DNA of 64,000 nt from Toxorhynchites rutilus septentrionalis. Lineage: Eukaryota; Arthropoda; Insecta; Diptera; Culicidae. How positions within the stretch are numbered: the first letter of the stretch is position 1; each line of letters starts with the position of its first letter. The stretch covers positions 302,261,455 to 302,325,454 of the forward strand of contig NC_073746.1 in NCBI RefSeq assembly GCF_029784135.1, in the 5' to 3' direction. Made by a program: the position numbers and the translations under genes. This document shows, piece by piece, positions 1 through 64,000 of this stretch. The notes beneath the pieces are model-generated. The model did not search any database, had not been told where the DNA came from, and worked only from the letters and a program-made list of their open reading frames with translations.

Positions 1-2
1 TG

Positions 3-1021
3 AAGGTAGCACTCAGGAAGAAGAGGCCATCTTTGATAAACAGAGGCCGCATTGTCTTCCATCAGGACAACGCCAGGCCATACACTTCTTTGGTGACGCG
101 CCAGAAGCTCCGGGAGCTCGGATGGGAGGTTCTTTTGCATCCGCCGTATAGTCCGGACCTTGCACCAAGTGACTACCACCTGTTTTTGTCCATGGCGAAC
201 GAACTAGGTAGCCACCTTCTCCCGACTCATGTCCAATCACTGTTCGTTAGACGCGCTACTCTTTCGTTTCAATCTGGCCGGCAGCAATATCTGCGTTTGT
301 GGCCGAGGTTACCACGACATCGAACACGTTGTTTGGTCGTGTGAGGTGTATCTTGTTGCCAGATCGAATTTAGAGAACTCCCTTCGGGCTAGAGGAAGGC
401 AGCCCAATGTGCCGGTGAGAGATGTGTTGGCTCGGTTAGACCTTGATTACATGTCCCAAATATATGTTTTCCTTAAATCTATCGATGTTCGTGTGTGATT
501 ATCCTTATATCCTTATACCCTCCATTTCTTCCTTTGTGAGTAATTGGTCCGCTTGCTATAAACAGAAGAATGAAATGTAAATTCACAACTGATGTACGAA
601 TAGATTTAAGAATTGAGTGTGTGTGATTATCAACATTGTAATAATTTCCTTATACCCCATCCTTTTCCTGAGAAAATGTCACCCTTTTAATCTCGAGTCC
701 ACCACGAGTAATCGGTTTCCCACATTACTAACCATAGATTTAAGAAAATTGTTCATATATATAGTTTTAAAAATATATTTAAGATTTCGGCTCCTTTAAA
801 CTTATGTAACTGAGCCTGTAAAAATAAACGAATTTATAAAAAAAAAAAAAAAAAAAAAAAACGAACTAGGTAGTTAGAAGTTAGCCACAAAAGAGGCCTG
901 TGAAAATTGGCTATCCGAGTTTTTTGCCAATAAGGAAGCGAGCTTCTATAACAGGGGTATTATGAAGTTGGCATCTCGTTGGGAACAAGTCATCGAACAA
1001 AACGGCGCATATTTGACTTAA
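3..1021 (+). pseudogene. mariner (DD34D) transposase, interrupted
   Basis: C-terminal part of a mariner-family transposase, the DNA-cutting enzyme of a Tc1/mariner transposon. The first block (3-211) is open from the window edge. It shows HQDNARPY followed by HPPYSPDLAPSDYHLF, with 34 residues between the two aspartates, which is the mariner D34D signature. The reading frame is cut at 211 by a LINE tail and resumes in the same frame at 860 with CENWLSEFFANKE, ending at the stop at 1019-1021. A TAG at 875-877, just after the insertion, is a second lesion. The element's own 3' terminus lies at roughly 1095, before pogo-like sequence starts. The 5' half is outside the window. Seen: motifs, frame, stop. 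Known: the DD34D family. Inferred: a dead copy. Confidence 0.9.
212..859 (+). mobile_element. 5'-truncated non-LTR retrotransposon 3' end with poly(A)
   Basis: A LINE fragment inserted in the mariner. The 14-bp sequence AACGAACTAGGTAG occurs at 198-211 and again at 860-873, a perfect target-site duplication. The insert ends in a run of about 20 A. It carries the last part of an ORF2 (open to 498) with a cysteine/histidine motif, CVCGRGYHDIEHVVWSC, as found at the C-terminus of R1/LOA/I-type LINE proteins, then a 340-bp 3' UTR with AATAAA-like sequence before the tail. The exact clade is inference. A 45-bp piece of the same 3' terminus recurs inverted near 47533-47578. Confidence 0.9.
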
Positions 1022-1289
1022 AACAGATGATTGTAACTAATTTTATGAACAAATGAAAATTCAAAAAAAATACCGCAGGACTTTTTTGACAGCCTAATAT
1101 AACGTACACATGTTCAAAGTCCAAAGGAATAATATTTTGAATATTGTTTTTCTGAAAAAAAACAATAAATTATCTGTACAGGTCGGACTCGATTATCCGG
1201 AGACTCGATTATCCGGGATTCGATTATCCGGAGTATTTTATTTTTGATTTTCGGAAATCTTGAATAATTTGTATAATAATTCTATATTG

Positions 1290-1840
1290 AATGGCTAATA
1301 TGGGTATCAAACGAAAGGGCTTGACTAGTAGAACACAGTTATTTATGAGAAATGCAAATCCAAGATGGCGGCCACTACAAAATGGCGGATTGCATATTTT
1401 CTCAAAACCCCATCAATATGGGTATTTAATGAAAGGGCTTGACTAGTGGAATACAGTTATTTATGGAAAATTCGAATCAAAAATGGCCACCACCACAATA
1501 TGGCGTATCAAGATAAAGTTATCGACTAGTAGAACAAAGCAGATAATGAAAAATCCAATTTCAAGATGGCCGCAGTCCCCAAACAACTAATTACTTTTTG
1601 AATGGTTTCATTCAGCTTGATCTGTTTCTATGTATGTTTGAATGTTTGTTGGGTTGTCCCACATTAATAGAAAATTGATCATGATCTTGAAAAATTCAAT
1701 TTTGCCGCCGCGAAAAAATGGCTGAATGGCTTGATTTGGAGAATACACTACACTATGAACAACATAAATTCGAAATGGTCGCCGCCACAAAATGGTCCAC
1801 TATGTATTTTTTGCAATCCCCTCAATATTGGTATCAAATG
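1290..1840. repeat. diverged tandem repeat of about 110-130 bp
   Basis: Several diverged copies of a unit containing ATATGGGTAT, AAAGGGCTTGACTAGTAGAA, TTATTTATG and AAGATGGCGGCCACTAC-like segments follow one another in the same orientation. It is internal to the TA-flanked element and has no coding potential. Confidence 0.7.
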
Positions 1841-3241
1841 CAATGATTTGACTAATACAATACAGTACAGGTCGGACTCGATTACATACAGACTCGATTA
1901 TATGTGATTCGATTATATACAATTTTGGACTCGATTATATACAGTTTGGAATTTTTTTTTGTATTTCAAATGCTTATTTCATGAAGAAATGTAACCTTTC
2001 AACGTTGAGGTGAAGTTTAAGTGGCTATTACATGTACAGTGGGGTAAAAATCGTGATTTTTGAAGTATTGTTGAACTTCCACCAGGAATTGTTTATATCG
2101 ATATTGCAGCCAAACTAAGAAAGATAGAAGTTGTGCGTCAAAGAACAAATTGTGGAGCGGTTAAAGAACTTTATTTTAACAATCTAGTTTCATATCAATT
2201 TCTAGGATAAAATAATTGATAACACATTAAAAAAATTTAACTTTTAAGTGTTTCACTTCCAAAATGTTATTAAAATTCACTAATTGAGTTGTTCCACTAC
2301 TATATCCGGTACTAAATTTTCACATCTTTCAAATGAAAGCATCAGAATCGACTTCCGTAGCGTACTTTTTAATGTAGAGCTAGTTTGAGGCAACAGAGTC
2401 CGAAACAAAAAAAAAGTTCTATAACCCTGTCATTGTTGAAATTCGAACATATGCGTAGGAGGATTTTTTTCATCAAATATGATCGTCTATCACCTCCTGA
2501 GAGAATCTGGATAATTTTTTTTCTTCATGTGAGAAAGGTGTTTTCTGACTTTAAGGGGATGAATCAAAAATCAAATTCCTCTTTTTTTGACGTAGGACTA
2601 CGTCTAACCGGAAGATATAGGGGGTGAAATGGAAATTTAGGCACTGAACAAGTAGGAAAAAATGCAAGATTTGGAACGCTTATAACTCGAGCATTTCTCA
2701 ATAGATCGCAAAGGTTTTTGCATCAATTGATAGGAAATATATCTACGCATCTATCATAACGAATAACATTTCATTTTTCTTGAGATAAATAATTGAATAA
2801 TTGTGAAATATCAAGCATTGTCCAAATGCACTATGTGCCCATTTTTGATTGGTCCATTTTGTGCTCCTCAAATCGAACCGACCAAAACGGGCAACCAGAG
2901 CAGCAGCGAAATAGAATGAAGCACGATTGGAAATGAAAAAGAAAAAATATGAACGAAAAATTGGTCGCAGTCTCACACATGCGTAATTCGCGAGCCAGCC
3001 AGTCAGCTTAAAAATCCAGGGCCATTAAACCTTTCAAAAAAGAGTTTAGGAAATACAGTTCAATGCTTTCTAAAACATTATCCAAAATAATAATAAAACA
3101 CAAATTGATGATTTCATAATTTGTTTGCCAGGATCTGATGAGTTTGTGAATTTGGCAGTTGTTCTGAGCTTATTGATAGTTGGGGACTTTCCTGATTATT
3201 CAATTTTCACCAATTCTTAAATTGTTTCCAGATTGAAAGTA

Positions 3242-3461
3242 CAGTAATTTACAATTAGTTCGACATTAAGCTAATTGGACGGACATGTAATGCGACTTAT
3301 TTAGTTGGACATTTTTGTAAACATAGAGATCCAAATTATGACCCCACATTGAAAGTCGACACTGTACCACTGTCATCGCAAATGTTCAATTACAGGTTAA
3401 AATCGCCTCCAATGCGACACTGAGTGGCGCTTCGGCACGTCGCATTGAATGTAATTTACTG
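3242..3461. mobile_element. 220-bp MITE, TA duplication
   Basis: CAGTAATTTACA at the left and TGTAATTTACTG at the right are perfect inverted termini flanked by TA (3240-3241 and 3462-3463). A pogo-like non-autonomous element with no coding sequence. Confidence 0.9.
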
Positions 3462-3795
3462 TACAACATGTCACAAAGCTGGATGGGAAGAAATTTTCCA
3501 ACTGTGAAATCTGTGGCGAGTGGCACACGTAATCGCTAAACAGAAAGGTTTAGCCGAACAAGATGGGGATATCGAGAGATAACAAAACAATAAACTCTTT
3601 AGATTGAAGATAATTTTGTGATCCTGAAAAGGACCCTTTTTAGCCTGCATGTGAATCCAACGAGCGAACAAATCGTAATGAATGTATTTTTTTGCCATCG
3701 CTCCCTTTTAACGCACATTCGTTCGTCTCGTTGGACTCGCCCCTCTGGCTGAGTCTGCCGATTTGTCTCTATCCTGTGAGTGTGTACCGCTAGAG

Positions 3796-3803
3796 TATAA
3801 AAC
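3796..3803 (+). promoter_or_regulatory. TATA box upstream of H2A pseudogene
   Basis: TATAAAAC lies about 70 bp before the H2A-like coding start, in the context CTAGAGTATAAA, which is shared with the family B promoter at 5936. It is probably inherited from a histone promoter. Activity is unknown. Confidence 0.6.
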
Positions 3804-3867
3804 ACGCGGACCCCAAAAAAATATCTTATTTTCTTTCAAACCGTAAACCCGTGTGGTTGTACGGCAT

Positions 3868-4310
3868 CGGCATCGTGGACGTAACAAAGGAGGACAAGTT
3901 AAGGGAAAGGCAAAGTCCCACTCGAACCGTGCAGGTGTGCAGTTCCTCGTAGGTGTATCCGCCAGTTGCTCAGCAAGGGTAGCTAGGCCGAGCGCGTTAG
4001 TACCAGTGCACCAGTCCACCTAGCCGGCGTTATATAGTTTCGGCCGCCGAAGTGATCGAGTTTGCTGGTAAAGCTGCTCGCGACGATAAGAAAACCCGCT
4101 GTCAGAACAGAACACATTCGGTTCGGTGGACATCAAGACAACAACAGGCAGGTGCAGCGAGTGGCGAGTGGCAAACACATTCGCAAAACGGCATCAGGTA
4201 GCAGAAGAAAAAAGTTTGTTCTTTATACAAACTGCTTTGGTGGCAAATCCAGAACAAGGCGGCATCGAGGGCGTTCGAAATGGTTTTTTTTTGAAAACCA
4301 CGAGTACTAA
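3868..4310 (+). pseudogene. Histone H2A pseudogene (copy 1)
   Basis: A decayed copy of histone H2A, the nucleosome core protein. The translation shows KGGQVKGKAKSHSNRAG followed by QFLVG, the H2A N-terminal tail and start of its fold. After frame breaks AAEVIEFAGKAARDDKKTR appears, matching the H2A alpha-2/alpha-3 region. A later stretch, QGGIEGVRNGFFLKTTSTK (near 4256-4310), sits where the H2A C-terminal tail would be and is only a loose match. The start codon is lost and several frameshifts and stops are present. It sits in a HINE-like element between a TATA box and a degenerate histone stem-loop. The second copy at 48099 is better preserved at the N-terminus. Confidence 0.85.
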
Positions 4311-4342
4311 GTTTTCTAAATTGGAACCATTCCATAAAACAA

Positions 4343-4358
4343 GGCGCTTTTCAGGGCC
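4343..4358 (+). promoter_or_regulatory. Degenerate histone 3' stem-loop
   Basis: GGCGCTTTTCAGGGCC is the 6-bp stem / 4-nt loop signal of replication-dependent histone mRNAs with one stem mismatch. It is followed after about 15 nt by AAAAAAGAGTTTAGG, resembling the purine-rich histone downstream element that pairs with U7 snRNA. It lies just 3' of the H2A pseudogene. Confidence 0.75.
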
Positions 4359-5064
4359 ATTAAACCTTCCAAAAAAGAGTTTAGGAAATACAGTTCAATG
4401 CTTTCTAAAACAAATGGTCGTGATGGACGTACATGGGGATCAAAGACAATGTAAAGATGTATTCCATGTACGGAGCTAGGTGGTGAGCCTTCATAAAAAA
4501 ACGCAAAAACACAACGCCAAAGGTTCTTTCATTTTTCAGGTAGATAGGTAGATAGGTAGGTATTCACGTAGGAGAAGAAAATAAAACAATATATTTAAAA
4601 TATATATTTACCAAAAGCTGTCCCCTTTGTATAGTCCTACGTCACTCCGGTTATGTCCCCGACATTACCCACCCGTCTTTTTTTAAAAAAAAAACACGAC
4701 AAATACATGCAAAAAAAAACAAATAAAGAAAAAAAAATTGTTTTGACTCGATTATCCGGAGTGAAAAAAAAATCAATACTCCGGATAATCGAGTCCGGCC
4801 TGTATTATGATACTAAAGCTTGATTTGTACATTTAACCAATCCCGAAGTACAACAGTTTTGTGATTTCACATGCTAAATGAATCAAATTTTAATGAACAG
4901 TACGGAGAACGTCATGGGAAAGATTGGCTTCGTCTTCTAGTTGAATTTATTCATTAACCTTACTCAAATAGCAACGAAATAAAGCAATATAAGCTACGTT
5001 TTTGAGTTCTTTATCATGTTTCGATATAACGTACAATTCGATACAACGTACAATTTTGAAAGTA

Positions 5065-5300
5065 CAGTAGAATCCGTTTATTATGACTCCGTCTATATTG
5101 ACCAACCGCCTATTATGACGTAATTACACAACGAAGTTTGGTTTTCATATAAATTTCATTGTAAAAAAAAGTCGGATATAATGACTTCATTTACAGTGAA
5201 ATGTCGCTTATTATGACCAATTTTTTTCTGAAATTATGTCCGGTTATAATGACCGACATGATTCTTTACACCTTCGATACTATTCGTTGATTTCCGACGA
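5065..5300. mobile_element. Partial MITE (CAGTAGAATCCG end)
   Basis: It starts after TA with CAGTAGAATCCGTTTATTATG, the same family as the complete copy at 23286-23514 and the right half at about 10760-10898. It contains many repeats of TTATTATGAC or its variants. The right terminus is not found. From 5300 to 5556 I see no further feature. Confidence 0.6.
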
Positions 5301-5935
5301 CGTTCGGCAGGTGGCTCGTTTTTTTTTAGTGGGATCGTGATTTGGCGAAGAAGAAGAAAAATATATTATTGCTGGTTAAGAATTGCCCGGTGTATCCAAA
5401 TGATACTGATTTAAACACTTGTTTTCCGTTCGCTGAATACAACATCAGCACTACAACCAATGGATCAGGGAATAATAAGATCACTTAGAAATTAGAAATA
5501 ATTTTAGAAAGAACCGTATGCTCAAAACGATTATTGCAATTCTGATAGTTTTTTTTTGACGTAGAACTACGTCTTTCATTAAGGGTGCCAAATCAGAAAA
5601 CAGGTCACGTTTTTATGAAATAAAGTTAACGTTAATAACTATTTTTGCCGCGAACGGATTTTAGCGATTTACATACTAAATGAATCGGGAATTCGGTAAG
5701 ATTTGTTTAATATGCTATACATTAGAATCCCCTGGTTTGTAAATGGTTAAAATTCATGAAAACTTTAGGCGTTATCATTTTTCCATACATTTGTTCTGTC
5801 CATTTGTGTGCTTTCCCTAACAGAGCTGTCAATAACGAGCAACTTATCGACGACCAACGAAGGGGAAATCGTAGGATTTGAAGTCGCCGTGAACAATGGA
5901 AAAGTAGAAGAATGAAGGGGAATACTTGCCTAGAG

Positions 5936-5943
5936 TATAAACA
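5936..5943 (+). promoter_or_regulatory. TATA box of family B element
   Basis: TATAAACA with an initiator-like TTTCA at 5965-5969, about 33 nt downstream, is conserved in the other B copies. The Jockey LINE inserted exactly at the predicted initiation site, with the initiator inside its target duplication. Confidence 0.55.
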
Positions 5944-5969
5944 GTGGATCTCGCTGAGGCAAACTTTCA

Positions 5970-7562
5970 AAACCATTTTGGAAAACCGCCAAAATTCTAA
6001 AAAGCAAACCGCGACCCGTTCCTCCACTCAGATCGTTGGATTCGAATTCATCCTTACTTATAACATCTGCCGAAAAGGCGAATGCGCTTGGTCAACATTT
6101 CGTGGATTCTCACAATATTGGTCGCTCCATGGTGAGTCCCCACGAGCCTATCGTCGAGGAGGTCGTGGCTAGTGTCGCTGATACCCCCATCGTTCTCCCC
6201 GAAGAATCCAAAATAACGGCTGATGAGGCGATAGATGCGGTCCGTAACACGAGAAACATGAAGGCTGTCGGGTTCGACAGTACGCTTAACATCGAGTTAA
6301 AAAACTTGAGCGTTGGCTTCTTCGAGCACTTAACTTCTATCTTCAACACATGCTTGGAACTTGGTTACTTCCCGTCTCGCTGGAAGTTAGCCAAAGTAAT
6401 TCCCATACACAAGCCTGGTAAAGACCCTACCAACGCCAAAAGCTATCGCCCCATCAGCCTCTTGTCGTCCATCTCGAAGCTATTTGAAAAGCTGATTCTC
6501 AGCCGTTTGCTGGATTTCGCAAACCAGAACAACATCTTCCTCCGTGAGCAGTTTGGGTTTAGGAAAGGTTATTCCACTCTCCACCAGCTTGCACGAGTCA
6601 CGAACATCATCAGGCGGAACAAGTCCATGTCTAAAATATCTGCCATGGCATTGTTGGACGTCGAAAAGGCGTTTGATAATGTCTGGCACAATGGTCTTGT
6701 GTTCAAGCTACAACGATTCAACTTCCCGATCTTTCTCGTCAAGATAATCGGTAACTATCTATCGGACAGGACTTTTCAGGTCTCTCTGAACAACGTGCTT
6801 TCCGATACGTTCAACGTCATCGCGGGAGTTCCTCAGGGTAGCCTCCTAGGTCCTATCCTGTTCAATATCTTTACTTCGGATGTTCCTCCCCTTCCTGGTG
6901 ATGGTGTGCTGTCGATGTTCGCTGATGACACCGCCATCATCTACAAGGGTCTAGTGATGCGCCCGCTAGTCAGAAGATTACAGAGGGGCCTGAATGTTCT
7001 GTCCGACTACCTAACATCCTGGAAGATTCGCATCAACGCGACGAAGACACGGACCATTTCATTTCCACACTCAAAATCACCACGTCTTGTTCCGCCTGAT
7101 GATATGAACGTCCACCTCAGCAACAATCCCATTAATTGGTCTAGTGAGGTTGTCTACCTTGGTCTCACCCTGGACAGGAACTTGAACTTCGCATCCCATG
7201 TGAGCAATACATCCACGAAGTGTTCCAAACTCATAAAGTCGCTATACCCGCTCATCAACCGAAAATCCACTCTGTCGCTGAGGAACAAGCTTGCGATACA
7301 CAAGCAGATCATCCTGCCGGTAATCGAATATGGTTTGCCAATCTGGGAGGGATGTGCAAATTGCCATCATAAAAGACTACAGATCATCCAGAACAACATC
7401 CTTCGGAAGATCCTGGACAGTCCACCAAGGACCCGAAATACCGAGCTCCACCGCCTATCTGGTCTTCAGGTGCTGGAGGAACGGAAAACACAAATCCTGT
7501 CTAGGTTCAGGGGGTCTTGCCAGCGGTCTCCGCACGCAATAATCCGGGAGCTGGTCCCATAG
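5970..7562 (+). CDS. Jockey-type reverse transcriptase (partial ORF2)
   Basis: Encodes about 530 residues of a LINE reverse transcriptase, open from the insertion point with no stop. Motifs in order: KPFWKTAKIL (linker before RT), SYRPISLLSSISKLFEKLI, FGFRKGYSTLHQL, LLDVEKAFDNVWHNGL (first catalytic Asp), GVPQGSLLGPILFN, MFADDTAII (FADD catalytic box), then the thumb and the typical Jockey C-terminus with VIEYGLPIWEG and LRKILDSPPRTRN. It copies LINE RNA at a nicked chromosomal target. Without the N-terminal endonuclease and promoter this copy cannot be autonomous. The intact catalytic block is known family knowledge combined with direct observation. Recent arrival is inference. Confidence 0.9.
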   Translation, partial: KPFWKTAKILKSKPRPVPPLRSLDSNSSLLITSAEKANALGQHFVDSHNIGRSMVSPHEPIVEEVVASVADTPIVLPEESKITADEAIDAVRNTRNMKAVGFDSTLNIELKNLSVGFFEHLTSIFNTCLELGYFPSRWKLAKVIPIHKPGKDPTNAKSYRPISLLSSISKLFEKLILSRLLDFANQNNIFLREQFGFRKGYSTLHQLARVTNIIRRNKSMSKISAMALLDVEKAFDNVWHNGLVFKLQRFNFPIFLVKIIGNYLSDRTFQVSLNNVLSDTFNVIAGVPQGSLLGPILFNIFTSDVPPLPGDGVLSMFADDTAIIYKGLVMRPLVRRLQRGLNVLSDYLTSWKIRINATKTRTISFPHSKSPRLVPPDDMNVHLSNNPINWSSEVVYLGLTLDRNLNFASHVSNTSTKCSKLIKSLYPLINRKSTLSLRNKLAIHKQIILPVIEYGLPIWEGCANCHHKRLQIIQNNILRKILDSPPRTRNTELHRLSGLQVLEERKTQILSRFRGSCQRSPHAIIRELVP

Positions 7563-7792
7563 TTTTAATTTAGATTATAGTTAGGTAGGTTATAAAATTT
7601 TTCAATTAATAATTGTTATATCCCTCTTTACGGGATCAAATGTAGACTAGATTCACAACCAATGATCTATGCAGAAATTGAAAGCCAAAAATTTACCAAA
7701 GTTGCCGGGCCCCTAAGGCTAAAAAATTGAATTGTAAATCAAATGTGATAAATTTTAAAAGATCCTCAAATAAATAAACTTTAAGCTTTATA
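5970..7792 (+). mobile_element. 5'-truncated Jockey-clade LINE with 13-bp TSD
   Basis: AGGCAAACTTTCA occurs at 5957-5969 and 7793-7805, bracketing the insert. It begins inside ORF2 at the KPFW motif, lacking ORF1 and the endonuclease. After the stop at 7562 a 230-bp 3' UTR ends in an A-rich region. Perfect TSDs and an open reading frame indicate a young insertion. Confidence 0.95.
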
Positions 7793-7960
7793 AGGCAAAC
7801 TTTCATTCGGCATCGGTCTGTTGAGCAATCCAGTTCACTTTGCTTTCGCTACGCTTCGATCTAAGATTGGACCCCACCAGTGGTAATTCAACTTGGATAT
7901 CGTCGTGTGGTTTTTTTGCTTCTTTCCGCGTCATAAATTTGACACTTCGCGTAGTGTGTG

Positions 7961-8389
7961 ATGAGAAGGAAGAAGAGGAAGGCAGGCTCGAGCCCTGCAA
8001 AAAATGAACACATTGCCAGGGGCAATAAAATTTCGAGGCAAGCGTCATCTAATGATGCACGCGATGTTGGTGCAGTGAAAAGCACTCGCACTGAACCAAG
8101 CCTTCGCGAGTGTGACACCACATCGAACAACAGCGAAGTAGGCGATTTCGGCGCGTCGATCGAAAATGTAAACGCCATTACCCAGGCAGCAACCAAAATC
8201 AAGCTTCCCCCGCTGGTGGTGAAGGTGGTCGCTCTTGACAAACTCATCAGCGAATTCGCATCGATGGGTGTTACAGCAGAGTACAAGCTGTGTGGCATAA
8301 CTCAGTCTTTTTCCAAGCAGTTAACATTGTTTGTTTTCCGTCATCATAAAGGCTTCTTTGGAGCCTTTGAGAATGCATCAATGCATTAA
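7961..8389 (+). pseudogene. Gag/ORF1-like fragment carried by element B
   Basis: A reading frame starting MRRKKRKAGSSPAKNEH, basic at its N-terminus, then PPLVVKVVALDKLISEFASM and AEYKLCGI, which resembles the nucleic-acid-binding gag segment of insect LINE ORF1 proteins. After that it runs into unrelated sequence, so it is truncated. The B2 element (16786-17019, -) has the same first 80 or so codons with several amino-acid changes, but lacks the KIKLPPL segment. The LINE origin is an inference. The lysine-rich start could alternatively be a histone-like remnant. Confidence 0.5.
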
Positions 8390-9087
8390 ACTGACGTTAT
8401 GGTGAATCAGGCGTAAAGGTTGTGCGCCAAAAAATTATTTGGGGAAAACCAAACATATTGAATGTCTTACTGGAATGTTATAAGTTATTTGGGTTCGCGT
8501 GCCAGTCGCAAAACTGCTTTCAACTAGGATTGCATTTGCGCTAATATTGATCATAATGAAGCATTGCTACTGTTTTCGAGGTTGTTATTAACAAAAAGAG
8601 TTTATTTCGCTTGTTTAGTCACAAAGAAAGTAGATGTCGTTCTGGGATTTTGTATGTGATTAGATTTCGCTTGCCAGTGACAAAACTTCCTCCACTAAGG
8701 GTGACAGCTGTGCTTCTCTCGAGCATGAGAAAGTAATGGAACTTTTTTCAAGACCAGTAATATTAACAGAAGCGTTTCTTTTCAGAATAGCGCAAAATGA
8801 TAAGAAGGGTTTATATTCCTAGTAGTTTCAAGCCACCGTAGTATCGCTCTGTATGCATGCTATGGCGAACGCTTGTTTGGCGCTTGGTTTGCGTTGTACG
8901 AACGATGCCTAGAGGTGCGATTCCTTTGGGACAATACTATTTCAGAGATTATTCTACTAAGCAGTTGTTTCTAAAATTTCACAGCATTATAGAATAATAT
9001 CCGAAGGTATAAACAAGCGACTTATATAAAATAACAGCGTAGTTCTACGTCAACAATGTGGTCGTATCTTGGACACAACCTCCTATA

Positions 9088-10075
9088 ATTGGTCCCACCT
9101 CATTCCCCTGCAAAGGTTTGAGCGAGACTAGTTATCTTATTGATAATAATTATATTACGGTATTTATATGTTTTCATCAACTAACCAGTGAGGAAATTAA
9201 ATTGAACAACAAAACGGACTGGTTATCTCACAGACATAGATTACTAAACGAAAGAACAATTTCAGCCATTATCTAAACGTATTTATTCCATGGCATGTCG
9301 AGGGAATTTCCAACCCGGGAAGACCCTAGACCGATCGGGAATTGAACCCAATACCTATGTCAGTATTAGCCAATAATTTACAAGGGAATACCCGCTTTAT
9401 CAGATCCCCGGCCACGATACTATCGTTTCCGAGTTCGAGCTGCTGAGTATACCCAAGCCTAATTCTAGCCGATACTTCAGGCCCATTACTTATCCCAAGG
9501 CATGTCAAGAAAGTTTCCAACCCGAAAAAAATCCTTGACCGATCAGGAATTGAACCCAATACCTATGTCAGCATTAGCTCTGAATTTACAAAGGAATTCC
9601 CGCTTTACTAGATACCCGACAACGACCTACTAATGCGATCATTTTCGAGACCTGACAGCTGAGCAAACCTAAGCCTAATTCTTCAGGCCCTACATTCAAC
9701 GGGTGTAACGTGTTAACCTGAATCTGCAATGAGATCTGCCACAACACAGAAAAATCTTGTTATAATTATCTGTTGAGAAGATGAATTTATAAGTATTCCG
9801 ATCGAGCTATCCCTAGCTCCACTCCGGTTTCCACATTAAACCCCTTGGAATGCTTTTATTTTATTCGCGGAAACTGCTTTTGCTTATGTTCGATCTCAAG
9901 TCTTTCTATGATTGTCAACGCGCTCGGGCTCAAGACTATTGCAGACTTCACAATTATTTTATTTTTTTAAATTTAATTGAAAAACTAAAATGAAATTAAA
10001 ACAAAACCAATCAATACCATCATCATCATAGTCTTAAGATAAAATGTATAAAATAAGAAATAAAATAAACAAAAA
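9088..10075 (-). repeat. Dimeric repeat with tRNA-like B boxes, copy 1
   Basis: Two tandem units of about 205 bp (from 9293 and 9498) contain AACCCGGGAAGACCCT and GGGAATTGAACCCAA. The complement of the latter, TTGGGTTCAATTCCC, fits a polymerase III B box. The flanks are shared with copies at 10112, 31158 and 32209: GGTCCCACCTC at the left and CCATCATCATCATAGTCT at the right. Probably a composite tRNA-related SINE or part of a larger element. No reading frame. Confidence 0.6.
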
Positions 10076-10111
10076 CACACACAGACAATAATTTACTCGT
10101 CATATGAAATC

Positions 10112-10545
10112 ATGATGATGGTCCCCTCACAAAAGTTTGAGCAGAACGGGTTCTTTTTTCTGATAATTATAGTTATAACGAAATTTGTTTTAATATAAAT
10201 CTAACCAGTTAGCATATTGAATAATAACACAAACAAAACGGACTGTTTATATCACATGTATAGATTCGTAATCGAAAGAACAACTTAAATCATCATCTGT
10301 ACGTATTTATTCCATGGCATGTCGAGGGAATTTCCAACCCGGGAAGGCCCTAGACCGATCGGGAATTGAACCCAATACATATGTCAGTATTAGCCAATAA
10401 TTTACAAGGGAATTCCCGCTTTATCAGATCCCCGGCCACCGTACTATCGTTTCCGAGTTCGAGCAGCTGAGCAAACCCAAGCCTAATTCTAGCCGATACT
10501 TCAAGCCCATTACTTATCCCAAGGCTTGTCAAGAAAATAATGATG
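10112..10545 (-). repeat. tRNA-box repeat, copy 2 (single unit)
   Basis: Begins ATGATGATGGTCCCCTC, then the same unit as copy 1 with the same inverted B box (about 10358-10372). It is truncated on the right at about 10545. Confidence 0.6.
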
Positions 10546-11495
10546 TCTGGCTAAAATGTCACAAATTATCAGTCACAACTGGTTTAAATATCCATTGAAA
10601 ACCACGACGGTTTACCTACTCAAACAGCGGAACATGAATCTGGTGAAGAAGATGACGTCCTTTTATTAGAAGAGACGTTTAAGGCTGCTGAATTATTATC
10701 GATTTAAAATTAGAAATGATAATTCGACCATGGCGATGTCCTCTATACACAATAGTATTAGAGACTATGTTTCTCCATTAAAATAGGTATGTACATATTT
10801 ACATAAAAGGCTTCTACCACAGAACGCTTTGTATGACGTACGCTTATCATGACGTGTTTATCAATTCCCTTCGATGTTATTATAAACGGATTCCACTGTA
10901 AAATGGACGTTATATCGAAGTTACCCTGTATATCGGTTTGGTATGGAATGGCTGAAAAGACAACGAAAGCATTGAGAAAGTGCTCAACCCATCGACAGAT
11001 TATCACTCTAGCACTCGGAACCAAGATGCTGAGCAAATCCCTACAATTTCGGCATAAGTTGATAAGTTGATCTCGGATTCTGATCTGAATTTTGGATTTG
11101 ATGAATGGTGTCATTTTCTTTTTTAAAATTAATTTTCTAGTCATTTATCTATTTACCCCCAATCAATTGTATGAAGAAAAAATGACGAGTTAGATCTTTT
11201 CATCATTGTTTAGTTACCACACTCAAACAGCAACAAAATAAGGTAATCTGAGCTATATTTTTGAGTTCTTGTTTATGCTTCGATATAACGTACAATTTTG
11301 AAATTGAAATGTAAGTTATATCAACGTTTTCCTGTATTACTTAAAAAGTTGTGGAATTTTCAGAAGTTTAACCACAAGCGAAACAACTCCCCGATTGTAT
11401 CGCTAGTAAATAACGACACGAATACAAAATTTTTACTTCTTCATCATTCGTCGAAAGCGTAGAATGCCTTCGCCTTCATCCATATGGATGCAACC
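10546..11495. other. Intergenic DNA with MITE remnants
   Basis: The right half of the CAGTGGAATCC MITE (about 10760-10898, ending ACGGATTCCACTG before TA) is inserted in a pogo-like MITE whose end TATCGAAGTTACCCTG follows at 10910-10928. Another pogo-like 3' part (ATGCTTCGATATAACGTAC) is at 11275-11335. No gene is seen. Confidence 0.6.
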
Positions 11496-11776
11496 ACTCG
11501 GCCAAGGGAGCACCCGTTTAGCGTCATAACTAACATGCCGGGTGTTCGGGTTCGATTCCCGTTCTGGTCGGGGGAATTTTTCGTCAAAGAAATTTCCTCC
11601 GACTTGCACTGTGATCACGCGTATTCTAGAGCTTGCCACTCAGAATGCATTCAAGACGTGTTATTTGGCATAGAAATCTCAACTAAGTACAAATAAAAAT
11701 GACGCAAGTAATACTACGTTGAGACGGCGAAGTTCCTCTAGGAACGTTAGTGCCATTGAAGAAGAAGAAGAAGAAG
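11496..11776 (+). mobile_element. Feilai-like tRNA-derived SINE with 14-bp TSD
   Basis: The perfect duplication ATATGGATGCAACC flanks the element (11482-11495 and 11777-11790). The head carries a tRNA-like region with B box GGGTTCGATTCCC (about 11548). The body contains GACTTGCACTGTGATCACGC and TAGAGCTTGCCACTC. The tail is (GAA)n. This matches the Feilai SINE type of Aedes. It lies 250 bp upstream of the OBP gene. A fragment of the same family is at 49848-49990. Confidence 0.92.
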
Positions 11777-12026
11777 ATATGGATGCAACCCAGGAAACCG
11801 CTGGAGGCAATCTTATTTTTCAATGAGATTTTTGTTTGTGTGCAAATAAAAAAATTCAAGTGCAACCACCCTAACCATTCACTCACTCTATTCAGACGAG
11901 TTAAAATTTATTAACAACGGAGATCGAAACGACGCGGATTTAGCATTCAGTTTATCCCGAGACGTGATCAGTTGAAAACGCTTTAACGCTTGCGTTTGAA
12001 CAACCGCGGTTAACATTCTCAGCAAC

Positions 12027-12584
12027 ATGACATCATCCAGGCTGTTACGTGTTTCGATTATCGTTATTATTGTGGCCATCGGTGCGATTGTGGTTTGTGT
12101 TTGGAAACCTTCGGATGAGACGATGTGTTATTTCATCCCATTGACCTCATTTTAGCATGAATCACACCAACAAGACGTTACCAATCTACCCGATATCGAG
12201 GGCTACAGGTTGCATTGCATCGAAGCCAGTGGCATCACGGAATCCGCCGCCAAAAAGCTACAAAGTGGGGTTGAAATCGCCCATCCCGATCAAGCTACTA
12301 AGGTTTGTTGTTGAATGTGAGATACAGAGCGAATGATAATCTCTCCAATGGCATTGGCTACTTACTTTCAGTGCTACGTTCAGTGCTTCTTCCAACGGCT
12401 TGCGTTGATGAACAAAGTTGGCGTAGTGCAGAAGGGCAAACTGATTAAATTCCTCACCAAGGTGATGGAGGAGGAACAGGCAAAGTCGATAGTGGACAAG
12501 TGCGACGCCAGGCGGACAAATCCGTGCGACACGGCGTACGATATGTTCATCTGTTACAGGCAGAACAAGGCGAAATTGCTTTGA
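12027..12584 (+). CDS. Odorant-binding protein (PBP/GOBP family), 3 exons
   Basis: Small secreted carrier of hydrophobic ligands in sensillar lymph or other fluids. I place exons at 12027-12092, 12156-12302 and 12372-12584 with GT/AG introns (GTTTGT donors at 12093 and 12303, acceptors TTTTAG and TTTCAG), all in phase 0, giving 141 residues. Residues 6-22 are strongly hydrophobic (LLRVSIIVIIVAIGAIV), a signal peptide. Six cysteines follow the classic OBP pattern: C1-X28-C2-X3-C3-X38-C4-X7-C5-X8-C6 (HCIE, KCYVQCFF, KCDARRTNPC, FICYR). C4-C5 is one residue shorter than the usual 8 or more. AATAAA at 12876-12881 is a plausible polyadenylation signal. I cannot assign an OBP number. The exon-1 donor could be three bases earlier (12090). 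Confidence 0.9.
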
Positions 12585-14236
12585 GAGAGTAATACGTAGT
12601 TGACCACTATCGTGGCCTTGGTGATGGATTAACACGTGCGCTGCGTGATTCAATTGTGTGTAAGGAATTAGATCGTGATTGATGCTCTCATCGACCAACT
12701 AACTTGCACACTACATAGAAACTCTAGTGAGAACATGCAACGCAAATAATCATTCCCCTTTCATCTCATCCTTTTGATACCCAAAACATGCGGAGTGTTC
12801 CTTCGGTGCATCGAAAGAACAAGAAACGCATCCACTTCCTGCTTATCATGTTGCTCTGTGAAAAACAAATTCACGAATAAATTATCAAAAAATGTCTTCC
12901 AATTTGGTTGCATTATCCGAAAACGAAAACTCCACCCCCAGACAGTGTTTTCATCGTTGTATGCTTCCCTTCGCTTCGAAAACGCATCTATAAAAAAACA
13001 TCATCAGAAAAAACGAGACAAAACAAAACAAAAAACCCTGCTTGGCATTACAATGGCCCGACCGAAAAAAGCACCCATTCCCGGTTATGTTTTGTGGATA
13101 CCAAATTGACGAAACAAAAAATAATAGAAAAATAAAGCATCCCTTTCGGTAGGTCTGTCGGTTGTTTGGATGTGCACAGCTCTCTTTTTCATTCGCAGCC
13201 GCCGCCGCCGCCACACTGTCATGCCATGCTGCTATAATGGTTTCAAATTTTAAATTTTCACTGGTGCCCACATTCTTGTTATCAGACGACGATCTCTGCT
13301 AAGCACCTGGCATAATTAGTCTTGAGTACCTACGGAAGAAGCTTCTTTCCTGGCCGTACGGGATCGATAAAAAATTCCCACCGAACGCGGCATTTGTCTG
13401 TGGGCCTCTTCTCTTTTCTTTTCGCTGCCTGCCCATTGATCGGTGGAAAGGATTTTCTTTTTCTCGTCAATCGTTTGCATACATTTGAGGGAAATGGATA
13501 TATGTTCGCCTGGACCAGGCGGGAAAGGAAGATAAAAAATGTGTGTGAGTGTGGTTTTTATCTTGGTTCCGTTTCAGACTATTGGTTTTTTTTCCACGTG
13601 TGTCTCAAAAAGGGGAAGGTTGTTCTTGGGAAGGAATTGCTCCTTGGTTGCATGAAACTCTGCTAGTGAGAAGAGAGTCGGAGAAATATAAAAATTTAGA
13701 AATAAGGGAAGTTCAACTGTAGCTAGGGTAGAGCAATACATGATGTGTACGTTTGGAACGAAAACGGAAAACTATAGGGAGAGTTTGTTCTACGAAGTGT
13801 ATTGCTTTACTATAAGTGAAGTAAGGGTTTCGTCCGTAATGTTAAATCCGCAATTGATCCATCCCCATCCGAAATGTATCATGCTGTCCGCCTGGATCAA
13901 ACATACTAGCTCTTAAATACTTGAATTGGTTTCTATTTATACTTCATTTACACTTTCTTCCAAGCCGATTTCACGAAAAGGATTTGTAAAGAAGCTATTG
14001 CTGCAATGAAGGAGTTCAAAGTCAAGCGTCAAGCGTGTTAAAATCAACGAATATGTTGGCAAAGTTCATGTTTAAAAATGTGACGAATTTAAGGATCAGT
14101 AAAAACTATTGTTGGAAACGAAACAAGAAAACGAGCTGTGCATCAAGGTAAACTACATTGCCGAATTTATTGAGTAGCATGTCGATGATGTGTCCGTAAT
14201 GATATGTCTCAAAAAAGTTTTGTTGATGATTTAATA
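12585..14236. other. Probable OBP 3' UTR and intergenic DNA
   Basis: AATAAA signals occur at 12876 and about 13129. No conserved protein, RNA gene or repeat was recognised. Open frames here (for example 13322-13666) have no motif and skewed composition. A short CCG-rich stretch is at 13198-13212. Confidence 0.5.
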
Positions 14237-15558
14237 AAGGGTGTGTCACATCAAATTGCATCACGGAAAAAACGCGAAAAAACGGAAAAAACGCTGTAGA
14301 AATTTAATTTTTAGGAATTATATCTTCAGCTTTCGCTTATAATCAGATAAGAGTGTGTAGATCACGTTGGCCATGCTTCACTGTAAATTTTTCGTAAATT
14401 TGGAAAAATGTCGTCGAACGAAAAAGAGCGTCGTGAATTAATCCTGTGCACTCATTTCGAGAATCCGGAGTTGTCACATCGGGACATCGGTAAGATGCTG
14501 GGAATCGTCCAATCCACGGTCAGCAGAGTACTAAAACGATACTTCGAGAACCTAACAATCGACCGGAAGGTGAAGAACGGCAAAAGTGGATGCTCCGTCA
14601 GTGAAAAAGATCATAAGCGCGTAGTTAAGCAGTTTAGACGTGATCCGAGAAGTTCGGTCCGGGATGTCGCCAATAAGCTGAATTTGTCAAGTTCATTCGT
14701 CCAGCGGACCAAGCAGCGGGAGGACCTGCGTACATACAAGGTTCAGAAGGCTCCTAACCGCGACGAAAGTCAAAACATGGTGGGGAAGACGCGAGCCCGG
14801 AAGCTGTACACCGAAATGCTGACGAAGCCGCATTGCCTGGTAATGGACGACGAAACCTACGTCAAAGCGGACTTTCGTCAGCTGCCGGGCCTGTTGTTCT
14901 TCTCCGCAGAGGACAAATTCAGCGTTCCGGAGGAGATTCGCAAGCAGAAACTATCCACGTTTGCCAAAAAGTACATGGTGTGGCAAGCGATCTGCTCTTG
15001 CGGAAAGCGGAGCGCCCCTTCGTGATGACCGGCACGGTAAACGGGCAGGTTTACCTTAAGGAGTGCCTACAGAAGTGCTTACTACCACTATTGAAGCAGC
15101 ACGAGGGCCCGATCTCGGTCCGATCTGGCCGGATCTCGCTTCGTGCCACTATTCAAAGGACGTGTTGGAGTGGTACGAAGCCAACGGGGTCACCTTCGTG
15201 CCAAAGGAAATGAACCCGCCCAACGCGCCGGAGCTTCGCCCAATAGAGAAATATTGGGCGATTATGAAGCAGGCCCTCCGGAAGAACACAAAAGTTGTCA
15301 AATCGGAGGCGGACTTCAAGAGAAAATGGATTTCTGTTCAAAAAAAAACTACAACCTGACGTTGTACAGAACCTTATGGACGGGGTAAAGAGGAAGGTGC
15401 GAGCATACGGGCTTGGGCTCGAAGTATGAATAAAAAGGAAATGCCAAAAGTTGTTTAATAGTTTTTATTTTACTGTCTAAAATTTTCAAAAGGATCGGTC
15501 TACTGGGCGAATTTCTACAGCGTTTTTTCCGTGATGCAATTTGATGTGACACACCCTT
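14237..15558 (+). mobile_element. ITmD37E-type (DD37E) transposon, full length
   Basis: Long inverted termini: the left AAGGGTGTGTCACATCAAAT (continuing through TTGCATCACGGAAAAAACGC) is matched by its complement at 15519-15558. The left flank is TA (14235-14236). The right flank is TG, a decayed TA. Length is 1.32 kb, normal for the family. It encloses one transposase frame with three frameshifts. Confidence 0.92.
14408..15429 (+). pseudogene. DD37E transposase with three frameshifts
   Basis: Cut-and-paste transposase of an IS630/Tc1/mariner relative. Residues about 16-47 form a helix-turn-helix (ELSHRDIGKMLGIVQSTVSR), followed by a second DNA-binding region (SSVRDVANKLNLSSSFVQR). The first catalytic Asp lies in CLVMDDETYVKADF. 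The second is in WPDLASCHYS and the Glu in LRPIEKYW, with exactly 37 residues between, which defines DD37E. The frame shifts near 15015-15025, again near 15105-15125, and once more in an A9 run at 15339-15348, before ending at TGA 15427-15429 after VRAYGLGLEV. All catalytic residues survive, so decay is recent. The shifts could also be partly assembly errors. Confidence 0.92.
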
Positions 15559-16314
15559 TGAGCTTATTTCGGGCAACCATCACAAGATAAGTTATGGACG
15601 TTAGAGTGCCAATGAAAATGGCCATCTCGAATTTTCAAAGCGAACTTGATTAAAAATGTTGATTTCCACGAAAAACTACCTCATGCAAAATATCAGCTCG
15701 ATCGGACTTCATTTACTAGTGTCGCACAGCGGTCAAAGTTTGAGTTTTTTGAAAACCGAAAAATCACCCAAGGAGGGAGTAAAGGAAATCGGGGTTTTCG
15801 AAAAAAAATTTTTGATGCCAAATGTCGTCATATTGCATGAAACGTCGAGATCCTAGTGACATCTCGAATTTTTTTTTTCAAAAATCGACACTCTGGGATT
15901 TTTTTTCGGAATACGAGACGAAACGTATGGTTTTAAGTGCCAATAAAAATAAATATCTCGATTTTTAATTCGGAACTTGAAAATCGTCATATCGATTTTT
16001 CATACGGGACTTCATGCGAAATGTTGATTTGCACGATAAAATACCCTTTGCAAAACATTGGCACATACGGACTTCATTTACTATTGTCGCAGATCTCAAA
16101 ATTTTAGTTTTCTGAAAATCCAAAAATCACCCAAGAGGGTTTTCAAAAAAAAAGTTTTTTAATGCCAAATGTCTTAGAATTGCATGAAGCGTCGAGATTT
16201 GCTGCTATCACGAAAAAAAAATTTGTAATGACGATTTTCATTGGCATCCAAAACTATACGTTTTGCCTCGTATTTCGAGAAAACGACCCAGAGTGTCGAT
16301 TTTTGACAAAAAAA
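15559..16314 (+). repeat. Dispersed repeat, two diverged tandem copies
   Basis: Segments at about 15600-15850 and 15935-16215 share AAATGTTGATTTCCACGA, GGACTTCATTTACTA, GTCGCACAGC-like and ATTGCATGAAACGTCGAGAT. An inverted copy lies at 18600-18815. No coding signal. Confidence 0.65.
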
Positions 16315-16785
16315 AATTATAAGAGGTTGTGTCCAAGATACGACCGCATTGTTGACGTAGAACTACGCTGTTATTTTATATAAGTCGCTTGTTTATACCT
16401 TCGGATATTATTCTATAATGTTGTGAAACTTTAGAAACAACTGCTTAGTAGAATAATCTTTGAAACGGTTTTTCCATTGTAGAATCAGTTGACGATAATT
16501 GATTGATTATTCATTCTTGACCTCGCAAAACGATACACTAACTGATCGTATGTCGCAATTTATTTCATGGTTTACATTAGTGGCTTGAAACTACTAGGAA
16601 TATAAACACTTCTAGCATTTTGCGCTATTTTCAAAAGAACGGTTCTGTTAATATTACTGGCCTCGAATAGAGTGGCACAACTTTCTCATGCTCGAGAGAA
16701 GCCCAGCCCTTAGTGGAGGGAGTTTTGCTACTGGCAAGCGAAACCTAATCACATACAAAACTCCAGAACAAACTCCATACAAACT

Positions 16786-17019
16786 GGTTGCTGCGTGGGT
16801 AACGGCGTTTACATTTTCGACCGACGCGCCGAAATCGCCTACTTTGCTGTTGTTCGATGCGGTGTCACACTCGCGAAGGCTCGGTTCAGTGCGAGCGATT
16901 TTCACTGCACCAACATCGCGTGCACCATTAGATGACGCATGCCTCGACATTTTATTGCCCCTGGCAATGCGTTCGTTTTTTTTAGGGCTCGAGCCTGCCT
17001 TCCTCTTTTTCTTGATCAT
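16786..17019 (-). pseudogene. Gag-like lysine-rich frame of B2
   Basis: Starts MIKKKRKAGSSPKKNERIA and runs about 78 codons parallel to the B1 frame at 7961 before diverging into SLYGVCSGV. Most differences between the two copies leave the frame open, as expected for two copies of one mobile family. Function unknown. Confidence 0.5.
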
Positions 17020-17065
17020 TGCACACTGCGCGAAGCGTCCAATTTATGACGCGGAAAGAAGAAAA

Positions 17066-18160
17066 ACAGGAAGTGGGTTATATCTATGGTATAACCGCAA
17101 GGGTGACGTAGGACTATCGTTGATTTAGAGATCATTTGTTTGAAGTTGAATCTGAATTCATTCTGAAAGAATGAATATTTGGGGGACTTCGAAAACGAGA
17201 GCGTTACGTTGGAGGCACAAGGTTTTATGCATCCAATATTGTATACGGAAATATCCTACTACTGATGGGGAAGAATAATCTTCAGAAGCTATCCTGTTAA
17301 TTGCGATTGATTGAAAAATCACAAAACCAAATGTATTTGATCACAGTGTTACATGGATAGAAAACATTCAAATAAACTCTTTCACATGAATGTAATTTTA
17401 AATTCCCAGAGGAACTGGCAGGTTATTTTCAGTAACGATTAGATATTTCCACATTTTCCTCGATACTGGAAGCCCACCAGTGGTTAATGCTAACTCGATA
17501 ATTATCTGTTAATAGCACTTGATTGAAACATATTTGGTCACAGTGTTACATGGATAGAAAACATTGGAATAAACTCTTTCACATGAATGTAATTTTAAAT
17601 TCCCAGAGGAACTGGCAGATTATTTTCCGGATCTTTCTCGATGCTGAATGGCATCCAAACGGAAAGAATTCCGCGCGTGTATGTGTGTGTTGTAGCGGCT
17701 GCTTCGAGATCTTCCCGGGGAACCGTTTGTGGCATCACTATCCTCCTGATGGATTCATGTCTGGCCTAAGGTGCACAAACAGGCTCTTGGTGACACCGTT
17801 CATCCGCTCTTTCATGATAAACGAAGAGCTTCACCACAACAGCGACAACATGCTCCAATCGCTGTTCAATTTGAACTGAGTGGATTTCCGAGGGGCGCTC
17901 GCTTATATACCGATTGGTGATTTCAATAGCCTGTTTTGAATGCAATTTTAAGACTATTGAAACAAGTTTACGGATTAAAAAGTAACAAGTATAGAACGCG
18001 TAGACATTTTATCTTTCGAATGAAGTGTTTATCATACCATTTCGTTCAGTTGTTTAGGAGCTATTAACGCTCAAAATCTCGGTCTCCGGCGTAACGCTTT
18101 CGTTTTCGAAACTTTGATTTTACACCCCGGTATAGAAATGAAAGACGTAGTCCTACGTCA
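17066..18160 (-). mobile_element. HINE-like element, family E copy 1
   Basis: Left ACAGGAAGTGGGTTATATC, with a GGTTATA..TATAACC hairpin and GTGACGTAGGACTATCG; right GACGTAGTCCTACGTCA. Both ends abut A-runs and no duplication is visible. It splits element B2, which shows it moved as a discrete unit. Compared with E2 it has an internal duplication of about 190 bp (two copies of ACATGGATAGAAAACATT). It carries a TATA/initiator promoter on the minus strand and a GTGAAAGAGTTTATTT motif like the histone downstream element. The coding cargo is not identifiable. Confidence 0.85.
17902..17909 (-). promoter_or_regulatory. Core promoter in E1 (TATA + Inr)
   Basis: TATATAAG on the minus strand with initiator TCAGTT 32 nt downstream (+1 at 17877). 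Identical spacing is found in E2 and E3. Confidence 0.7.
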
Positions 18161-18596
18161 AAACACACGATACGAATAACGCGAAAACCGAAAGGAAAAA
18201 CCCACACGACGATATCCAAGTTGGATTACCATTGGTGGGGTCCAATCTTAGATCGAAGCGCAGCGAAAGCAAATTGAACTGGATTACACAACAGTCCGAT
18301 GCCGAATGAAAGTTTGCTTCAGCGAGATCCACTGTTTATACTCTAAGAAAGTATTCCCCTTCATTCTTCTACTTTTTTTTGTTCACGGAGACTTTAAATC
18401 CTACGATTTCCCCTCCGTTGGTCGTCGATAGGTTGCTCGTTATTGACAGCTCTGTTCGGGAAAGCACACAAATGGACAGAACAAATGTATGGGAAAATGG
18501 AAACGCCTAAAGTTTTCATGAATTTTAACCATTTACAAACATAATAAACAAATCTTAGGGAATTTCCGAAACGTTTAGTATGTAAATCGCTAAAAT

Positions 18597-19840
18597 TTCT
18601 CAAAAATTTTTCGAGATGACAGTAGATCTCGACGTTTCATGCAATTTGAAGACATTGACAGACAGAAACTTTGACCGCTGTGCGACACTAGTAAATGAAG
18701 TCCTATTGAGCTGATATTTTGCATGAGGTAGTTTTTCGTGGAAATAAACATTTTTAATCAAATTCGCTTTGAAAATTCGAGGGTCACTTTTTTCCCATAC
18801 ATCCATTGGCACTCTAATGGACATAGTTGTGAATCTAATGTTGAAGTACTTCTATTCCAGTGATTGATTTCTATCATTTAAAGTTAATAGATTACTATAG
18901 AAGTTTCTATCATAAAGGATTTAAAATATAAAGTAATTCGCCTTTAGTTTTTGATTAAAAAAAACATTTAGAAGATGGATTCTTTGGAGGGCAGTGAGAT
19001 TGAGCTAACGTCCGTTAGCTGAGTAATCGAAATCATTTGTTTACGAAGACATCCAAGAAAGTTTAAGGAACGAGTAGTTGTTTTCACATTTTGTTCGATG
19101 TAGTTGGGTGAGAGGCAGAGTTTGTTATCTTTCAAATCTAGAAACGAAAATGATGTTTTACTTGTTCCTTTCACTTAAGGAGGTAATCAAGTATAGAAAT
19201 TTGAAAAAAATCGATTTTTTTTCTTCATATTTCTGAAGTTTAAACATTTAGGAATACACTCTAGAAGGGACTTTCCGAAAATCCCATTGTTTACCGAGTT
19301 ATAACCATTTTAGTGACGCTGTATCTAATCTAGTGCGGGCTTGACACAAAACTTCAAACGTGTTATTCTCTAAGCTGCTTTTTAAAACGATATCTCAAGT
19401 TTTTGACAAAAAAATTTTATGAATACAATCTATACAAACCTATCAGACGAATTAATAAAAATTAAACTATTTTCCATTTTACTATTTTTTAAAAATTGCC
19501 AATGTTTTAAAAAAGTGTTGAAACACTATTTTTATTCTATCAAAGGAGGATGCGTGGAGATTGTTTTTAATGTAACAGTACACAGTGAGGGTATCAAATC
19601 AGACAGACTTCTCATGTTTTTATAAAATAACTAGCTGACCCAAAATTAATTTTTTGATTTGAATACTTTCAAACATCCACTTTTCTTACTAAGTGAACGT
19701 TAGTGAGTCTAATCACTGAACTCTTCATTGATTGATTACCCTTTGACCCTTTACAATTTCCTTTTACTTTAAATTGTCTAGTACTTCTACAAAATGTCGT
19801 CCTTATAATATAAAATTATTTTCAGACACATTTCTCGTTT
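18597..19840. other. Dispersed-repeat copy and unassigned AT-rich DNA
   Basis: 18600-18815 is an inverted copy of the 15.6-16.2 kb repeat. From 18816 to 19840 I see no gene, RNA or recognisable repeat. Confidence 0.5.
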
Positions 19841-21401
19841 AAGATTCTTCAAGCATTTGGACATAACATGTTTTTCCGTTGCATGGAATACATGTTTGAT
19901 ACAGAGAACATTACAAAACAAAGACAACTCAAATCGGACCATTCCTTCCTCGGGTTTAGGGCACACCAACACATTTGGCCTTCCATTTTTGTTTATATAG
20001 ATAGAAGATATAGGAATGCGTTATTCCGTCTGAAAATCCTTTTCCACTTTCGAACAAAAATCAATTTCGTTAGCGCCAACATCAAATGGACTAACAACGC
20101 TTAGTTAATTGTAGAACATATGGGAATTCAATTTTCCGATTTGTTTCTCCGCTATATTGATCTACGGGAAGAGACGAATACAACGAAATATAGATGACTC
20201 AAATTGAACCTTTCCTTCCTCGATTTTGCGCTTACCGACCCATTTGGCCTTCCATTTTTATGTATACAGGGAAACTTCGATATAACGTACCTTCGTTATA
20301 ACGTACCCTCGATATAACATACACATTTTCAAAGTCCAAACGAATAATTTATTGAATATTGTGTTTTTGAAAGAACAATAAATTATCTGTATTTTGATAC
20401 AAAAGCTGGAATTGTACTTTTAACCAATCCCGAAGTACAACTGTTTTGTGATTCCGGATTCTAAATGAATCAAATTTCAATCAACAGTACGAAGGCAACA
20501 CAATAAAGTAATATAATCTACGTTTCTGAGTTCTTTATTATGCTTCGATATAACGTACAATTCGATACAACATACAATTTTGAAAGCAAAATGTACGTTA
20601 TATCGAAGTTACCCTGTAGATATAAGATATGGAAATGCGTTATTCCGCCTGAAACTTACGAACACTTACGAACAAAGATCAATTTCGATAGCGCAAACAT
20701 CGAATGGACTAACAACCCCTATAATGCTGTAATTTTCGAACATGTGGAAATTCAATTTTCCGAATTATCCGACCTTCTTCAGAGTTTTCCGAAAATTTTC
20801 CGGTTTTTCTCTCCACTACATTGATCTACGGGAAGAGACGAATACAACAAAATACAGGAGGCTAAAATCGGACCATCCCTTCTTCGCTTACCAACAGATT
20901 TTGCCTTACATTTTTATTATATATTATATAGATTGTTGACTTTAATAGTTATTTTTGCTGCAAGCGAATTTTGATGAGTTGCATACCAATCACAATCTCC
21001 CGTAGTCTGTGAATTATTTAAATTGACGAAAATTGGAAGCATTTCTGGGAAGCTATCAAATAAAGCATGAAAAAATTGTGAATCGCTCACGCATTCATTC
21101 TTCGACCCCTCTCAGTGCTAGCAAATGTTTGTGATAAAGAGTTCGTTCTTAAATTTATATGGTCTTTGTTCTCACCTGTATTAATGTCGTTCACAATGCT
21201 ATCGAGATCAAATAATCTTTTTAGAGGCTCAAAAGGTACATAATACAAAAAAAATTCAGCTAAGTTTCCAATTGACAGAATCCGAATTAATCCGAAGCTT
21301 TTCTCTAAACTCATGCTATCAGATTCTGTGTAGCCACTTCATCTATTTTGTTCGCCGTTAAACGCCAGTTTACCTTAAACTGCTTCTCCATTTTAACGTT
21401 A
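19841..21401. repeat. Diverged interspersed repeat, several copies
   Basis: Blocks at 19860-20110, 20115-20260 and 20620-20935 share ATCAATTTCG(T/A)TAGCGC, ATGGACTAACAAC and GATCTACGGGAAGAGACGAA. Related AT-rich blocks occur at 41740-41960, 42950-43200 and 55540-55710. A pogo-like MITE splits the run. 20936-21401 shows nothing further. Confidence 0.5.
20267..20616. mobile_element. pogo-like MITE, 350 bp, TA duplication
   Basis: CAGGGAAACTTCGATATAAC at the left is inverted at the right as GTTATATCGAAGTTACCCTG, flanked by TA on both sides (20265-20266, 20617-20618). CGATATAACGTAC is repeated inside. Non-coding. Confidence 0.92.
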
Positions 21402-21405
21402 TTAA

Positions 21406-21684
21406 CACGTTGAGCCCCGTGTCGGTCCTTAGGGACTGACGTCGAACTTTTTGTTGAGAAAATGTGAATCACTGGAACTGACAGTTACAAAACAAGGAAA
21501 CATAAAAAATGGTTTGTTTTCGGATGTTTTCTGATATGTGACTTTTTCTAGTCGAATTTCTTACTATTAAATTTTTTAATACAATGAATATATTTGGGGG
21601 CGTGGAGCGACACTGATATTGAGCAAATGGTCTTGATGCAGGCTGAATGGAAAGCATAGCAAAAACAGCTCGGAACTCAACGTG
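21406..21684. mobile_element. MITE with TTAA duplication (piggyBac-like)
   Basis: CACGTTGAG at the left and CTCAACGTG at the right sit directly inside TTAA (21402-21405, 21685-21688), the target preference of piggyBac elements. 279 bp, non-coding. Confidence 0.8.
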
Positions 21685-21688
21685 TTAA

Positions 21689-21860
21689 GGGTCTCATGTT
21701 CCGCTTGACGATGGCACAATGTTTATCCATTGGCAGGAGCTCTGGTTTGTTTGGACGGTTCTTGTTCTTGAGCATCACCTGCGCAATGTTGTTAGCATAC
21801 CACTCCATGACCATTTCGTAATGGCAGGATGGAAAATCGGGCCAATACATTCCAGAACAA
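21689..21860 (-). pseudogene. Relic of a DDE transposase C-terminus (IS630/Tc1-like)
   Basis: The minus-strand translation contains YWPDFPSCHYEMVMEWYAN and NRPNKPELLPMDKHCAIVK. This is clearly related to the catalytic end of the DD37E transposase at 15120-15280. Here the final acidic residue is D, not E, and one spacing residue is missing. The rest of the element is lost; a microsatellite follows on its left end. Confidence 0.75.
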
Positions 21861-21867
21861 TTTATTG

Positions 21868-22449
21868 ACAAATGAACAAATAAACAAATAAACATATAAA
21901 CAAATAAACAAATAAACATATAAACAAATAAACAAATAAGCAAATAAACAAATAAACAAATAAACAAATAAACAAATAAACAAATAAACAAATAAACAAA
22001 TAAACAAATAAACAAATAAACAAATAAACAAATAAACAAATAAACAAATAAACAAATAAACAAATAAACAAATAAACAAATAAACAAATAAACAAATAAA
22101 CAAATAAACAAATAAACAAATAAACAAATAAACAAATAATAAAAAAAAATAAACAAATAAACAAATAAACAAATAAACAAATAAACAAATAAACAAATAA
22201 ACAAATAAACAAATAAATAAATAAACAAATAAACAAATAAACAAATAAACAAATAAACAAATAAACAAATAAACAAATAAACAAATAAACAAATAAACAA
22301 ATAAACAAATAAACAAATAAACAAATAAACAAATAAACAAATAAACAAATAAACAAATAAACAAATAAACAAATAAACAAATAAACAAATAAACAAATAA
22401 ACAAATAAACAAATAAACAAATAAACAAATAAACAAATAAACAAATAAA
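21868..22449. repeat. (AAACAAAT)n octanucleotide microsatellite
   Basis: About 70 nearly perfect 8-bp units with one interruption at 22138-22151 (an A-rich stretch) and a few substitutions. Because 8 is not a multiple of 3, all three minus-strand frames are open and encode the same octapeptide repeat, FICLFVYL. These are not genes. Confidence 0.97.
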
Positions 22450-23285
22450 TAAACTCTACATTTTTAAAATTTATATTTCTGGTGATGGTTACGTTATATT
22501 ATGCCGCGAGGTATTGGTAAACACGTTGAGCCGTCTGGTTTGCGCCGGTGTGTAGAAACCGAGCTTGAAGCCATAAGATCATAATTTCAGTACTTCAATA
22601 CTGTTGTCATCTTATGTTTCATGTATCGTGCTATACGGTGTTACAAATGAATATTTGTACCTATCTCCTTTTGATTAGCCTTGGCGAGACTTCACAATTG
22701 ATTGAAATGGTACTTTTGTAAATTTATCAATCCGTAACCGGTTGTTTTTGTCCGCATTTGACAGAAAATTAAACCAGAATTCATTACTATTGTTTTTCAC
22801 TCTTTCCATGGTTACATTCTAGTGCACTGACAGTCAACGCGTTGAACCTCCGGTCGGCCCCCGGTGGCTGACATTGAAATCTCTCTCTGGTTCGCGTCAG
22901 CCTCTGTGGACCGACAGAGGACTTCACGTTAGAAAAGAGTCGGAACTGGGAAGAGCAGTAACAAAGTTAGCTATTTTCAGAATGGTTTCCTGTCGGTCCA
23001 CTGAAATCAACACGGGATCAAACAGAAAATATATTGTCTGTCCACCACTCGGTCTGAACTTAACGTGTTAATTTTGGGCCCCGCAAGAAACTCGACTGAA
23101 ATGCGCTGGTCGACGAACGTGGTAATGATGTATATAGATCCATAGCAAATTCAGCATGAAAAACATCTTAATAAAAACACACTGAAGAATGGAGTCATTT
23201 TTTGAGATGTTATTTTTTTGAACGCCATCTCAAGAACTTTCCAATCCTCTTAGAAACTACAAATGATGTTCAACAAAGGCATGTA
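22450..23285. other. MITE-derived DNA with TTAACACGTTGAG-type ends
   Basis: AACACGTTGAGCC at 22521, CAACGCGTTGAAC at 22837 and ACTTAACGTGTTAA at 23057-23070 are termini of the family seen intact at 21406-21684. Internal GTCGGTCC/GGACCGAC motifs are also shared. A diverged, probably nested pair. 23071-23285 has nothing recognisable. Confidence 0.5.
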
Positions 23286-23514
23286 CGGTAGAACCCGTTC
23301 ATTATGACTCCGCTTATATTGAGCTATCGCCTGTTATTACGTAATTACACAACGAAGTTTGGTTTTCATATAAAATTCTTTGTAAAATATATAATGACTC
23401 CTTCACATGCATAAGTACATATTTACATGAAAAACGGGTTTCTTCAAAAAACGCTTTGTATGACGTCCGCTTATTATGACCTCCCTTCGATGTCATTATA
23501 AACGGATCCCACTG
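23286..23514. mobile_element. MITE, 229 bp, TA duplication
   Basis: CGGTAGAACCCGTTCATTATG at the left versus the complement of ATAAACGGATCCCACTG at the right, flanked by TA (23284-23285, 23515-23516). Same family as 5065 and the half copy near 10760-10898. Confidence 0.85.
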
Positions 23515-24560
23515 TATGTTGAGATAGGTCAATAAATATTATATTTGATATCGATCATTTTTGACATAATGGAAAGAAATTTTTTTTTACATGTTTCAAA
23601 AAAGATACTAAGTGACACGCGTTACACACGCACATCTTTTCGCTTCTGCAGTCGAAAGTCAACTACTGTAAGTCTCATTGCAACTGCATCATGACGCAAT
23701 GAACGCATCAACAGGTAAGTTCCAATGTTATCCGTTTTCCGCGCGACGTTTATCGTGTCTCGAATGCACATTTCGACCGGTGGAGGGAGAAAAGTTCCAC
23801 TGCTTAACTCTGGTGTCTCTTCAGGGTAGATTTATATGTGCAGACATAAAGTTTCCATGAGCTGGCATCGTAGTTTCCTCCCGTTCCCCAGTGCAACGTG
23901 TGCCGGCTTAGTGCAATACCTCCTCCTCTCGTTAGTGCTGCAGTACTGTGGCACACGTTTGCTGTGCACTCGGAACAATTGCGAACCATCCAAGGCCAAC
24001 CAGTTCCAACACTAGCAGCTTGACGGCGTCGTCGGTTACCGCCACCTCACACGAGAAGCCCAGCAGTCAGTCTTCGGTCTCGCAAAATCTAGAAATGCAT
24101 CCACCGAAACATGAGGCTCTGTTGCGAATTTTTATCTATTGAACTAGCCACTCGAGAAAATCGGGAGGAAAAGTGAAGCGAAAGCTTCAACGGAGGATAG
24201 TTTTCTAGAATTCTGCATTGCATACTCAAGGGGAAAGGGGGGAAATGCGGGAAAATCGAACGTGGTGCGAGAGAAGTGCAGTCGCCGTGGGAAAAGGCCG
24301 TCTCCGGAGTGAGAAATAGATAAAAGCGTTGGATAGTGTCACAGAGAGCTGGCTGAGATTTATGTTGAAGCCCGAGTGTGACTCTTTCAATGCTGATTTA
24401 TTTGAAAATGGTTTTTTATCCCATTTGTTCATTTGATTAGGCTCATTAGCCTTTTAGCTGTACCAGAGCCGGGTTTCAATAAATGTAAATGTAACATGTT
24501 TTTATGGATTCTAAAAGTTGTACATTACACAGTAGGAGCCATTCAGGCGTATTCTCTTTT
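23515..24560. other. Unassigned intergenic DNA
   Basis: No gene, RNA or clear repeat recognised. Short open frames at 23678-24142 and 24226-24432 lack motifs. Confidence 0.4.
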
Positions 24561-24921
24561 TGACGTAGGATTACGTCTTTCGGGAACATATTGGGGTACA
24601 AATTGAATAACGAAAATCGATCGCGTCGTGAAAAATGTCCAATTTCAAACGCTTATTACTCATTCATTTCATAATGGATTGGTGAGATTTTTGCATCAAA
24701 CGATTTCGGCACTCCATAACAATTATTCACATTGAATAAAATAGTATATATCATGTAACTAACTATCGAACAATTGAAAAACCTCAACCCCTACCCAAAC
24801 AGAGATACACAGTCCTGATTGGTCGAAATTGACGTTCCGAAATTTCGCGTCCGATTCGTTCGGCACCGGCAAGCTGCATGGAAATCGAGTAAGAGGCGCT
24901 TACTTCACACATACCAAATGA

Positions 24922-24929
24922 TATAAAAG
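24922..24929 (+). promoter_or_regulatory. TATA box of first D unit
   Basis: TATAAAAG with initiator-like TCATCC about 29 nt downstream. The same context, CACACATACCAAATGATATAA, recurs before the second unit at 27902-27920. Confidence 0.65.
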
Positions 24930-25462
24930 AAAGGAGTATTCGTGGATCTCATCCATTCTTACAACGGACGTGGAACGGCCAACAACAAGTGAAGAGCAGC
25001 AGCAGTGGAAGCGGCTCGCCTTAAGAGAAGAGCATCGAAACCGAGCGGTCAAAATGTGAGCTGTGCCTCACATCGAGCTTCTATGGCAGCATAAGTAGCA
25101 GTAAACAGTAGCAACGGTTGCTGAAACCGGTCTACTACTTGTGGCAGCAGCAAGCATCACGAGCGAAGCGTTGCAGGCACGTTCTCTCCGTCAGAAGTAC
25201 GAGAACATGTTCTTGGCATCGTGGAAGTGCAGCATCGAATCTGAGTGGCCAACAATTGAGCTGTGTCTCACCACGAACTTAAGTGGCAGTAGCAGCAGCA
25301 GCGACGGTAAACATCAAGGCCAAACATCAACAATCGAGCTGTGTCTCGCATGCGTCTCCACTACTAATGGAAAACATCATGAGTAGAGAGTTTCAGGCAT
25401 GCTCTCTTTCTCTGCTGCTGCTGTTGCTGCTCAGTCAGATCTCTCATTCTTGTTCGACGCTT

Positions 25463-25801
25463 AAGGCGCGTCCACATTTTGCCGAATGATGCCGATCGGC
25501 CTGTACCAGGCGGCATATTCGGTTCGTTATGTAATGTGGACGCCCCATCGGGTGCACGAAGCCGAAGGCCCGTCAGATGCACGAAGCCGTCACGAACACA
25601 CGAAGCACAATGTCGTCAACGCAAATTTACTTTGTTTTGTTTTGGTTCGACTTTCTCGAACCGGACCCACTTGTTTCGGGTTGGATTCGGTTTGATTCGA
25701 GTCGGTTTTCGGCACGTCGGCAATCCCAGGCGGTACGTCCACATTTATTCGGCTTTACCAGGCATCCAAGGCCGATTGGCGTAATGTGGACGCGTCTTTA
25801 G
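25463..25801. mobile_element. MITE with GCGTCCACATT terminal repeats
   Basis: GCGCGTCCACATTTTGCCG at the left and GGCGTAATGTGGACGCGTC at the right are inverted. Inner copies (AATGTGGACGCCCC, ACGTCCACATTTATTCG) indicate a nested or complex structure. Inserted in the first D unit. Confidence 0.7.
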
Positions 25802-25883
25802 AGCTTAGATTGGCAAACATCTGTGCTTTCACTGTGCTTCAAGTGTGGTCAATAACCCTCTTCACATCAACCAACACGACCTC

Positions 25884-25940
25884 AGAGGCGAATGAACTGC
25901 AAAGTTTAAAGCCTCTTAAAAACAAAGAAAGAAAGAAAGA
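25884..25940 (+). mobile_element. 57-bp retroposed LINE/SINE tail with TSD
   Basis: AGGCGAATGAACTGCAAAG followed by TTTAAAGCCTC and a (GAAA)n tail, flanked by AACACGACCTC (25873-25883) and AACACGACTTC (25941-25951). The second D unit has the empty site. Sister insertion at 50978-51036. Confidence 0.75.
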
Positions 25941-25951
25941 AACACGACTTC

Positions 25952-26162
25952 ATGTGGCAAGGGAGGTATAGGAGGCAGAGGAGTGAAGCGCATCGCGAGG
26001 TTCAGCATGACAACATGCAGGGTATCAAACACGCTACCCGTCGTTCAACTCGCCGAGGTGGTGTCAACGAAACCCCCGCAAACCGACGCACAGAAGCCGA
26101 AGATGCCAAAGCCAAGGAAAGCAGCAGCGGCTTCGGAGAAAACTACCGGTGCTAAAAAGTAA
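25952..26162 (+). pseudogene. Chimeric histone H4 / H1 pseudogene, unit 1
   Basis: From ATG 25952 a decayed H4 N-terminal tail appears (KGG..-like, then HDNMQGIKHATRRSTRRGGV, matching the H4 region [20 protein letters not shown]). After GGV the H4 fold is missing. Instead the next frame reads PKMPKPRKAAAASEKTTGAKK and then a stop, like the lysine/alanine-rich C-terminus of linker histone H1. Histone stem-loop 26206-26221 follows. The fusion cannot make a nucleosome protein because both parts lack their globular domains. Seen: the two halves. Known: H4 and H1 sequence classes. Inferred: a deletion joining neighbouring genes of a histone repeat. Confidence 0.8.
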
Positions 26163-26205
26163 ACAACTGCTACATCCGAGTAAAATATGAACAGAGAAAT
26201 CATCC

Positions 26206-26221
26206 AGTCCTTTTCAGGACT
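26206..26221 (+). promoter_or_regulatory. Histone 3' stem-loop, D unit 1
   Basis: AGTCCTTTTCAGGACT: perfect 6-bp stem with TTTC loop, followed at about 19 nt by GAAAGAGTTTA (histone downstream element-like). A compensatory change (A-T in place of G-C) keeps the stem perfect. Confidence 0.88.
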
Positions 26222-26369
26222 ATCGATATTGCTTTGAACGAAAGAGTTTAATTTATTGTTTTCCACATATCATAAAAATGATATAAAACTATGATCAAAA
26301 ATACTGTTAAGTTTTGCTTTCTCTTTGACCAGGTGCAACTAACAGGGAACCGTCGTATAACAGCTAGAA

Positions 26370-27540
26370 ATGTCTAAAATTTACGTTCAATTGATCATGG
26401 AACATTCGTTGGGGCATTTTATAATAACCGATTCATTCGATTAATTATCTTTAAGTATTCGATTAATTGAACGAATATTTGTTGAAAAAGCATCGATGAT
26501 GCATAGGGTTATCACATATCATATTTTTAAAAGATTTTTTAACACTTTGACGTCCACACGATTCGTAAAAAAATATGCGCTTGGCGCCGGCAGCGCTAAC
26601 TCGGATTACTTGGCTTGTCGCCGCCCGTTCTTGACATTATCGGGAAATTAGAAATTGAAATAGAAATAGATCTAGATCTAGATCTAGATCTAGAAATAGA
26701 AATCTAATCTTATCGTTAGTTTTCATAAGTTCTCAACCCTATTCCCCTAATTTCATGAAATTTCGAAGATATACATAAATAAATATTACAAACATGTCCG
26801 TATTCCCCCCACTATATGTCGATGCGGATAATCATCAAATAAATGTTCTACTTTTCGGTCTTTTTTAATTTTATTAAAAACATTGAAAAACCTTCGACCG
26901 ATTATTTCGAAAAACAGTACATTGAAATGCAAGAAACTGCATTTAAGTTTGGTAAAACACGAGTTCCGAAAGATATAATAAAAGTTCATCTTAATATGTC
27001 CGTTTTTCACCACCTTCCCTACTTATAAAAACATTTAAAATTGATAGTGTGTGTATGTTACTGTTACTTAAACCAAACCCCAACAGAATGCAAATGATAC
27101 TCAAGTGCTATCGCCGGCCACTGAGATACTATGCGCACGTAACCACTGTGGTGTCGCCGGACGCCAAAGTGTTAAAACAAACATCGAAGTGCACAATAAA
27201 TATTTTGAATAAATTCGTATTTCAGTTTGTTGAATATTTTAACAATTCATGATTCAAGCGAGCGATGGGGAAATCAACAAATTACGAAAATTATCTACAT
27301 TACTCTTATTGGAAAACGTACTATTTTTCTGCTTGTCAAATGTTCTGGGAGTAGAATATTTGTTTAGGAAATATATATGTGACGCCTATAACTTTTCTTG
27401 GTTCATTAATCGCAGTAATCGCCCCTATTTACTCGATGTGTTCATATTTCGATTTTGTGTCATTCGAAACAAGATTACTCGATTATAATTGCAAATATTA
27501 GAGTTAATCGATCGATTAATCGAGATCTTTAATCACGGCG
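26370..27540. mobile_element. AT-rich element with CGATTAATCG-type ends
   Basis: Ends are rich in ATTCGATTAAT and CGATTAATCG motifs. The same sequence order (TTGGGGCATTTT .. ATTCGATTAATTGAACGAAT .. ACTCGATTATAATT) occurs at 55140-55520. A TTAA-type MITE is inserted in the middle of this copy. A (AGATCT)n tract is at 26668-26692. Confidence 0.6.
26543..27171. mobile_element. MITE with TTAA duplication (piggyBac-like)
   Basis: CACTTTGACGTCC at the left and GGACGCCAAAGTG at the right are inverted and flanked by TTAA (26539-26542 and 27172-27175). 629 bp, no transposase. Confidence 0.8.
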
Positions 27541-27890
27541 AGGATTCCAAATGTTTTAAAACCTTTGCAGATTATTTTCTAACACCTGTAACATATATTA
27601 TTCGTTTCATATATTCTCTGAATAGCAGTAGCATTTGGCGCCGGAAAAATGTTGCATATTTCGCAACATACGTTGTCATTCACTATGTCATCAAACCTAA
27701 TGCGGGTGTACGTACTGTAAGTACATTAAGTAGCTTATAAAATCTCGAACATTATCTAAACTAAAATCCCTGGTTCTATTTGACCGATTCGTGAAAGCAA
27801 TCTTTGTTCTTATACAACCTTTGCTATGTCGGCTTCGCTTTTTCGCGCCCGATAAGCCGATAAGTATTTGTATCGCAATCGTGTAGGAGG
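27541..27890. other. Unassigned AT-rich D-element interior
   Basis: Between the CGATTAATCG-type element and the second D unit I see no gene or recognisable repeat. Confidence 0.4.
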
Positions 27891-28191
27891 CGCGTAGTTC
27901 ACACATACCAAATGATATAAAACAAGCAGCAAGTATCACGAGCGGAGCGTTTCGGGCACGCTCTCACCGTCAGAAGTAAGAAAACGCGCTTCTTGACATC
28001 GTGAAGGTGCAGCAGTAAAATTCAAGACGAGCATCGAATCTGAGCGGCTAACAATTGTCAATTGTGTCTCACATCGAACATAAGTGCCAGTAGCAGCAGC
28101 AGCGGCGGTATTCGACGCTCTGATCGGTAAACATCTGTTTTTAGTGTTTCAAGTGTGGTCACATCAAATCAACATCAACCAACACGACTTC

Positions 28192-28410
28192 ATGCGGCAA
28201 GGAAGGCAAAGAAGAATCGAAGCGTATCACAAGAATCGTTCTACATGACAACATCCAGTGTATCAAACTCGCTATCCGTCGTTTTGCTCGCTGTGGTGGT
28301 GTCAACGAAAACTCTAGAAAGCTGAAGACGTCAAAGCAGAAATAAACAGCAACGGCTCAGAGAAAAAAGCTACCGCTGCTAATAAAACATCAGAAGTGAA
28401 TTGTTGTTTT
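28192..28410 (+). pseudogene. Chimeric histone H4 / H1 pseudogene, unit 2
   Basis: Second copy of the fusion. After ATG 28192 one frame shift yields VLHDNIQCIKLAIRRFARCG, closer to H4 ([20 protein letters not shown]) than unit 1. The tail from about 28320 parallels the H1-like tail of unit 1 (AAGACGTCAAAGCAGAAATA) but with an early stop. A TATA box (TATAAAAC, 27916-27923) precedes and a perfect stem-loop follows at 28584. Confidence 0.8.
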
Positions 28411-28583
28411 TGTTGTTTCATTAAGTTTTATGCGAGTAAATATGTCACAATAAATGTTTACGCAATATGAGTGCCGATCCCGTAATCTTGCATCGGAGCT
28501 GAAACAACTTTCTATCACTGATACCGGAAGCTCGATTGTAACACTGGTGAAGTGAACAAAAATACCCAACAACCAGACCAAAC

Positions 28584-28599
28584 GGCCCTTTTCAGGGCC
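28584..28599 (+). promoter_or_regulatory. Canonical histone 3' stem-loop, D unit 2
   Basis: GGCCCTTTTCAGGGCC, identical to the replication-dependent histone consensus with flanks CCAAAC and AGCAAA, then ATCAAAGAGTTTAAC (histone downstream element-like) about 14 nt on. The same 16-mer is at 39752-39767 on the other strand. Confidence 0.93.
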
Positions 28600-28886
28600 A
28601 GCAAATCATTATCAAAGAGTTTAACAATATATATTTTCAAACATTTCCAAAATCAGCATGCGACAGACAGCCTAACGTTATCCTACGTCAACTATGCGGT
28701 CGTGTCTAACACAACTTCCTGTGACTTTTTGTTTCCATACAATTATTTATTGAATGTGCAAATAACAATATTTGGTTATGCATTTGGTTTTAACATAATA
28801 ATGAATTACATCTGTTATCAAATCTTATAGTTAAAATTTAACATGTGTGCTGGAGCACAACAATAATGTTTGACCACTTCAAATAA

Positions 28887-29201
28887 TTAACGTTTTTTCT
28901 TCAGATGTGAAACTATAGGTTGACCGAGTCGCCTTGCTAATGGGTTTGGATGATTCTTTAACTTTTCCGCATATTTCCTCCTCGTTTTATGAAGTTCTTC
29001 TTTAACCGTCGCCATCCTTAAGTCTCGACGTATGACACTATTGCGGATGCACCAAGCGGCGCCAGTAATTTGTCTTAGCAGCTTATTTTGTACTCTCTCG
29101 ATAATTTCGATGTTACCTGCTGAAACTATTTGCCATAGTTGGCAGCCGTAATACCAAATAGGTTTCCGCATGGATTTATATAGAAGTAGTTTGAACTCAA
29201 G
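28887..29201 (-). pseudogene. Jockey-type RT C-terminal fragment
   Basis: About 104 residues: LLLYKSMRKPIWYYGCQLWQ, NIEIIERVQNKLLRQITGA, NSVIRRDLRMATVKEELHK, and NHPNPLARRLGQP, then a stop. This is the conserved end of Jockey-clade ORF2. Everything upstream is missing, so it is a 5'-truncated insertion just outside element D1. The flank 28723-28886 is unassigned apart from the LINE 3' UTR. Confidence 0.85.
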
Positions 29202-29284
29202 TTTTAATTTCTACTTCCTCCCGATTAGCCAATCGTGTCGCAATTGATTTGCTCGCATCTTCAGTTGCGTTTTCTTTTTTTCCA

Positions 29285-29630
29285 CATGCCAAATTTGTGT
29301 TTCATTTGTGTGGCAACCCCCACTTAGAAAGGGACGTGGGAAGTCTAACCATCATAGAAACATTTATTGCACCCTCAAACCTCAATATGCCAAATTTGGT
29401 TTCATTTGCTTGATTAATTCTCGAGTAATGCAGAAATTTGTGTTTCATTTGTATGGCAGACCAGGGGGGAGGGGTCTCAAACTATCACGAAAACCTCCCC
29501 CGGCCACAAAAAACTCCTACATACCAATTTTCACGTTGATCGGTTCAGCAGTTTCCGAGTCCATAAGAATCAGCCAGACAGACAAACAGAGAGATAGAAA
29601 TCCATTTTTATATATAGATATAGTGTACAT
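29285..29630 (+). mobile_element. Non-LTR 3' tail repeat (RTE-like)
   Basis: Contains two CATATGCCAAATTTG-type modules, GTTGATCGGTTCAGCAGTTT and a terminal CAGACAGACAAACAGAGAG, then ATATATAGATATAG. This organisation is typical of the 3' ends of RTE-type retrotransposons and their SINE partners. No reading frame. Confidence 0.65.
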
Positions 29631-29759
29631 TGTAGTGACCGCCTATATACATAATCTCTTCTACGTTCCCCACTCGTATTCACCTTGTCCCTACGTTTCG
29701 ACCGTTCATGTGGTTCCTTGTAATGTATAGCTGTTTGCTGCGGGATCGCAGACAAACTG

Positions 29760-29843
29760 TATGGGAAAGTAGAGGAACACTTTTTTACATCGAAATATAG
29801 AAATCGCCCCCTATATTGAAAGGTTAGACGTAGTCTTACGTCA
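29760..29843 (-). mobile_element. Truncated family A HINE-like terminus
   Basis: GTTAGACGTAGTCTTACGTCA at 29824-29843 with upstream CGCCCCCTATATTGAA matches the family A left end in reverse. The rest is absent. 29844-30141 shows no further feature except a CACGTTCAGCC MITE-like end at 30021. Confidence 0.6.
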
Positions 29844-30141
29844 AAATCAATTTTATCGAACCCAGAAACTTATTTTTTTCGATATTAGATGAAACGAACA
29901 AGAAATAACAACATCTTAGCGCGTTTCGACTTAACAGCAGAAAATATTCTTAACACAAAATCGATGTCAATAGGCATGAGTACCTTCGCTTTCAATTGAC
30001 TACAAAGTTAATCCATTAACCACGTTCAGCCTCGCATTAGTCCATGGGGACTGACAATGAAGTTTCGGTCTATCGGAAATATTTTTAGATAAGTCCTCTA
30101 TATACATATCATATGTATAGGAATCAATCCCCATAATATTA

Positions 30142-30885
30142 GGGTAAATGATCTTGGTTTGTCCAATTTGGTGTGTTTTTACGCAACTAGTAAATGCAAA
30201 TCGATTTTTCTTCATGAAAATCACACATAATCGATACGAGTTTGGGTTTGTTGAAAAGCCCCAAGTCTCTAGTTGCTAATACTACCATAAGGTGTTGAAA
30301 TTATTCAAATTTTTATGTTTTTTAACGATTTTCCTTAAAGAAGAATTATGATCATGGTTTGGCCACCTCTGATCATGGTTTGCCCAAAAAAATGATCATG
30401 GTTTGTCCGGTTTTAGAAATCTCCTTTTTTGAATGAAAACATTCGAATTCACAATTAGATGTTGCATTTATCATTGCTTGAGTTTACTGTCATCATATTG
30501 ATTCATTCATAATTTAGGCTTTCTTCAGAATATTACCTTCTCTTGGGCTTTTCAGAAGTGTTCACCTCAACACAATCAACACAGAAAAACCATACTTCTG
30601 CTATGCGCGAAGCACACCATAAACAAACATAAACAAACTGCAGCGTGCCAAGCGGAAGGGGCGCATTGACACAAATAGAAGGTGTATTTTATAATCCTTT
30701 AAAACATGTGATTTCGTAAAAAATATACTATCAAACTACTATATATCATGTAAAAGGCAATTTCATTTATATGTTTCGAAACATTCGAAGGCCTTATTTG
30801 ACACAGGAGCGCTGAATTAGAGCATTCAAAAAAGTGGGCAAACCATGATCATATTTTCGACTGGACAAACCAAGATCATTTACCC
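30142..30885. mobile_element. MITE, 744 bp, perfect 24-bp TIRs, TA duplication
   Basis: GGGTAAATGATCTTGGTTTG at the left is mirrored at the right (CAAACCAAGATCATTTACCC), with TA at 30140-30141 and 30886-30887. Internal repeats of ATGATCATGGTTTG at 30350-30410 echo the termini. Tc1/mariner-like, non-coding. 30886-31157 is unassigned. Confidence 0.93.
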
Positions 30886-31157
30886 TACGTATTGAAGAAA
30901 GGTTTCAGTGAAGAATCTAATTTTTATGCGATTTTGAAAGGACCTGCGGAAATGTCGTTTTAGAAAGATTTATTGCTAGCTTCGACTTAACATACTAATA
31001 CAATAACTTCATAAACGTTAGCCGAACTGTCAAAGGTCTGGTTTTGTCCTGGCAAATTATGGATATTTGTGCTGGATCAATGCCTTCAATTTATCCAGCT
31101 GCGAGTAGCACAGGAATTTATCGAATGGTTGCTTGTTAGAAACTTATTTTTTTTTAT

Positions 31158-32165
31158 AATGATGATGGTCCCACCTCTTTCCCCTACATAGGTTTGAGCT
31201 GGACGAGTTATCTTGTGGATAATTATATGGAGGAGTTTCTTTGTAATATCAAATCAACCAGTAAGCAAGTTAAAAACAAAAAACGGTCCGGTTGTACCAC
31301 TGGCATAGATTGTTTATCAAAAGAACAAGTAAGGGCATTATCTGAACGCTAAATATTCCATGGCACGTCAAGAGAATTTCCAATCCGGGAAGACACTTGA
31401 CCGATCGGGAATCGAACCCAATGCCTATATCAGCATTAGCCATGAATTTACAAGGGAATTCCCGCTTTACTAGATTCCCGAGAACGATCTACTAATGCGA
31501 TCGCTTTCGAGTCCAAACAGCTGAGCAACCCCGAGCCTAATTCTAGCCGACACTTCAGGCCCAGTAACTCTCCCAAGGCATGTCAAGAGAATTTCCAACC
31601 CGGGAAGACCCTTGACCGATCAGGAATTGAACCTAATACCTATGTCAGTACCAGCCTTGAATTTACAAAGGAAATCCCGCTTTACTGGATACCCGACAAC
31701 GATCTGTTAATCGTTTTCGAGACCAGACAGCTGAGCAAACCTAAGCCTAATTCCAGCCGATACTTCAGGCCCTTCATTCAACCTGGGGTATAATCGCGTC
31801 AATCTGAATCTGCAATGAGATCTGCCACAACACAGAAAGATCTCGTCAATCATCTGTCAAAAGGATAAATTTACAAGTATTCCGGTTGAGCTATCCCTAG
31901 CTTCTTTTCAGTTTCCACTTTCAATCCCTTGGAATGGATCGATCTTATTAAACAAAACAAAAACAAAGAAAAAAATCACTTTTGCCAATGTTCAATTTCA
32001 AATTTTACTATGCCGGTTCACGCGCGCGATGCTCAAACTCTTGTAGACTTCACAATTATTTTTAAACTAATCTAATAACTAACATTATTAAAAATTGAAG
32101 AAAAAAAATAATAAAAACAACATACCATCATCATCATAGTCTAAAGATAAAAAAAACACACACAC
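31158..32165 (-). repeat. Dimeric repeat with tRNA-like B boxes, copy 3
   Basis: Starts ATGATGATGGTCCCACCTC and ends ACCATCATCATCATAGTCT before a CA-rich tract. It has two units of about 207 bp with inverted B boxes (GGGAATCGAACCCAA near 31407; GGAATTGAACCTAA near 31622). Confidence 0.6.
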
Positions 32166-32208
32166 ACACATGCACCTACACCTAAAACAGTACTCTATTC
32201 ATTATATA

Positions 32209-32870
32209 ATAATGATGACGGTCCCACTTTATTTTCCTACAACGATTTGAGCTGGACGAATTTTCTTTGATAACTATATATATTTGGATTTCTTTTATAA
32301 TACAAACAAAACCAGTATATTAGTTAAGAGCATAGACATAGATTGTCACTCGAAAGAGCAAGTAAAGGCATTATATGAACGCTAGATATTCCAAGGCATG
32401 TCAAGAGAATGTCCAATCCGGGAAGACCCTTGACCGATCAGGAATCGAACCTAATACCTATATCCATACCAGCTTTGAATTTACAAAGGAAATCCCGCTT
32501 TACTGGATACCCGACAACGATCTGTTAATCGTTTTCGAGACCAGACAGCTGAGCAAACCTAAGCCTAATTCCAGCCGATACTTCAGGCCCTTCATTCAAA
32601 TTGGGGTATAATCGCTTCAATCTGAATCTGCAATGAGATCTGCCACAACACAGAAAGATCTTGTCAATCATCTGTAAAAAAGATAAATTTACAAGAATTC
32701 CGGTTGAGCTATCCCTAGTTTGTTCGCAATTTCCACCTTCAATCCCTTAGAATATGATTTTTTTTGAAAACAGAACCATTTTTTTAGCCAATGCTCAATT
32801 TTAAGCTTCTCTATGCCGTTTCACGTGCACGATGCTCAAACTGTTGTAGACTACTCGAAATGTATAAAAA
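32209..32870 (-). repeat. tRNA-box repeat, copy 4
   Basis: ATGATGACGGTCCCAC start, one unit with GGAATCGAACCTAA near 32440, then the same right part (TGCAATGAGATCTGCCACAA). It ends in an A-run where element E2 is inserted. Confidence 0.6.
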
Positions 32871-32887
32871 AAAAAAAAAAATTAAAA

Positions 32888-33785
32888 ACAGGAAGTGGGT
32901 TATATCTATGGTATAACCGCAAGGGTGACGTAGGACTATCGTTGATTTAGAGATCATTTGTTTGAAGTTGAATCTGAATTCATTCTGAATGAATGAATAT
33001 TTGGAGAACTTCGAAAACAAGAGCGTTACGTTGGAGGCACAAGGTTTTATGGATCCAATATTGGATACGGAAATATCCTACTGATGGGGAAGGATAATCT
33101 TCAGAAGCTATCCTGTTAATTGCGATTGATTGAAAAATCACAAAACCAAATGTATTTGGTCACAGTGTTACATGGATAGAAAACATTAAAATAAACTCTT
33201 TCACATGAATGTAATTTTAAATTCCCAGAGGAACTGGCGGATTATTTTCCGGATCTTTCTCGATGCTGAATGGCATCCAAACGGAAAGAATTCCGCGCGT
33301 GTATGTGTGTGTGTGTGTAGCGGCTGCTTCGAGATCTTCCCGAGGAACCGTTTGTGGCATCACTCTCCTCCTGATGGATTCCCTTCTGGCCTAAGGTGCA
33401 CAAACAGGCTCTTGGTGACACCGTTCATTCGCGCTTTCATGATAAACGAAGAGCTTCACCACAACAGCGACAACATGCTCCAATCGCTGTTCAATTAGAA
33501 CTGAGTGGATTTCCGAGCGACGCTCGCTTATATACCGATTGGTGATTTCAATAGCCTGTTTTGAAAGCAAATTTAAGACTATTGAAACAAGTTTTTGGAT
33601 CAGAAAGTAACAAGTATAGAACGCGTAGACATTTTATCTTTCGAATGAAGTGTTTATCATACCATTTCGTTCAGTTGTTTAGGAGCTATTAACGCTCAAA
33701 ATCTCGGTCTCCGGCGTAACGCTTTCGTTTTCGAAACTTTGATTTTACACCCCGGTATAGAAATGAAAGACGTAGTCCTACGTCA
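32888..33785 (-). mobile_element. HINE-like element, family E copy 2
   Basis: Complete: ACAGGAAGTGGGTTATATC to GACGTAGTCCTACGTCA, 898 bp, inserted in an A-run. It lacks the 190-bp duplication of E1 and E3, so it represents the simpler form. A LINE abuts its right end. Confidence 0.88.
33527..33534 (-). promoter_or_regulatory. Core promoter in E2 (TATA + Inr)
   Basis: TATATAAG on the minus strand, initiator TCAGTT with +1 at 33502, 32 nt downstream. Confidence 0.7.
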
Positions 33786-33911
33786 AAACGAGTACAAACA
33801 AATAAAATACCACCATCATCATAGTCTAATGATAAAAAAGACAAAAGCACAAAAAAAATTAATCCGTTATAGCTTCGTCATCTTACATACTAACATTGAT
33901 TACACCCCAGG

Positions 33912-36609
33912 TCAAAAATTTAAATCATGCTTCAAAAACTCTTTACAAATACTACGAAACATTCGAAGGCTTGTTGCTGTCTTTGCCTCATGGGGTAAGG
34001 TATTATACAGTCGATATCCCTTATAAAAAATTGAATTTTGGGTACACGACATTCGGAAGTTCATGGTTCTGAGGTCGCTTGCTTGTCTTGTATTATATCG
34101 ATGCATGTCTCTTCCATACATTATAGTGTTTCGTAGGTAATTCGGCGTCATATTATTAGTCATTTTGTGTATAAACGTGAGCGTGCAATATTTAATACGC
34201 TGACTGACTGACATCCATTGTAGGCATTCTAGCATGAATCTCCGCGGAGTTCGTCGATCACATCTCAATATCAGGCGCATAGCCTTGTTTTGCAACATTT
34301 GCATTCTTTGCATCTGTCTCTTATTTGCAATAAATAGTACAGATGCACAATAATCAAAATGTGGAGCGATCAGCGCTTTGTAGATCGTTATTTTGCTTTC
34401 AAAAGTCAAGAAACGATTTATTCTACAAAGCACTCCATATTTTTGAGCTGCCTTCTTTATAGTATAATTAACGTTCTCTTCAAAAAGCAGCGTTTCGTCT
34501 AGAATAACGCCAAGATATTTGATTGATGATACTCTTTCTACGGGTTGCCCATCTATACTTATACTTAGATTGCCACTATCAAGACTGCGTGTCGATACTA
34601 CCATGTATTTCGTTTTACTTATATTTAATTTCAATTTTTTCCATTTTAACCAGTTATCTAAGTTTTGTAGTTCAAGATTCATTTTTCTGTAACAGTCTTG
34701 CAATGTATCTGCCACAACAATCGCTGTGTCGTCAGCGAACAAATTCACGTCGCTGTCATTCAACACCTGATCCCGCCGATGATTTACTGTCCCTATAAAT
34801 AGTGATTTGTGTTCGCCCGCTCAAGTAGCTTTCAAACCACGTCAATACAGGTCCAGTTACATCATAACTGGAAAGTAAGTTTATCAATTTACACCGGTCT
34901 ACTGTCTCGAAGGCCCTTTTCAAATCAATAAATACCGTCAAAATAACTTTCTTCTCCTCTATAGCCCGTTTTCCATTTTAGAAGCAACAAATTAAGAGCC
35001 GTTTCACAAGAGTGGTTTTTCCTAAATCCAGACTTATATGTTCCAGAAGTTGATCTTTGACAACGAATTCTAGGATTTTTTCGTACATTGGTAATATATT
35101 AACTGGTCTACGGTCTTCTGGTTTGGTCGATTTCGGATTTTTTGGAATCGGTATGACAACGGATTTCTTCCAACTATGTGGGCATTCACCTCGAATCATC
35201 GACTCATTTACTATATATAGTAGATTCTCTTTGATTAAATCAAATGCATCTACTAATACCGTTTTATTGATATCGTCAACACCCGCACAGTTTCTTAAAT
35301 CCATCACAATCTTCCTCAGTATTTCCATACTGATGGTTCTAAAGCATCTCCATTGTGAAGACAAACTAGGAAAAGCAAGATTTAGTCGATTTGTAGGAGG
35401 CACAATACCATTGTGGATTTCCTCCACACTTGACGTGAAAAATTTGTTCAATTTTTCAGCTGTTATGAAATTACATGCTGTATTACCGTCAAATTCAATG
35501 TCGATATCTTTACTTCCGCATGGATTACACAAATCTTTTATTTTTTTCCACAGCTTCTTTGGATCATGTTGAACTGCCATTATTTCACTTTGAATTAATT
35601 TATTTTTGGAATTCTTTAGTTCACGTATATAAATATTTCTCCATACTTTGTACATGTCCCAGTATTTAATACTGTTTGTACGTTTAGCTATTATTAGGTA
35701 ATGATCCCGTTTTCTTCTGATGGAAGCTAGCGTAGTGGTATACCAGGCTTTGTCTCCGCTCTGTCTTCGTGCTGGAATGCCCGATCCTCTAGGGGTCAAT
35801 ATCTTTTTCATGGAAGAGCAAAGTGCTTCCTCAAGATTTTTTGCAACATCATGAAGAGAGGAGTGTTCTCCAATCGGCATTATTTTGTTCTGTAAAACAG
35901 ATTCCAATTTGCGTTTCGAATAATTGTTCCAGCACTTATATAACTTGTCCTTTATTTCGATAAACTCAACATCAGAGAAGTTATAGATCATACCAATTGT
36001 TTCATGATCCGAGATTTTGCAGTCATGAAGAATCTCGATAACACCATCGTCAAAATTAGTAAAAACTAAATCAATAGTCGTCGAAGTTGTCCTTGTTATT
36101 CTGGTGTGATCATTAATTCTCTGTTTGAATCCAGCGGCTTGTGTGATTGCTTTCAATTCATGAGATTTCTTACGTTCGGCCCAATCAATATTAAAATCAC
36201 CATTAATGATTATTCTCTTTTGTTCATGAATTTGAATGTGTTGCAGCCACAAATCTTCCAGAAATTCTAAAATGTCCCTATCGCTACTACTAGGCGAATG
36301 GTATATGCCAGCGTATATCCCAGCCATTTTGCATCCTCTGACTTCTACAGCTAGAAACCAATCGCCCCGTATGTATCATTATAGATTTCTTTAAATTTCA
36401 TAAGGTTCGAAATGTACATAGATACACCTCCAGTATGTACAGATCTCGACAAGCAATTTACCATTGCATGCCCAGCTACATTGAATCCATTTAGATCGGT
36501 TGAAACCGTCAAGTGTGTTTCAACCAATATTAGTATTTTCGGTTTTTTGTTGGATACCAAGATTTCAATTTCGTCGAAATGTGTGCGTAATCCTGCCACA
36601 TTCAGGTAA
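33912..36609 (-). pseudogene. LINE ORF2 (endonuclease + RT), broken
   Basis: From the N-terminus: NVAGLRTHFDEIE and ILVETHL (start of an APE-type endonuclease), a frame break near 36340-36350, GDFNIDW and SDHETIGM (endonuclease catalytic motifs), RT start with WKKSVVIPIPKNPKS, a frameshift near 35030, FIDLKRAFETVD (first RT Asp), then LFADDTAIV and a CR1/L2-like C-terminus (KGYRLYNTLPHEAK). Between SGRTQ.. and NDSDVNLFADD the conserved VPQG block is missing, so part of the RT palm is deleted. Non-functional. Confidence 0.9.
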
Positions 36610-36639
36610 AGTATATCATATGCTCCTTTCTTGGATGGC

Positions 36640-36900
36640 TAGATGGAGAAATCCACCTGCCCCTTTTTCCTTTTGTAGTTGCGAAGGAACATAGGGCAGT
36701 TAGTACTCCAAGTAAAATGCTTTGTATCTATGTCTAATCTTCGCTCATTTTTAATTTTGGTGCAATTGGAACATTGAATTTCTTCGGATTTACAATCTTT
36801 GAATTGATGATTTTTACCGCATTTTGGGCATACACTAAGCTCTGATTTGCAATCTACAATTTTATGGCCATATTCGCAACACTTGAAACATCTAGCTTAT
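36640..36900 (-). pseudogene. LINE ORF1 C-terminal zinc knuckles
   Basis: The minus strand reads CFKCCEYGHKIVDC (CX2CX4HX4C), then CPKCGKNHQFKDC and CSNCTK, a gag-like array of RNA-binding knuckles, ending FSI-stop immediately before ORF2 (NVAGLRT). The N-terminus is lost at the truncation point. Confidence 0.85.
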
Positions 36901-39302
36901 AATACCGCGGTAGCTTTGGCGGTAGCTAACGATGGTTCATTTCGCTCACCTCAAGATTTGTTGTTGACATTTTTCATCATTCTTCACGATTTGCTTCAAG
37001 AATAGCGTGTTTGGGTTGTGTTTACAGAACGAGTCGCAGATGGAAATGCTTATTATTATTTTTTATCTGTCAAATTGTGCGGATTTTAGATATTTGTGAT
37101 GAATTTGCTAATTCACGTGTCGTGTACTCATAATTATTTTTAATCAGCTCAGTGTTGATATTTCCTGTACAATTTTTTTTTATATGTTTTCGTCAAACAA
37201 TTTTCCACACAATATTTGTGAGTCAACTGAGCGAATATTACCTAATGACATTTTCGAAGGGTCAAAATGACAAATCGCTGAAAAAAGTACGTTGAGTACG
37301 TAGACCTACTCTGTGTGTGGCAAAGAAAAATATGTACTAAGCAAAATCATTACCAAATGTCTATTGACAATAATATTGAACTGAAATGGTGAATATACAA
37401 CGTACGCTTTTATGGGACAAACTCATCGCAACCTCTGATAATATGGAAATTATTACCCAACACATAATACAGCATATCGGAAATGGAAGTGACATACTAT
37501 ATTCAATCTATATGAGCTTCCTTCCGCTTCTCGAAGTGAAACATCTCGCAGGAGAAAGATGACCCTTCTGGAAGTGGTATTACCGCCCGCAAACGTCTTT
37601 TTTCACTTGTCCACTTTTTGGTAGTCCAGAATAACAGCCACTCATAACACGCCCCGAAAAATAAGGAGGTGAAATCCACTTCCAGAATCCAAGACGCAAT
37701 GGTAAAAAAAAGAACACCAATTTTTCCCGTCTTTGTTGCTCTCCCTATGATCGCTCCCGAATGTCCAGCTGCCCTTCGGGAGGGAAAGAAATTTGTGAGG
37801 AACAAACACAAAATCACATCCACCAACTAATCAACCTGAATGACAGACATCATTAGATTTTTATTTTTATTTTTGATTCCTTTTAGGATGATAAGAATAA
37901 CAAACTTATGAACTTATGAAACTATTTTTAAAATTCGTCTGATTTCAATAGCGAATGCATCCCCCCAACCGTCAATCGTGATCCATCCATGTAAGCGTTC
38001 GAGCAAGTGAAACAACCAATCGGAAACTATCGCATCGAGATGTGGTCTCACTCTTCCGCACTCACACCGCTGCTGCAAACTATTTTCAACAATAACCAAA
38101 ACTTATTTTCTTCAGTTGCATAAGTCGAGTGGATCAGGGTGACATGCAAGCCGGCGAATAATACCCGAGCTGCATTTTACACAAAGTGCGCGCGAAAAGT
38201 GCATCGTCACAAACACTGCGCGCAATTGCATTCGGCTTCTTCGTGTTTTATCACTCTCTTTCCATTCCACCCACCGCCGGCGCCCTTTTTCTTTGCGCGA
38301 GTTGGTATGGGTAAGGGTGCAGTCGATGCGTTGATCCGAGCAAAACAAGAATCGGACGGAGAAGTGCAGTGCCTGGGATGCGTTCGCTTGGGCGTGTGAA
38401 CATCGGATTCGTTCAATCACTAATGTTTGAATTCGCACGGCATTGATTGTAAATATTAACAACTTCGACATACTTTTAACCTCTAACGTAAAGAAAGTTG
38501 AACATGATCAAAACATCGGAATTGAACTCATTAATCTAGTGCTGCGTGGTTCTGTACGGGAAATGTGTATAATACGCGCCTACCGGGCAAAATGGCCACT
38601 TGAATTACTTGGAAACCGTCAAAAACATAAACGCAAAAATGGCGGGCCATCTGGATAGTTCATTACAGTTTAACACCTTGCGGACCGCTCACGAGATTTC
38701 TCGTTTTCGCGTTCCTTCTTCACGGACTTGTGTGAAACTAGCGGATAAAAGTTTTTGTTGCGTGCAAGTTTCTGTTCAACGTCTTGCTGGATTTAATCTG
38801 AGACGAGACATGACAATAGGGGGCCGATTCCGGACCACCTCTTCTGTCAAACTCGGACCACTTGCAACTCGGCTTCTTATTGGTTGATGAGGAAAACAAA
38901 TGACAAAGATAAATATACAAAAATGGGATTTCCAACATTTTCACAGTGTTGCCAAATATATTAAAAATTGAATAATAGTTGCATTCACATTTCATTTTAG
39001 CGAAAATTTCTATTATGGATTCTTTGTATATTTTCGTTTCTGTTACGTTCGGTGCTCAGTTCCTGACGAGAGGGAAACATTGCATCGGAATTTCCACCCT
39101 ACATCTTTTTGTGATTCTCTTGCCATCTAGCATAGCATAATAGCGGCGGCCTAGCAGAGAAGAACATTCAATTAGTTTCAAACAGTAAAGCAGTTAGCAA
39201 TAAAATTAGGATCAAATAACAAATAACAACCAAGGCAGCAGGAAAAATTTTAAAAATATGTTGGAACCCGAACAAAGCATACATACCTACAAAAAAAAAG
39301 TC
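36901..39302. other. Unassigned intergenic DNA
   Basis: No gene recognised. An open frame at 37503-37826 (-, 107 codons) has a hydrophobic centre but no family I recognise. TTAACACCTTGCGGACCG (38670) looks like one end of a TTAACAC-type MITE. 38100-38400 is GC-richer than its surroundings, without a motif. Confidence 0.4.
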
Positions 39303-39397
39303 ACAGGAGGGTTGTGTCCGAGACACGACCGCATAGTTGACGTAGGATTCCGTTAGGCTATCTGTTGATTTTGGATATAATGATTTTTTTTTTTTTA

Positions 39398-39745
39398 TCC
39401 AAAATATATATTTTTATCAAGGCTCATATGGCGTTAGCCTCACGGGGCCGGGAGTTCAATACTTTGACAATTTTTCTTATTATCTATGTTAGTAATATGT
39501 AACCGATTACTCGCGGTTGGCTCGAGGTTAGTATTACAAGTGTTTTCGTTATTCGGATGTTGCTGTCTCCAATGCTCTGTACGTGTGCCCGACACGGGAT
39601 ACTTCCTATTGGGATGCAGCTGACCATTAATCAGCAACGCCCCCCTAGTCTGTACCTCATATCTAGCGTGGTGCGTCTTTCTCGACTCGAGGAATCCAGG
39701 ATAGAATGGTCACTAACCGGCATAATATAATGATAATGATAATGA
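39398..39745. repeat. Interspersed repeat ending in (AATGAT)n
   Basis: ATATATATTTTTATCAAGGC, GGCGTTAGCCTCACGGGG .. CGACTCGAGGAATCCAGG .. then ATAATGATAATGATAATGAT. It lies between the D2 end and its stem-loop. Looks like a retroelement tail. Class not assigned. Confidence 0.45.
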
Positions 39746-39751
39746 TTTGGT

Positions 39752-39767
39752 GGCCCTGAAAAGGGCC
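39752..39767 (-). promoter_or_regulatory. Canonical histone 3' stem-loop in D2
   Basis: On the minus strand: CAAAAC-GGCCCTTTTCAGGGCC-ACCAAA. Stem, loop and both flanks fit the consensus bound by SLBP in replication-dependent histone mRNAs. Confidence 0.9.
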
Positions 39768-39911
39768 GTTTTGTTTGGTTATTCACTCTACCAGTGTTTA
39801 CCGAGTGATGATGACAGAAGGATGGTAAACAGCCGTTGGATGGTGCGTGTCAGATAAAAGATACCGAAGTGAAACGAGATATGATGAAAACCGCCCTCTG
39901 TGATTCTAAAC

Positions 39912-41571
39912 CAGCGGTAATCAACCTTTTTTTCAGATGGGCCACAAACACGTGGTAGTCATGGTGTCGCGGGCCGCTTGTGTCTAAGACGCGACCGCAT
40001 TGTTAACGTAGGAATTATGAATGCCGAAAAACAAACATTATAGTAATTCAAGAATGAAACTTTTTAGCACAAATATTTGGTAGCACTGAGGGCCGTTGAA
40101 TGAATGCTCTCAGTGAGGGAGAGGTTTTATTGTTTGCGAATGTTTCGCAAACTTCCAATTTCCACAGAAGAACACAGCACTCACTGCTGAAAATAGCTTT
40201 TTCACACCCGGCTTCAAATGCGTTGCACTTTGATGACATTTTAAACCCTGAAACAATGCTCGAATTCACGAAAAATTAATTGATTGATCGGAATGTCACC
40301 ATTAAATCATTCACGATTTATTAGTCATCTTGCTAGTGACCATTTGGCAGCGACAGCGGCAGCATTCCAAATGTTCTTTGTCAAGGCCGAATGTTTTATT
40401 TAGTCTTCCAAATTAGCCTTTTTTAAGGCTAGAGGCGTATTAACTGAGGAAGTCTGAGAATCTGAGAGAGTCTCTATAATTCAAAACATCATCATCATTA
40501 CACCAATAAATCCGAACACGCTTCCAAATTTACAGAATCTCTCTTCCACCATAAATTCAACAATTTGTACGTGTGATTCAATTATACGCAACAATCTCCA
40601 CATATCTGTGTGAAAACTCGCACCATGTTGGTTTTCATACTGTTATGTGAAGATTGGTTATATTTTAAATATTTTTTATGCTTAACTTGTGCAAGCTCTG
40701 CACGTTCGTTCAACATGGTAGCAATACAGAAACTGGAACCAGCCAGGGTAAGCACGATATTTATACTACTTTCACGGCCATCCGACGAGATGCATCATCT
40801 ACTGAGTTCTTATGACTTCACCAAAACTTATAGATTTTTGTGATTTCATTGTTGGCTTTTAAAGCTGTGAAAAATTAGGTCAATAATTAACAAACATCAC
40901 TTATACACTTTTTATCTTTTGAAAGTAATTGTAATACCACTTCTCTCAACCGGCAAAGAGATGTTAACGCTCGAATCCTTGCTCCCCTAATGTTACATAT
41001 CGTTTTCGAAATTTTCAACTTGCACTCCAGTACAGATGCTAGAATGATGTAGTGCAAAAATAAAGAAACACTCTCCACCAGACGGCGTGAAAATCAACAC
41101 AGCGTCTCCACCGAACATACATCACTATGTTGATACCAGTCTTTCATTTGTCCTTTCTATCGAACAAATCAGCTTTGTCTGAAATCAGTATTGAGAAAGA
41201 CTGCGGTATGCAAGTTCGAATTATAGAGGCTTTAAAACTTCAATTTATTCGGCTTTAACTTTGAAAAAAAAGCCTATTTGGAAAACTAAACTAAACTCTG
41301 AATCATGAATGTTGTGAAATCGCGATTAGCTTGTTTATACTCGATAAATTAAAAAACGCTGCATTTTCTATTTCTATTTCATAAAACCGTGTTCTGTTTT
41401 CTGATTTTGCACTATTTCTGAAAGATATAGCCCTACGTAAAAAAATAGGTGATGATTTCATAGGTTTTCGTTATTGTTACACATCAAAAATAGTTCAAAA
41501 TAAAGTAACACCAGATGGGCCAACCGGAAAAGCCTGCCGGGCCACATGTGGCCGCAGGTTGAGTATAGCTG
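39912..41571. mobile_element. hAT-type non-autonomous element
   Basis: CAGCGGTAATCAACCT at the left and the complement at the right (CAGCTATACTCAACCT) are typical hAT termini. The 8-bp flanks TTCTAAAC and TCCTAGAC match at six positions, a decayed 8-bp duplication. The interior has no transposase; it includes an old E-like HINE (39974-41440). Confidence 0.8.
39974..41440 (-). mobile_element. Old E-like HINE inside the hAT element
   Basis: Left GCTTGTGTCTAAGACGCGACC with GTTAACGTAGGA. Right GATATAGCCCTACGTAA. AAAGAGATGTTAACGCTCG .. ATCGTTTTCGAAATTTTC near 40960-41010 aligns loosely with TTAACGCTCAAAATC .. TCGTTTTCGAAACTTTG of the E family. Highly diverged. Confidence 0.5.
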
Positions 41572-42164
41572 TCCTAGACGAAATGTTTCCCGTGATATGT
41601 ATGAATTAAATAAAGAAAAAAAAACTCACCAATGTAATATAAGATAATTACCGATACCGAACACAATTATCAAAATTCTCATCAGTGAAAACATGTTACA
41701 TATTTAGAATGGAAAAGGTAATTTTCTTTTATAATTTTTACTCTATGAGTGTTTATTCAACCCAACGCGAAATTTAATTGGACTAACAACACCTAATACT
41801 ATATGTAGAGCATATGGGAAATCACTTTTTTGATATTTCTTCACTTTTCCAATTATTCACGCCGTATAAATTTTCCTTGGGTGAAAATGAACACAACAAA
41901 ACAGACAACTTAAATCAAACGACCTGTTCACGAGCAGGAACACACCTTGGATTTTATTTATGAAAATTGAAATCAATCGTTTCATTTATCAAGTCATTTT
42001 TAACACAACTGCTACCATATACAATTTTACACTTACACTTGTGCTGAATTTTTCACAATACACGATCGGTCATTGATATGAAATTTCACGAAGAAACTAA
42101 CATTAAAGTTCTAAATTTAAATTTTATTTACTAGAATTAATCGTATCGCTCACCTTACTTGCGA

Positions 42165-42350
42165 TACAAAAATGCCCCCGACTTGCATATATTTGCCATG
42201 CCGTTTTCCCCCAGGCAGCTTGGTATTGATGTCTCTGTTAGGGAATACATTTCGGTAGGAACAAAAGCTCCCCCTACTTTCATGTATTTGCATTGCCGAT
42301 TTCCCCTAGGCAGCTTGGTTTTGATGTCTCTGTTAGGGACCCGCCGCATG
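42165..42350. repeat. 95-bp minisatellite, two units
   Basis: Unit with GCCGATTTCCCC, AGGCAGCTTGG, TGTCTCTGTTAGGG and AACAAAAGCTCCCCCTAC. Unit starts at 42200 and 42295 are 95 bp apart. The same unit is at 45600-46095 and 52400-52565. Confidence 0.85.
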
Positions 42351-42626
42351 TGTCGGTAATTTCGACCAATCACAAATGGGTATTTCCGTTAGGATAGGGG
42401 TTGAGATTTTTCAATTGTTCGATAGTTAGTTTCGTGACATATATTATATTCTTCAATATAAAAAATTGTTATGAAGTGCCGAAATCGATTGACGCTAAAA
42501 TTTCATCAATCCATCATTAAATGACTGAGCAATAAGCATTTAAAATTGGACAATTTTCACGATGTACTCGATTTTCGATTTTCAATTTGTACCCCAATGT
42601 GTTCCCGAAAGACGTAATCCTACGTC

Positions 42627-45086
42627 AAAACTTGAATAAACGCTATGTTATATTTTGGGAATGTATTATTTCATCAATATTTCAGTACTGTTAGTATTTG
42701 AACGATATCATAGTTGAATTATAAAGCCTTATTCCTGTATACACAAAATGAAATGAAGTGTATCCGCGATGACAACGATACGGTGCCGACATCTGGATAC
42801 GAAATTAGTTTTTAACAAGCCTTACTACTCAGTCCGAAGGCACTTTTAAATTGCTAAAATCTGAATGAAAATTTTTACTTGGCGTTATTTATTTACTTGA
42901 AGCACGTCTTTCTTCCCCTAACTTGACCTATTTTCTATACACTTTCCGATATTCTCACTAAAACTTATCATTATAATATAAAATTATCTTCAAATACAAT
43001 TTTTGTACGAGATTATTTTACCAAATGAAGAAAGCAAAGTTTTCCATTCACATTCACATTCACACAAATTTGATACGGAAAATTTAATTTTTATTCATAA
43101 TTTCTATTTGAAAAGGGTTCATTCTACCTGAAAACCCATAATTTTCTTTAACTCGTGAAACGAAATTTAATGGCGCGTCGTTCATTTCGATTTCATCGTG
43201 AAGTGTAAACGGTAATGCCCATAATCTCTTGATAAATAAAATGAACTATGAATTTAATTCATGTATTTCAACATATACTCCTACTATCAAATCTACGTTT
43301 TCTAGTTTTCTTTATCTCTTCACATTTAATTTTTTTGCATACCAAAATAACAGGAAAGTACTTATTGTTTGAAATATGTGACATTCAGTTGAAGAATTAA
43401 CACAAAAAAATGGTGCAGCTCAGAAAATACATGATACGAAGAACACATGTTTTTCATGGGAAAAAAATCTTTTATAACATTTGGCAACCTTTACATCTCG
43501 CTTTCCTGTTATTTAGCACTTGGTCGACGAAAATGCAGAAAGAAGAGTAAGAAGCCAGTTGTCACGTCTTGTCGTAGGATTTAATGAATAACGAATTATT
43601 TCAATTGAAATAAGTTGATTGTTTATCAAGTAACAACCTTCAAAGTCATGCTCATTAGATAGAGAATAGAATCATTCATCTTTTTTGTGGATCGTGACAG
43701 AGAAAAGTTATTGACTGAAACGTGAGCATGGGTCAATATAGGAAAATTTACAGAATTTTGAAAATGAAGAAAAGTTGTTCGAATAGAGTTATCGAAGTTA
43801 TTCGTGTGTGTTTCATGAATATAACTTTCTTAGGGAATCACCCAGCGTAGCTGTTTTAATAGAAATACATCTTACCTCGTGCTCGTAGATGATGGAGGTC
43901 AAGTCGAGTGACAACGGTTGCTGGGCAATGGTTTATGCGGTGTAGGACTTTTACACCGCCGTTATATAGACACAGCTAAGCGTACGCCTGCGGTGATTAT
44001 ATGTTTAAGAGAACACATGTTCAAATCGGTCATACTCTTATTGGGCATCACACAATTCGATAGAGAAATATTTAACCTATCTTCCAGCCACAATTTTATT
44101 AATCGAAAAAGGGTATGAGAAAATTTATAAGCCAAGTTATATGGAAGAAATTGATTATGTTAAAGAAAATTGAAAAAAGTTATTTGAAAGGACCCAAAAC
44201 ACATTCTCGAGATAGTACTTATTCGATATAGAATATTTTTATCTATCTTTAGCAAAATTTCCATTGGTCGGAAAAGGGTCTAAGAAAAGTTATAGCCCAA
44301 AACCTATACAACTTGTATGAGGGAAATTAATTAATTTAAAGAAAATTTAAAAAAGTTATTCCAAAGGACCCAAAACACATTCTTGAGATAATACTCATTG
44401 GATAGAGAATACTTTTATCCATCTTTAGCCAAATTTTCGTTGGCCGGAAAAGAGTCTGAGACAAGGTATGGGCCAAAATGTGAGTAGTAGGAGGGAAATT
44501 AATAAATTTATCGAAAATGGAAATAGAATTTTTTTGACACTCGAAAAAAAAAATTAAGGAACAGAGTGCTGAGTCAAAATTTTTGGGCGATTTCTGAAAT
44601 GCTTTAAAATCGTGAAATATCAACGCATGAAGAAGGGATATAAATCTCTTTAAAGCATAATTTACATGGATTTACACTTAATATTTTAAAGAGAAATTTG
44701 TATTTTGATGTTTGTAGATGTAGTGGATAAAAATATCAGGAAGAAATGAAAAATCGATTTCTTTCTGTTTTTTCAAAGATAGCAAGCCTATTAACGTTAT
44801 CAACTATCTTTCATTTAATTTCTATAACGTTGTTGTAGACCATTCAGTACTGAAATACTATTGCATGAACGAAAAATTTCGAATTCGTATTTGATAATAA
44901 ATAGTTCAATAAATAATCATCGAAAGACAGTTTTGAAAACTCTAATAAATTCTATATACCCAGGATTTTTTTACGCAAGGGATAGAATTTTGTTATAATT
45001 TGTCGCGGTACACCATAGTAGATGTACTTTGAGTATTTTCTCAAATTTTCATTTCCAAGCCGATTGAGAATGGGAAAAAAAAGAAA
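42627..45086. other. Unassigned AT-rich DNA with repeat arms
   Basis: About 43560-43715 is inverted relative to 49500-49632. About 44180-44520 contains two units of roughly 190 bp (AGGACCCAAAACACATTCT) that recur inverted at 47180-47530. No gene seen. Confidence 0.5.
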
Positions 45087-46372
45087 AAATTAGTGGGTTA
45101 TATCTATGATATAACCGCAAGGTTCACGTGGAACTACCTTAGCTTAGCAATCATTCGTTTGTATTGATTAAATTCTTGATTGAATGAAACAGTTTCCAAA
45201 TTCAATTGAGTTCAATATATTTGCTCTGTGAGTGAAAAAAATGAACAAATGCCGTGTAAAGTCAATTCATTTATTGTGATTGATTGTTCTTCGTTACAAG
45301 TAAATTTAATGACGGATCTTTTACGTTTGGTATGATGACTAGAACAAAATATATGTACGGAAGAATTATCAAACGTTTGATGAACCAGCCTAAGGCTGAA
45401 AATCTTTCCAATAAAGACAAAAAAAATTATCAAACGATTATTTTATTTTACATTTCCCTCTGAAGTTTACATCCCAAAAGTGTTCATACTTCTCGAATCT
45501 CGAATTTGCTTGAAACTGGGAAGTTCATTCGCTTCTAGTGGCTGCACGATTTTCCCAGGTTCCTAAGTTTAGAAGATCATGTTAGGACAGACATATTCCA
45601 CTCTGCACAAAGGCAAGCGAGGACAAAAGTACTCGCAGTTTGCATTTATTTGCAGAGCCGATTTCCCCAGAAACCTCGGTTTTGAAGTCTGTGTTAGGGA
45701 AACACATTTCAATCGGAACAAAAATACCCCCGATTTGTATGAATTCGCAATGCCGATTTCCCCACGCTTCATGGATTTGAAGTCTGTGTTAGGGAAACAC
45801 ATTCCAGTCGGAACAAAAATACCCCCGATATCTCTATTAGGGAACACATTTCGGTGGGAACAAAAGCTCCCCCTACTGTGTTCTTTTTCTTCTTTTTGGC
45901 TTTAAGAGGGTTTAAACTTTTCAGTTCACTCGCCTCTAGGCTCTTTCGTGTGCTTGCAATGCCGATTTCGCTGCTTGGTTTTAAAGTCTGTGTTAGGGAA
46001 CATTTTTCGATGAGAACAAAAGTCCCCCTACTTTCATGTATTTGCAATGCCGATTTCCCCAAGGCTGCTTGGTTTTGATGGCTGTGTTAGGGAAACCGTA
46101 AATCGGGCCAATCAAAACGATGCAGTTAGGGCGTTTAGATAACGCCTAATATTTTACAGTTATTCAATTGTTTATCTAATGAAAAACAACATTTTGTTAG
46201 TTGCGATAGATGCGTAGAAATATTCCCTATCAAGTGATGCAAACATCTCTCCTATCCAGTACGAAATGTTCGAGCAATAAGCATTCGAAATCTTTCATTT
46301 TTTCCTGCATGTTCTGTGTTTAGGTTTTCATTTTACCATCCATATATTCCGGTTAGACGTAGTCCCACGTCA
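45087..46372 (-). mobile_element. HINE-like element F (E-like 3' end, A-like 5' end)
   Basis: The left end has GTGGGTTATATCTATGATATAACCGCA (E-type hairpin, shown in part) followed by a diverged TTCACGTGGAACTACC. The right end is GTTAGACGTAGTCCCACGTCA with the A-type neighbourhood (TTGCGATAGATGCGTAG). It contains the largest array of 95-bp repeats. No histone sequence recognised. It may be a recombinant between families. Confidence 0.6.
45600..46095. repeat. 95-bp minisatellite array, about 5 units
   Basis: Unit starts at about 45657 and 45752 are 95 bp apart. Later units are shortened and interrupted by a short retroposed tail (45875-45940, complement of the 57-bp insertion at 25884). Confidence 0.85.
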
Positions 46373-46389
46373 AAACTCATTTTTCACTA

Positions 46390-46786
46390 CAGCGAAACTT
46401 CGATATAACGTCACTCGATATAACGTACACATTTTCAAAGTCCGAAGAAATAATTTTTTGAATATTGTTTTTCTGAAAGAACAATAAATTATCTGTATTT
46501 TGATTCTAAAGCTTGATTTGTACCTTTGACCAATCCCGAAGTACAACTTTTTGTGATTCCGGATTCTAAATGAATCATATTTTAATCAACAGTACAAAGG
46601 AAAACATCATGAGAAAGGTTGGCTTCGTCATCTAGTTGAATTTATTCATTAACCTTACTTAAACAGCAACACAATAAAGTAATATAAGCTACATTTCTGA
46701 GTTCTTTATTATGCTTCGATATAACGTACAATTCGATACAACGTAAATTTTGAAAGTAAAATGTACGTTATATCGAAGTTACCCTG
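46390..46786. mobile_element. pogo-like MITE, 397 bp, TA duplication
   Basis: CAGCGAAACTTCGATATAAC and its complement at the right end (to 46786), flanked by TA (46388-46389, 46787-46788). The longer form of 20267-20616. Confidence 0.9.
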
Positions 46787-47579
46787 TATAGCTCTTATAG
46801 TGAACCATATAGGAGAATAATCTCTGAAAAAAAATCACACATATCTGAAAAAAGGTGTAGGAACACATTTAAATACGAATTATAGTAGTACTGAATTTCT
46901 AAATACTAAAAAAAATCAATATTTCAAGATTTGTGTTAGTACTGATTTTTTTTGGAAATTATTTTTTGATTATATTTCTCGATATATCATAGTAAAATGC
47001 ACTTTCAGTATTTTTTCAATTTTTTATCTCAAAGCTATTGAGAATGGCGTGCTAAAAATTGAAAGGTACGTTTTTCACCATAGATCCTATAAATTGGGAT
47101 TTGAAAAATAATCAAAATTTCTGTACAATATAAATTTTTACTTCCTTACCTAGCCAGACCCTTTCCCCCGTACAACTCGTGAACGTTTTGGCCAATAACT
47201 TTTCTCATACCCTTTTCAGACCAATGAAAATTTGGCTAAAGATAAATAAAAATATTCTTTATCGAATGAGTACTATCTCGAAAATGTGTTTTGGGCCCTT
47301 TCAAATAACTTTTTTCAATTTTATTTACTTTATTTATTTCACCCATACAAGTTGTACAGGTTTTGTGGCCTATAACTTTTCCTAAACCTTTTTCCGACTA
47401 ATGAAAATTTGGCTAAAGATAAATAAAAATATTTTTTTATCGAATGAGTACTATCTCAAGAATGTGTTCTCCGTCCTTTCAAATAACATTTTTCAATTTT
47501 CTTTAAAATAATTAATTTCTCCCATACAACTTATTTTTAATTAATTCGTTTATTTTTACAGGCTCAGTTACATAACTTT
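46787..47579. other. AT-rich DNA with inverted repeat arm and LINE tail scrap
   Basis: 47180-47530 is the inverted partner of 44180-44520. 47533-47578 is the complement of the last 45 bp of the LINE at 780-838 (TATGTAACTGAGCCTGTAAA). No gene. Confidence 0.55.
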
Positions 47580-47998
47580 TGACGTAGGACTACGTCTAAC
47601 CGGAAGATATAGGGGGTGAAATGGAAATCTAGGCACTGAACAAGTAGGAAAAAATGCAAGATTTGGAACGCTTATAACTCGAGCATTTCTCAATAGATCG
47701 CAAAGGTTTTTGCATCAATTGATAGGAAATATATCTACGCATCTATCATAACGAATAACATTTCATTTTTCTTGAGATGAATAATTGAATAATTGTGAAA
47801 TATCAAGCATTGTCAAAATGCACCATGTGCCCATTTTTGATTGGTCCATTTTGTGCTCCTCAAATCGTACCGACCAAAACGGGCAACCAGAGCAGCAGCG
47901 AAATAGAATGAAGCACGATTGGAAAGGAAAAAGAAAAAAATGAACGAAACATTGGTCGCAGTCTCACACATGCGTAATTCTCGAGCCAGCCAGTCAGC

Positions 47999-48006
47999 TT
48001 AAAAAT
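47999..48006 (+). promoter_or_regulatory. TATA-like box of H2A copy 2
   Basis: TTAAAAAT with initiator TCATTC whose A (48031) is 32 nt downstream. The coding start is 68 bp further on, an arrangement normal for an insect histone gene. Confidence 0.55.
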
Positions 48007-48098
48007 CCTCGCTCCGCTGCCGTAACAATCATTCTCGTTCAAACCGTACACCACATCGGTTCGCATCACAACACATCAACAAACCAACCCAAGCAGCC

Positions 48099-48306
48099 AT
48101 GTCCGGACATGGTAAAGGAGGAAAAGTGAAGGGAAAAGCAAAATCCCGCTCGAACCGTGTTGATCTGGAGTTCCCCGCAAGGGTAACTAGACCGAGCGCG
48201 TTAGTACCAGTGCACCGGTCCACCTAGCAGGCGTTATATAGTATCGGCCGCCGAAGTGATCGAGTTAGCTGGCAAAGCTGCTCGCGACGATAAGAAAACC
48301 CGCATT
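48099..48306 (+). pseudogene. Histone H2A pseudogene (copy 2)
   Basis: The ATG at 48099 opens MSGHGKGGKVKGKAKSRSNR, the H2A N-terminus with one change (R to H). An internal deletion then removes the QFPVGRI region. PSALVPVH.. and, after a frameshift, AAEVIELAGKAARDDKKTRI follow (H2A helix 2 and beyond). Truncated by the E3 insertion site about 100 bp later. Clear homology, not functional. Confidence 0.93.
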
Positions 48307-48413
48307 CGGAACAGAACACATTCGGTTCGGTGGACATCAAGACAACAGGCAGTTGCAGCGAGTGGCGAGTGGCAAACGCAATCGAAAAACGGCAGCTGGT
48401 AGCAGAAGAAAAA

Positions 48414-49492
48414 ACAGGAAGTGGGTTATATCTATGGTATAACCGCAAGGGTGACGTAGGACTATCGTTGATTTAGAGATCATTTGTATGAAGTTGAATC
48501 TGAATTCATTCTGAATGAATGAATATTTGGAGAACTTCGAAAACGAGAGCGTTACGTTGGAGGCACAAGGTTTTATGCATCCAATATTGGATACGGAAAT
48601 ATCCTACTGATGGGGAAGAATAATCTTCAGAAGCTATCCTGTTGATTGCGATTGATTGAAAAATCACAAAACCTAATGTATTTGGTCACAGTGTTACATG
48701 GATAGAAAACATTAAAATAAACTCTTTCATATGAATGTAATTTTAAATTCACAGAGGAACTGGCAGATTATTTTCAGTAACGATTAGATATTTCCACATT
48801 TTCCTCGATACTGGAAGCCCACCAGTGGTTAATGCTAACTCGATAACCATCTGTTAATAGCACTTGATTGAAACATATTTGGTCACAGTGTTACATGGAT
48901 AGAAAACATTCAAATAAACTCTTTCACATGAATGTATTTTTAAGTTCCTAGAGGAACTGGCAGATTATTTTCCGGATCTTTCTCGATCCAAACGGAAAGA
49001 ATTCCGTGCGTGTATGTGTGTGTGTAGCGGCTGCTTCGAGATCTTCCCGGGGAACCGTTTGTAGCATCACTCTCCTCCTGATGGATTCCCTTCTGGCCTA
49101 AGGTGCACAAACAGGCTTTTGGTGACACCGTTCATCCGCGCTTTCATGATAAATGAAGAGCTTCACCACAACAGCGACAACATGCTCCAATCGCTGTTCA
49201 ATTAGAACTGAGTGGATTTCCGAGCGGCGCTCGCTTATATACCGATTGGTGATTTCAATAGCCTATTTTGAAAGCAAATTTAAGACTATTGAAACAAGTT
49301 TTTGGATCAGAAAGTAACAAGTATAGAACGCGTAGACATTTTATCTTTCGAATGAAGTGTTTATCATACCATTTCGTTCAGTTGTTTAGGAGCTATTAAC
49401 ACTCAAAATCTCGGTCTCCGGCGTAACGCTTTCGTTTTCGAAACTTTGATTTTACACCCCGGTATAGAAATGAAAGACGTAGTCCTACATCA
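48414..49492 (-). mobile_element. HINE-like element, family E copy 3
   Basis: ACAGGAAGTGGGTTATATC to GACGTAGTCCTACATCA (one substitution in the palindrome), 1,079 bp. It carries the same 190-bp duplication as E1. Inserted at the A-run that ends the A2 fragment. Confidence 0.88.
49234..49241 (-). promoter_or_regulatory. Core promoter in E3 (TATA + Inr)
   Basis: TATATAAG with TCAGTT, +1 at 49209, 32 nt downstream, as in E1 and E2. Confidence 0.7.
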
Positions 49493-50669
49493 AAAAATGA
49501 ATTATGTGGAAAGATGAATGATTAAATTCTCCATCTAATGAGCATGATTTTGAAGGTTGTTACATGACAAACAATCAATTTATTTCAACTGAAATAATTC
49601 ATTATTCATTAAATCCAGCAAGACGTTGAACAGAAACTTTCACGCAACAAAAACTTTTATCCGCTGAACTTTCATCCGCTAACTTCACACATAGAGGCGA
49701 ATGAACTGCAAAGTTTAAAGCCTCATAAAAACTTGCAAGCAACGCAAGTAACTTCACACAAGTCAAAACGTGCGGTCCCGGGCGTAGATTTCTTCCCTTA
49801 AAGTGTTAAGTTTATTAGTTATAGCAGTTATAACATACCTTTAAGCGCTCCCGTGGTCGAGTGTTTAGCGTCACACCGTCACACACAAATCACACCGGGA
49901 GTTCGGGTTCGACTTCTTCCGACTTGCACTGTGATCACGCGTATTCTAGAGCTTGCCAAATAGAATACATTCATGGCATATTATTTGGAACTGAATAACT
50001 CGAGAACCAATCAAGCAAATGGAATCAAACTTGGTATATAGAGCTTTTAAAGATCGATAATGTTTCTATGGTGGTTGGACACTCTTTCTCTCTCTCTAAG
50101 GGAGGCTTTGGGTACGAGAAATGTTTCTATGATGGTATGACACCCCTTCCAACAAAACATGACAATTGAAAATTTTTGGGAAAACTCTGAAGGAAAATGG
50201 CAAAAATTCGAAAAATTCAGTTCGCATGAGTTCTACAATTACATATTGACAAGCGTTGTTAGTCAATTTGATGTTTGCGGTAACGAAATTGATCCTCGTT
50301 CGAAAGTGGGAATGGATTTTAATATGATAAAACGCACTCCTTTATCGTCTTCTACCTATATAAATAAAAATGGATCACCAAATGTGTTGATAAGAGCAAA
50401 ACTCGAGAAAGGATTTGTCTGATTAAGGACTTTGTTGTAGCAGGTTCGGATTTCTTACAATTTTTTCACTAGGTTCGGATAATCGTCTCTTCTCTTTGGA
50501 ATTAAAATCGACAAACAGGTAAAAAAAACAAATAAGGATGTTTTTAATAAATCATTTTCATTTTTCAGGTATTCCGTGTCCGTGTCGAATTTATCTCTCG
50601 CCAATCCTTTGATTTCTATGCGAAATATAGACAATACATCGCTGGTATGCGTTCTGTTTTTCCCGGATG
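49493..50669. other. Intergenic DNA with SINE and tail scraps
   Basis: 49694-49730 is another copy of the short GAGGCGAATGAACTG tail. 49848-49990 is a Feilai-like SINE fragment with B box GTTCGGGTTCGAC. 49990-50160 holds two copies of GAGAAATGTTTCTATG-like sequence. The open frame at 50159-50422 has no motif I recognise. Confidence 0.5.
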
Positions 50670-51145
50670 GCACTACATCTTTCTATTAAGGGTGCCAAAT
50701 CAGTAAACAGGTCACGTTTTTATGAAATAAAGTTTACGTTAATAACTATTTTTGCCGCGAACGGATTTTGGCGATTTACATACCAAACGAATCGAAAGTT
50801 CCCTAAGATTTGTTTGATATGCTATACATTACAATCCCATAGTCTGTATATGGTTTAAATTCATGAAAATTGGAAGCATTCCCATTTCCTCATACTTTTG
50901 TTCTGTCCATTTGTGTGCTTTCCCGAACAGAGCTGTCAATAACGAGCAACTTATCGACGAGCAACGAAGGGGAAATCCTAGAGGCGAATGAACTGAAAAG
51001 TTTAAACCCTCTTAAAGCCAAAAAGAAGAAGAAGAAGAAGGGGAAATCGTAAGATGTAAAGTCTGCGTGAACAAAGGAAAAGAAGAAGAACGAACAGGAA
51101 TATTTGCCTAGAGTATAAACAGTATCCACAGTATCCACTCGCTGA
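50670..51145 (+). mobile_element. HINE-like family B copy 3 (partial)
   Basis: Begins with a decayed ACTACATCTTTC end, then the B left region (AAGGGTGCCAAATCAG .. AACAGGTCACGTTTTTATG) and the TATA segment (GAGTATAAACAGTATCC). The interior after the promoter is missing. A 59-bp retroposed scrap is inside. Confidence 0.7.
50978..51036 (+). mobile_element. 59-bp retroposed tail with 12-bp TSD
   Basis: GAAGGGGAAATC at 50966-50977 and 51037-51048 bracket GAGGCGAATGAACTGAAAAG .. CTCTTAAAGCC and (AAG)n. The B1 copy shows the empty site (CGAAGGGGAAATCG at 5858-5871). Confidence 0.88.
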
Positions 51146-51941
51146 GGCAAACTACTCATTCTTTGTGTGGACACCGACTGGACAACTAGTGATCCCCGAT
51201 TTTTGAAATTAAGCGTTCATCAGCTAATCGAATAGTTTTCAGCAGTTTGTTATTCGATACGATTAATCGCCCCAAATAATCGATTAATCGTCACACTGAG
51301 AGAAATAATTAGTTAGACTAATATTTCTCATTTGCTAGGAAACCATTTGGAATCAAAAAAGTGTTCATACCGCCTGAAAATCATTTATTATCTTTTACGC
51401 TCTCCTAAAGTCGTAAACGAAGCTTAATTCGCGTTGACGACATTGAGCTTTGGTGGATCACACCATTGAGGGATGCCGAATCCTTCGCCTGAAGGAGATT
51501 TCGATAGCGATAGCTTAGGAATTGCACTCTGAAAAAAAAACTGTTTGGAACACTTTAACGGTAGAATAAAAGCTTTTTGAATAATTTTTAACACTGGTTT
51601 ATTAAGCGATGTCGCTTGGTTAAACGTAGGAATTTGAATGAAAATATATTGGAAGGGAATTTCTGTGTGCACCTATTTAGTTGTATGCGCTCGTTTCTTA
51701 TGCATTGCATCGGTATATACTGTTTACGTTTCGGTATATTCGGGGCTGGATGTGTTCGTGCCATACACCACACACTATGTTCTGAAAGCAAGGGAGTGGG
51801 TCGGATGGGAATAGGATTGGATAGTTAGAAGGGGTATTACTTTATGTTCCCACTTGTTCCTCGTTCGCACTGTCGGTCGCGAACAAGCATCAAAGATAAT
51901 GATTGATTTTCAGGATAAAACTGCAACGGCCGTACGTTTTT
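51146..51941. other. Unassigned DNA
   Basis: CGATTAATCG motifs at 51230-51290 are a scrap of the AT-rich element (26370, 55140). The rest (51300-51941) shows no gene or repeat I can name. Confidence 0.4.
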
Positions 51942-52578
51942 TGACGTAGAACTACGTCTTTCAGGAAGGGTGCCAAATCAGAAAACAGGTCACGTTTTTA
52001 TGAAATAAAGTTAACGTTAATAACTATTTTCACTGTGAACGAATTCTTATGATCTGCATACCAATCGAATCGGAAATTCTCTAAAATTTGTTTGATATGC
52101 TATACATTACAATTCGCTAATCTCTAAATGGTTTAAATTTATGAAAACTGGAAGAACTTCCATTCTTCCCATACATTTATTCTGCCGATTTGTGTGCTAA
52201 CTCTACCCGTATTTCGAATGCTTATAACTCGAATATTTCTCAACAGATCGGAAAGATGTTTGCATCAATTGATAGGAATTATTTCTACTCGTCTATCACA
52301 ATTAATAAAATATTGTTTTTCATGAGATGAACAATTGAATAACTGTAAAATGTCAAGCGTTATTTAAAAGCCCTAACTGCCAAGTTTTAATTGGCCCAAT
52401 TTACGGTTTCCTCAACACAGACTTCAGATTCGATGTACCTGTGGAAATCCGCTCTACAAATATACACGCAAGACGTGGGTATTTTTGTTCCCACCGAGCT
52501 GTGTTTCCCTAACACGGACTTCAAAATTAATGTGTCTGAGGAAATTCGCTTTGCAAACACATGCAAGTCGGGGTATTT
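51942..52578 (+). mobile_element. Mosaic HINE-like element (B-type start, A-type middle)
   Basis: TGACGTAGAACTACGTCTTTC and 240 bp of B left sequence, then from about 52200 ACGCTTATAACTCGAATATT .. TGCATCAATTGATAGGAA as in family A, then two 95-bp repeat units (inverted) to 52565. It ends exactly where B5 begins. Confidence 0.65.
52400..52565. repeat. 95-bp minisatellite, two inverted units
   Basis: CCCTAACACGGACTTCAAAA and GGGTATTTTTGTTCCCACCG are the complements of the unit at 45657-45850. Confidence 0.8.
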
Positions 52579-54180
52579 TGACGTAGAAGTACGTCTTACA
52601 TTAAGGGTGCCAAAGCAGAGAACAGGTCACGTTTTTATGAAATAAAGTTAACGTTAATAACTATTTTTGCCGCGAACAGATTTTGGCGATTTACATACCA
52701 AACGAATCGGAAATTCCCTAAGATTTGTTCGATAAGCGTTTCCAGTTTCGTATACATTTGTTCTGCTGATTTGTGTGCTTTCCCGAACAAAACTGACAAT
52801 AACGAGCAACGAAGGGGGAATCATAAGATATAATCTCCGTGAACAGAAGAAAGGAAAAAGAATGAAAGGGTATATTTACGTAGAGTATAAACAGTGGATC
52901 TCGCTGCGGCAAACTGCGGCAGTCTTGTTCTGCTTTCAAAGCAATGAACATCACTTGTTCTTCCTTGTTTTGCGTCATCACATGCCTTAGTTTCGGGTTG
53001 AGCTGTGAACGCGACCAAGATATTCATTCGCTGATGTCTCTGGCATTGCAATTATTGCATCAAACTGACGCCATTACATTAAGGTTCTAAGTTACACAAT
53101 TGTGTGGGGAATCATCAAGCTAGGCTACCGTTGGCTCACCAAGAAAATAAATGTTCTGAAAATTGATCTGTGATTTAGTTTCGCATGGCGGTAGCAAAAC
53201 TCTCTCCACCAAGGATGGTAACTTAGCTGATCTAGACCGGCAATATTAACAGAAAGGGCTTCTGTTAAAAAATAGCGCAAAACGGAAATAAGTGTGTATA
53301 TTTAGTTGCTTTAAGCAATCGATATATGGATATTTGTGTGCTACGTGCGTGCTTCATAACCCGTACGTAAAAATAGTGCATCTGCGCTACTCTGAAACCC
53401 CTTTTGTATCTGCTCCCGTGTGCATTGGCCCTGTAACGATGCAACAATCGCCTAATTTTTTTATGCTATGAATGACGATTGTTTGGTGTTGCAAATTATG
53501 CAGTCGTAAGGATAAATATAAACAAGGAGGGGAGATAGCGGGAGGGAAATATTATTAGTATTAGTAATGAATCTCTGCTGGGGCAAATATTCAGCCTTTT
53601 TCCAAGCAGTTAACATTGTTTGTTTTCTGTCATCAATGCATTGAACTAACGCTATGGTGAAGCAGGTGTTAAGGTTGTGCACCAACAAATTTTTTGGGGA
53701 TTACCAAGTTATTCAATAAGTTTTATTAGGTTATCAATTTATTTCGGCTCGCGTGCCAGTCGCAAAACTGCTTTCAACTAGGATTGAACTAGTAATACTC
53801 TGTTCGAGGTTATGGAGATTAACAGATACAGTTTATTTCGTTTATTTAGTCACCAAGAAAGTAAATGTCGTTCTGGAATTTTGTATGTGATTTGGTTTCG
53901 CTTGCTACTAGCAAAACTTTCTCCACTAAGGATGACAGCTGCGCTTATTTCGAGCATTTATTGTTCTGCGAGCACACAAATGAGTCATCAAACAATTATC
54001 GTCAAATGATTCTACAATAAAAAAAAACATTTCAGGGCGACCAAACTAGTAGAATGGTTATTTCAAACCCTTCGTAGCATTATAAAATAATATCTGCAAT
54101 TATAAACAAGCGACTTGAATCAAACCACAGCATAGTTCTACGTCAACAATGCGGTCGTGTCTTGAACACAACTTTCTATA
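52579..54180 (+). mobile_element. HINE-like element, family B copy 5, complete
   Basis: TGACGTAGAAGTACGTCTTAC to CATAGTTCTACGTCA, GCGGTCGTGTC, TTGAACACAAC (hairpin) and TTTCTATA at a T-run; 1.6 kb. It has the TATA segment AGAGTATAAACAGTGGATC at about 52882 but no gag-like frame. Shows what an uninterrupted B element looks like. Confidence 0.8.
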
Positions 54181-55139
54181 TTTTTTAATAGAGTGCCCAT
54201 TTTCTCCTTTTTTCCAAGGATTATTTTTTCGAAAAATCCTAACTTTTTAACTACTGCACCGATTCAGATGATCGACATATCAAATTAAAGCCAATTAAGT
54301 CATTTTTGGAAAAATATGACACCTTGAAAAGTTTTCGATTTCGATTTTGTAATTATTGATTGTATTTTTTTTATAGTTTACATGGTCTCGGGACCAAGAG
54401 CGCTATATATTTTTTTATATTTTCTCTTGAAAGCTGAGGATTTTTTACATAACATATGCAAAAATTAGAGAGGCGTTACTTTTTGTTCTTGAGGTATGAT
54501 TTTTCAAAATTAACCGATGGTCCGAAAAATAAATTTTCACGCCTTTTTTTCATCATGAAAATTCATAACTTTTGAACTATTGGATCGATTCAGATGATCG
54601 ACATTTCAAATTAAAGCCAATGAACTAGTTTTGCCAATGAGCTTTGTTTTCGTAATTGTTGATTGTAATTATTTTTCCCAGCTTACATGGTTTCGGGACA
54701 AGGGCGCCATATTTTTTTATATTTTTTCCTCTGCTTTCAAGAAAAAATATTAAAAAAAAAACTGTGGCGCCTTTGGTCCCGAGACTATGAAAACAATAAG
54801 AAACGAATACAATCAATAAAAAAAAAATAATAATCAAAGTTCAAAATTTTTCGAGATACTAATATTTTCCAAAAAAACTAATTGCCTTTAATTTGACCCA
54901 TCGATCATCTGAATTGGCTCAGTAGTTTAAAAGTTATGAATTTTTGAAAAAAGTAATTTCTGGGAAAACGTCGATTTTTCGGACCGCCCTAAAATGGAAA
55001 TGGTCGGCCTAAAAAATAAAAGCATACGAGTCTAATATGTTGCGGTAAGGAACAAAACTACTACTTTTCACGAAAATCCCAGAACCACTATATCGGTTTG
55101 GCATAGAATGGCTATCTAGATATTTTTAGTGATGTCTAA
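54181..55139. repeat. Dispersed repeat with partly inverted arms
   Basis: GATTCAGATGATCGACAT and CAAATTAAAGCCAAT occur at 54251-54300 and 54586-54625, with the inverse (TTGCCTTTAATTTGACC, CGATCATCTGAATTGG) at 54881-54920. A TCGGGACCAAGAGCGC / GCGCCTTTGGTCCCGAGAC pair is also inverted. This looks like a fold-back repeat of about 800 bp. No coding sequence. Confidence 0.6.
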
Positions 55140-55520
55140 ATTTTTCATTTATTCGATTATCGATTAATCGTTGGGGCATTTTTTCAGTATTCGATTAGTT
55201 CGAATAATCGTCTTTCAATATTCGATTAATCGAGCGAATATTTTTTTCTTTTAATAATCACGTATCATGTTGTCATTCTGGTCGCGTGGCCTATCAGGTT
55301 GTCGATGTTCCATTATGGGATAAAAAATGTTGGATAAAAAAATTATGAAACCTAATTCTTAACCTAAAAATGCATTAACCTTGAGAAAAATGCCTTTTTC
55401 CATTAATCGCGATTACAGTGACAATTATTCGATGTATTCATATTTTGATTTTAAATTATTCAATACAATATTACTCGATTATAATTCCAGATATTCGATT
55501 ATTTGAATTAATCGAACGAC
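55140..55520. mobile_element. AT-rich element with CGATTAATCG-type ends
   Basis: Uninterrupted relative of 26370-27540, with ATTCGATTATCGATTAATCG near the left and ATTCGATTATTTGAATTAATC near the right. 55521-55960 is unassigned. Confidence 0.6.
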
Positions 55521-56444
55521 ATTGTTACTGAATTTTTTCACTAGTATATAAAGTTGTCTTCAAAAACAATTTTCGTATGAAGCACCTGAAACCACCTGCA
55601 AAAAAAATGTAATTTTCATTCATAATTTTAATTTTAAAAACGTGTTCATTCTGCCTGAAAATCCATTATTCTTTGGCGCTCCCCTAAACTGGTAAATGAA
55701 ACTCAATGCCATCAACGCAGATTTTACCCTCTTTTAAAATTTCGCTTGAATCACAAATACATCAGCAGCGCCCTCTTCTCCTATTCTGCACAAGTTTTTC
55801 CGTTAGCATGGACACTGCCGCCTTCGTAGCGCCATATGTTGCGTATTTTTCTTCACACCCTATACCCAAACCGTTACAGAAGCGCGCTCTATGGCGACGA
55901 AATTCAGTTTGTAAAAGCTTTCGGATTTATTCCTCCGCGTGTTCTTCAGTTGTTCAGTAAGGGGCGTCACAAATTACGTAACAAAGTACGGATTTTGGCC
56001 CCGTAGTGCATATAAAACTCATAGGGGCTGTCCACATACCACGTGGACAATTTTAGGGGGGGTAGGGGGTATGAAAATGTCCACGCTTGTCCACGGAGAG
56101 GGGGTAGGGGGTATAGACTATGTCCACGTGGACACGAAAAATGAATATTTTTTCAAATATAATCACCGATACATTCTAAATTAAATAAAAACTGTTCCAT
56201 ATTTAAGAATTTTAAAACTTTCCGCCCAACTTGAGTATTCCGTACTTATCAATAAACGAATTGAGCTGCCTGAGAGTGCTTCATATATCATTGAACTTCT
56301 TCACTGAAATCCATATTCTAAAAATAACTCACGTAAACTGTGAGCGACCGAGATATTTTGTATGACCCTATAACTTTTATGGTTGCGGGCTATGCATAGA
56401 CGTTCCTAGCTCAAACCTATAAAAAATAAGCGATTCCATAATGG

Positions 56445-56592
56445 GAGGCGATCTGGCGTAGTGGTAACATCCATGCCTCTCACGCTAAAGGTCACGAGTT
56501 CAATTCTCACTCCCGACATTCTTCCAAAAATGGAAGTAAAAAGTGACGAACCAGCCAAATGAGATGAAAATCATTATAATACAGATAAAAAA
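56445..56592 (+). mobile_element. tRNA-derived SINE, 17-bp TSD
   Basis: Box A-like TGGCGTAGTGGTAACATCC and box B GAGTTCAATTC in a tRNA-like head, a 60-bp body and an A-rich tail. AAGCGATTCCATAATGG is duplicated at 56428-56444 and 56593-56609. Confidence 0.93.
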
Positions 56593-57021
56593 AAGCGATT
56601 CCATAATGGTTAAGTTTCCTTGATATTACACATATGGTTTTTTTTGTCAAATACAATTTTCTATAGAGCTTGTGTAGAGCTCTCGAGAACAATTAGTCTT
56701 AGGATAATAATGTCTGTATAGTTTTTCATGCAGAATTTCATGTATAATCATTTTTTCGCATTACTTTTCTCGAAAAGCTAGAATTTTTCAAAGTACTGGA
56801 ATCCCGTCAATTTCTAGGGATTAATATTTCATTTGCGTGAAATGATCCATGCACTACTAGCCGTCAAACATGAATCAATTAACCCAGTATTATATTTTTT
56901 TCAGAAAATTTCGCATAGATTGCAGTTGTAAAACATTTGAATTGATTGATTAAGGTGCCTTTTAGAAGTGAAAAAATACTTAAAATTTTTCGTTTTTTAA
57001 GGGTTTTATTATTTCCCCCCC

Positions 57022-57172
57022 GTGGAGCCGATCTGGCGTGGAGGTAACATCTATACTTCTCACGCTCAAGATCACGAGTTCAATTCTCACTCCCGACATT
57101 CTTCCAAAATGGAAGGTAAAAGTGACGAACCAGCTAGAAGCGTTGAAAGTCACTATAATACAGAAAAAAAAT
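57022..57172 (+). mobile_element. tRNA-derived SINE, second copy, 11-bp TSD
   Basis: Same family (TGGCGTGGAGGTAACATC, GAGTTCAATTCTCACTCCCG). ATTTCCCCCCC is duplicated at 57011-57021 and 57173-57183. Confidence 0.92.
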
Positions 57173-58110
57173 ATTTCCCCCCCAAAAATAGATGATGAAT
57201 TTGATTGTTTATATCAACAAAATTAAAGCTCTCTTAAAGAACTCTTCTAAAATTCCTTCCTCGACACTACAATGTTATTCCTATTGTTATCTTTCACTAT
57301 TTAAAATGTTCTACAACAGAATATTACGGAAAATTTTCTCATTTTTCAAATGAATTCAATTAAATTGTTCTATGTAGCGTACTTTTGAATTAGGATCAAT
57401 CTAAGGCAAAAAATGGGTCTCAAGAACTGTTCAACTTTCATATTTGAGATTTGAGCTCGATTTCATAGTTGGGAATCAAAGATACGTGAGTTGTCTGATG
57501 TAATTCTTCCCCGCGAGCACTTTGGAAGTCATCTAGACAATCAATGTCGAATGGTCTATAAGCATTTGAAAAATAATAAAATATCTCAATACGCTTTGAA
57601 TACCCTCTGAAAATTCTCTGAACTATGGCGGAAAAGGTTTTGAATTGCGCTGCCGACTAAAGGTGAATCGGAATTCCAGAGTGAAGATGAATCGCCATTA
57701 GCAGTGATCGATCATATCCCGGAGTGGGCAAAGCATTATTCATCTAAAATTTTGAGTAACACTGTTACTCTGCCATAAAACAATGCAAAACAATGCATCT
57801 CTGTAGTAAAATATCCTACTGGAATTCCATATGAATCAAATGGAAGAAATTAATCAAGGGAGACAGGGGTCTCCCTTAAATGGAATGAAAAATTAAATGG
57901 AATTTAGACGCAAATCAGTTCTTTCCTTAATTATTTTAATTTAAAAAGGAAAAATGTCCACGCTTGTCCACGGAGGGGGAGGGGGGAGTCTAAAACCGTG
58001 CTATTTCTGTCCACGTGGTATGTGGACAGCCCCATAATAAATAAAACAAGTAGCGCAACCTCGGCCCGTCTTTATACTCTTCACGCGTCACGTAGTTTTT
58101 GTACGACCCT

Positions 58111-58975
58111 AATAGTTGAAGCTTTGCAAAAGCACGAGGGCAACCGCAGAGTAAAAATGGTGATTGTGGGTAGGGGAAGTGCGTGTAGGACGGACATTGG
58201 GGGTAAAATGAATATACGACTGATTTTAATCAAAGTCTGCCATGACGAAACTCCGAAAATCGTCCAAAAAAGCGTGTTCGAGTAATTCAGCACACAGCAC
58301 CGAACGAAATTTTCTTTTATGTTCTATGCAAGCGTCGCAAACTATAACATATTTCATTACCGTTTTACTTTATTCATTCAATGTAATAATATTACCATTA
58401 TAATTGTAATAATAATTTTAATATATAATATTTATAATTAATTAATATAATATAATGATATGATAATAAGTATTTACAGATTTCTTTATTTCGTCCTCAT
58501 TTCTGCTCGATTATTATGTTTTTCGTTTACTTCCAACGTTTTCGAGTGTTTCCACGCTATTCTTTCGAGTATCGAAATTCTGGAGAGTTCTCCCATTTAT
58601 TTTTTTTCAGTTTTCTTTTTTTTTGTTCATTTGATGGCTAGAGCTAAAGTTGTATATTTAATGTTTGCCTTGTTGGTTTTAAATATTTTCCTTTATATTT
58701 AAGAATTACCATACCTCCTTTTTACGTGGTTGTTTTTTTTTCTTGTATAGACACTTAACTTTACAATGCCTGTGTGTGTGTTGGTTTTTCATTCCTCGAT
58801 TCATTTTATTTCACCCTCCTTAGCTTTTGTTCGTTTCTACGCGAATGCGATCAACTCTTTCTCCTGGTTTGACTTTTGACATTTTACTTTTTTTGTTTGG
58901 AAAGCAATTACCATTTATCTACAAGTTTTTGTTCACGTGTCTGTGTTAATTTATGCTATTATTCACGTTCCTTGA

Positions 58976-59016
<41 letters not shown>

Positions 59017-61776
59017 TTAAAATGAACATAGTTACTCGCGTAAAAAATATTATTAAGATTATCATTCTTTCTAGGAAAAAGCGATAATAATAAGAATAGT
59101 TATAGTAATCATAAAAAAACGAACCGATAATAAGTTAACAAATTCCATGCTTCTCGCTCTCTCTTTCTCACTCGCTCTTGCTCTCGCTCTCGCGCGTTAC
59201 TCTCTTAAAAACTTAATTTGTGTGTGTGGGGGAAGGGCACACCACCACCTCCGATGGGTGCACCCACTTTCCGAATTGCAATATAAATTCTTTGAGAACA
59301 GAAAAATATATTATTTTTTTTTAGAAATAAAAATTTGAACTATCAGCGCGCGCCCATCTACCTATCTTTCGCTGCTCCTCTCCCCCCGAGGGGGATTGAC
59401 TGCTGTCGTCTACCAATGACCGACTGACTTTTTGTTTGTTTGTTTGTTTGTTGGGTTGAGTTGTTGTCGTTCTCTGAATGATTCGTTTTACGTATTGCAA
59501 TTTTCCTGTTTTAAAATTACTCTTATGTTTGTTCCAATTTTTTTCTCCCTCTTATCGGGATTACCATTATTAGATTTTTTTTTTGTTCATTAATTTATGA
59601 TTTGCTTTTGTATAAAATTCACATTCCTAGCTATCATCGTTTTTTTTAAATATTATTTTATTAAATTAAACAATTTGATTGTTTTTTTTCATCATTTTTC
59701 ATTAATCATATTCGCGTGAGTTAGCTCTGTTCGCCGGAGAAATAATCTCGGGAGAGAAAAGAGACAACTCACGCGTAGCAATGGAAAAGAAATTCAAAGA
59801 AACCGAACTGGCAAATGGTGTGTTTTACTCTACAATTTTAATGTTTGTTGATGTTTTTCATTGTATGTTTGCAAGGATTGCGGTTCCTTTATTTCTTTTC
59901 ATGCTTTGTTTGTTTTTTTGTGTGTGTTTCTGCACGAATTCTTGGAATTGTTCAATGAATAATTGTTTTATTGTGTACTTTTCATCGAGCTTCTTTTTTT
60001 AGTTTGTTCATTTTCGATTAAAATTCTGAATAAATACTAGATTTTGTTTGTGTCTGTGTCCTTTGTTCCATTATTTATTCGGATATGCGTTCATCGTTTT
60101 GCATGCGCCTGGGCGGGAAAGAACGAATGTTCCTTCGCACGCCCCCGACACTTGCGACTTCCCCTAATTCTAAACAAATTATGTTTAAGTTTCACTTAGG
60201 GCTGCTAAACTGAGGAAACTATTTACAAAATACATTTATACATTTCTTGGATTCCATCAGGGGAACAAGAATGTGTCCCGGAAAACAGCACACCTTTCGT
60301 AATGGTCAAAAACAAAAGTGTGGTGTAGAAATTCGATTACTGACTTCTCTTTTTTTCTTGTTCGAGTGTGAGTGTGTATTTCAGCTTGTTTGTTAAATAT
60401 AACTCTTTTCTTTTCTCTTGTGTATATTGTTTATGATTTTTGTTTGTTTAAATATATTTGGTTTGAGTTTTGAGATCGTTTTCTTAACCTTGCATAAACA
60501 TTTTTCCCTTTTCCCTGTCTCCGCCGCCGCCTTCGCATATGTCGGATGGTTTGGTTAGGGATTAAAATTCTGTTAATTGCCGAACCCTCAGAGCTTCTTT
60601 CAACGGAGAAATCAATGATGGATTCGATAAAATCAGGATGTAGCGTAATTACGCAAATGTTGTTGGGGACGAACTTAAAAAAACTTCCGCTAACATTGTT
60701 GTCCCATCGAAGGGTTTCGTGTCACTATCAGCTAAATATTTGGCCTTTTTTTCTTATTCATGTTTGTTTATGTTATTATATCTCTCTTCGGATGGGAAGT
60801 TCATCATCATGAGTGGAGTATTTACAAAAAAAATATATTCCCCCCCATCCATTATTCTGCCTCCGCCGCTCGTTTGCTAAAAGTTTTTGATTTTCCGTTC
60901 ACAATTTTCCCATTACTGTGTTTTGATTTCATTGTTTTTTTCTGTGCAAATATTTCTCGCGGGATATTCCGAAGGGAGACAACGATCGCTAATTATTCAC
61001 CTATAAGTACGTTTAAGTTATCATTGTTCTTCTCTTTCTCGCTTAAATTCAAAGAAGGTAGAGAAGTAAATGCAATTTGGGAGAAAGAGCAAACCATTTT
61101 GGATGTTGGCTGTAAAACTAAAAACCAAGAAAGAAACAAAACAAAACGAAACTTTGCGCTTTCTTTTCCTAAAATAAAAAATTGTTTCCCTCTTAGAAGT
61201 TAGGCTAGTGGCTTAAAATCTAGCAATCATTTATAATTTTTTTTTTTGTTCTCCATTATATCATATTTAAAACTCGGTTTAACAGTCTTCTTACATTGAT
61301 AGTTGAAAAAGAAGGAAAAAAAAGGTGGAACTTATGCCTCGCGTGTTTGGTAGTAAAAAGTATGTACACAAAGAACGAAAAGTGTGTTCAGGAAAACAAA
61401 CTTTCGTTCAAATCTGTGAGGAAGTTGGATCGCAGTCAGATAGTTGCTGTTGTTGTTCTTCACGTTATAAAAGAATAGTACGAGCATCTAAATATATATA
61501 AAAAAAAACCATGAATAACAACGTAAAACAGAAGAGATAAAGACATTCTTCCTTAATCACAATTTCGTCTGTAATCCGTTCCCACTGTTTTTTTTTAGCA
61601 TGGAAACGTTCAGACTTTACTCTTTTTTTCTTATTCCCGAATCAACGCCGCACTTATTGTTTATATTTGTTTTAGCTATTTTCGATTGCACTGACAACTT
61701 TTTGTTTCAATCCGTCCGTTGGTTTATAACCATTCGCTATTCACAAACCTCGTCACTAGACGGGGGTTCCCTCCCC
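58111..61776 (-). other. Probable cut 3' UTR (T-rich on + strand)
   Basis: Strongly T-rich on the + strand from about 58.3 kb, with no repeats of the kinds that fill the rest of the window and no inverted termini. It holds (CT)n at 58977-59015, (TTTG)n at 59431-59450, and many minus-strand AATAAA sites (for example 58482-58487). This fits a long, transposon-free developmental-gene 3' UTR downstream of the cut stop codon. The end is not determined. 58111-58300 may lie outside it. Confidence 0.6.
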
Positions 61777-63183
61777 TCAATACTCCCACCGTTCGTTCAC
61801 CTCTTCCAACAGCTCGGTTTTTACCTGAACGAGATCCTTGTCGGCCCGGTCGGAAGCATCGCCGGTCTTGTCCCCCAGCCCGCTGCTGGTCATCGTTACG
61901 TCGTCTTTGTCGAGCCTTGCATCCGCTTCGCCGTGCAGATCCTCCGCCTCCGACTGTTTCGAGTGGGTTGACTTGGCGTCGTCATTTTCGTTGTCACTGC
62001 CGGAGGAGGCAGCCGCTGCTACGGCTGCTGCGGCGGCCGCTGCCATCGCCGCAACGAACCTCTGCTGCACCGAGGGTACACTGTCCGACTGGAGCATGCA
62101 CACCCCGTTGAGGAGGTCGTTGTCTTTCTTCTCCCCGGTCACACCGACGCCGCCCCCTACTCCTGGAATGTTGGAGCCCTTGTCATCCTGCCAGTCGGGA
62201 TTGACCCACTGCGGAGCGGCCGGTTTTCGCCTGCTAATCCGGGACATCGCATGTAAACTCGCCAGCGATAAACTGGTCGCCGAGTGATCGTCCGTTTCGC
62301 TTCGCTTCGAGCTGTCGTCCACCGATTCGGAGTCGCTCATGTGACTTTCGCCATCGTTGTCACCGTCTTCCTCGTAGTCCTCCTCGCCCTCCCGTTTCAC
62401 CGATGAAGGCATCGACAGGTCCAGACCGCTCATCTGCTCGCTGACGGCTTTGTTTAGGGCCGCCAAATCGACCTCTCCGGGGATGAATCCTCGTCCAATC
62501 AGTGCCGCTAGATTTGGATTCGCAGCGAAGTAAGGTGGATAGGGCAGTGGCACTCCACTGAGTCCCATGCGCTCCTTCTGGATCTCCATCAGTCGCTGGC
62601 TCAGAAGCACGCGGAATTGGACCGGATCGAACGGTGCCCCCGATTGGTTCTCTCGCGAGGGAATCGGTTCACTCGGCTGTCCGTGGGGAACCTGCTGTTT
62701 CAGCCGCATCCGGTGGTTGTGGAACCAGTTGGTGATGGTGCGGGTTGACAGGCCCAGTTCCGTCGCCAGAAACTCGATCGTCTGTACGTTCGGGTAGGGA
62801 TCGAGGGCGAACGCCAGTCGGAGCGCTTCTTTCTGCTCCTCGGAGAAAAGCACTCGCTGCTTCTTGTTGGGAGGAGCCGCTGCCGAGCCAACGGATCCGG
62901 GCCCCGGTGAGTTGGAGTGGTAGAACTCGGAGGTGTCGTTACTGCTGGTGTCCGAACTGTTATCCTGAGCTCCGGGGCCGGTCGATCGCCGCCGCTTGCT
63001 GGCCTCGCGACGTTCGTTCTTGAGCATCTGCAGCCGCTCGACGTTATTGGCGTCACTCAGCCAGAGCTGCATGCGGATGAAGGGTTCACGTCCCTTGATG
63101 CTGAGCATGTGCCAGGGTTTTGGTTTCGAGAGAAGCTCCGACACGGAGCCCTGGGAGAGACCGAGGACGGCTTCGCCGAAGAT
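61777..63183 (-). CDS. ct: Homeobox protein cut (Cux), last coding exon
   Basis: Terminal exon of the transcription factor cut, a nuclear regulator of sensory-organ, wing-margin and other cell fates. It starts at the splice acceptor CCCATAG before 63183 and encodes 468 residues to TGA 61777-61779. Residues 1 to about 53 are the second half of the third CUT DNA-binding domain (IFGEAVLGLSQGSVSELLSK, PWHMLSIKGREPF, MQLWLSD). Residues about 106-164 are the homeodomain (QRVLFSEEQKEALRLAFALD; recognition helix RTITNWFHNHRMRLK with the His at position 50 that is typical of cut). Then follow acidic, serine-rich and poly-Ala stretches (AAAAAAAAVAAAA). Upstream exons with CUT1-3 lie beyond the window. 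GC-rich coding contrasts with the AT-rich surroundings. Confidence 0.97.
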   Translation of the reverse strand: MFGEAVLGLSQGSVSELLSKPKPWHMLSIKGREPFIRMQLWLSDANNVERLQMLKNERREASKRRRSTGPGAQDNSSDTSSNDTSEFYHSNSPGPGSVGSAAAPPNKKQRVLFSEEQKEALRLAFALDPYPNVQTIEFLATELGLSTRTITNWFHNHRMRLKQQVPHGQPSEPIPSRENQSGAPFDPVQFRVLLSQRLMEIQKERMGLSGVPLPYPPYFAANPNLAALIGRGFIPGEVDLAALNKAVSEQMSGLDLSMPSSVKREGEEDYEEDGDNDGESHMSDSESVDDSSKRSETDDHSATSLSLASLHAMSRISRRKPAAPQWVNPDWQDDKGSNIPGVGGGVGVTGEKKDNDLLNGVCMLQSDSVPSVQQRFVAAMAAAAAAAVAAAASSGSDNENDDAKSTHSKQSEAEDLHGEADARLDKDDVTMTSSGLGDKTGDASDRADKDLVQVKTELLEEVNERWEY

Positions 63184-64000
63184 CTATGGGACGAAGATGG
63201 AAATAAAAATAGGTTAGCGTTTGTTTTGATTGATTTGATGCTGTGTAGATTCTGACAAGTATATACCGGAAATTTGTAATTTTCAATCATACCGCTTATC
63301 ATTTTTCTAGATTTTTTTTTGACATAGAACTACGTCTTTCATTAAGGGTGCCAAATCAGAAAACATGTCACGTTTTTATGAAATAAAGTTAACGTTAATA
63401 ACTATTTTTGTCGCGAACGGATTTTGATGATTTACATACCAAACGAATCGATAATTCCCTAAGATTCATTTTTTATGCTATATATTACAATCCCCTGGTA
63501 AACGGTTTAAATTGATGAAAAATAGAAGCATTTCCATTTTCCCATACATTTGTCATTTGTGAGCTTCCCTACCCATGCTGTCAATAACGAGCAACTTATC
63601 GGCGATCAACGAAGGGGAATGATTGAAAGTCTCCGTGAACAAAGAAGAGAAGAAGAAGAAGAAGGGCGAAGGGGAATATTTGCCTAGAGCAAGAATATTA
63701 GATCTCGCTGAGGCAAACTTTCAGTATCGTTCCAGATACGAAGCAAGGAACATCGCTTGTTCTTCCTTTTTTTGCGTCATCACATGGCTTCTTTTCAGAT
63801 TGTGCTGTGGACGCGATCAAATTACTTACTCGCTGATGTCTCTGGCATTGCAATCATTACATCAAACTGACGCCACTGACGGTTCTGAACTACACAATCG
63901 TGTGGGGAATCATCGGTTCACCAAGAAAATAATTGTTCAGGAATTTTGTGTGTGATTTGGTTTCGCATGACAGTAACAAAACTATCTCCACCAAGGATGA
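63184..64000 (-). other. ct: cut intron (3' part)
   Basis: Intron on the minus strand running off the window. A polypyrimidine-type acceptor precedes the exon. From 63320 it is occupied by a B-family element. Confidence 0.85.
63320..64000 (+). mobile_element. HINE-like family B copy 6, in cut intron, cut by window end
   Basis: TGACATAGAACTACGTCTTTC on a T-run, then the B left region. The TATA segment is mutated (GAGCAAGAATATTAGATC at about 63690), and GCGTCATCACATGGC and CTGATGTCTCTGGCATTGC are shared with B5. Its orientation is opposite to cut transcription. Confidence 0.8.

Follow-up and report, generated by a model that had tools for sequence, protein, structure and literature searches.

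Canonical Helitrons have a 5' TC and a 3' CTRR, and insert between A and T. HINEs, the non-autonomous partners of Helentrons, are recognized in the consulted part of their description by palindromic subterminal inverted repeats of 12-15 bp, a palindrome before the 3' terminus, T-rich insertion without modification of the target site, and a Rep/helicase/endonuclease partner that shares their ends (Thomas et al., 2014, PMC4067079). DINE-1/INE-1 of Drosophila and the HINEs of mites also have subterminal inverted repeats, a 3' palindrome and a TT or T-rich target, and no captured gene fragments were found in the mite elements, as far as the same portion of that paper goes (PMC4067079). ATon of Aedes aegypti is another example of abundant non-autonomous DNA elements in mosquitoes; in the sections of its report that were available, ATon-I and ATon-II are 112 and 144 bp long, have true terminal inverted repeats and an AT target, and histone cargo is not described (PMC3422177).

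The closest described system is Helentron-Cq-32A of Culex quinquefasciatus, present in eight copies, which carries fragments of H4 and of H15, a linker histone, with stops and frameshifts (PMC4067079, in part). In the PMC literature, it is the only report of histone capture by Helentrons among the matches listed, and it contradicts the statement in the preliminary description that no such system had been described. Helentron-Cq-32A and the related HINE-Cq-32A.1 and HINE-Cq-31A.1 resemble the elements reported here in their palindromic subterminal inverted repeats, 3' stem-loop and T-rich insertion, in the tandem repeats of some non-autonomous copies, and in the captured H4 and linker-histone fragments. 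By the available part of the published description, neither H2A nor any histone promoter, 3' stem-loop or downstream element is reported for the Culex Helentron, and the terms "H2A", "promoter" and "polyadenyl" do not occur in the main text (PMC4067079). Here, in contrast, a multi-copy family in another mosquito subfamily has two H2A units; the capture of H2A, the processing signals and the multi-copy histone family are new.

The window, the whole 64,000-nucleotide stretch of Toxorhynchites rutilus septentrionalis DNA that was analysed, contains one element superfamily, with a palindromic 5' end at 13 places and a matching 3' end at 11, in agreement with the at least one dozen elements of one end design in the preliminary description. 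The 5' ends follow the pattern GACGTAG[AG]A[CT]TACGTC, with at most three mismatches allowed, and lie at 2589+, 5558+, 18159-, 24562+, 29842-, 33784-, 42626-, 46371-, 47581+, 49491-, 51943+, 52580+ and 63321+. Eight 3' ends were found by pattern and three by other comparison (A1, A3 and one near 40005). The elements delimited in this way are the following.

2589-4677, plus strand: A1, a rearranged family A HINE-like element (5' palindrome 2589-2604, 3' inverted repeat 4632-4643, T-run flanks)
5558-9082, plus strand: C1, with a non-LTR reverse transcriptase insert (element ends; RVT_1 ORF 6036-7562)
3' end near 16320, minus strand: C2, host of the nested B1
17066-18159, minus strand: B1, nested in C2 (element ends; filled and empty site against C1, T-run insertion)
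24562-28714, plus strand: D1, with two histone units (5' palindrome 24562, 3' subterminal repeat 28684, hairpin)
32884-33784, minus strand: B2 (element ends)
39301-42626, minus strand: D2, with a stem-loop near its 3' end (element ends; D-type 5' module 86% identical to D1)
45080-46371, minus strand: A3, with an A-type 5' end and internal repeats
47581-48407, plus strand: A2, truncated where B3 lies (97.9% identical to A1 over 429 bp)
48408-49491, minus strand: B3, which abuts A2 (element ends)
51943-54165, plus strand: C3/C4, two 5' ends (51943, 52580) and one 3' end

The 5' subterminal palindrome has an inverted copy near the 3' end, the sequence of which matches within families, and this is followed at the 3' side by a hairpin and a T-run. 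As compared by eye, the exact inverted match between the ends is 12 bp in families A and B, 14 in C, 11 in D2 and 10 in D1. Both ends thus carry the 12-15 bp palindromic subterminal inverted repeats of HINEs, and the aligned 3' ends show, again by eye, a palindrome that separates the 3' repeat from the 3' terminus, such as GGTTATA...TATAACC in B and GTGTC...GACAC in D2. Insertion is T-rich and leaves the target site unmodified in 13 family A copies and at two empty sites. The family A copies are A1 and 12 genome copies, chosen among the examined stem-loop loci for having both ends (the 5' end of one, L018, is damaged); they are bordered by T-run/GACGTAGG at one end and CACCCGTC/T-run at the other, with no duplication other than the T-run. 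Ten elements were tested for an empty site, which was informative for B1 and B2; the flanks of B2 match insert-free repeat copies at 73% and 67%.

The family A ends lack the canonical Helitron features, and the window elements have neither the 15-17 bp terminal inverted repeats nor the AT target of ATon, whereas the end design and the T-run insertion fit HINEs. A classification as MITEs with terminal inverted repeats, mobilized by a cut-and-paste transposase, is very improbable; the inverted subterminal repeats lend it some support, and against it stand the asymmetric ends with their extra 3' hairpin, the differing terminal bases and the lack of duplication beyond the T's. No Rep, helicase or endonuclease domain was detected in the eight window ORFs scanned; an enzyme of this type, supplied in trans, presumably moves the elements. 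The element-end and stem-loop patterns had no match in viral contigs, and the element-end patterns had none in genome contigs.

Histone sequence was detected in two families by tblastn with protein queries and by Rfam, in which the cut-off of the Histone3 model is 34 bits. In family A, the features are as follows.

3592-3635, minus strand: opposite-strand histone-type stem-loop with AAAGAGTTT, A1 (Rfam 18.0 bits at 3640-3594, below cut-off)
3796-3801, plus strand: TATAAA of the A1 H2A unit
3877-4099, plus strand: broken H2A, residues 3-77, A1 (tblastn E 2e-14)
4343-4382, plus strand: histone-type stem-loop with one mismatched pair, with AAAGAGTTT, A1 (Rfam 24.0 bits at 4338-4383, below cut-off)
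48099-48306, plus strand: broken H2A, residues 1-78, with ATG and 5' UTR, A2 (tblastn E 3e-9)

The H2A of A1 contains in-frame stops and frame changes in tblastn, that of A2 was aligned to host H2A, and the two have lesions in common. A1 aligns to the family A reference with its pieces in rearranged order, and no histone sequence was found in A3 in the histone comparison of the window. The full element has the order 5' end, first H2A, stem-loop 1, minus-strand stem-loop, second H2A, stem-loop 2, 3' end. Both H2A units have a TAT changed to TAG, a 1-nt deletion and a truncation after about residue 78; since these lesions are shared between copies, the histone genes were broken before the family spread. 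The order recurs on chromosomes C1-C3, with 88-97% identity over pieces longer than 1 kb, and the minus-strand stem-loop with AAAGAGTTT is found again in copies elsewhere. The captured unit is present twice, in tandem, within the element.

Family D carries parts of other histone genes.

24922-24927, plus strand: TATAAA of the first D1 unit
25948-26066, plus strand: broken N-terminal half of H4, D1 unit a (tblastn E 1e-4 at 25991-26065; blastn to host H4 E 8e-16)
26065-26275, plus strand: H1 tail followed by 3' UTR, H1-type stem-loop and downstream element, with about 26 further bases, D1 (host H1 3' region, E 1e-10)
26206-26249, plus strand: stem-loop AGTCCT-TTTC-AGGACT with AAAGAGTTT, D1 unit a (Rfam 19.0 bits at 26201-26246, below cut-off)
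27916-27921, plus strand: TATAAA of the second D1 unit
28194-28315, plus strand: broken N-terminal half of H4, D1 unit b (tblastn E 0.002 at 28205-28315; blastn to host H4 E 3e-13)
28584-28622, plus strand: stem-loop GGCCCT-TTTC-AGGGCC with AAAGAGTTT, D1 unit b (Rfam 31.0 bits at 28579-28623, below cut-off)
39727-39772, minus strand: histone stem-loop of D2 (Rfam 35.9 bits, above cut-off)

The D2 match, 39772-39727 on the minus strand, is the only one in the window that passes the Rfam cut-off; the weaker ones at 26201-26246 (plus) and 3640-3594 (minus) came from searches of short stretches. The H1-tail frame of D1 terminates in ...KPKMPKPRKAAAASEKTTGAKK*. The stem of unit a is that of host H1, the loop of which is TCTC; the stem-loop of unit b lies just before the 3' end of D1, and in the host it matches the H3 3' region best (E 6e-9). 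Two double changes between these stems had been considered as compensatory and as a sign of selection, an interpretation that was rejected because the stems have different parents, host H1 and an H3-like sequence. No histone coding sequence was found in D2 by tblastn, and AAAGAGTTT is missing there at the fixed spacing.

In the window, AAAGAGTTT occurs in 12 exact copies against 1.55 expected (20 first-order Markov simulations), and a strict stem-loop with AAAGAGTTT at fixed spacing occurs four times against a mean of 0.05 and a maximum of 2 (300 second-order simulations). Both D1 units have a host-like 3' stem-loop with a U7-type downstream element, from which A1 departs by one mismatched pair and D2 by the missing downstream element, and none of the captured units has an intact histone reading frame. 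The 3'-end signals of histone mRNA are intact in some copies in which the protein parts are broken.

In the host, the cluster order is H2A-H2B-H3-H4-H1. Among the four cluster loci examined, L009 and L011 match all five histone genes, which are complete in L011; no H2A was seen in L010, and the H2A match of L012 ends at residue 75. This replication-dependent quintet shares TATA, stem-loop and AAAGAGT-type downstream element with the captured units and differs from them in its complete proteins and clustering. Parts of D1 can be aligned to host H4, to the 3' region of host H3, and to host H1, where the alignment runs past the stem-loop and the downstream element; the host cluster shows where the captured histone sequence came from.

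Outside the cluster, copies were located by stem-loop score, and 31 of 64 matches were examined, 30 of them lying inside such elements, an ascertainment that overstates the share of elements carrying a stem-loop and gives no unbiased genome consensus. A Helentron-type 3' end follows by pattern in 29, within about 200 bases in 27, at 252 in L034 and, behind an insert, at 1109 in L027; in L026 it was recognized by eye, and in L007 none was seen downstream by pattern or by eye. With family A spread over three chromosomes, the examined non-cluster stem-loops, with that one exception, are transposon-borne, which is a caution for those who annotate histone genes or RNA motifs. All 24 family A matches examined elsewhere carry H2A sequence. 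The five D-type matches examined elsewhere keep the stem-loop and showed no H4 or H1 coding, so that H4-H1 is known from D1 only. The absence of histone sequence from elements elsewhere, which the preliminary description had named as contrary evidence, was thus half seen in D and not in A.

Very probably, then, non-autonomous Helentron-type elements captured DNA of the histone cluster and amplified it after the reading frames had broken. An ancestor would have copied segments of the H2A-H2B-H3-H4-H1 cluster into the space that separates its 5' and 3' modules, including promoter regions and the 3' stem-loop with its downstream element; a tandem duplication of the captured unit inside the family A element would have come next, and then amplification of the whole, the histone frames being already broken by then. 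The traveller would accordingly be a histone-like transcription unit and not a histone protein. Among the captured DNA are TATA regions as well as the signal for histone 3' processing, and H2A, H4, H1 and an H3-like 3' end are involved. It is highly improbable that the elements merely inserted by chance beside histone pseudogenes, with the histone sequence outside the mobile unit: the fragments are broken, pseudogenes accumulate in repeat-rich regions and D1 is the one element known with H4-H1, but the H2A units occupy fixed internal positions between exact element ends in family A copies dispersed over three chromosomes. Histone genes have no introns, so coding sequence alone is uninformative on an origin from reverse-transcribed histone mRNA. 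The downstream element, however, lies past the cleavage site and is cut off the mature mRNA; because D1 retains host-homologous DNA downstream of the stem-loop, including this element, the captured copy was DNA, and in family A AAAGAGT after the stem-loops is the counter-evidence, which leaves an mRNA origin scarcely credible.

The captured histone-like unit may still start and end transcripts, and could bring some benefit, but is most likely a passenger. That stem-loop and downstream element form a working 3' module, with S-phase transcription from the captured promoter, cleavage through SLBP and U7, and transposition timed to DNA replication, is unlikely. Consistent with such a module, the stem-loop and host-type AAAGAGT lie shortly before the 3' end in family A and in D-type copies that carry no histone coding sequence, L002 has the stem-loop with AAAGAAT at this place, and the stems of D1 unit b and D2 are perfect. 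In family A, the two stem-loops not used as search bait, taken together with their downstream elements, diverge by 0.0087 against an average of 0.0245 (one-sided p 0.029, random windows), a weak, uncorrected value, while the loci with an intact loop were found by that loop. Against it, the stem-loop is damaged in all three D copies that were encountered solely beside other matches (L024, L027 and the first copy of L033), and the downstream element is gone from D2. In its common form, stem-loop 1 of family A contains a mismatch, and no stem-loop occurs in A3 or in the B and C elements of the window. Stem-loop conservation as proof of function was rejected: p is 0.029 in family A, but three of three incidental D copies are damaged. 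It is also unlikely that the transposon took over the histone 3'-end signal as its own 3' module, yielding S-phase, non-poly(A) RNA with the histone protein part discarded; were it so, dispersed copies could compete with histone mRNA for SLBP and U7. These elements make it possible to ask, in a natural setting, whether S-phase RNA ends that lack poly(A) can serve a transposon.

The preliminary reading that rolling-circle-type elements took up histone units with TATA and 3' signals and spread is supported in its Helentron/HINE-like form. Its histone content for family A is confirmed by H2A in A1 and A2, TATA in A1 and the stem-loops, and its H4-H1 content for family D holds in D1 (H4, H1 tail, TATA, stem-loops) and fails in D2 and the five D-type matches. 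The constant orientation it proposed is true of the H2A and H4-H1 units and not of the opposite-strand stem-loop with AAAGAGTTT of A1 (3635-3592); orientation as a sign of function was rejected, since the copies do not count as independent and that stem-loop occurs in family A. Family B retains the core promoter and downstream element ascribed to it, as TATATA and AAAGAGTTT. No homology to host histones was detected in B1 or C1, the one copy tested per family, and no histone stem-loop was found in B3 (Rfam, E 10). The 143-aa ORF of family C had no Pfam match at E 0.001; its one database relative is a Toxorhynchites protein with a MADF domain (PF10545), which has 84% identity to the ORF across 34% of its length.

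The elements of the window share one end design. The 5′ end is the palindrome GACGTAG-(GA or AA)-(C/T)TACGTC preceded by a T-run, found at 13 places, and the 11 matching 3′ ends (eight by pattern and three from other scans) consist of an inverted copy of the 5′ repeat, a hairpin and mostly T's, the last being absent from C1 and from the end near 40005. These numbers uphold the dozen or more elements of common end design first proposed. In the pattern scan of the window, the end repeats agree within each family: family C has GACGTAGAACTACGTC at the 5′ end and its inverse with TTC at the 3′ end, family D has a T specific to it, and GACGTAGGACTA is common to families A and B. B1 is nested inside element C2, for which C1 provides the corresponding site without insert, and the flanks of B2 align with two insert-free copies of a repeat (73% and 67%); both insertions lie within A/T runs. 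No informative empty site was found for eight of the 10 elements tested. B3 sits precisely at an A-run inside A2 (window 48405), and A2 does not resume beyond it, so its 3′ half has been lost. C1 and C2 also have in common an open reading frame (window 7958-8386 and 17019-16657), whose only database relative is a PF10545-containing protein of Toxorhynchites (84% identity across 34% of the frame); family C may thus carry a piece of a different host gene.

Searched by tblastn with one query for each of the five histones, the window yielded H2A in A1 (E 2e-14) and A2 (E 3e-9) and H4 twice in D1 (E 1e-4 and 0.002), and nothing above chance level for H2B, H3 and H1 (best E 0.40, 1.6 and 0.33). Past the first H4 piece of D1, a second frame reads KPKMPKPRKAAAASEKTTGAKK and a stop, which is an H1 tail. 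The histone pieces described in families A and D are both present in the window. The Rfam search for the histone stem-loop gave the following matches in the window:

39772-39727, minus strand, histone stem-loop above the cut-off
28579-28623, histone stem-loop
4338-4383, histone stem-loop
26201-26246, weak histone stem-loop
3640-3594, weak histone stem-loop

The element downstream of the stem-loop, AAAGAGTTT, occurs 12 times in the window against 1.55 expected (A1 has three of these copies, B five, D1 two and C1 one, and the last lies elsewhere), and the strict pair of stem-loop and AAAGAGTTT four times against 0.05.

The host cluster is marked by eleven 41.3-bit stem-loop matches, grouped on the genome contigs C2 (near 101.7 Mb), C113 and C375, and stretches were fetched at four of them. 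L009 and L011 match H2A(−) H2B(+) H3(−) H4(+) H1(−) without stops, the five complete frames being read in L011 only; L010 contains H2B, H3, H4 and H1, with H2A not found in the stretch, and the H2A match of L012 ends at residue 75. The host stems are CGTCCT/AGGACG for H2A, GGCCCT/AGGGCC for H2B, H3 and H4, and AGTCCT/AGGACT with the loop TCTC for H1. AAAGAGT or AAGAGTT follows four of the five stem-loops, the exception in the stretch seen being H2B.

The alignment of D1 with host H4 starts 25 bases upstream of the ATG and reaches approximately residue 45 (E 8e-16); it is followed by an alignment with host H1 that covers the tail, stop, 3′ UTR, stem-loop and downstream element and continues for some 26 bases past them (E 1e-10). 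Its second unit is again H4 (E 3e-13), with a 3′ region closest to that of host H3 (E 6e-9), H2A and H4 being weaker. The H4 and H1 genes of the host point towards one another, so their joining in one orientation would have needed a strand switch or an inversion. Mature histone mRNA excludes sequence past the stem-loop, and the homology of D1 beyond this point therefore shows that the source was DNA.

The assembly of the window (902.6 Mb, E ≤ 0.001) contains at least 75 histone stem-loop matches, 66 of them above the cut-off; this is a lower bound, because 75 of 199,592 first-look candidates were scored, and the window's own 35.9-bit stem-loop is missing from the list. Among 14 control genomes, the Rfam stem-loop family was matched in one, below the cut-off. 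Of the 64 matches outside the cluster class, 31 were fetched, in 30 loci, and a Helentron-type 3′ end lies downstream of the stem-loop in 29 by pattern and in one more (L026) by eye; in L027 it comes as far as 1109 bases past the stem-loop, behind an insert. The 24 matches of family A type all have H2A sequence. Five are D-type (L030-L034), with no H4 or H1 coding within the 3-kb stretch, and in L032 an A copy with H2A directly follows. Among these loci, which were found by stem-loop, histone coding sequence as a part of elements elsewhere in the genome holds for family A and was not recovered for D, whose matches keep the stem-loop. In L002 the 3′ module resembles that of family A (70% alike), and histone coding is absent. 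In L007 (1350-1550), a TATA box lies about 150 bases before a perfect stem-loop, GGTTCT/AGAACC, accompanied by neither histone coding nor element ends within 3 kb; it is possibly a short transcript unit or a decayed element.

Family A, for which L027 served as reference, is about 2.5 kb long and is ordered as 5′ end, H2A-1, stem-loop 1, opposite-strand stem-loop, H2A-2, stem-loop 2 and 3′ end. Counted by eye, the whole order is found in nine of the fifteen 7-kb loci L014-L028 (L017-L021, L024 and L026-L028), the other six holding rearranged or partial copies. Long matches to L027 occur in the window and in 22 of the 24 non-cluster loci compared, the reference included, and are missing from L002 and L007; identity in pieces above 1 kb is 88-97%. 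The two H2A units, H2A-1 and H2A-2, have about 72% identity and the same stop codon, one-base deletion and truncation, and so go back to a single captured unit that was already broken when it was duplicated within the element. A1 is a rearranged copy, and the stem-loop on its plus strand corresponds to stem-loop 1. T's border both the start and the end of A1 and of twelve genome copies, apart from L018, whose 5′ end is damaged, and no duplication beyond the T's was seen in them. Upstream of the ATG, family A does not clearly resemble the promoter of host H2A, so a promoter origin is proposed from position and the TATA box. Judging from host gene order, the opposite-strand stem-loop may be the remaining end of a divergent H2B gene that was captured and lost its body; the best host match of this stem-loop is the H4 3′ region (E 4e-4). 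Between two family A copies, L013 (6027-6970) holds a head-to-head pair of damaged H3 copies, whose outer ends have the stem-loops GGCCCT/AGGGCT and AGCCCT/AGGGCT; the pair is not clearly within an element with known ends.

The best reading is that parts of the histone cluster were taken up as DNA by HINEs, the non-autonomous partners of Helentrons, and that the captured units lost their proteins, kept their boundaries and were multiplied with their carriers. Histone capture by Helentron-kind elements is already covered in the available part of PMC4067079, which corrects the statement in the preliminary description that no account of such a system was known; what is new relative to that part is the family with H2A, together with the regulatory ends and the scale.

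As the loci were ascertained by their stem-loop, they are no proof that it is always kept, and it is damaged in all three copies met only as neighbours (L024, L027 and the first copy of L033). In family A, variation in the two stem-loops not used for finding, taken together with the downstream elements, is lower than in random windows (0.0087 vs. 0.0245, p 0.029), which is no more than suggestive. That the candidate RNA signals work seems improbable.

The window also contains a broken Tc1/mariner-like transposase (14408-15213, plus strand), a 95% identical copy of which adjoins the family A copy L001, and a long 8-base tandem repeat array (21740-22450), one frame of which reads (FICLFVYL)n. 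A CUT and homeodomain exon lies at 61780-63144 on the minus strand, and its named relatives include "One cut domain family member" and "homeobox protein cut-like".
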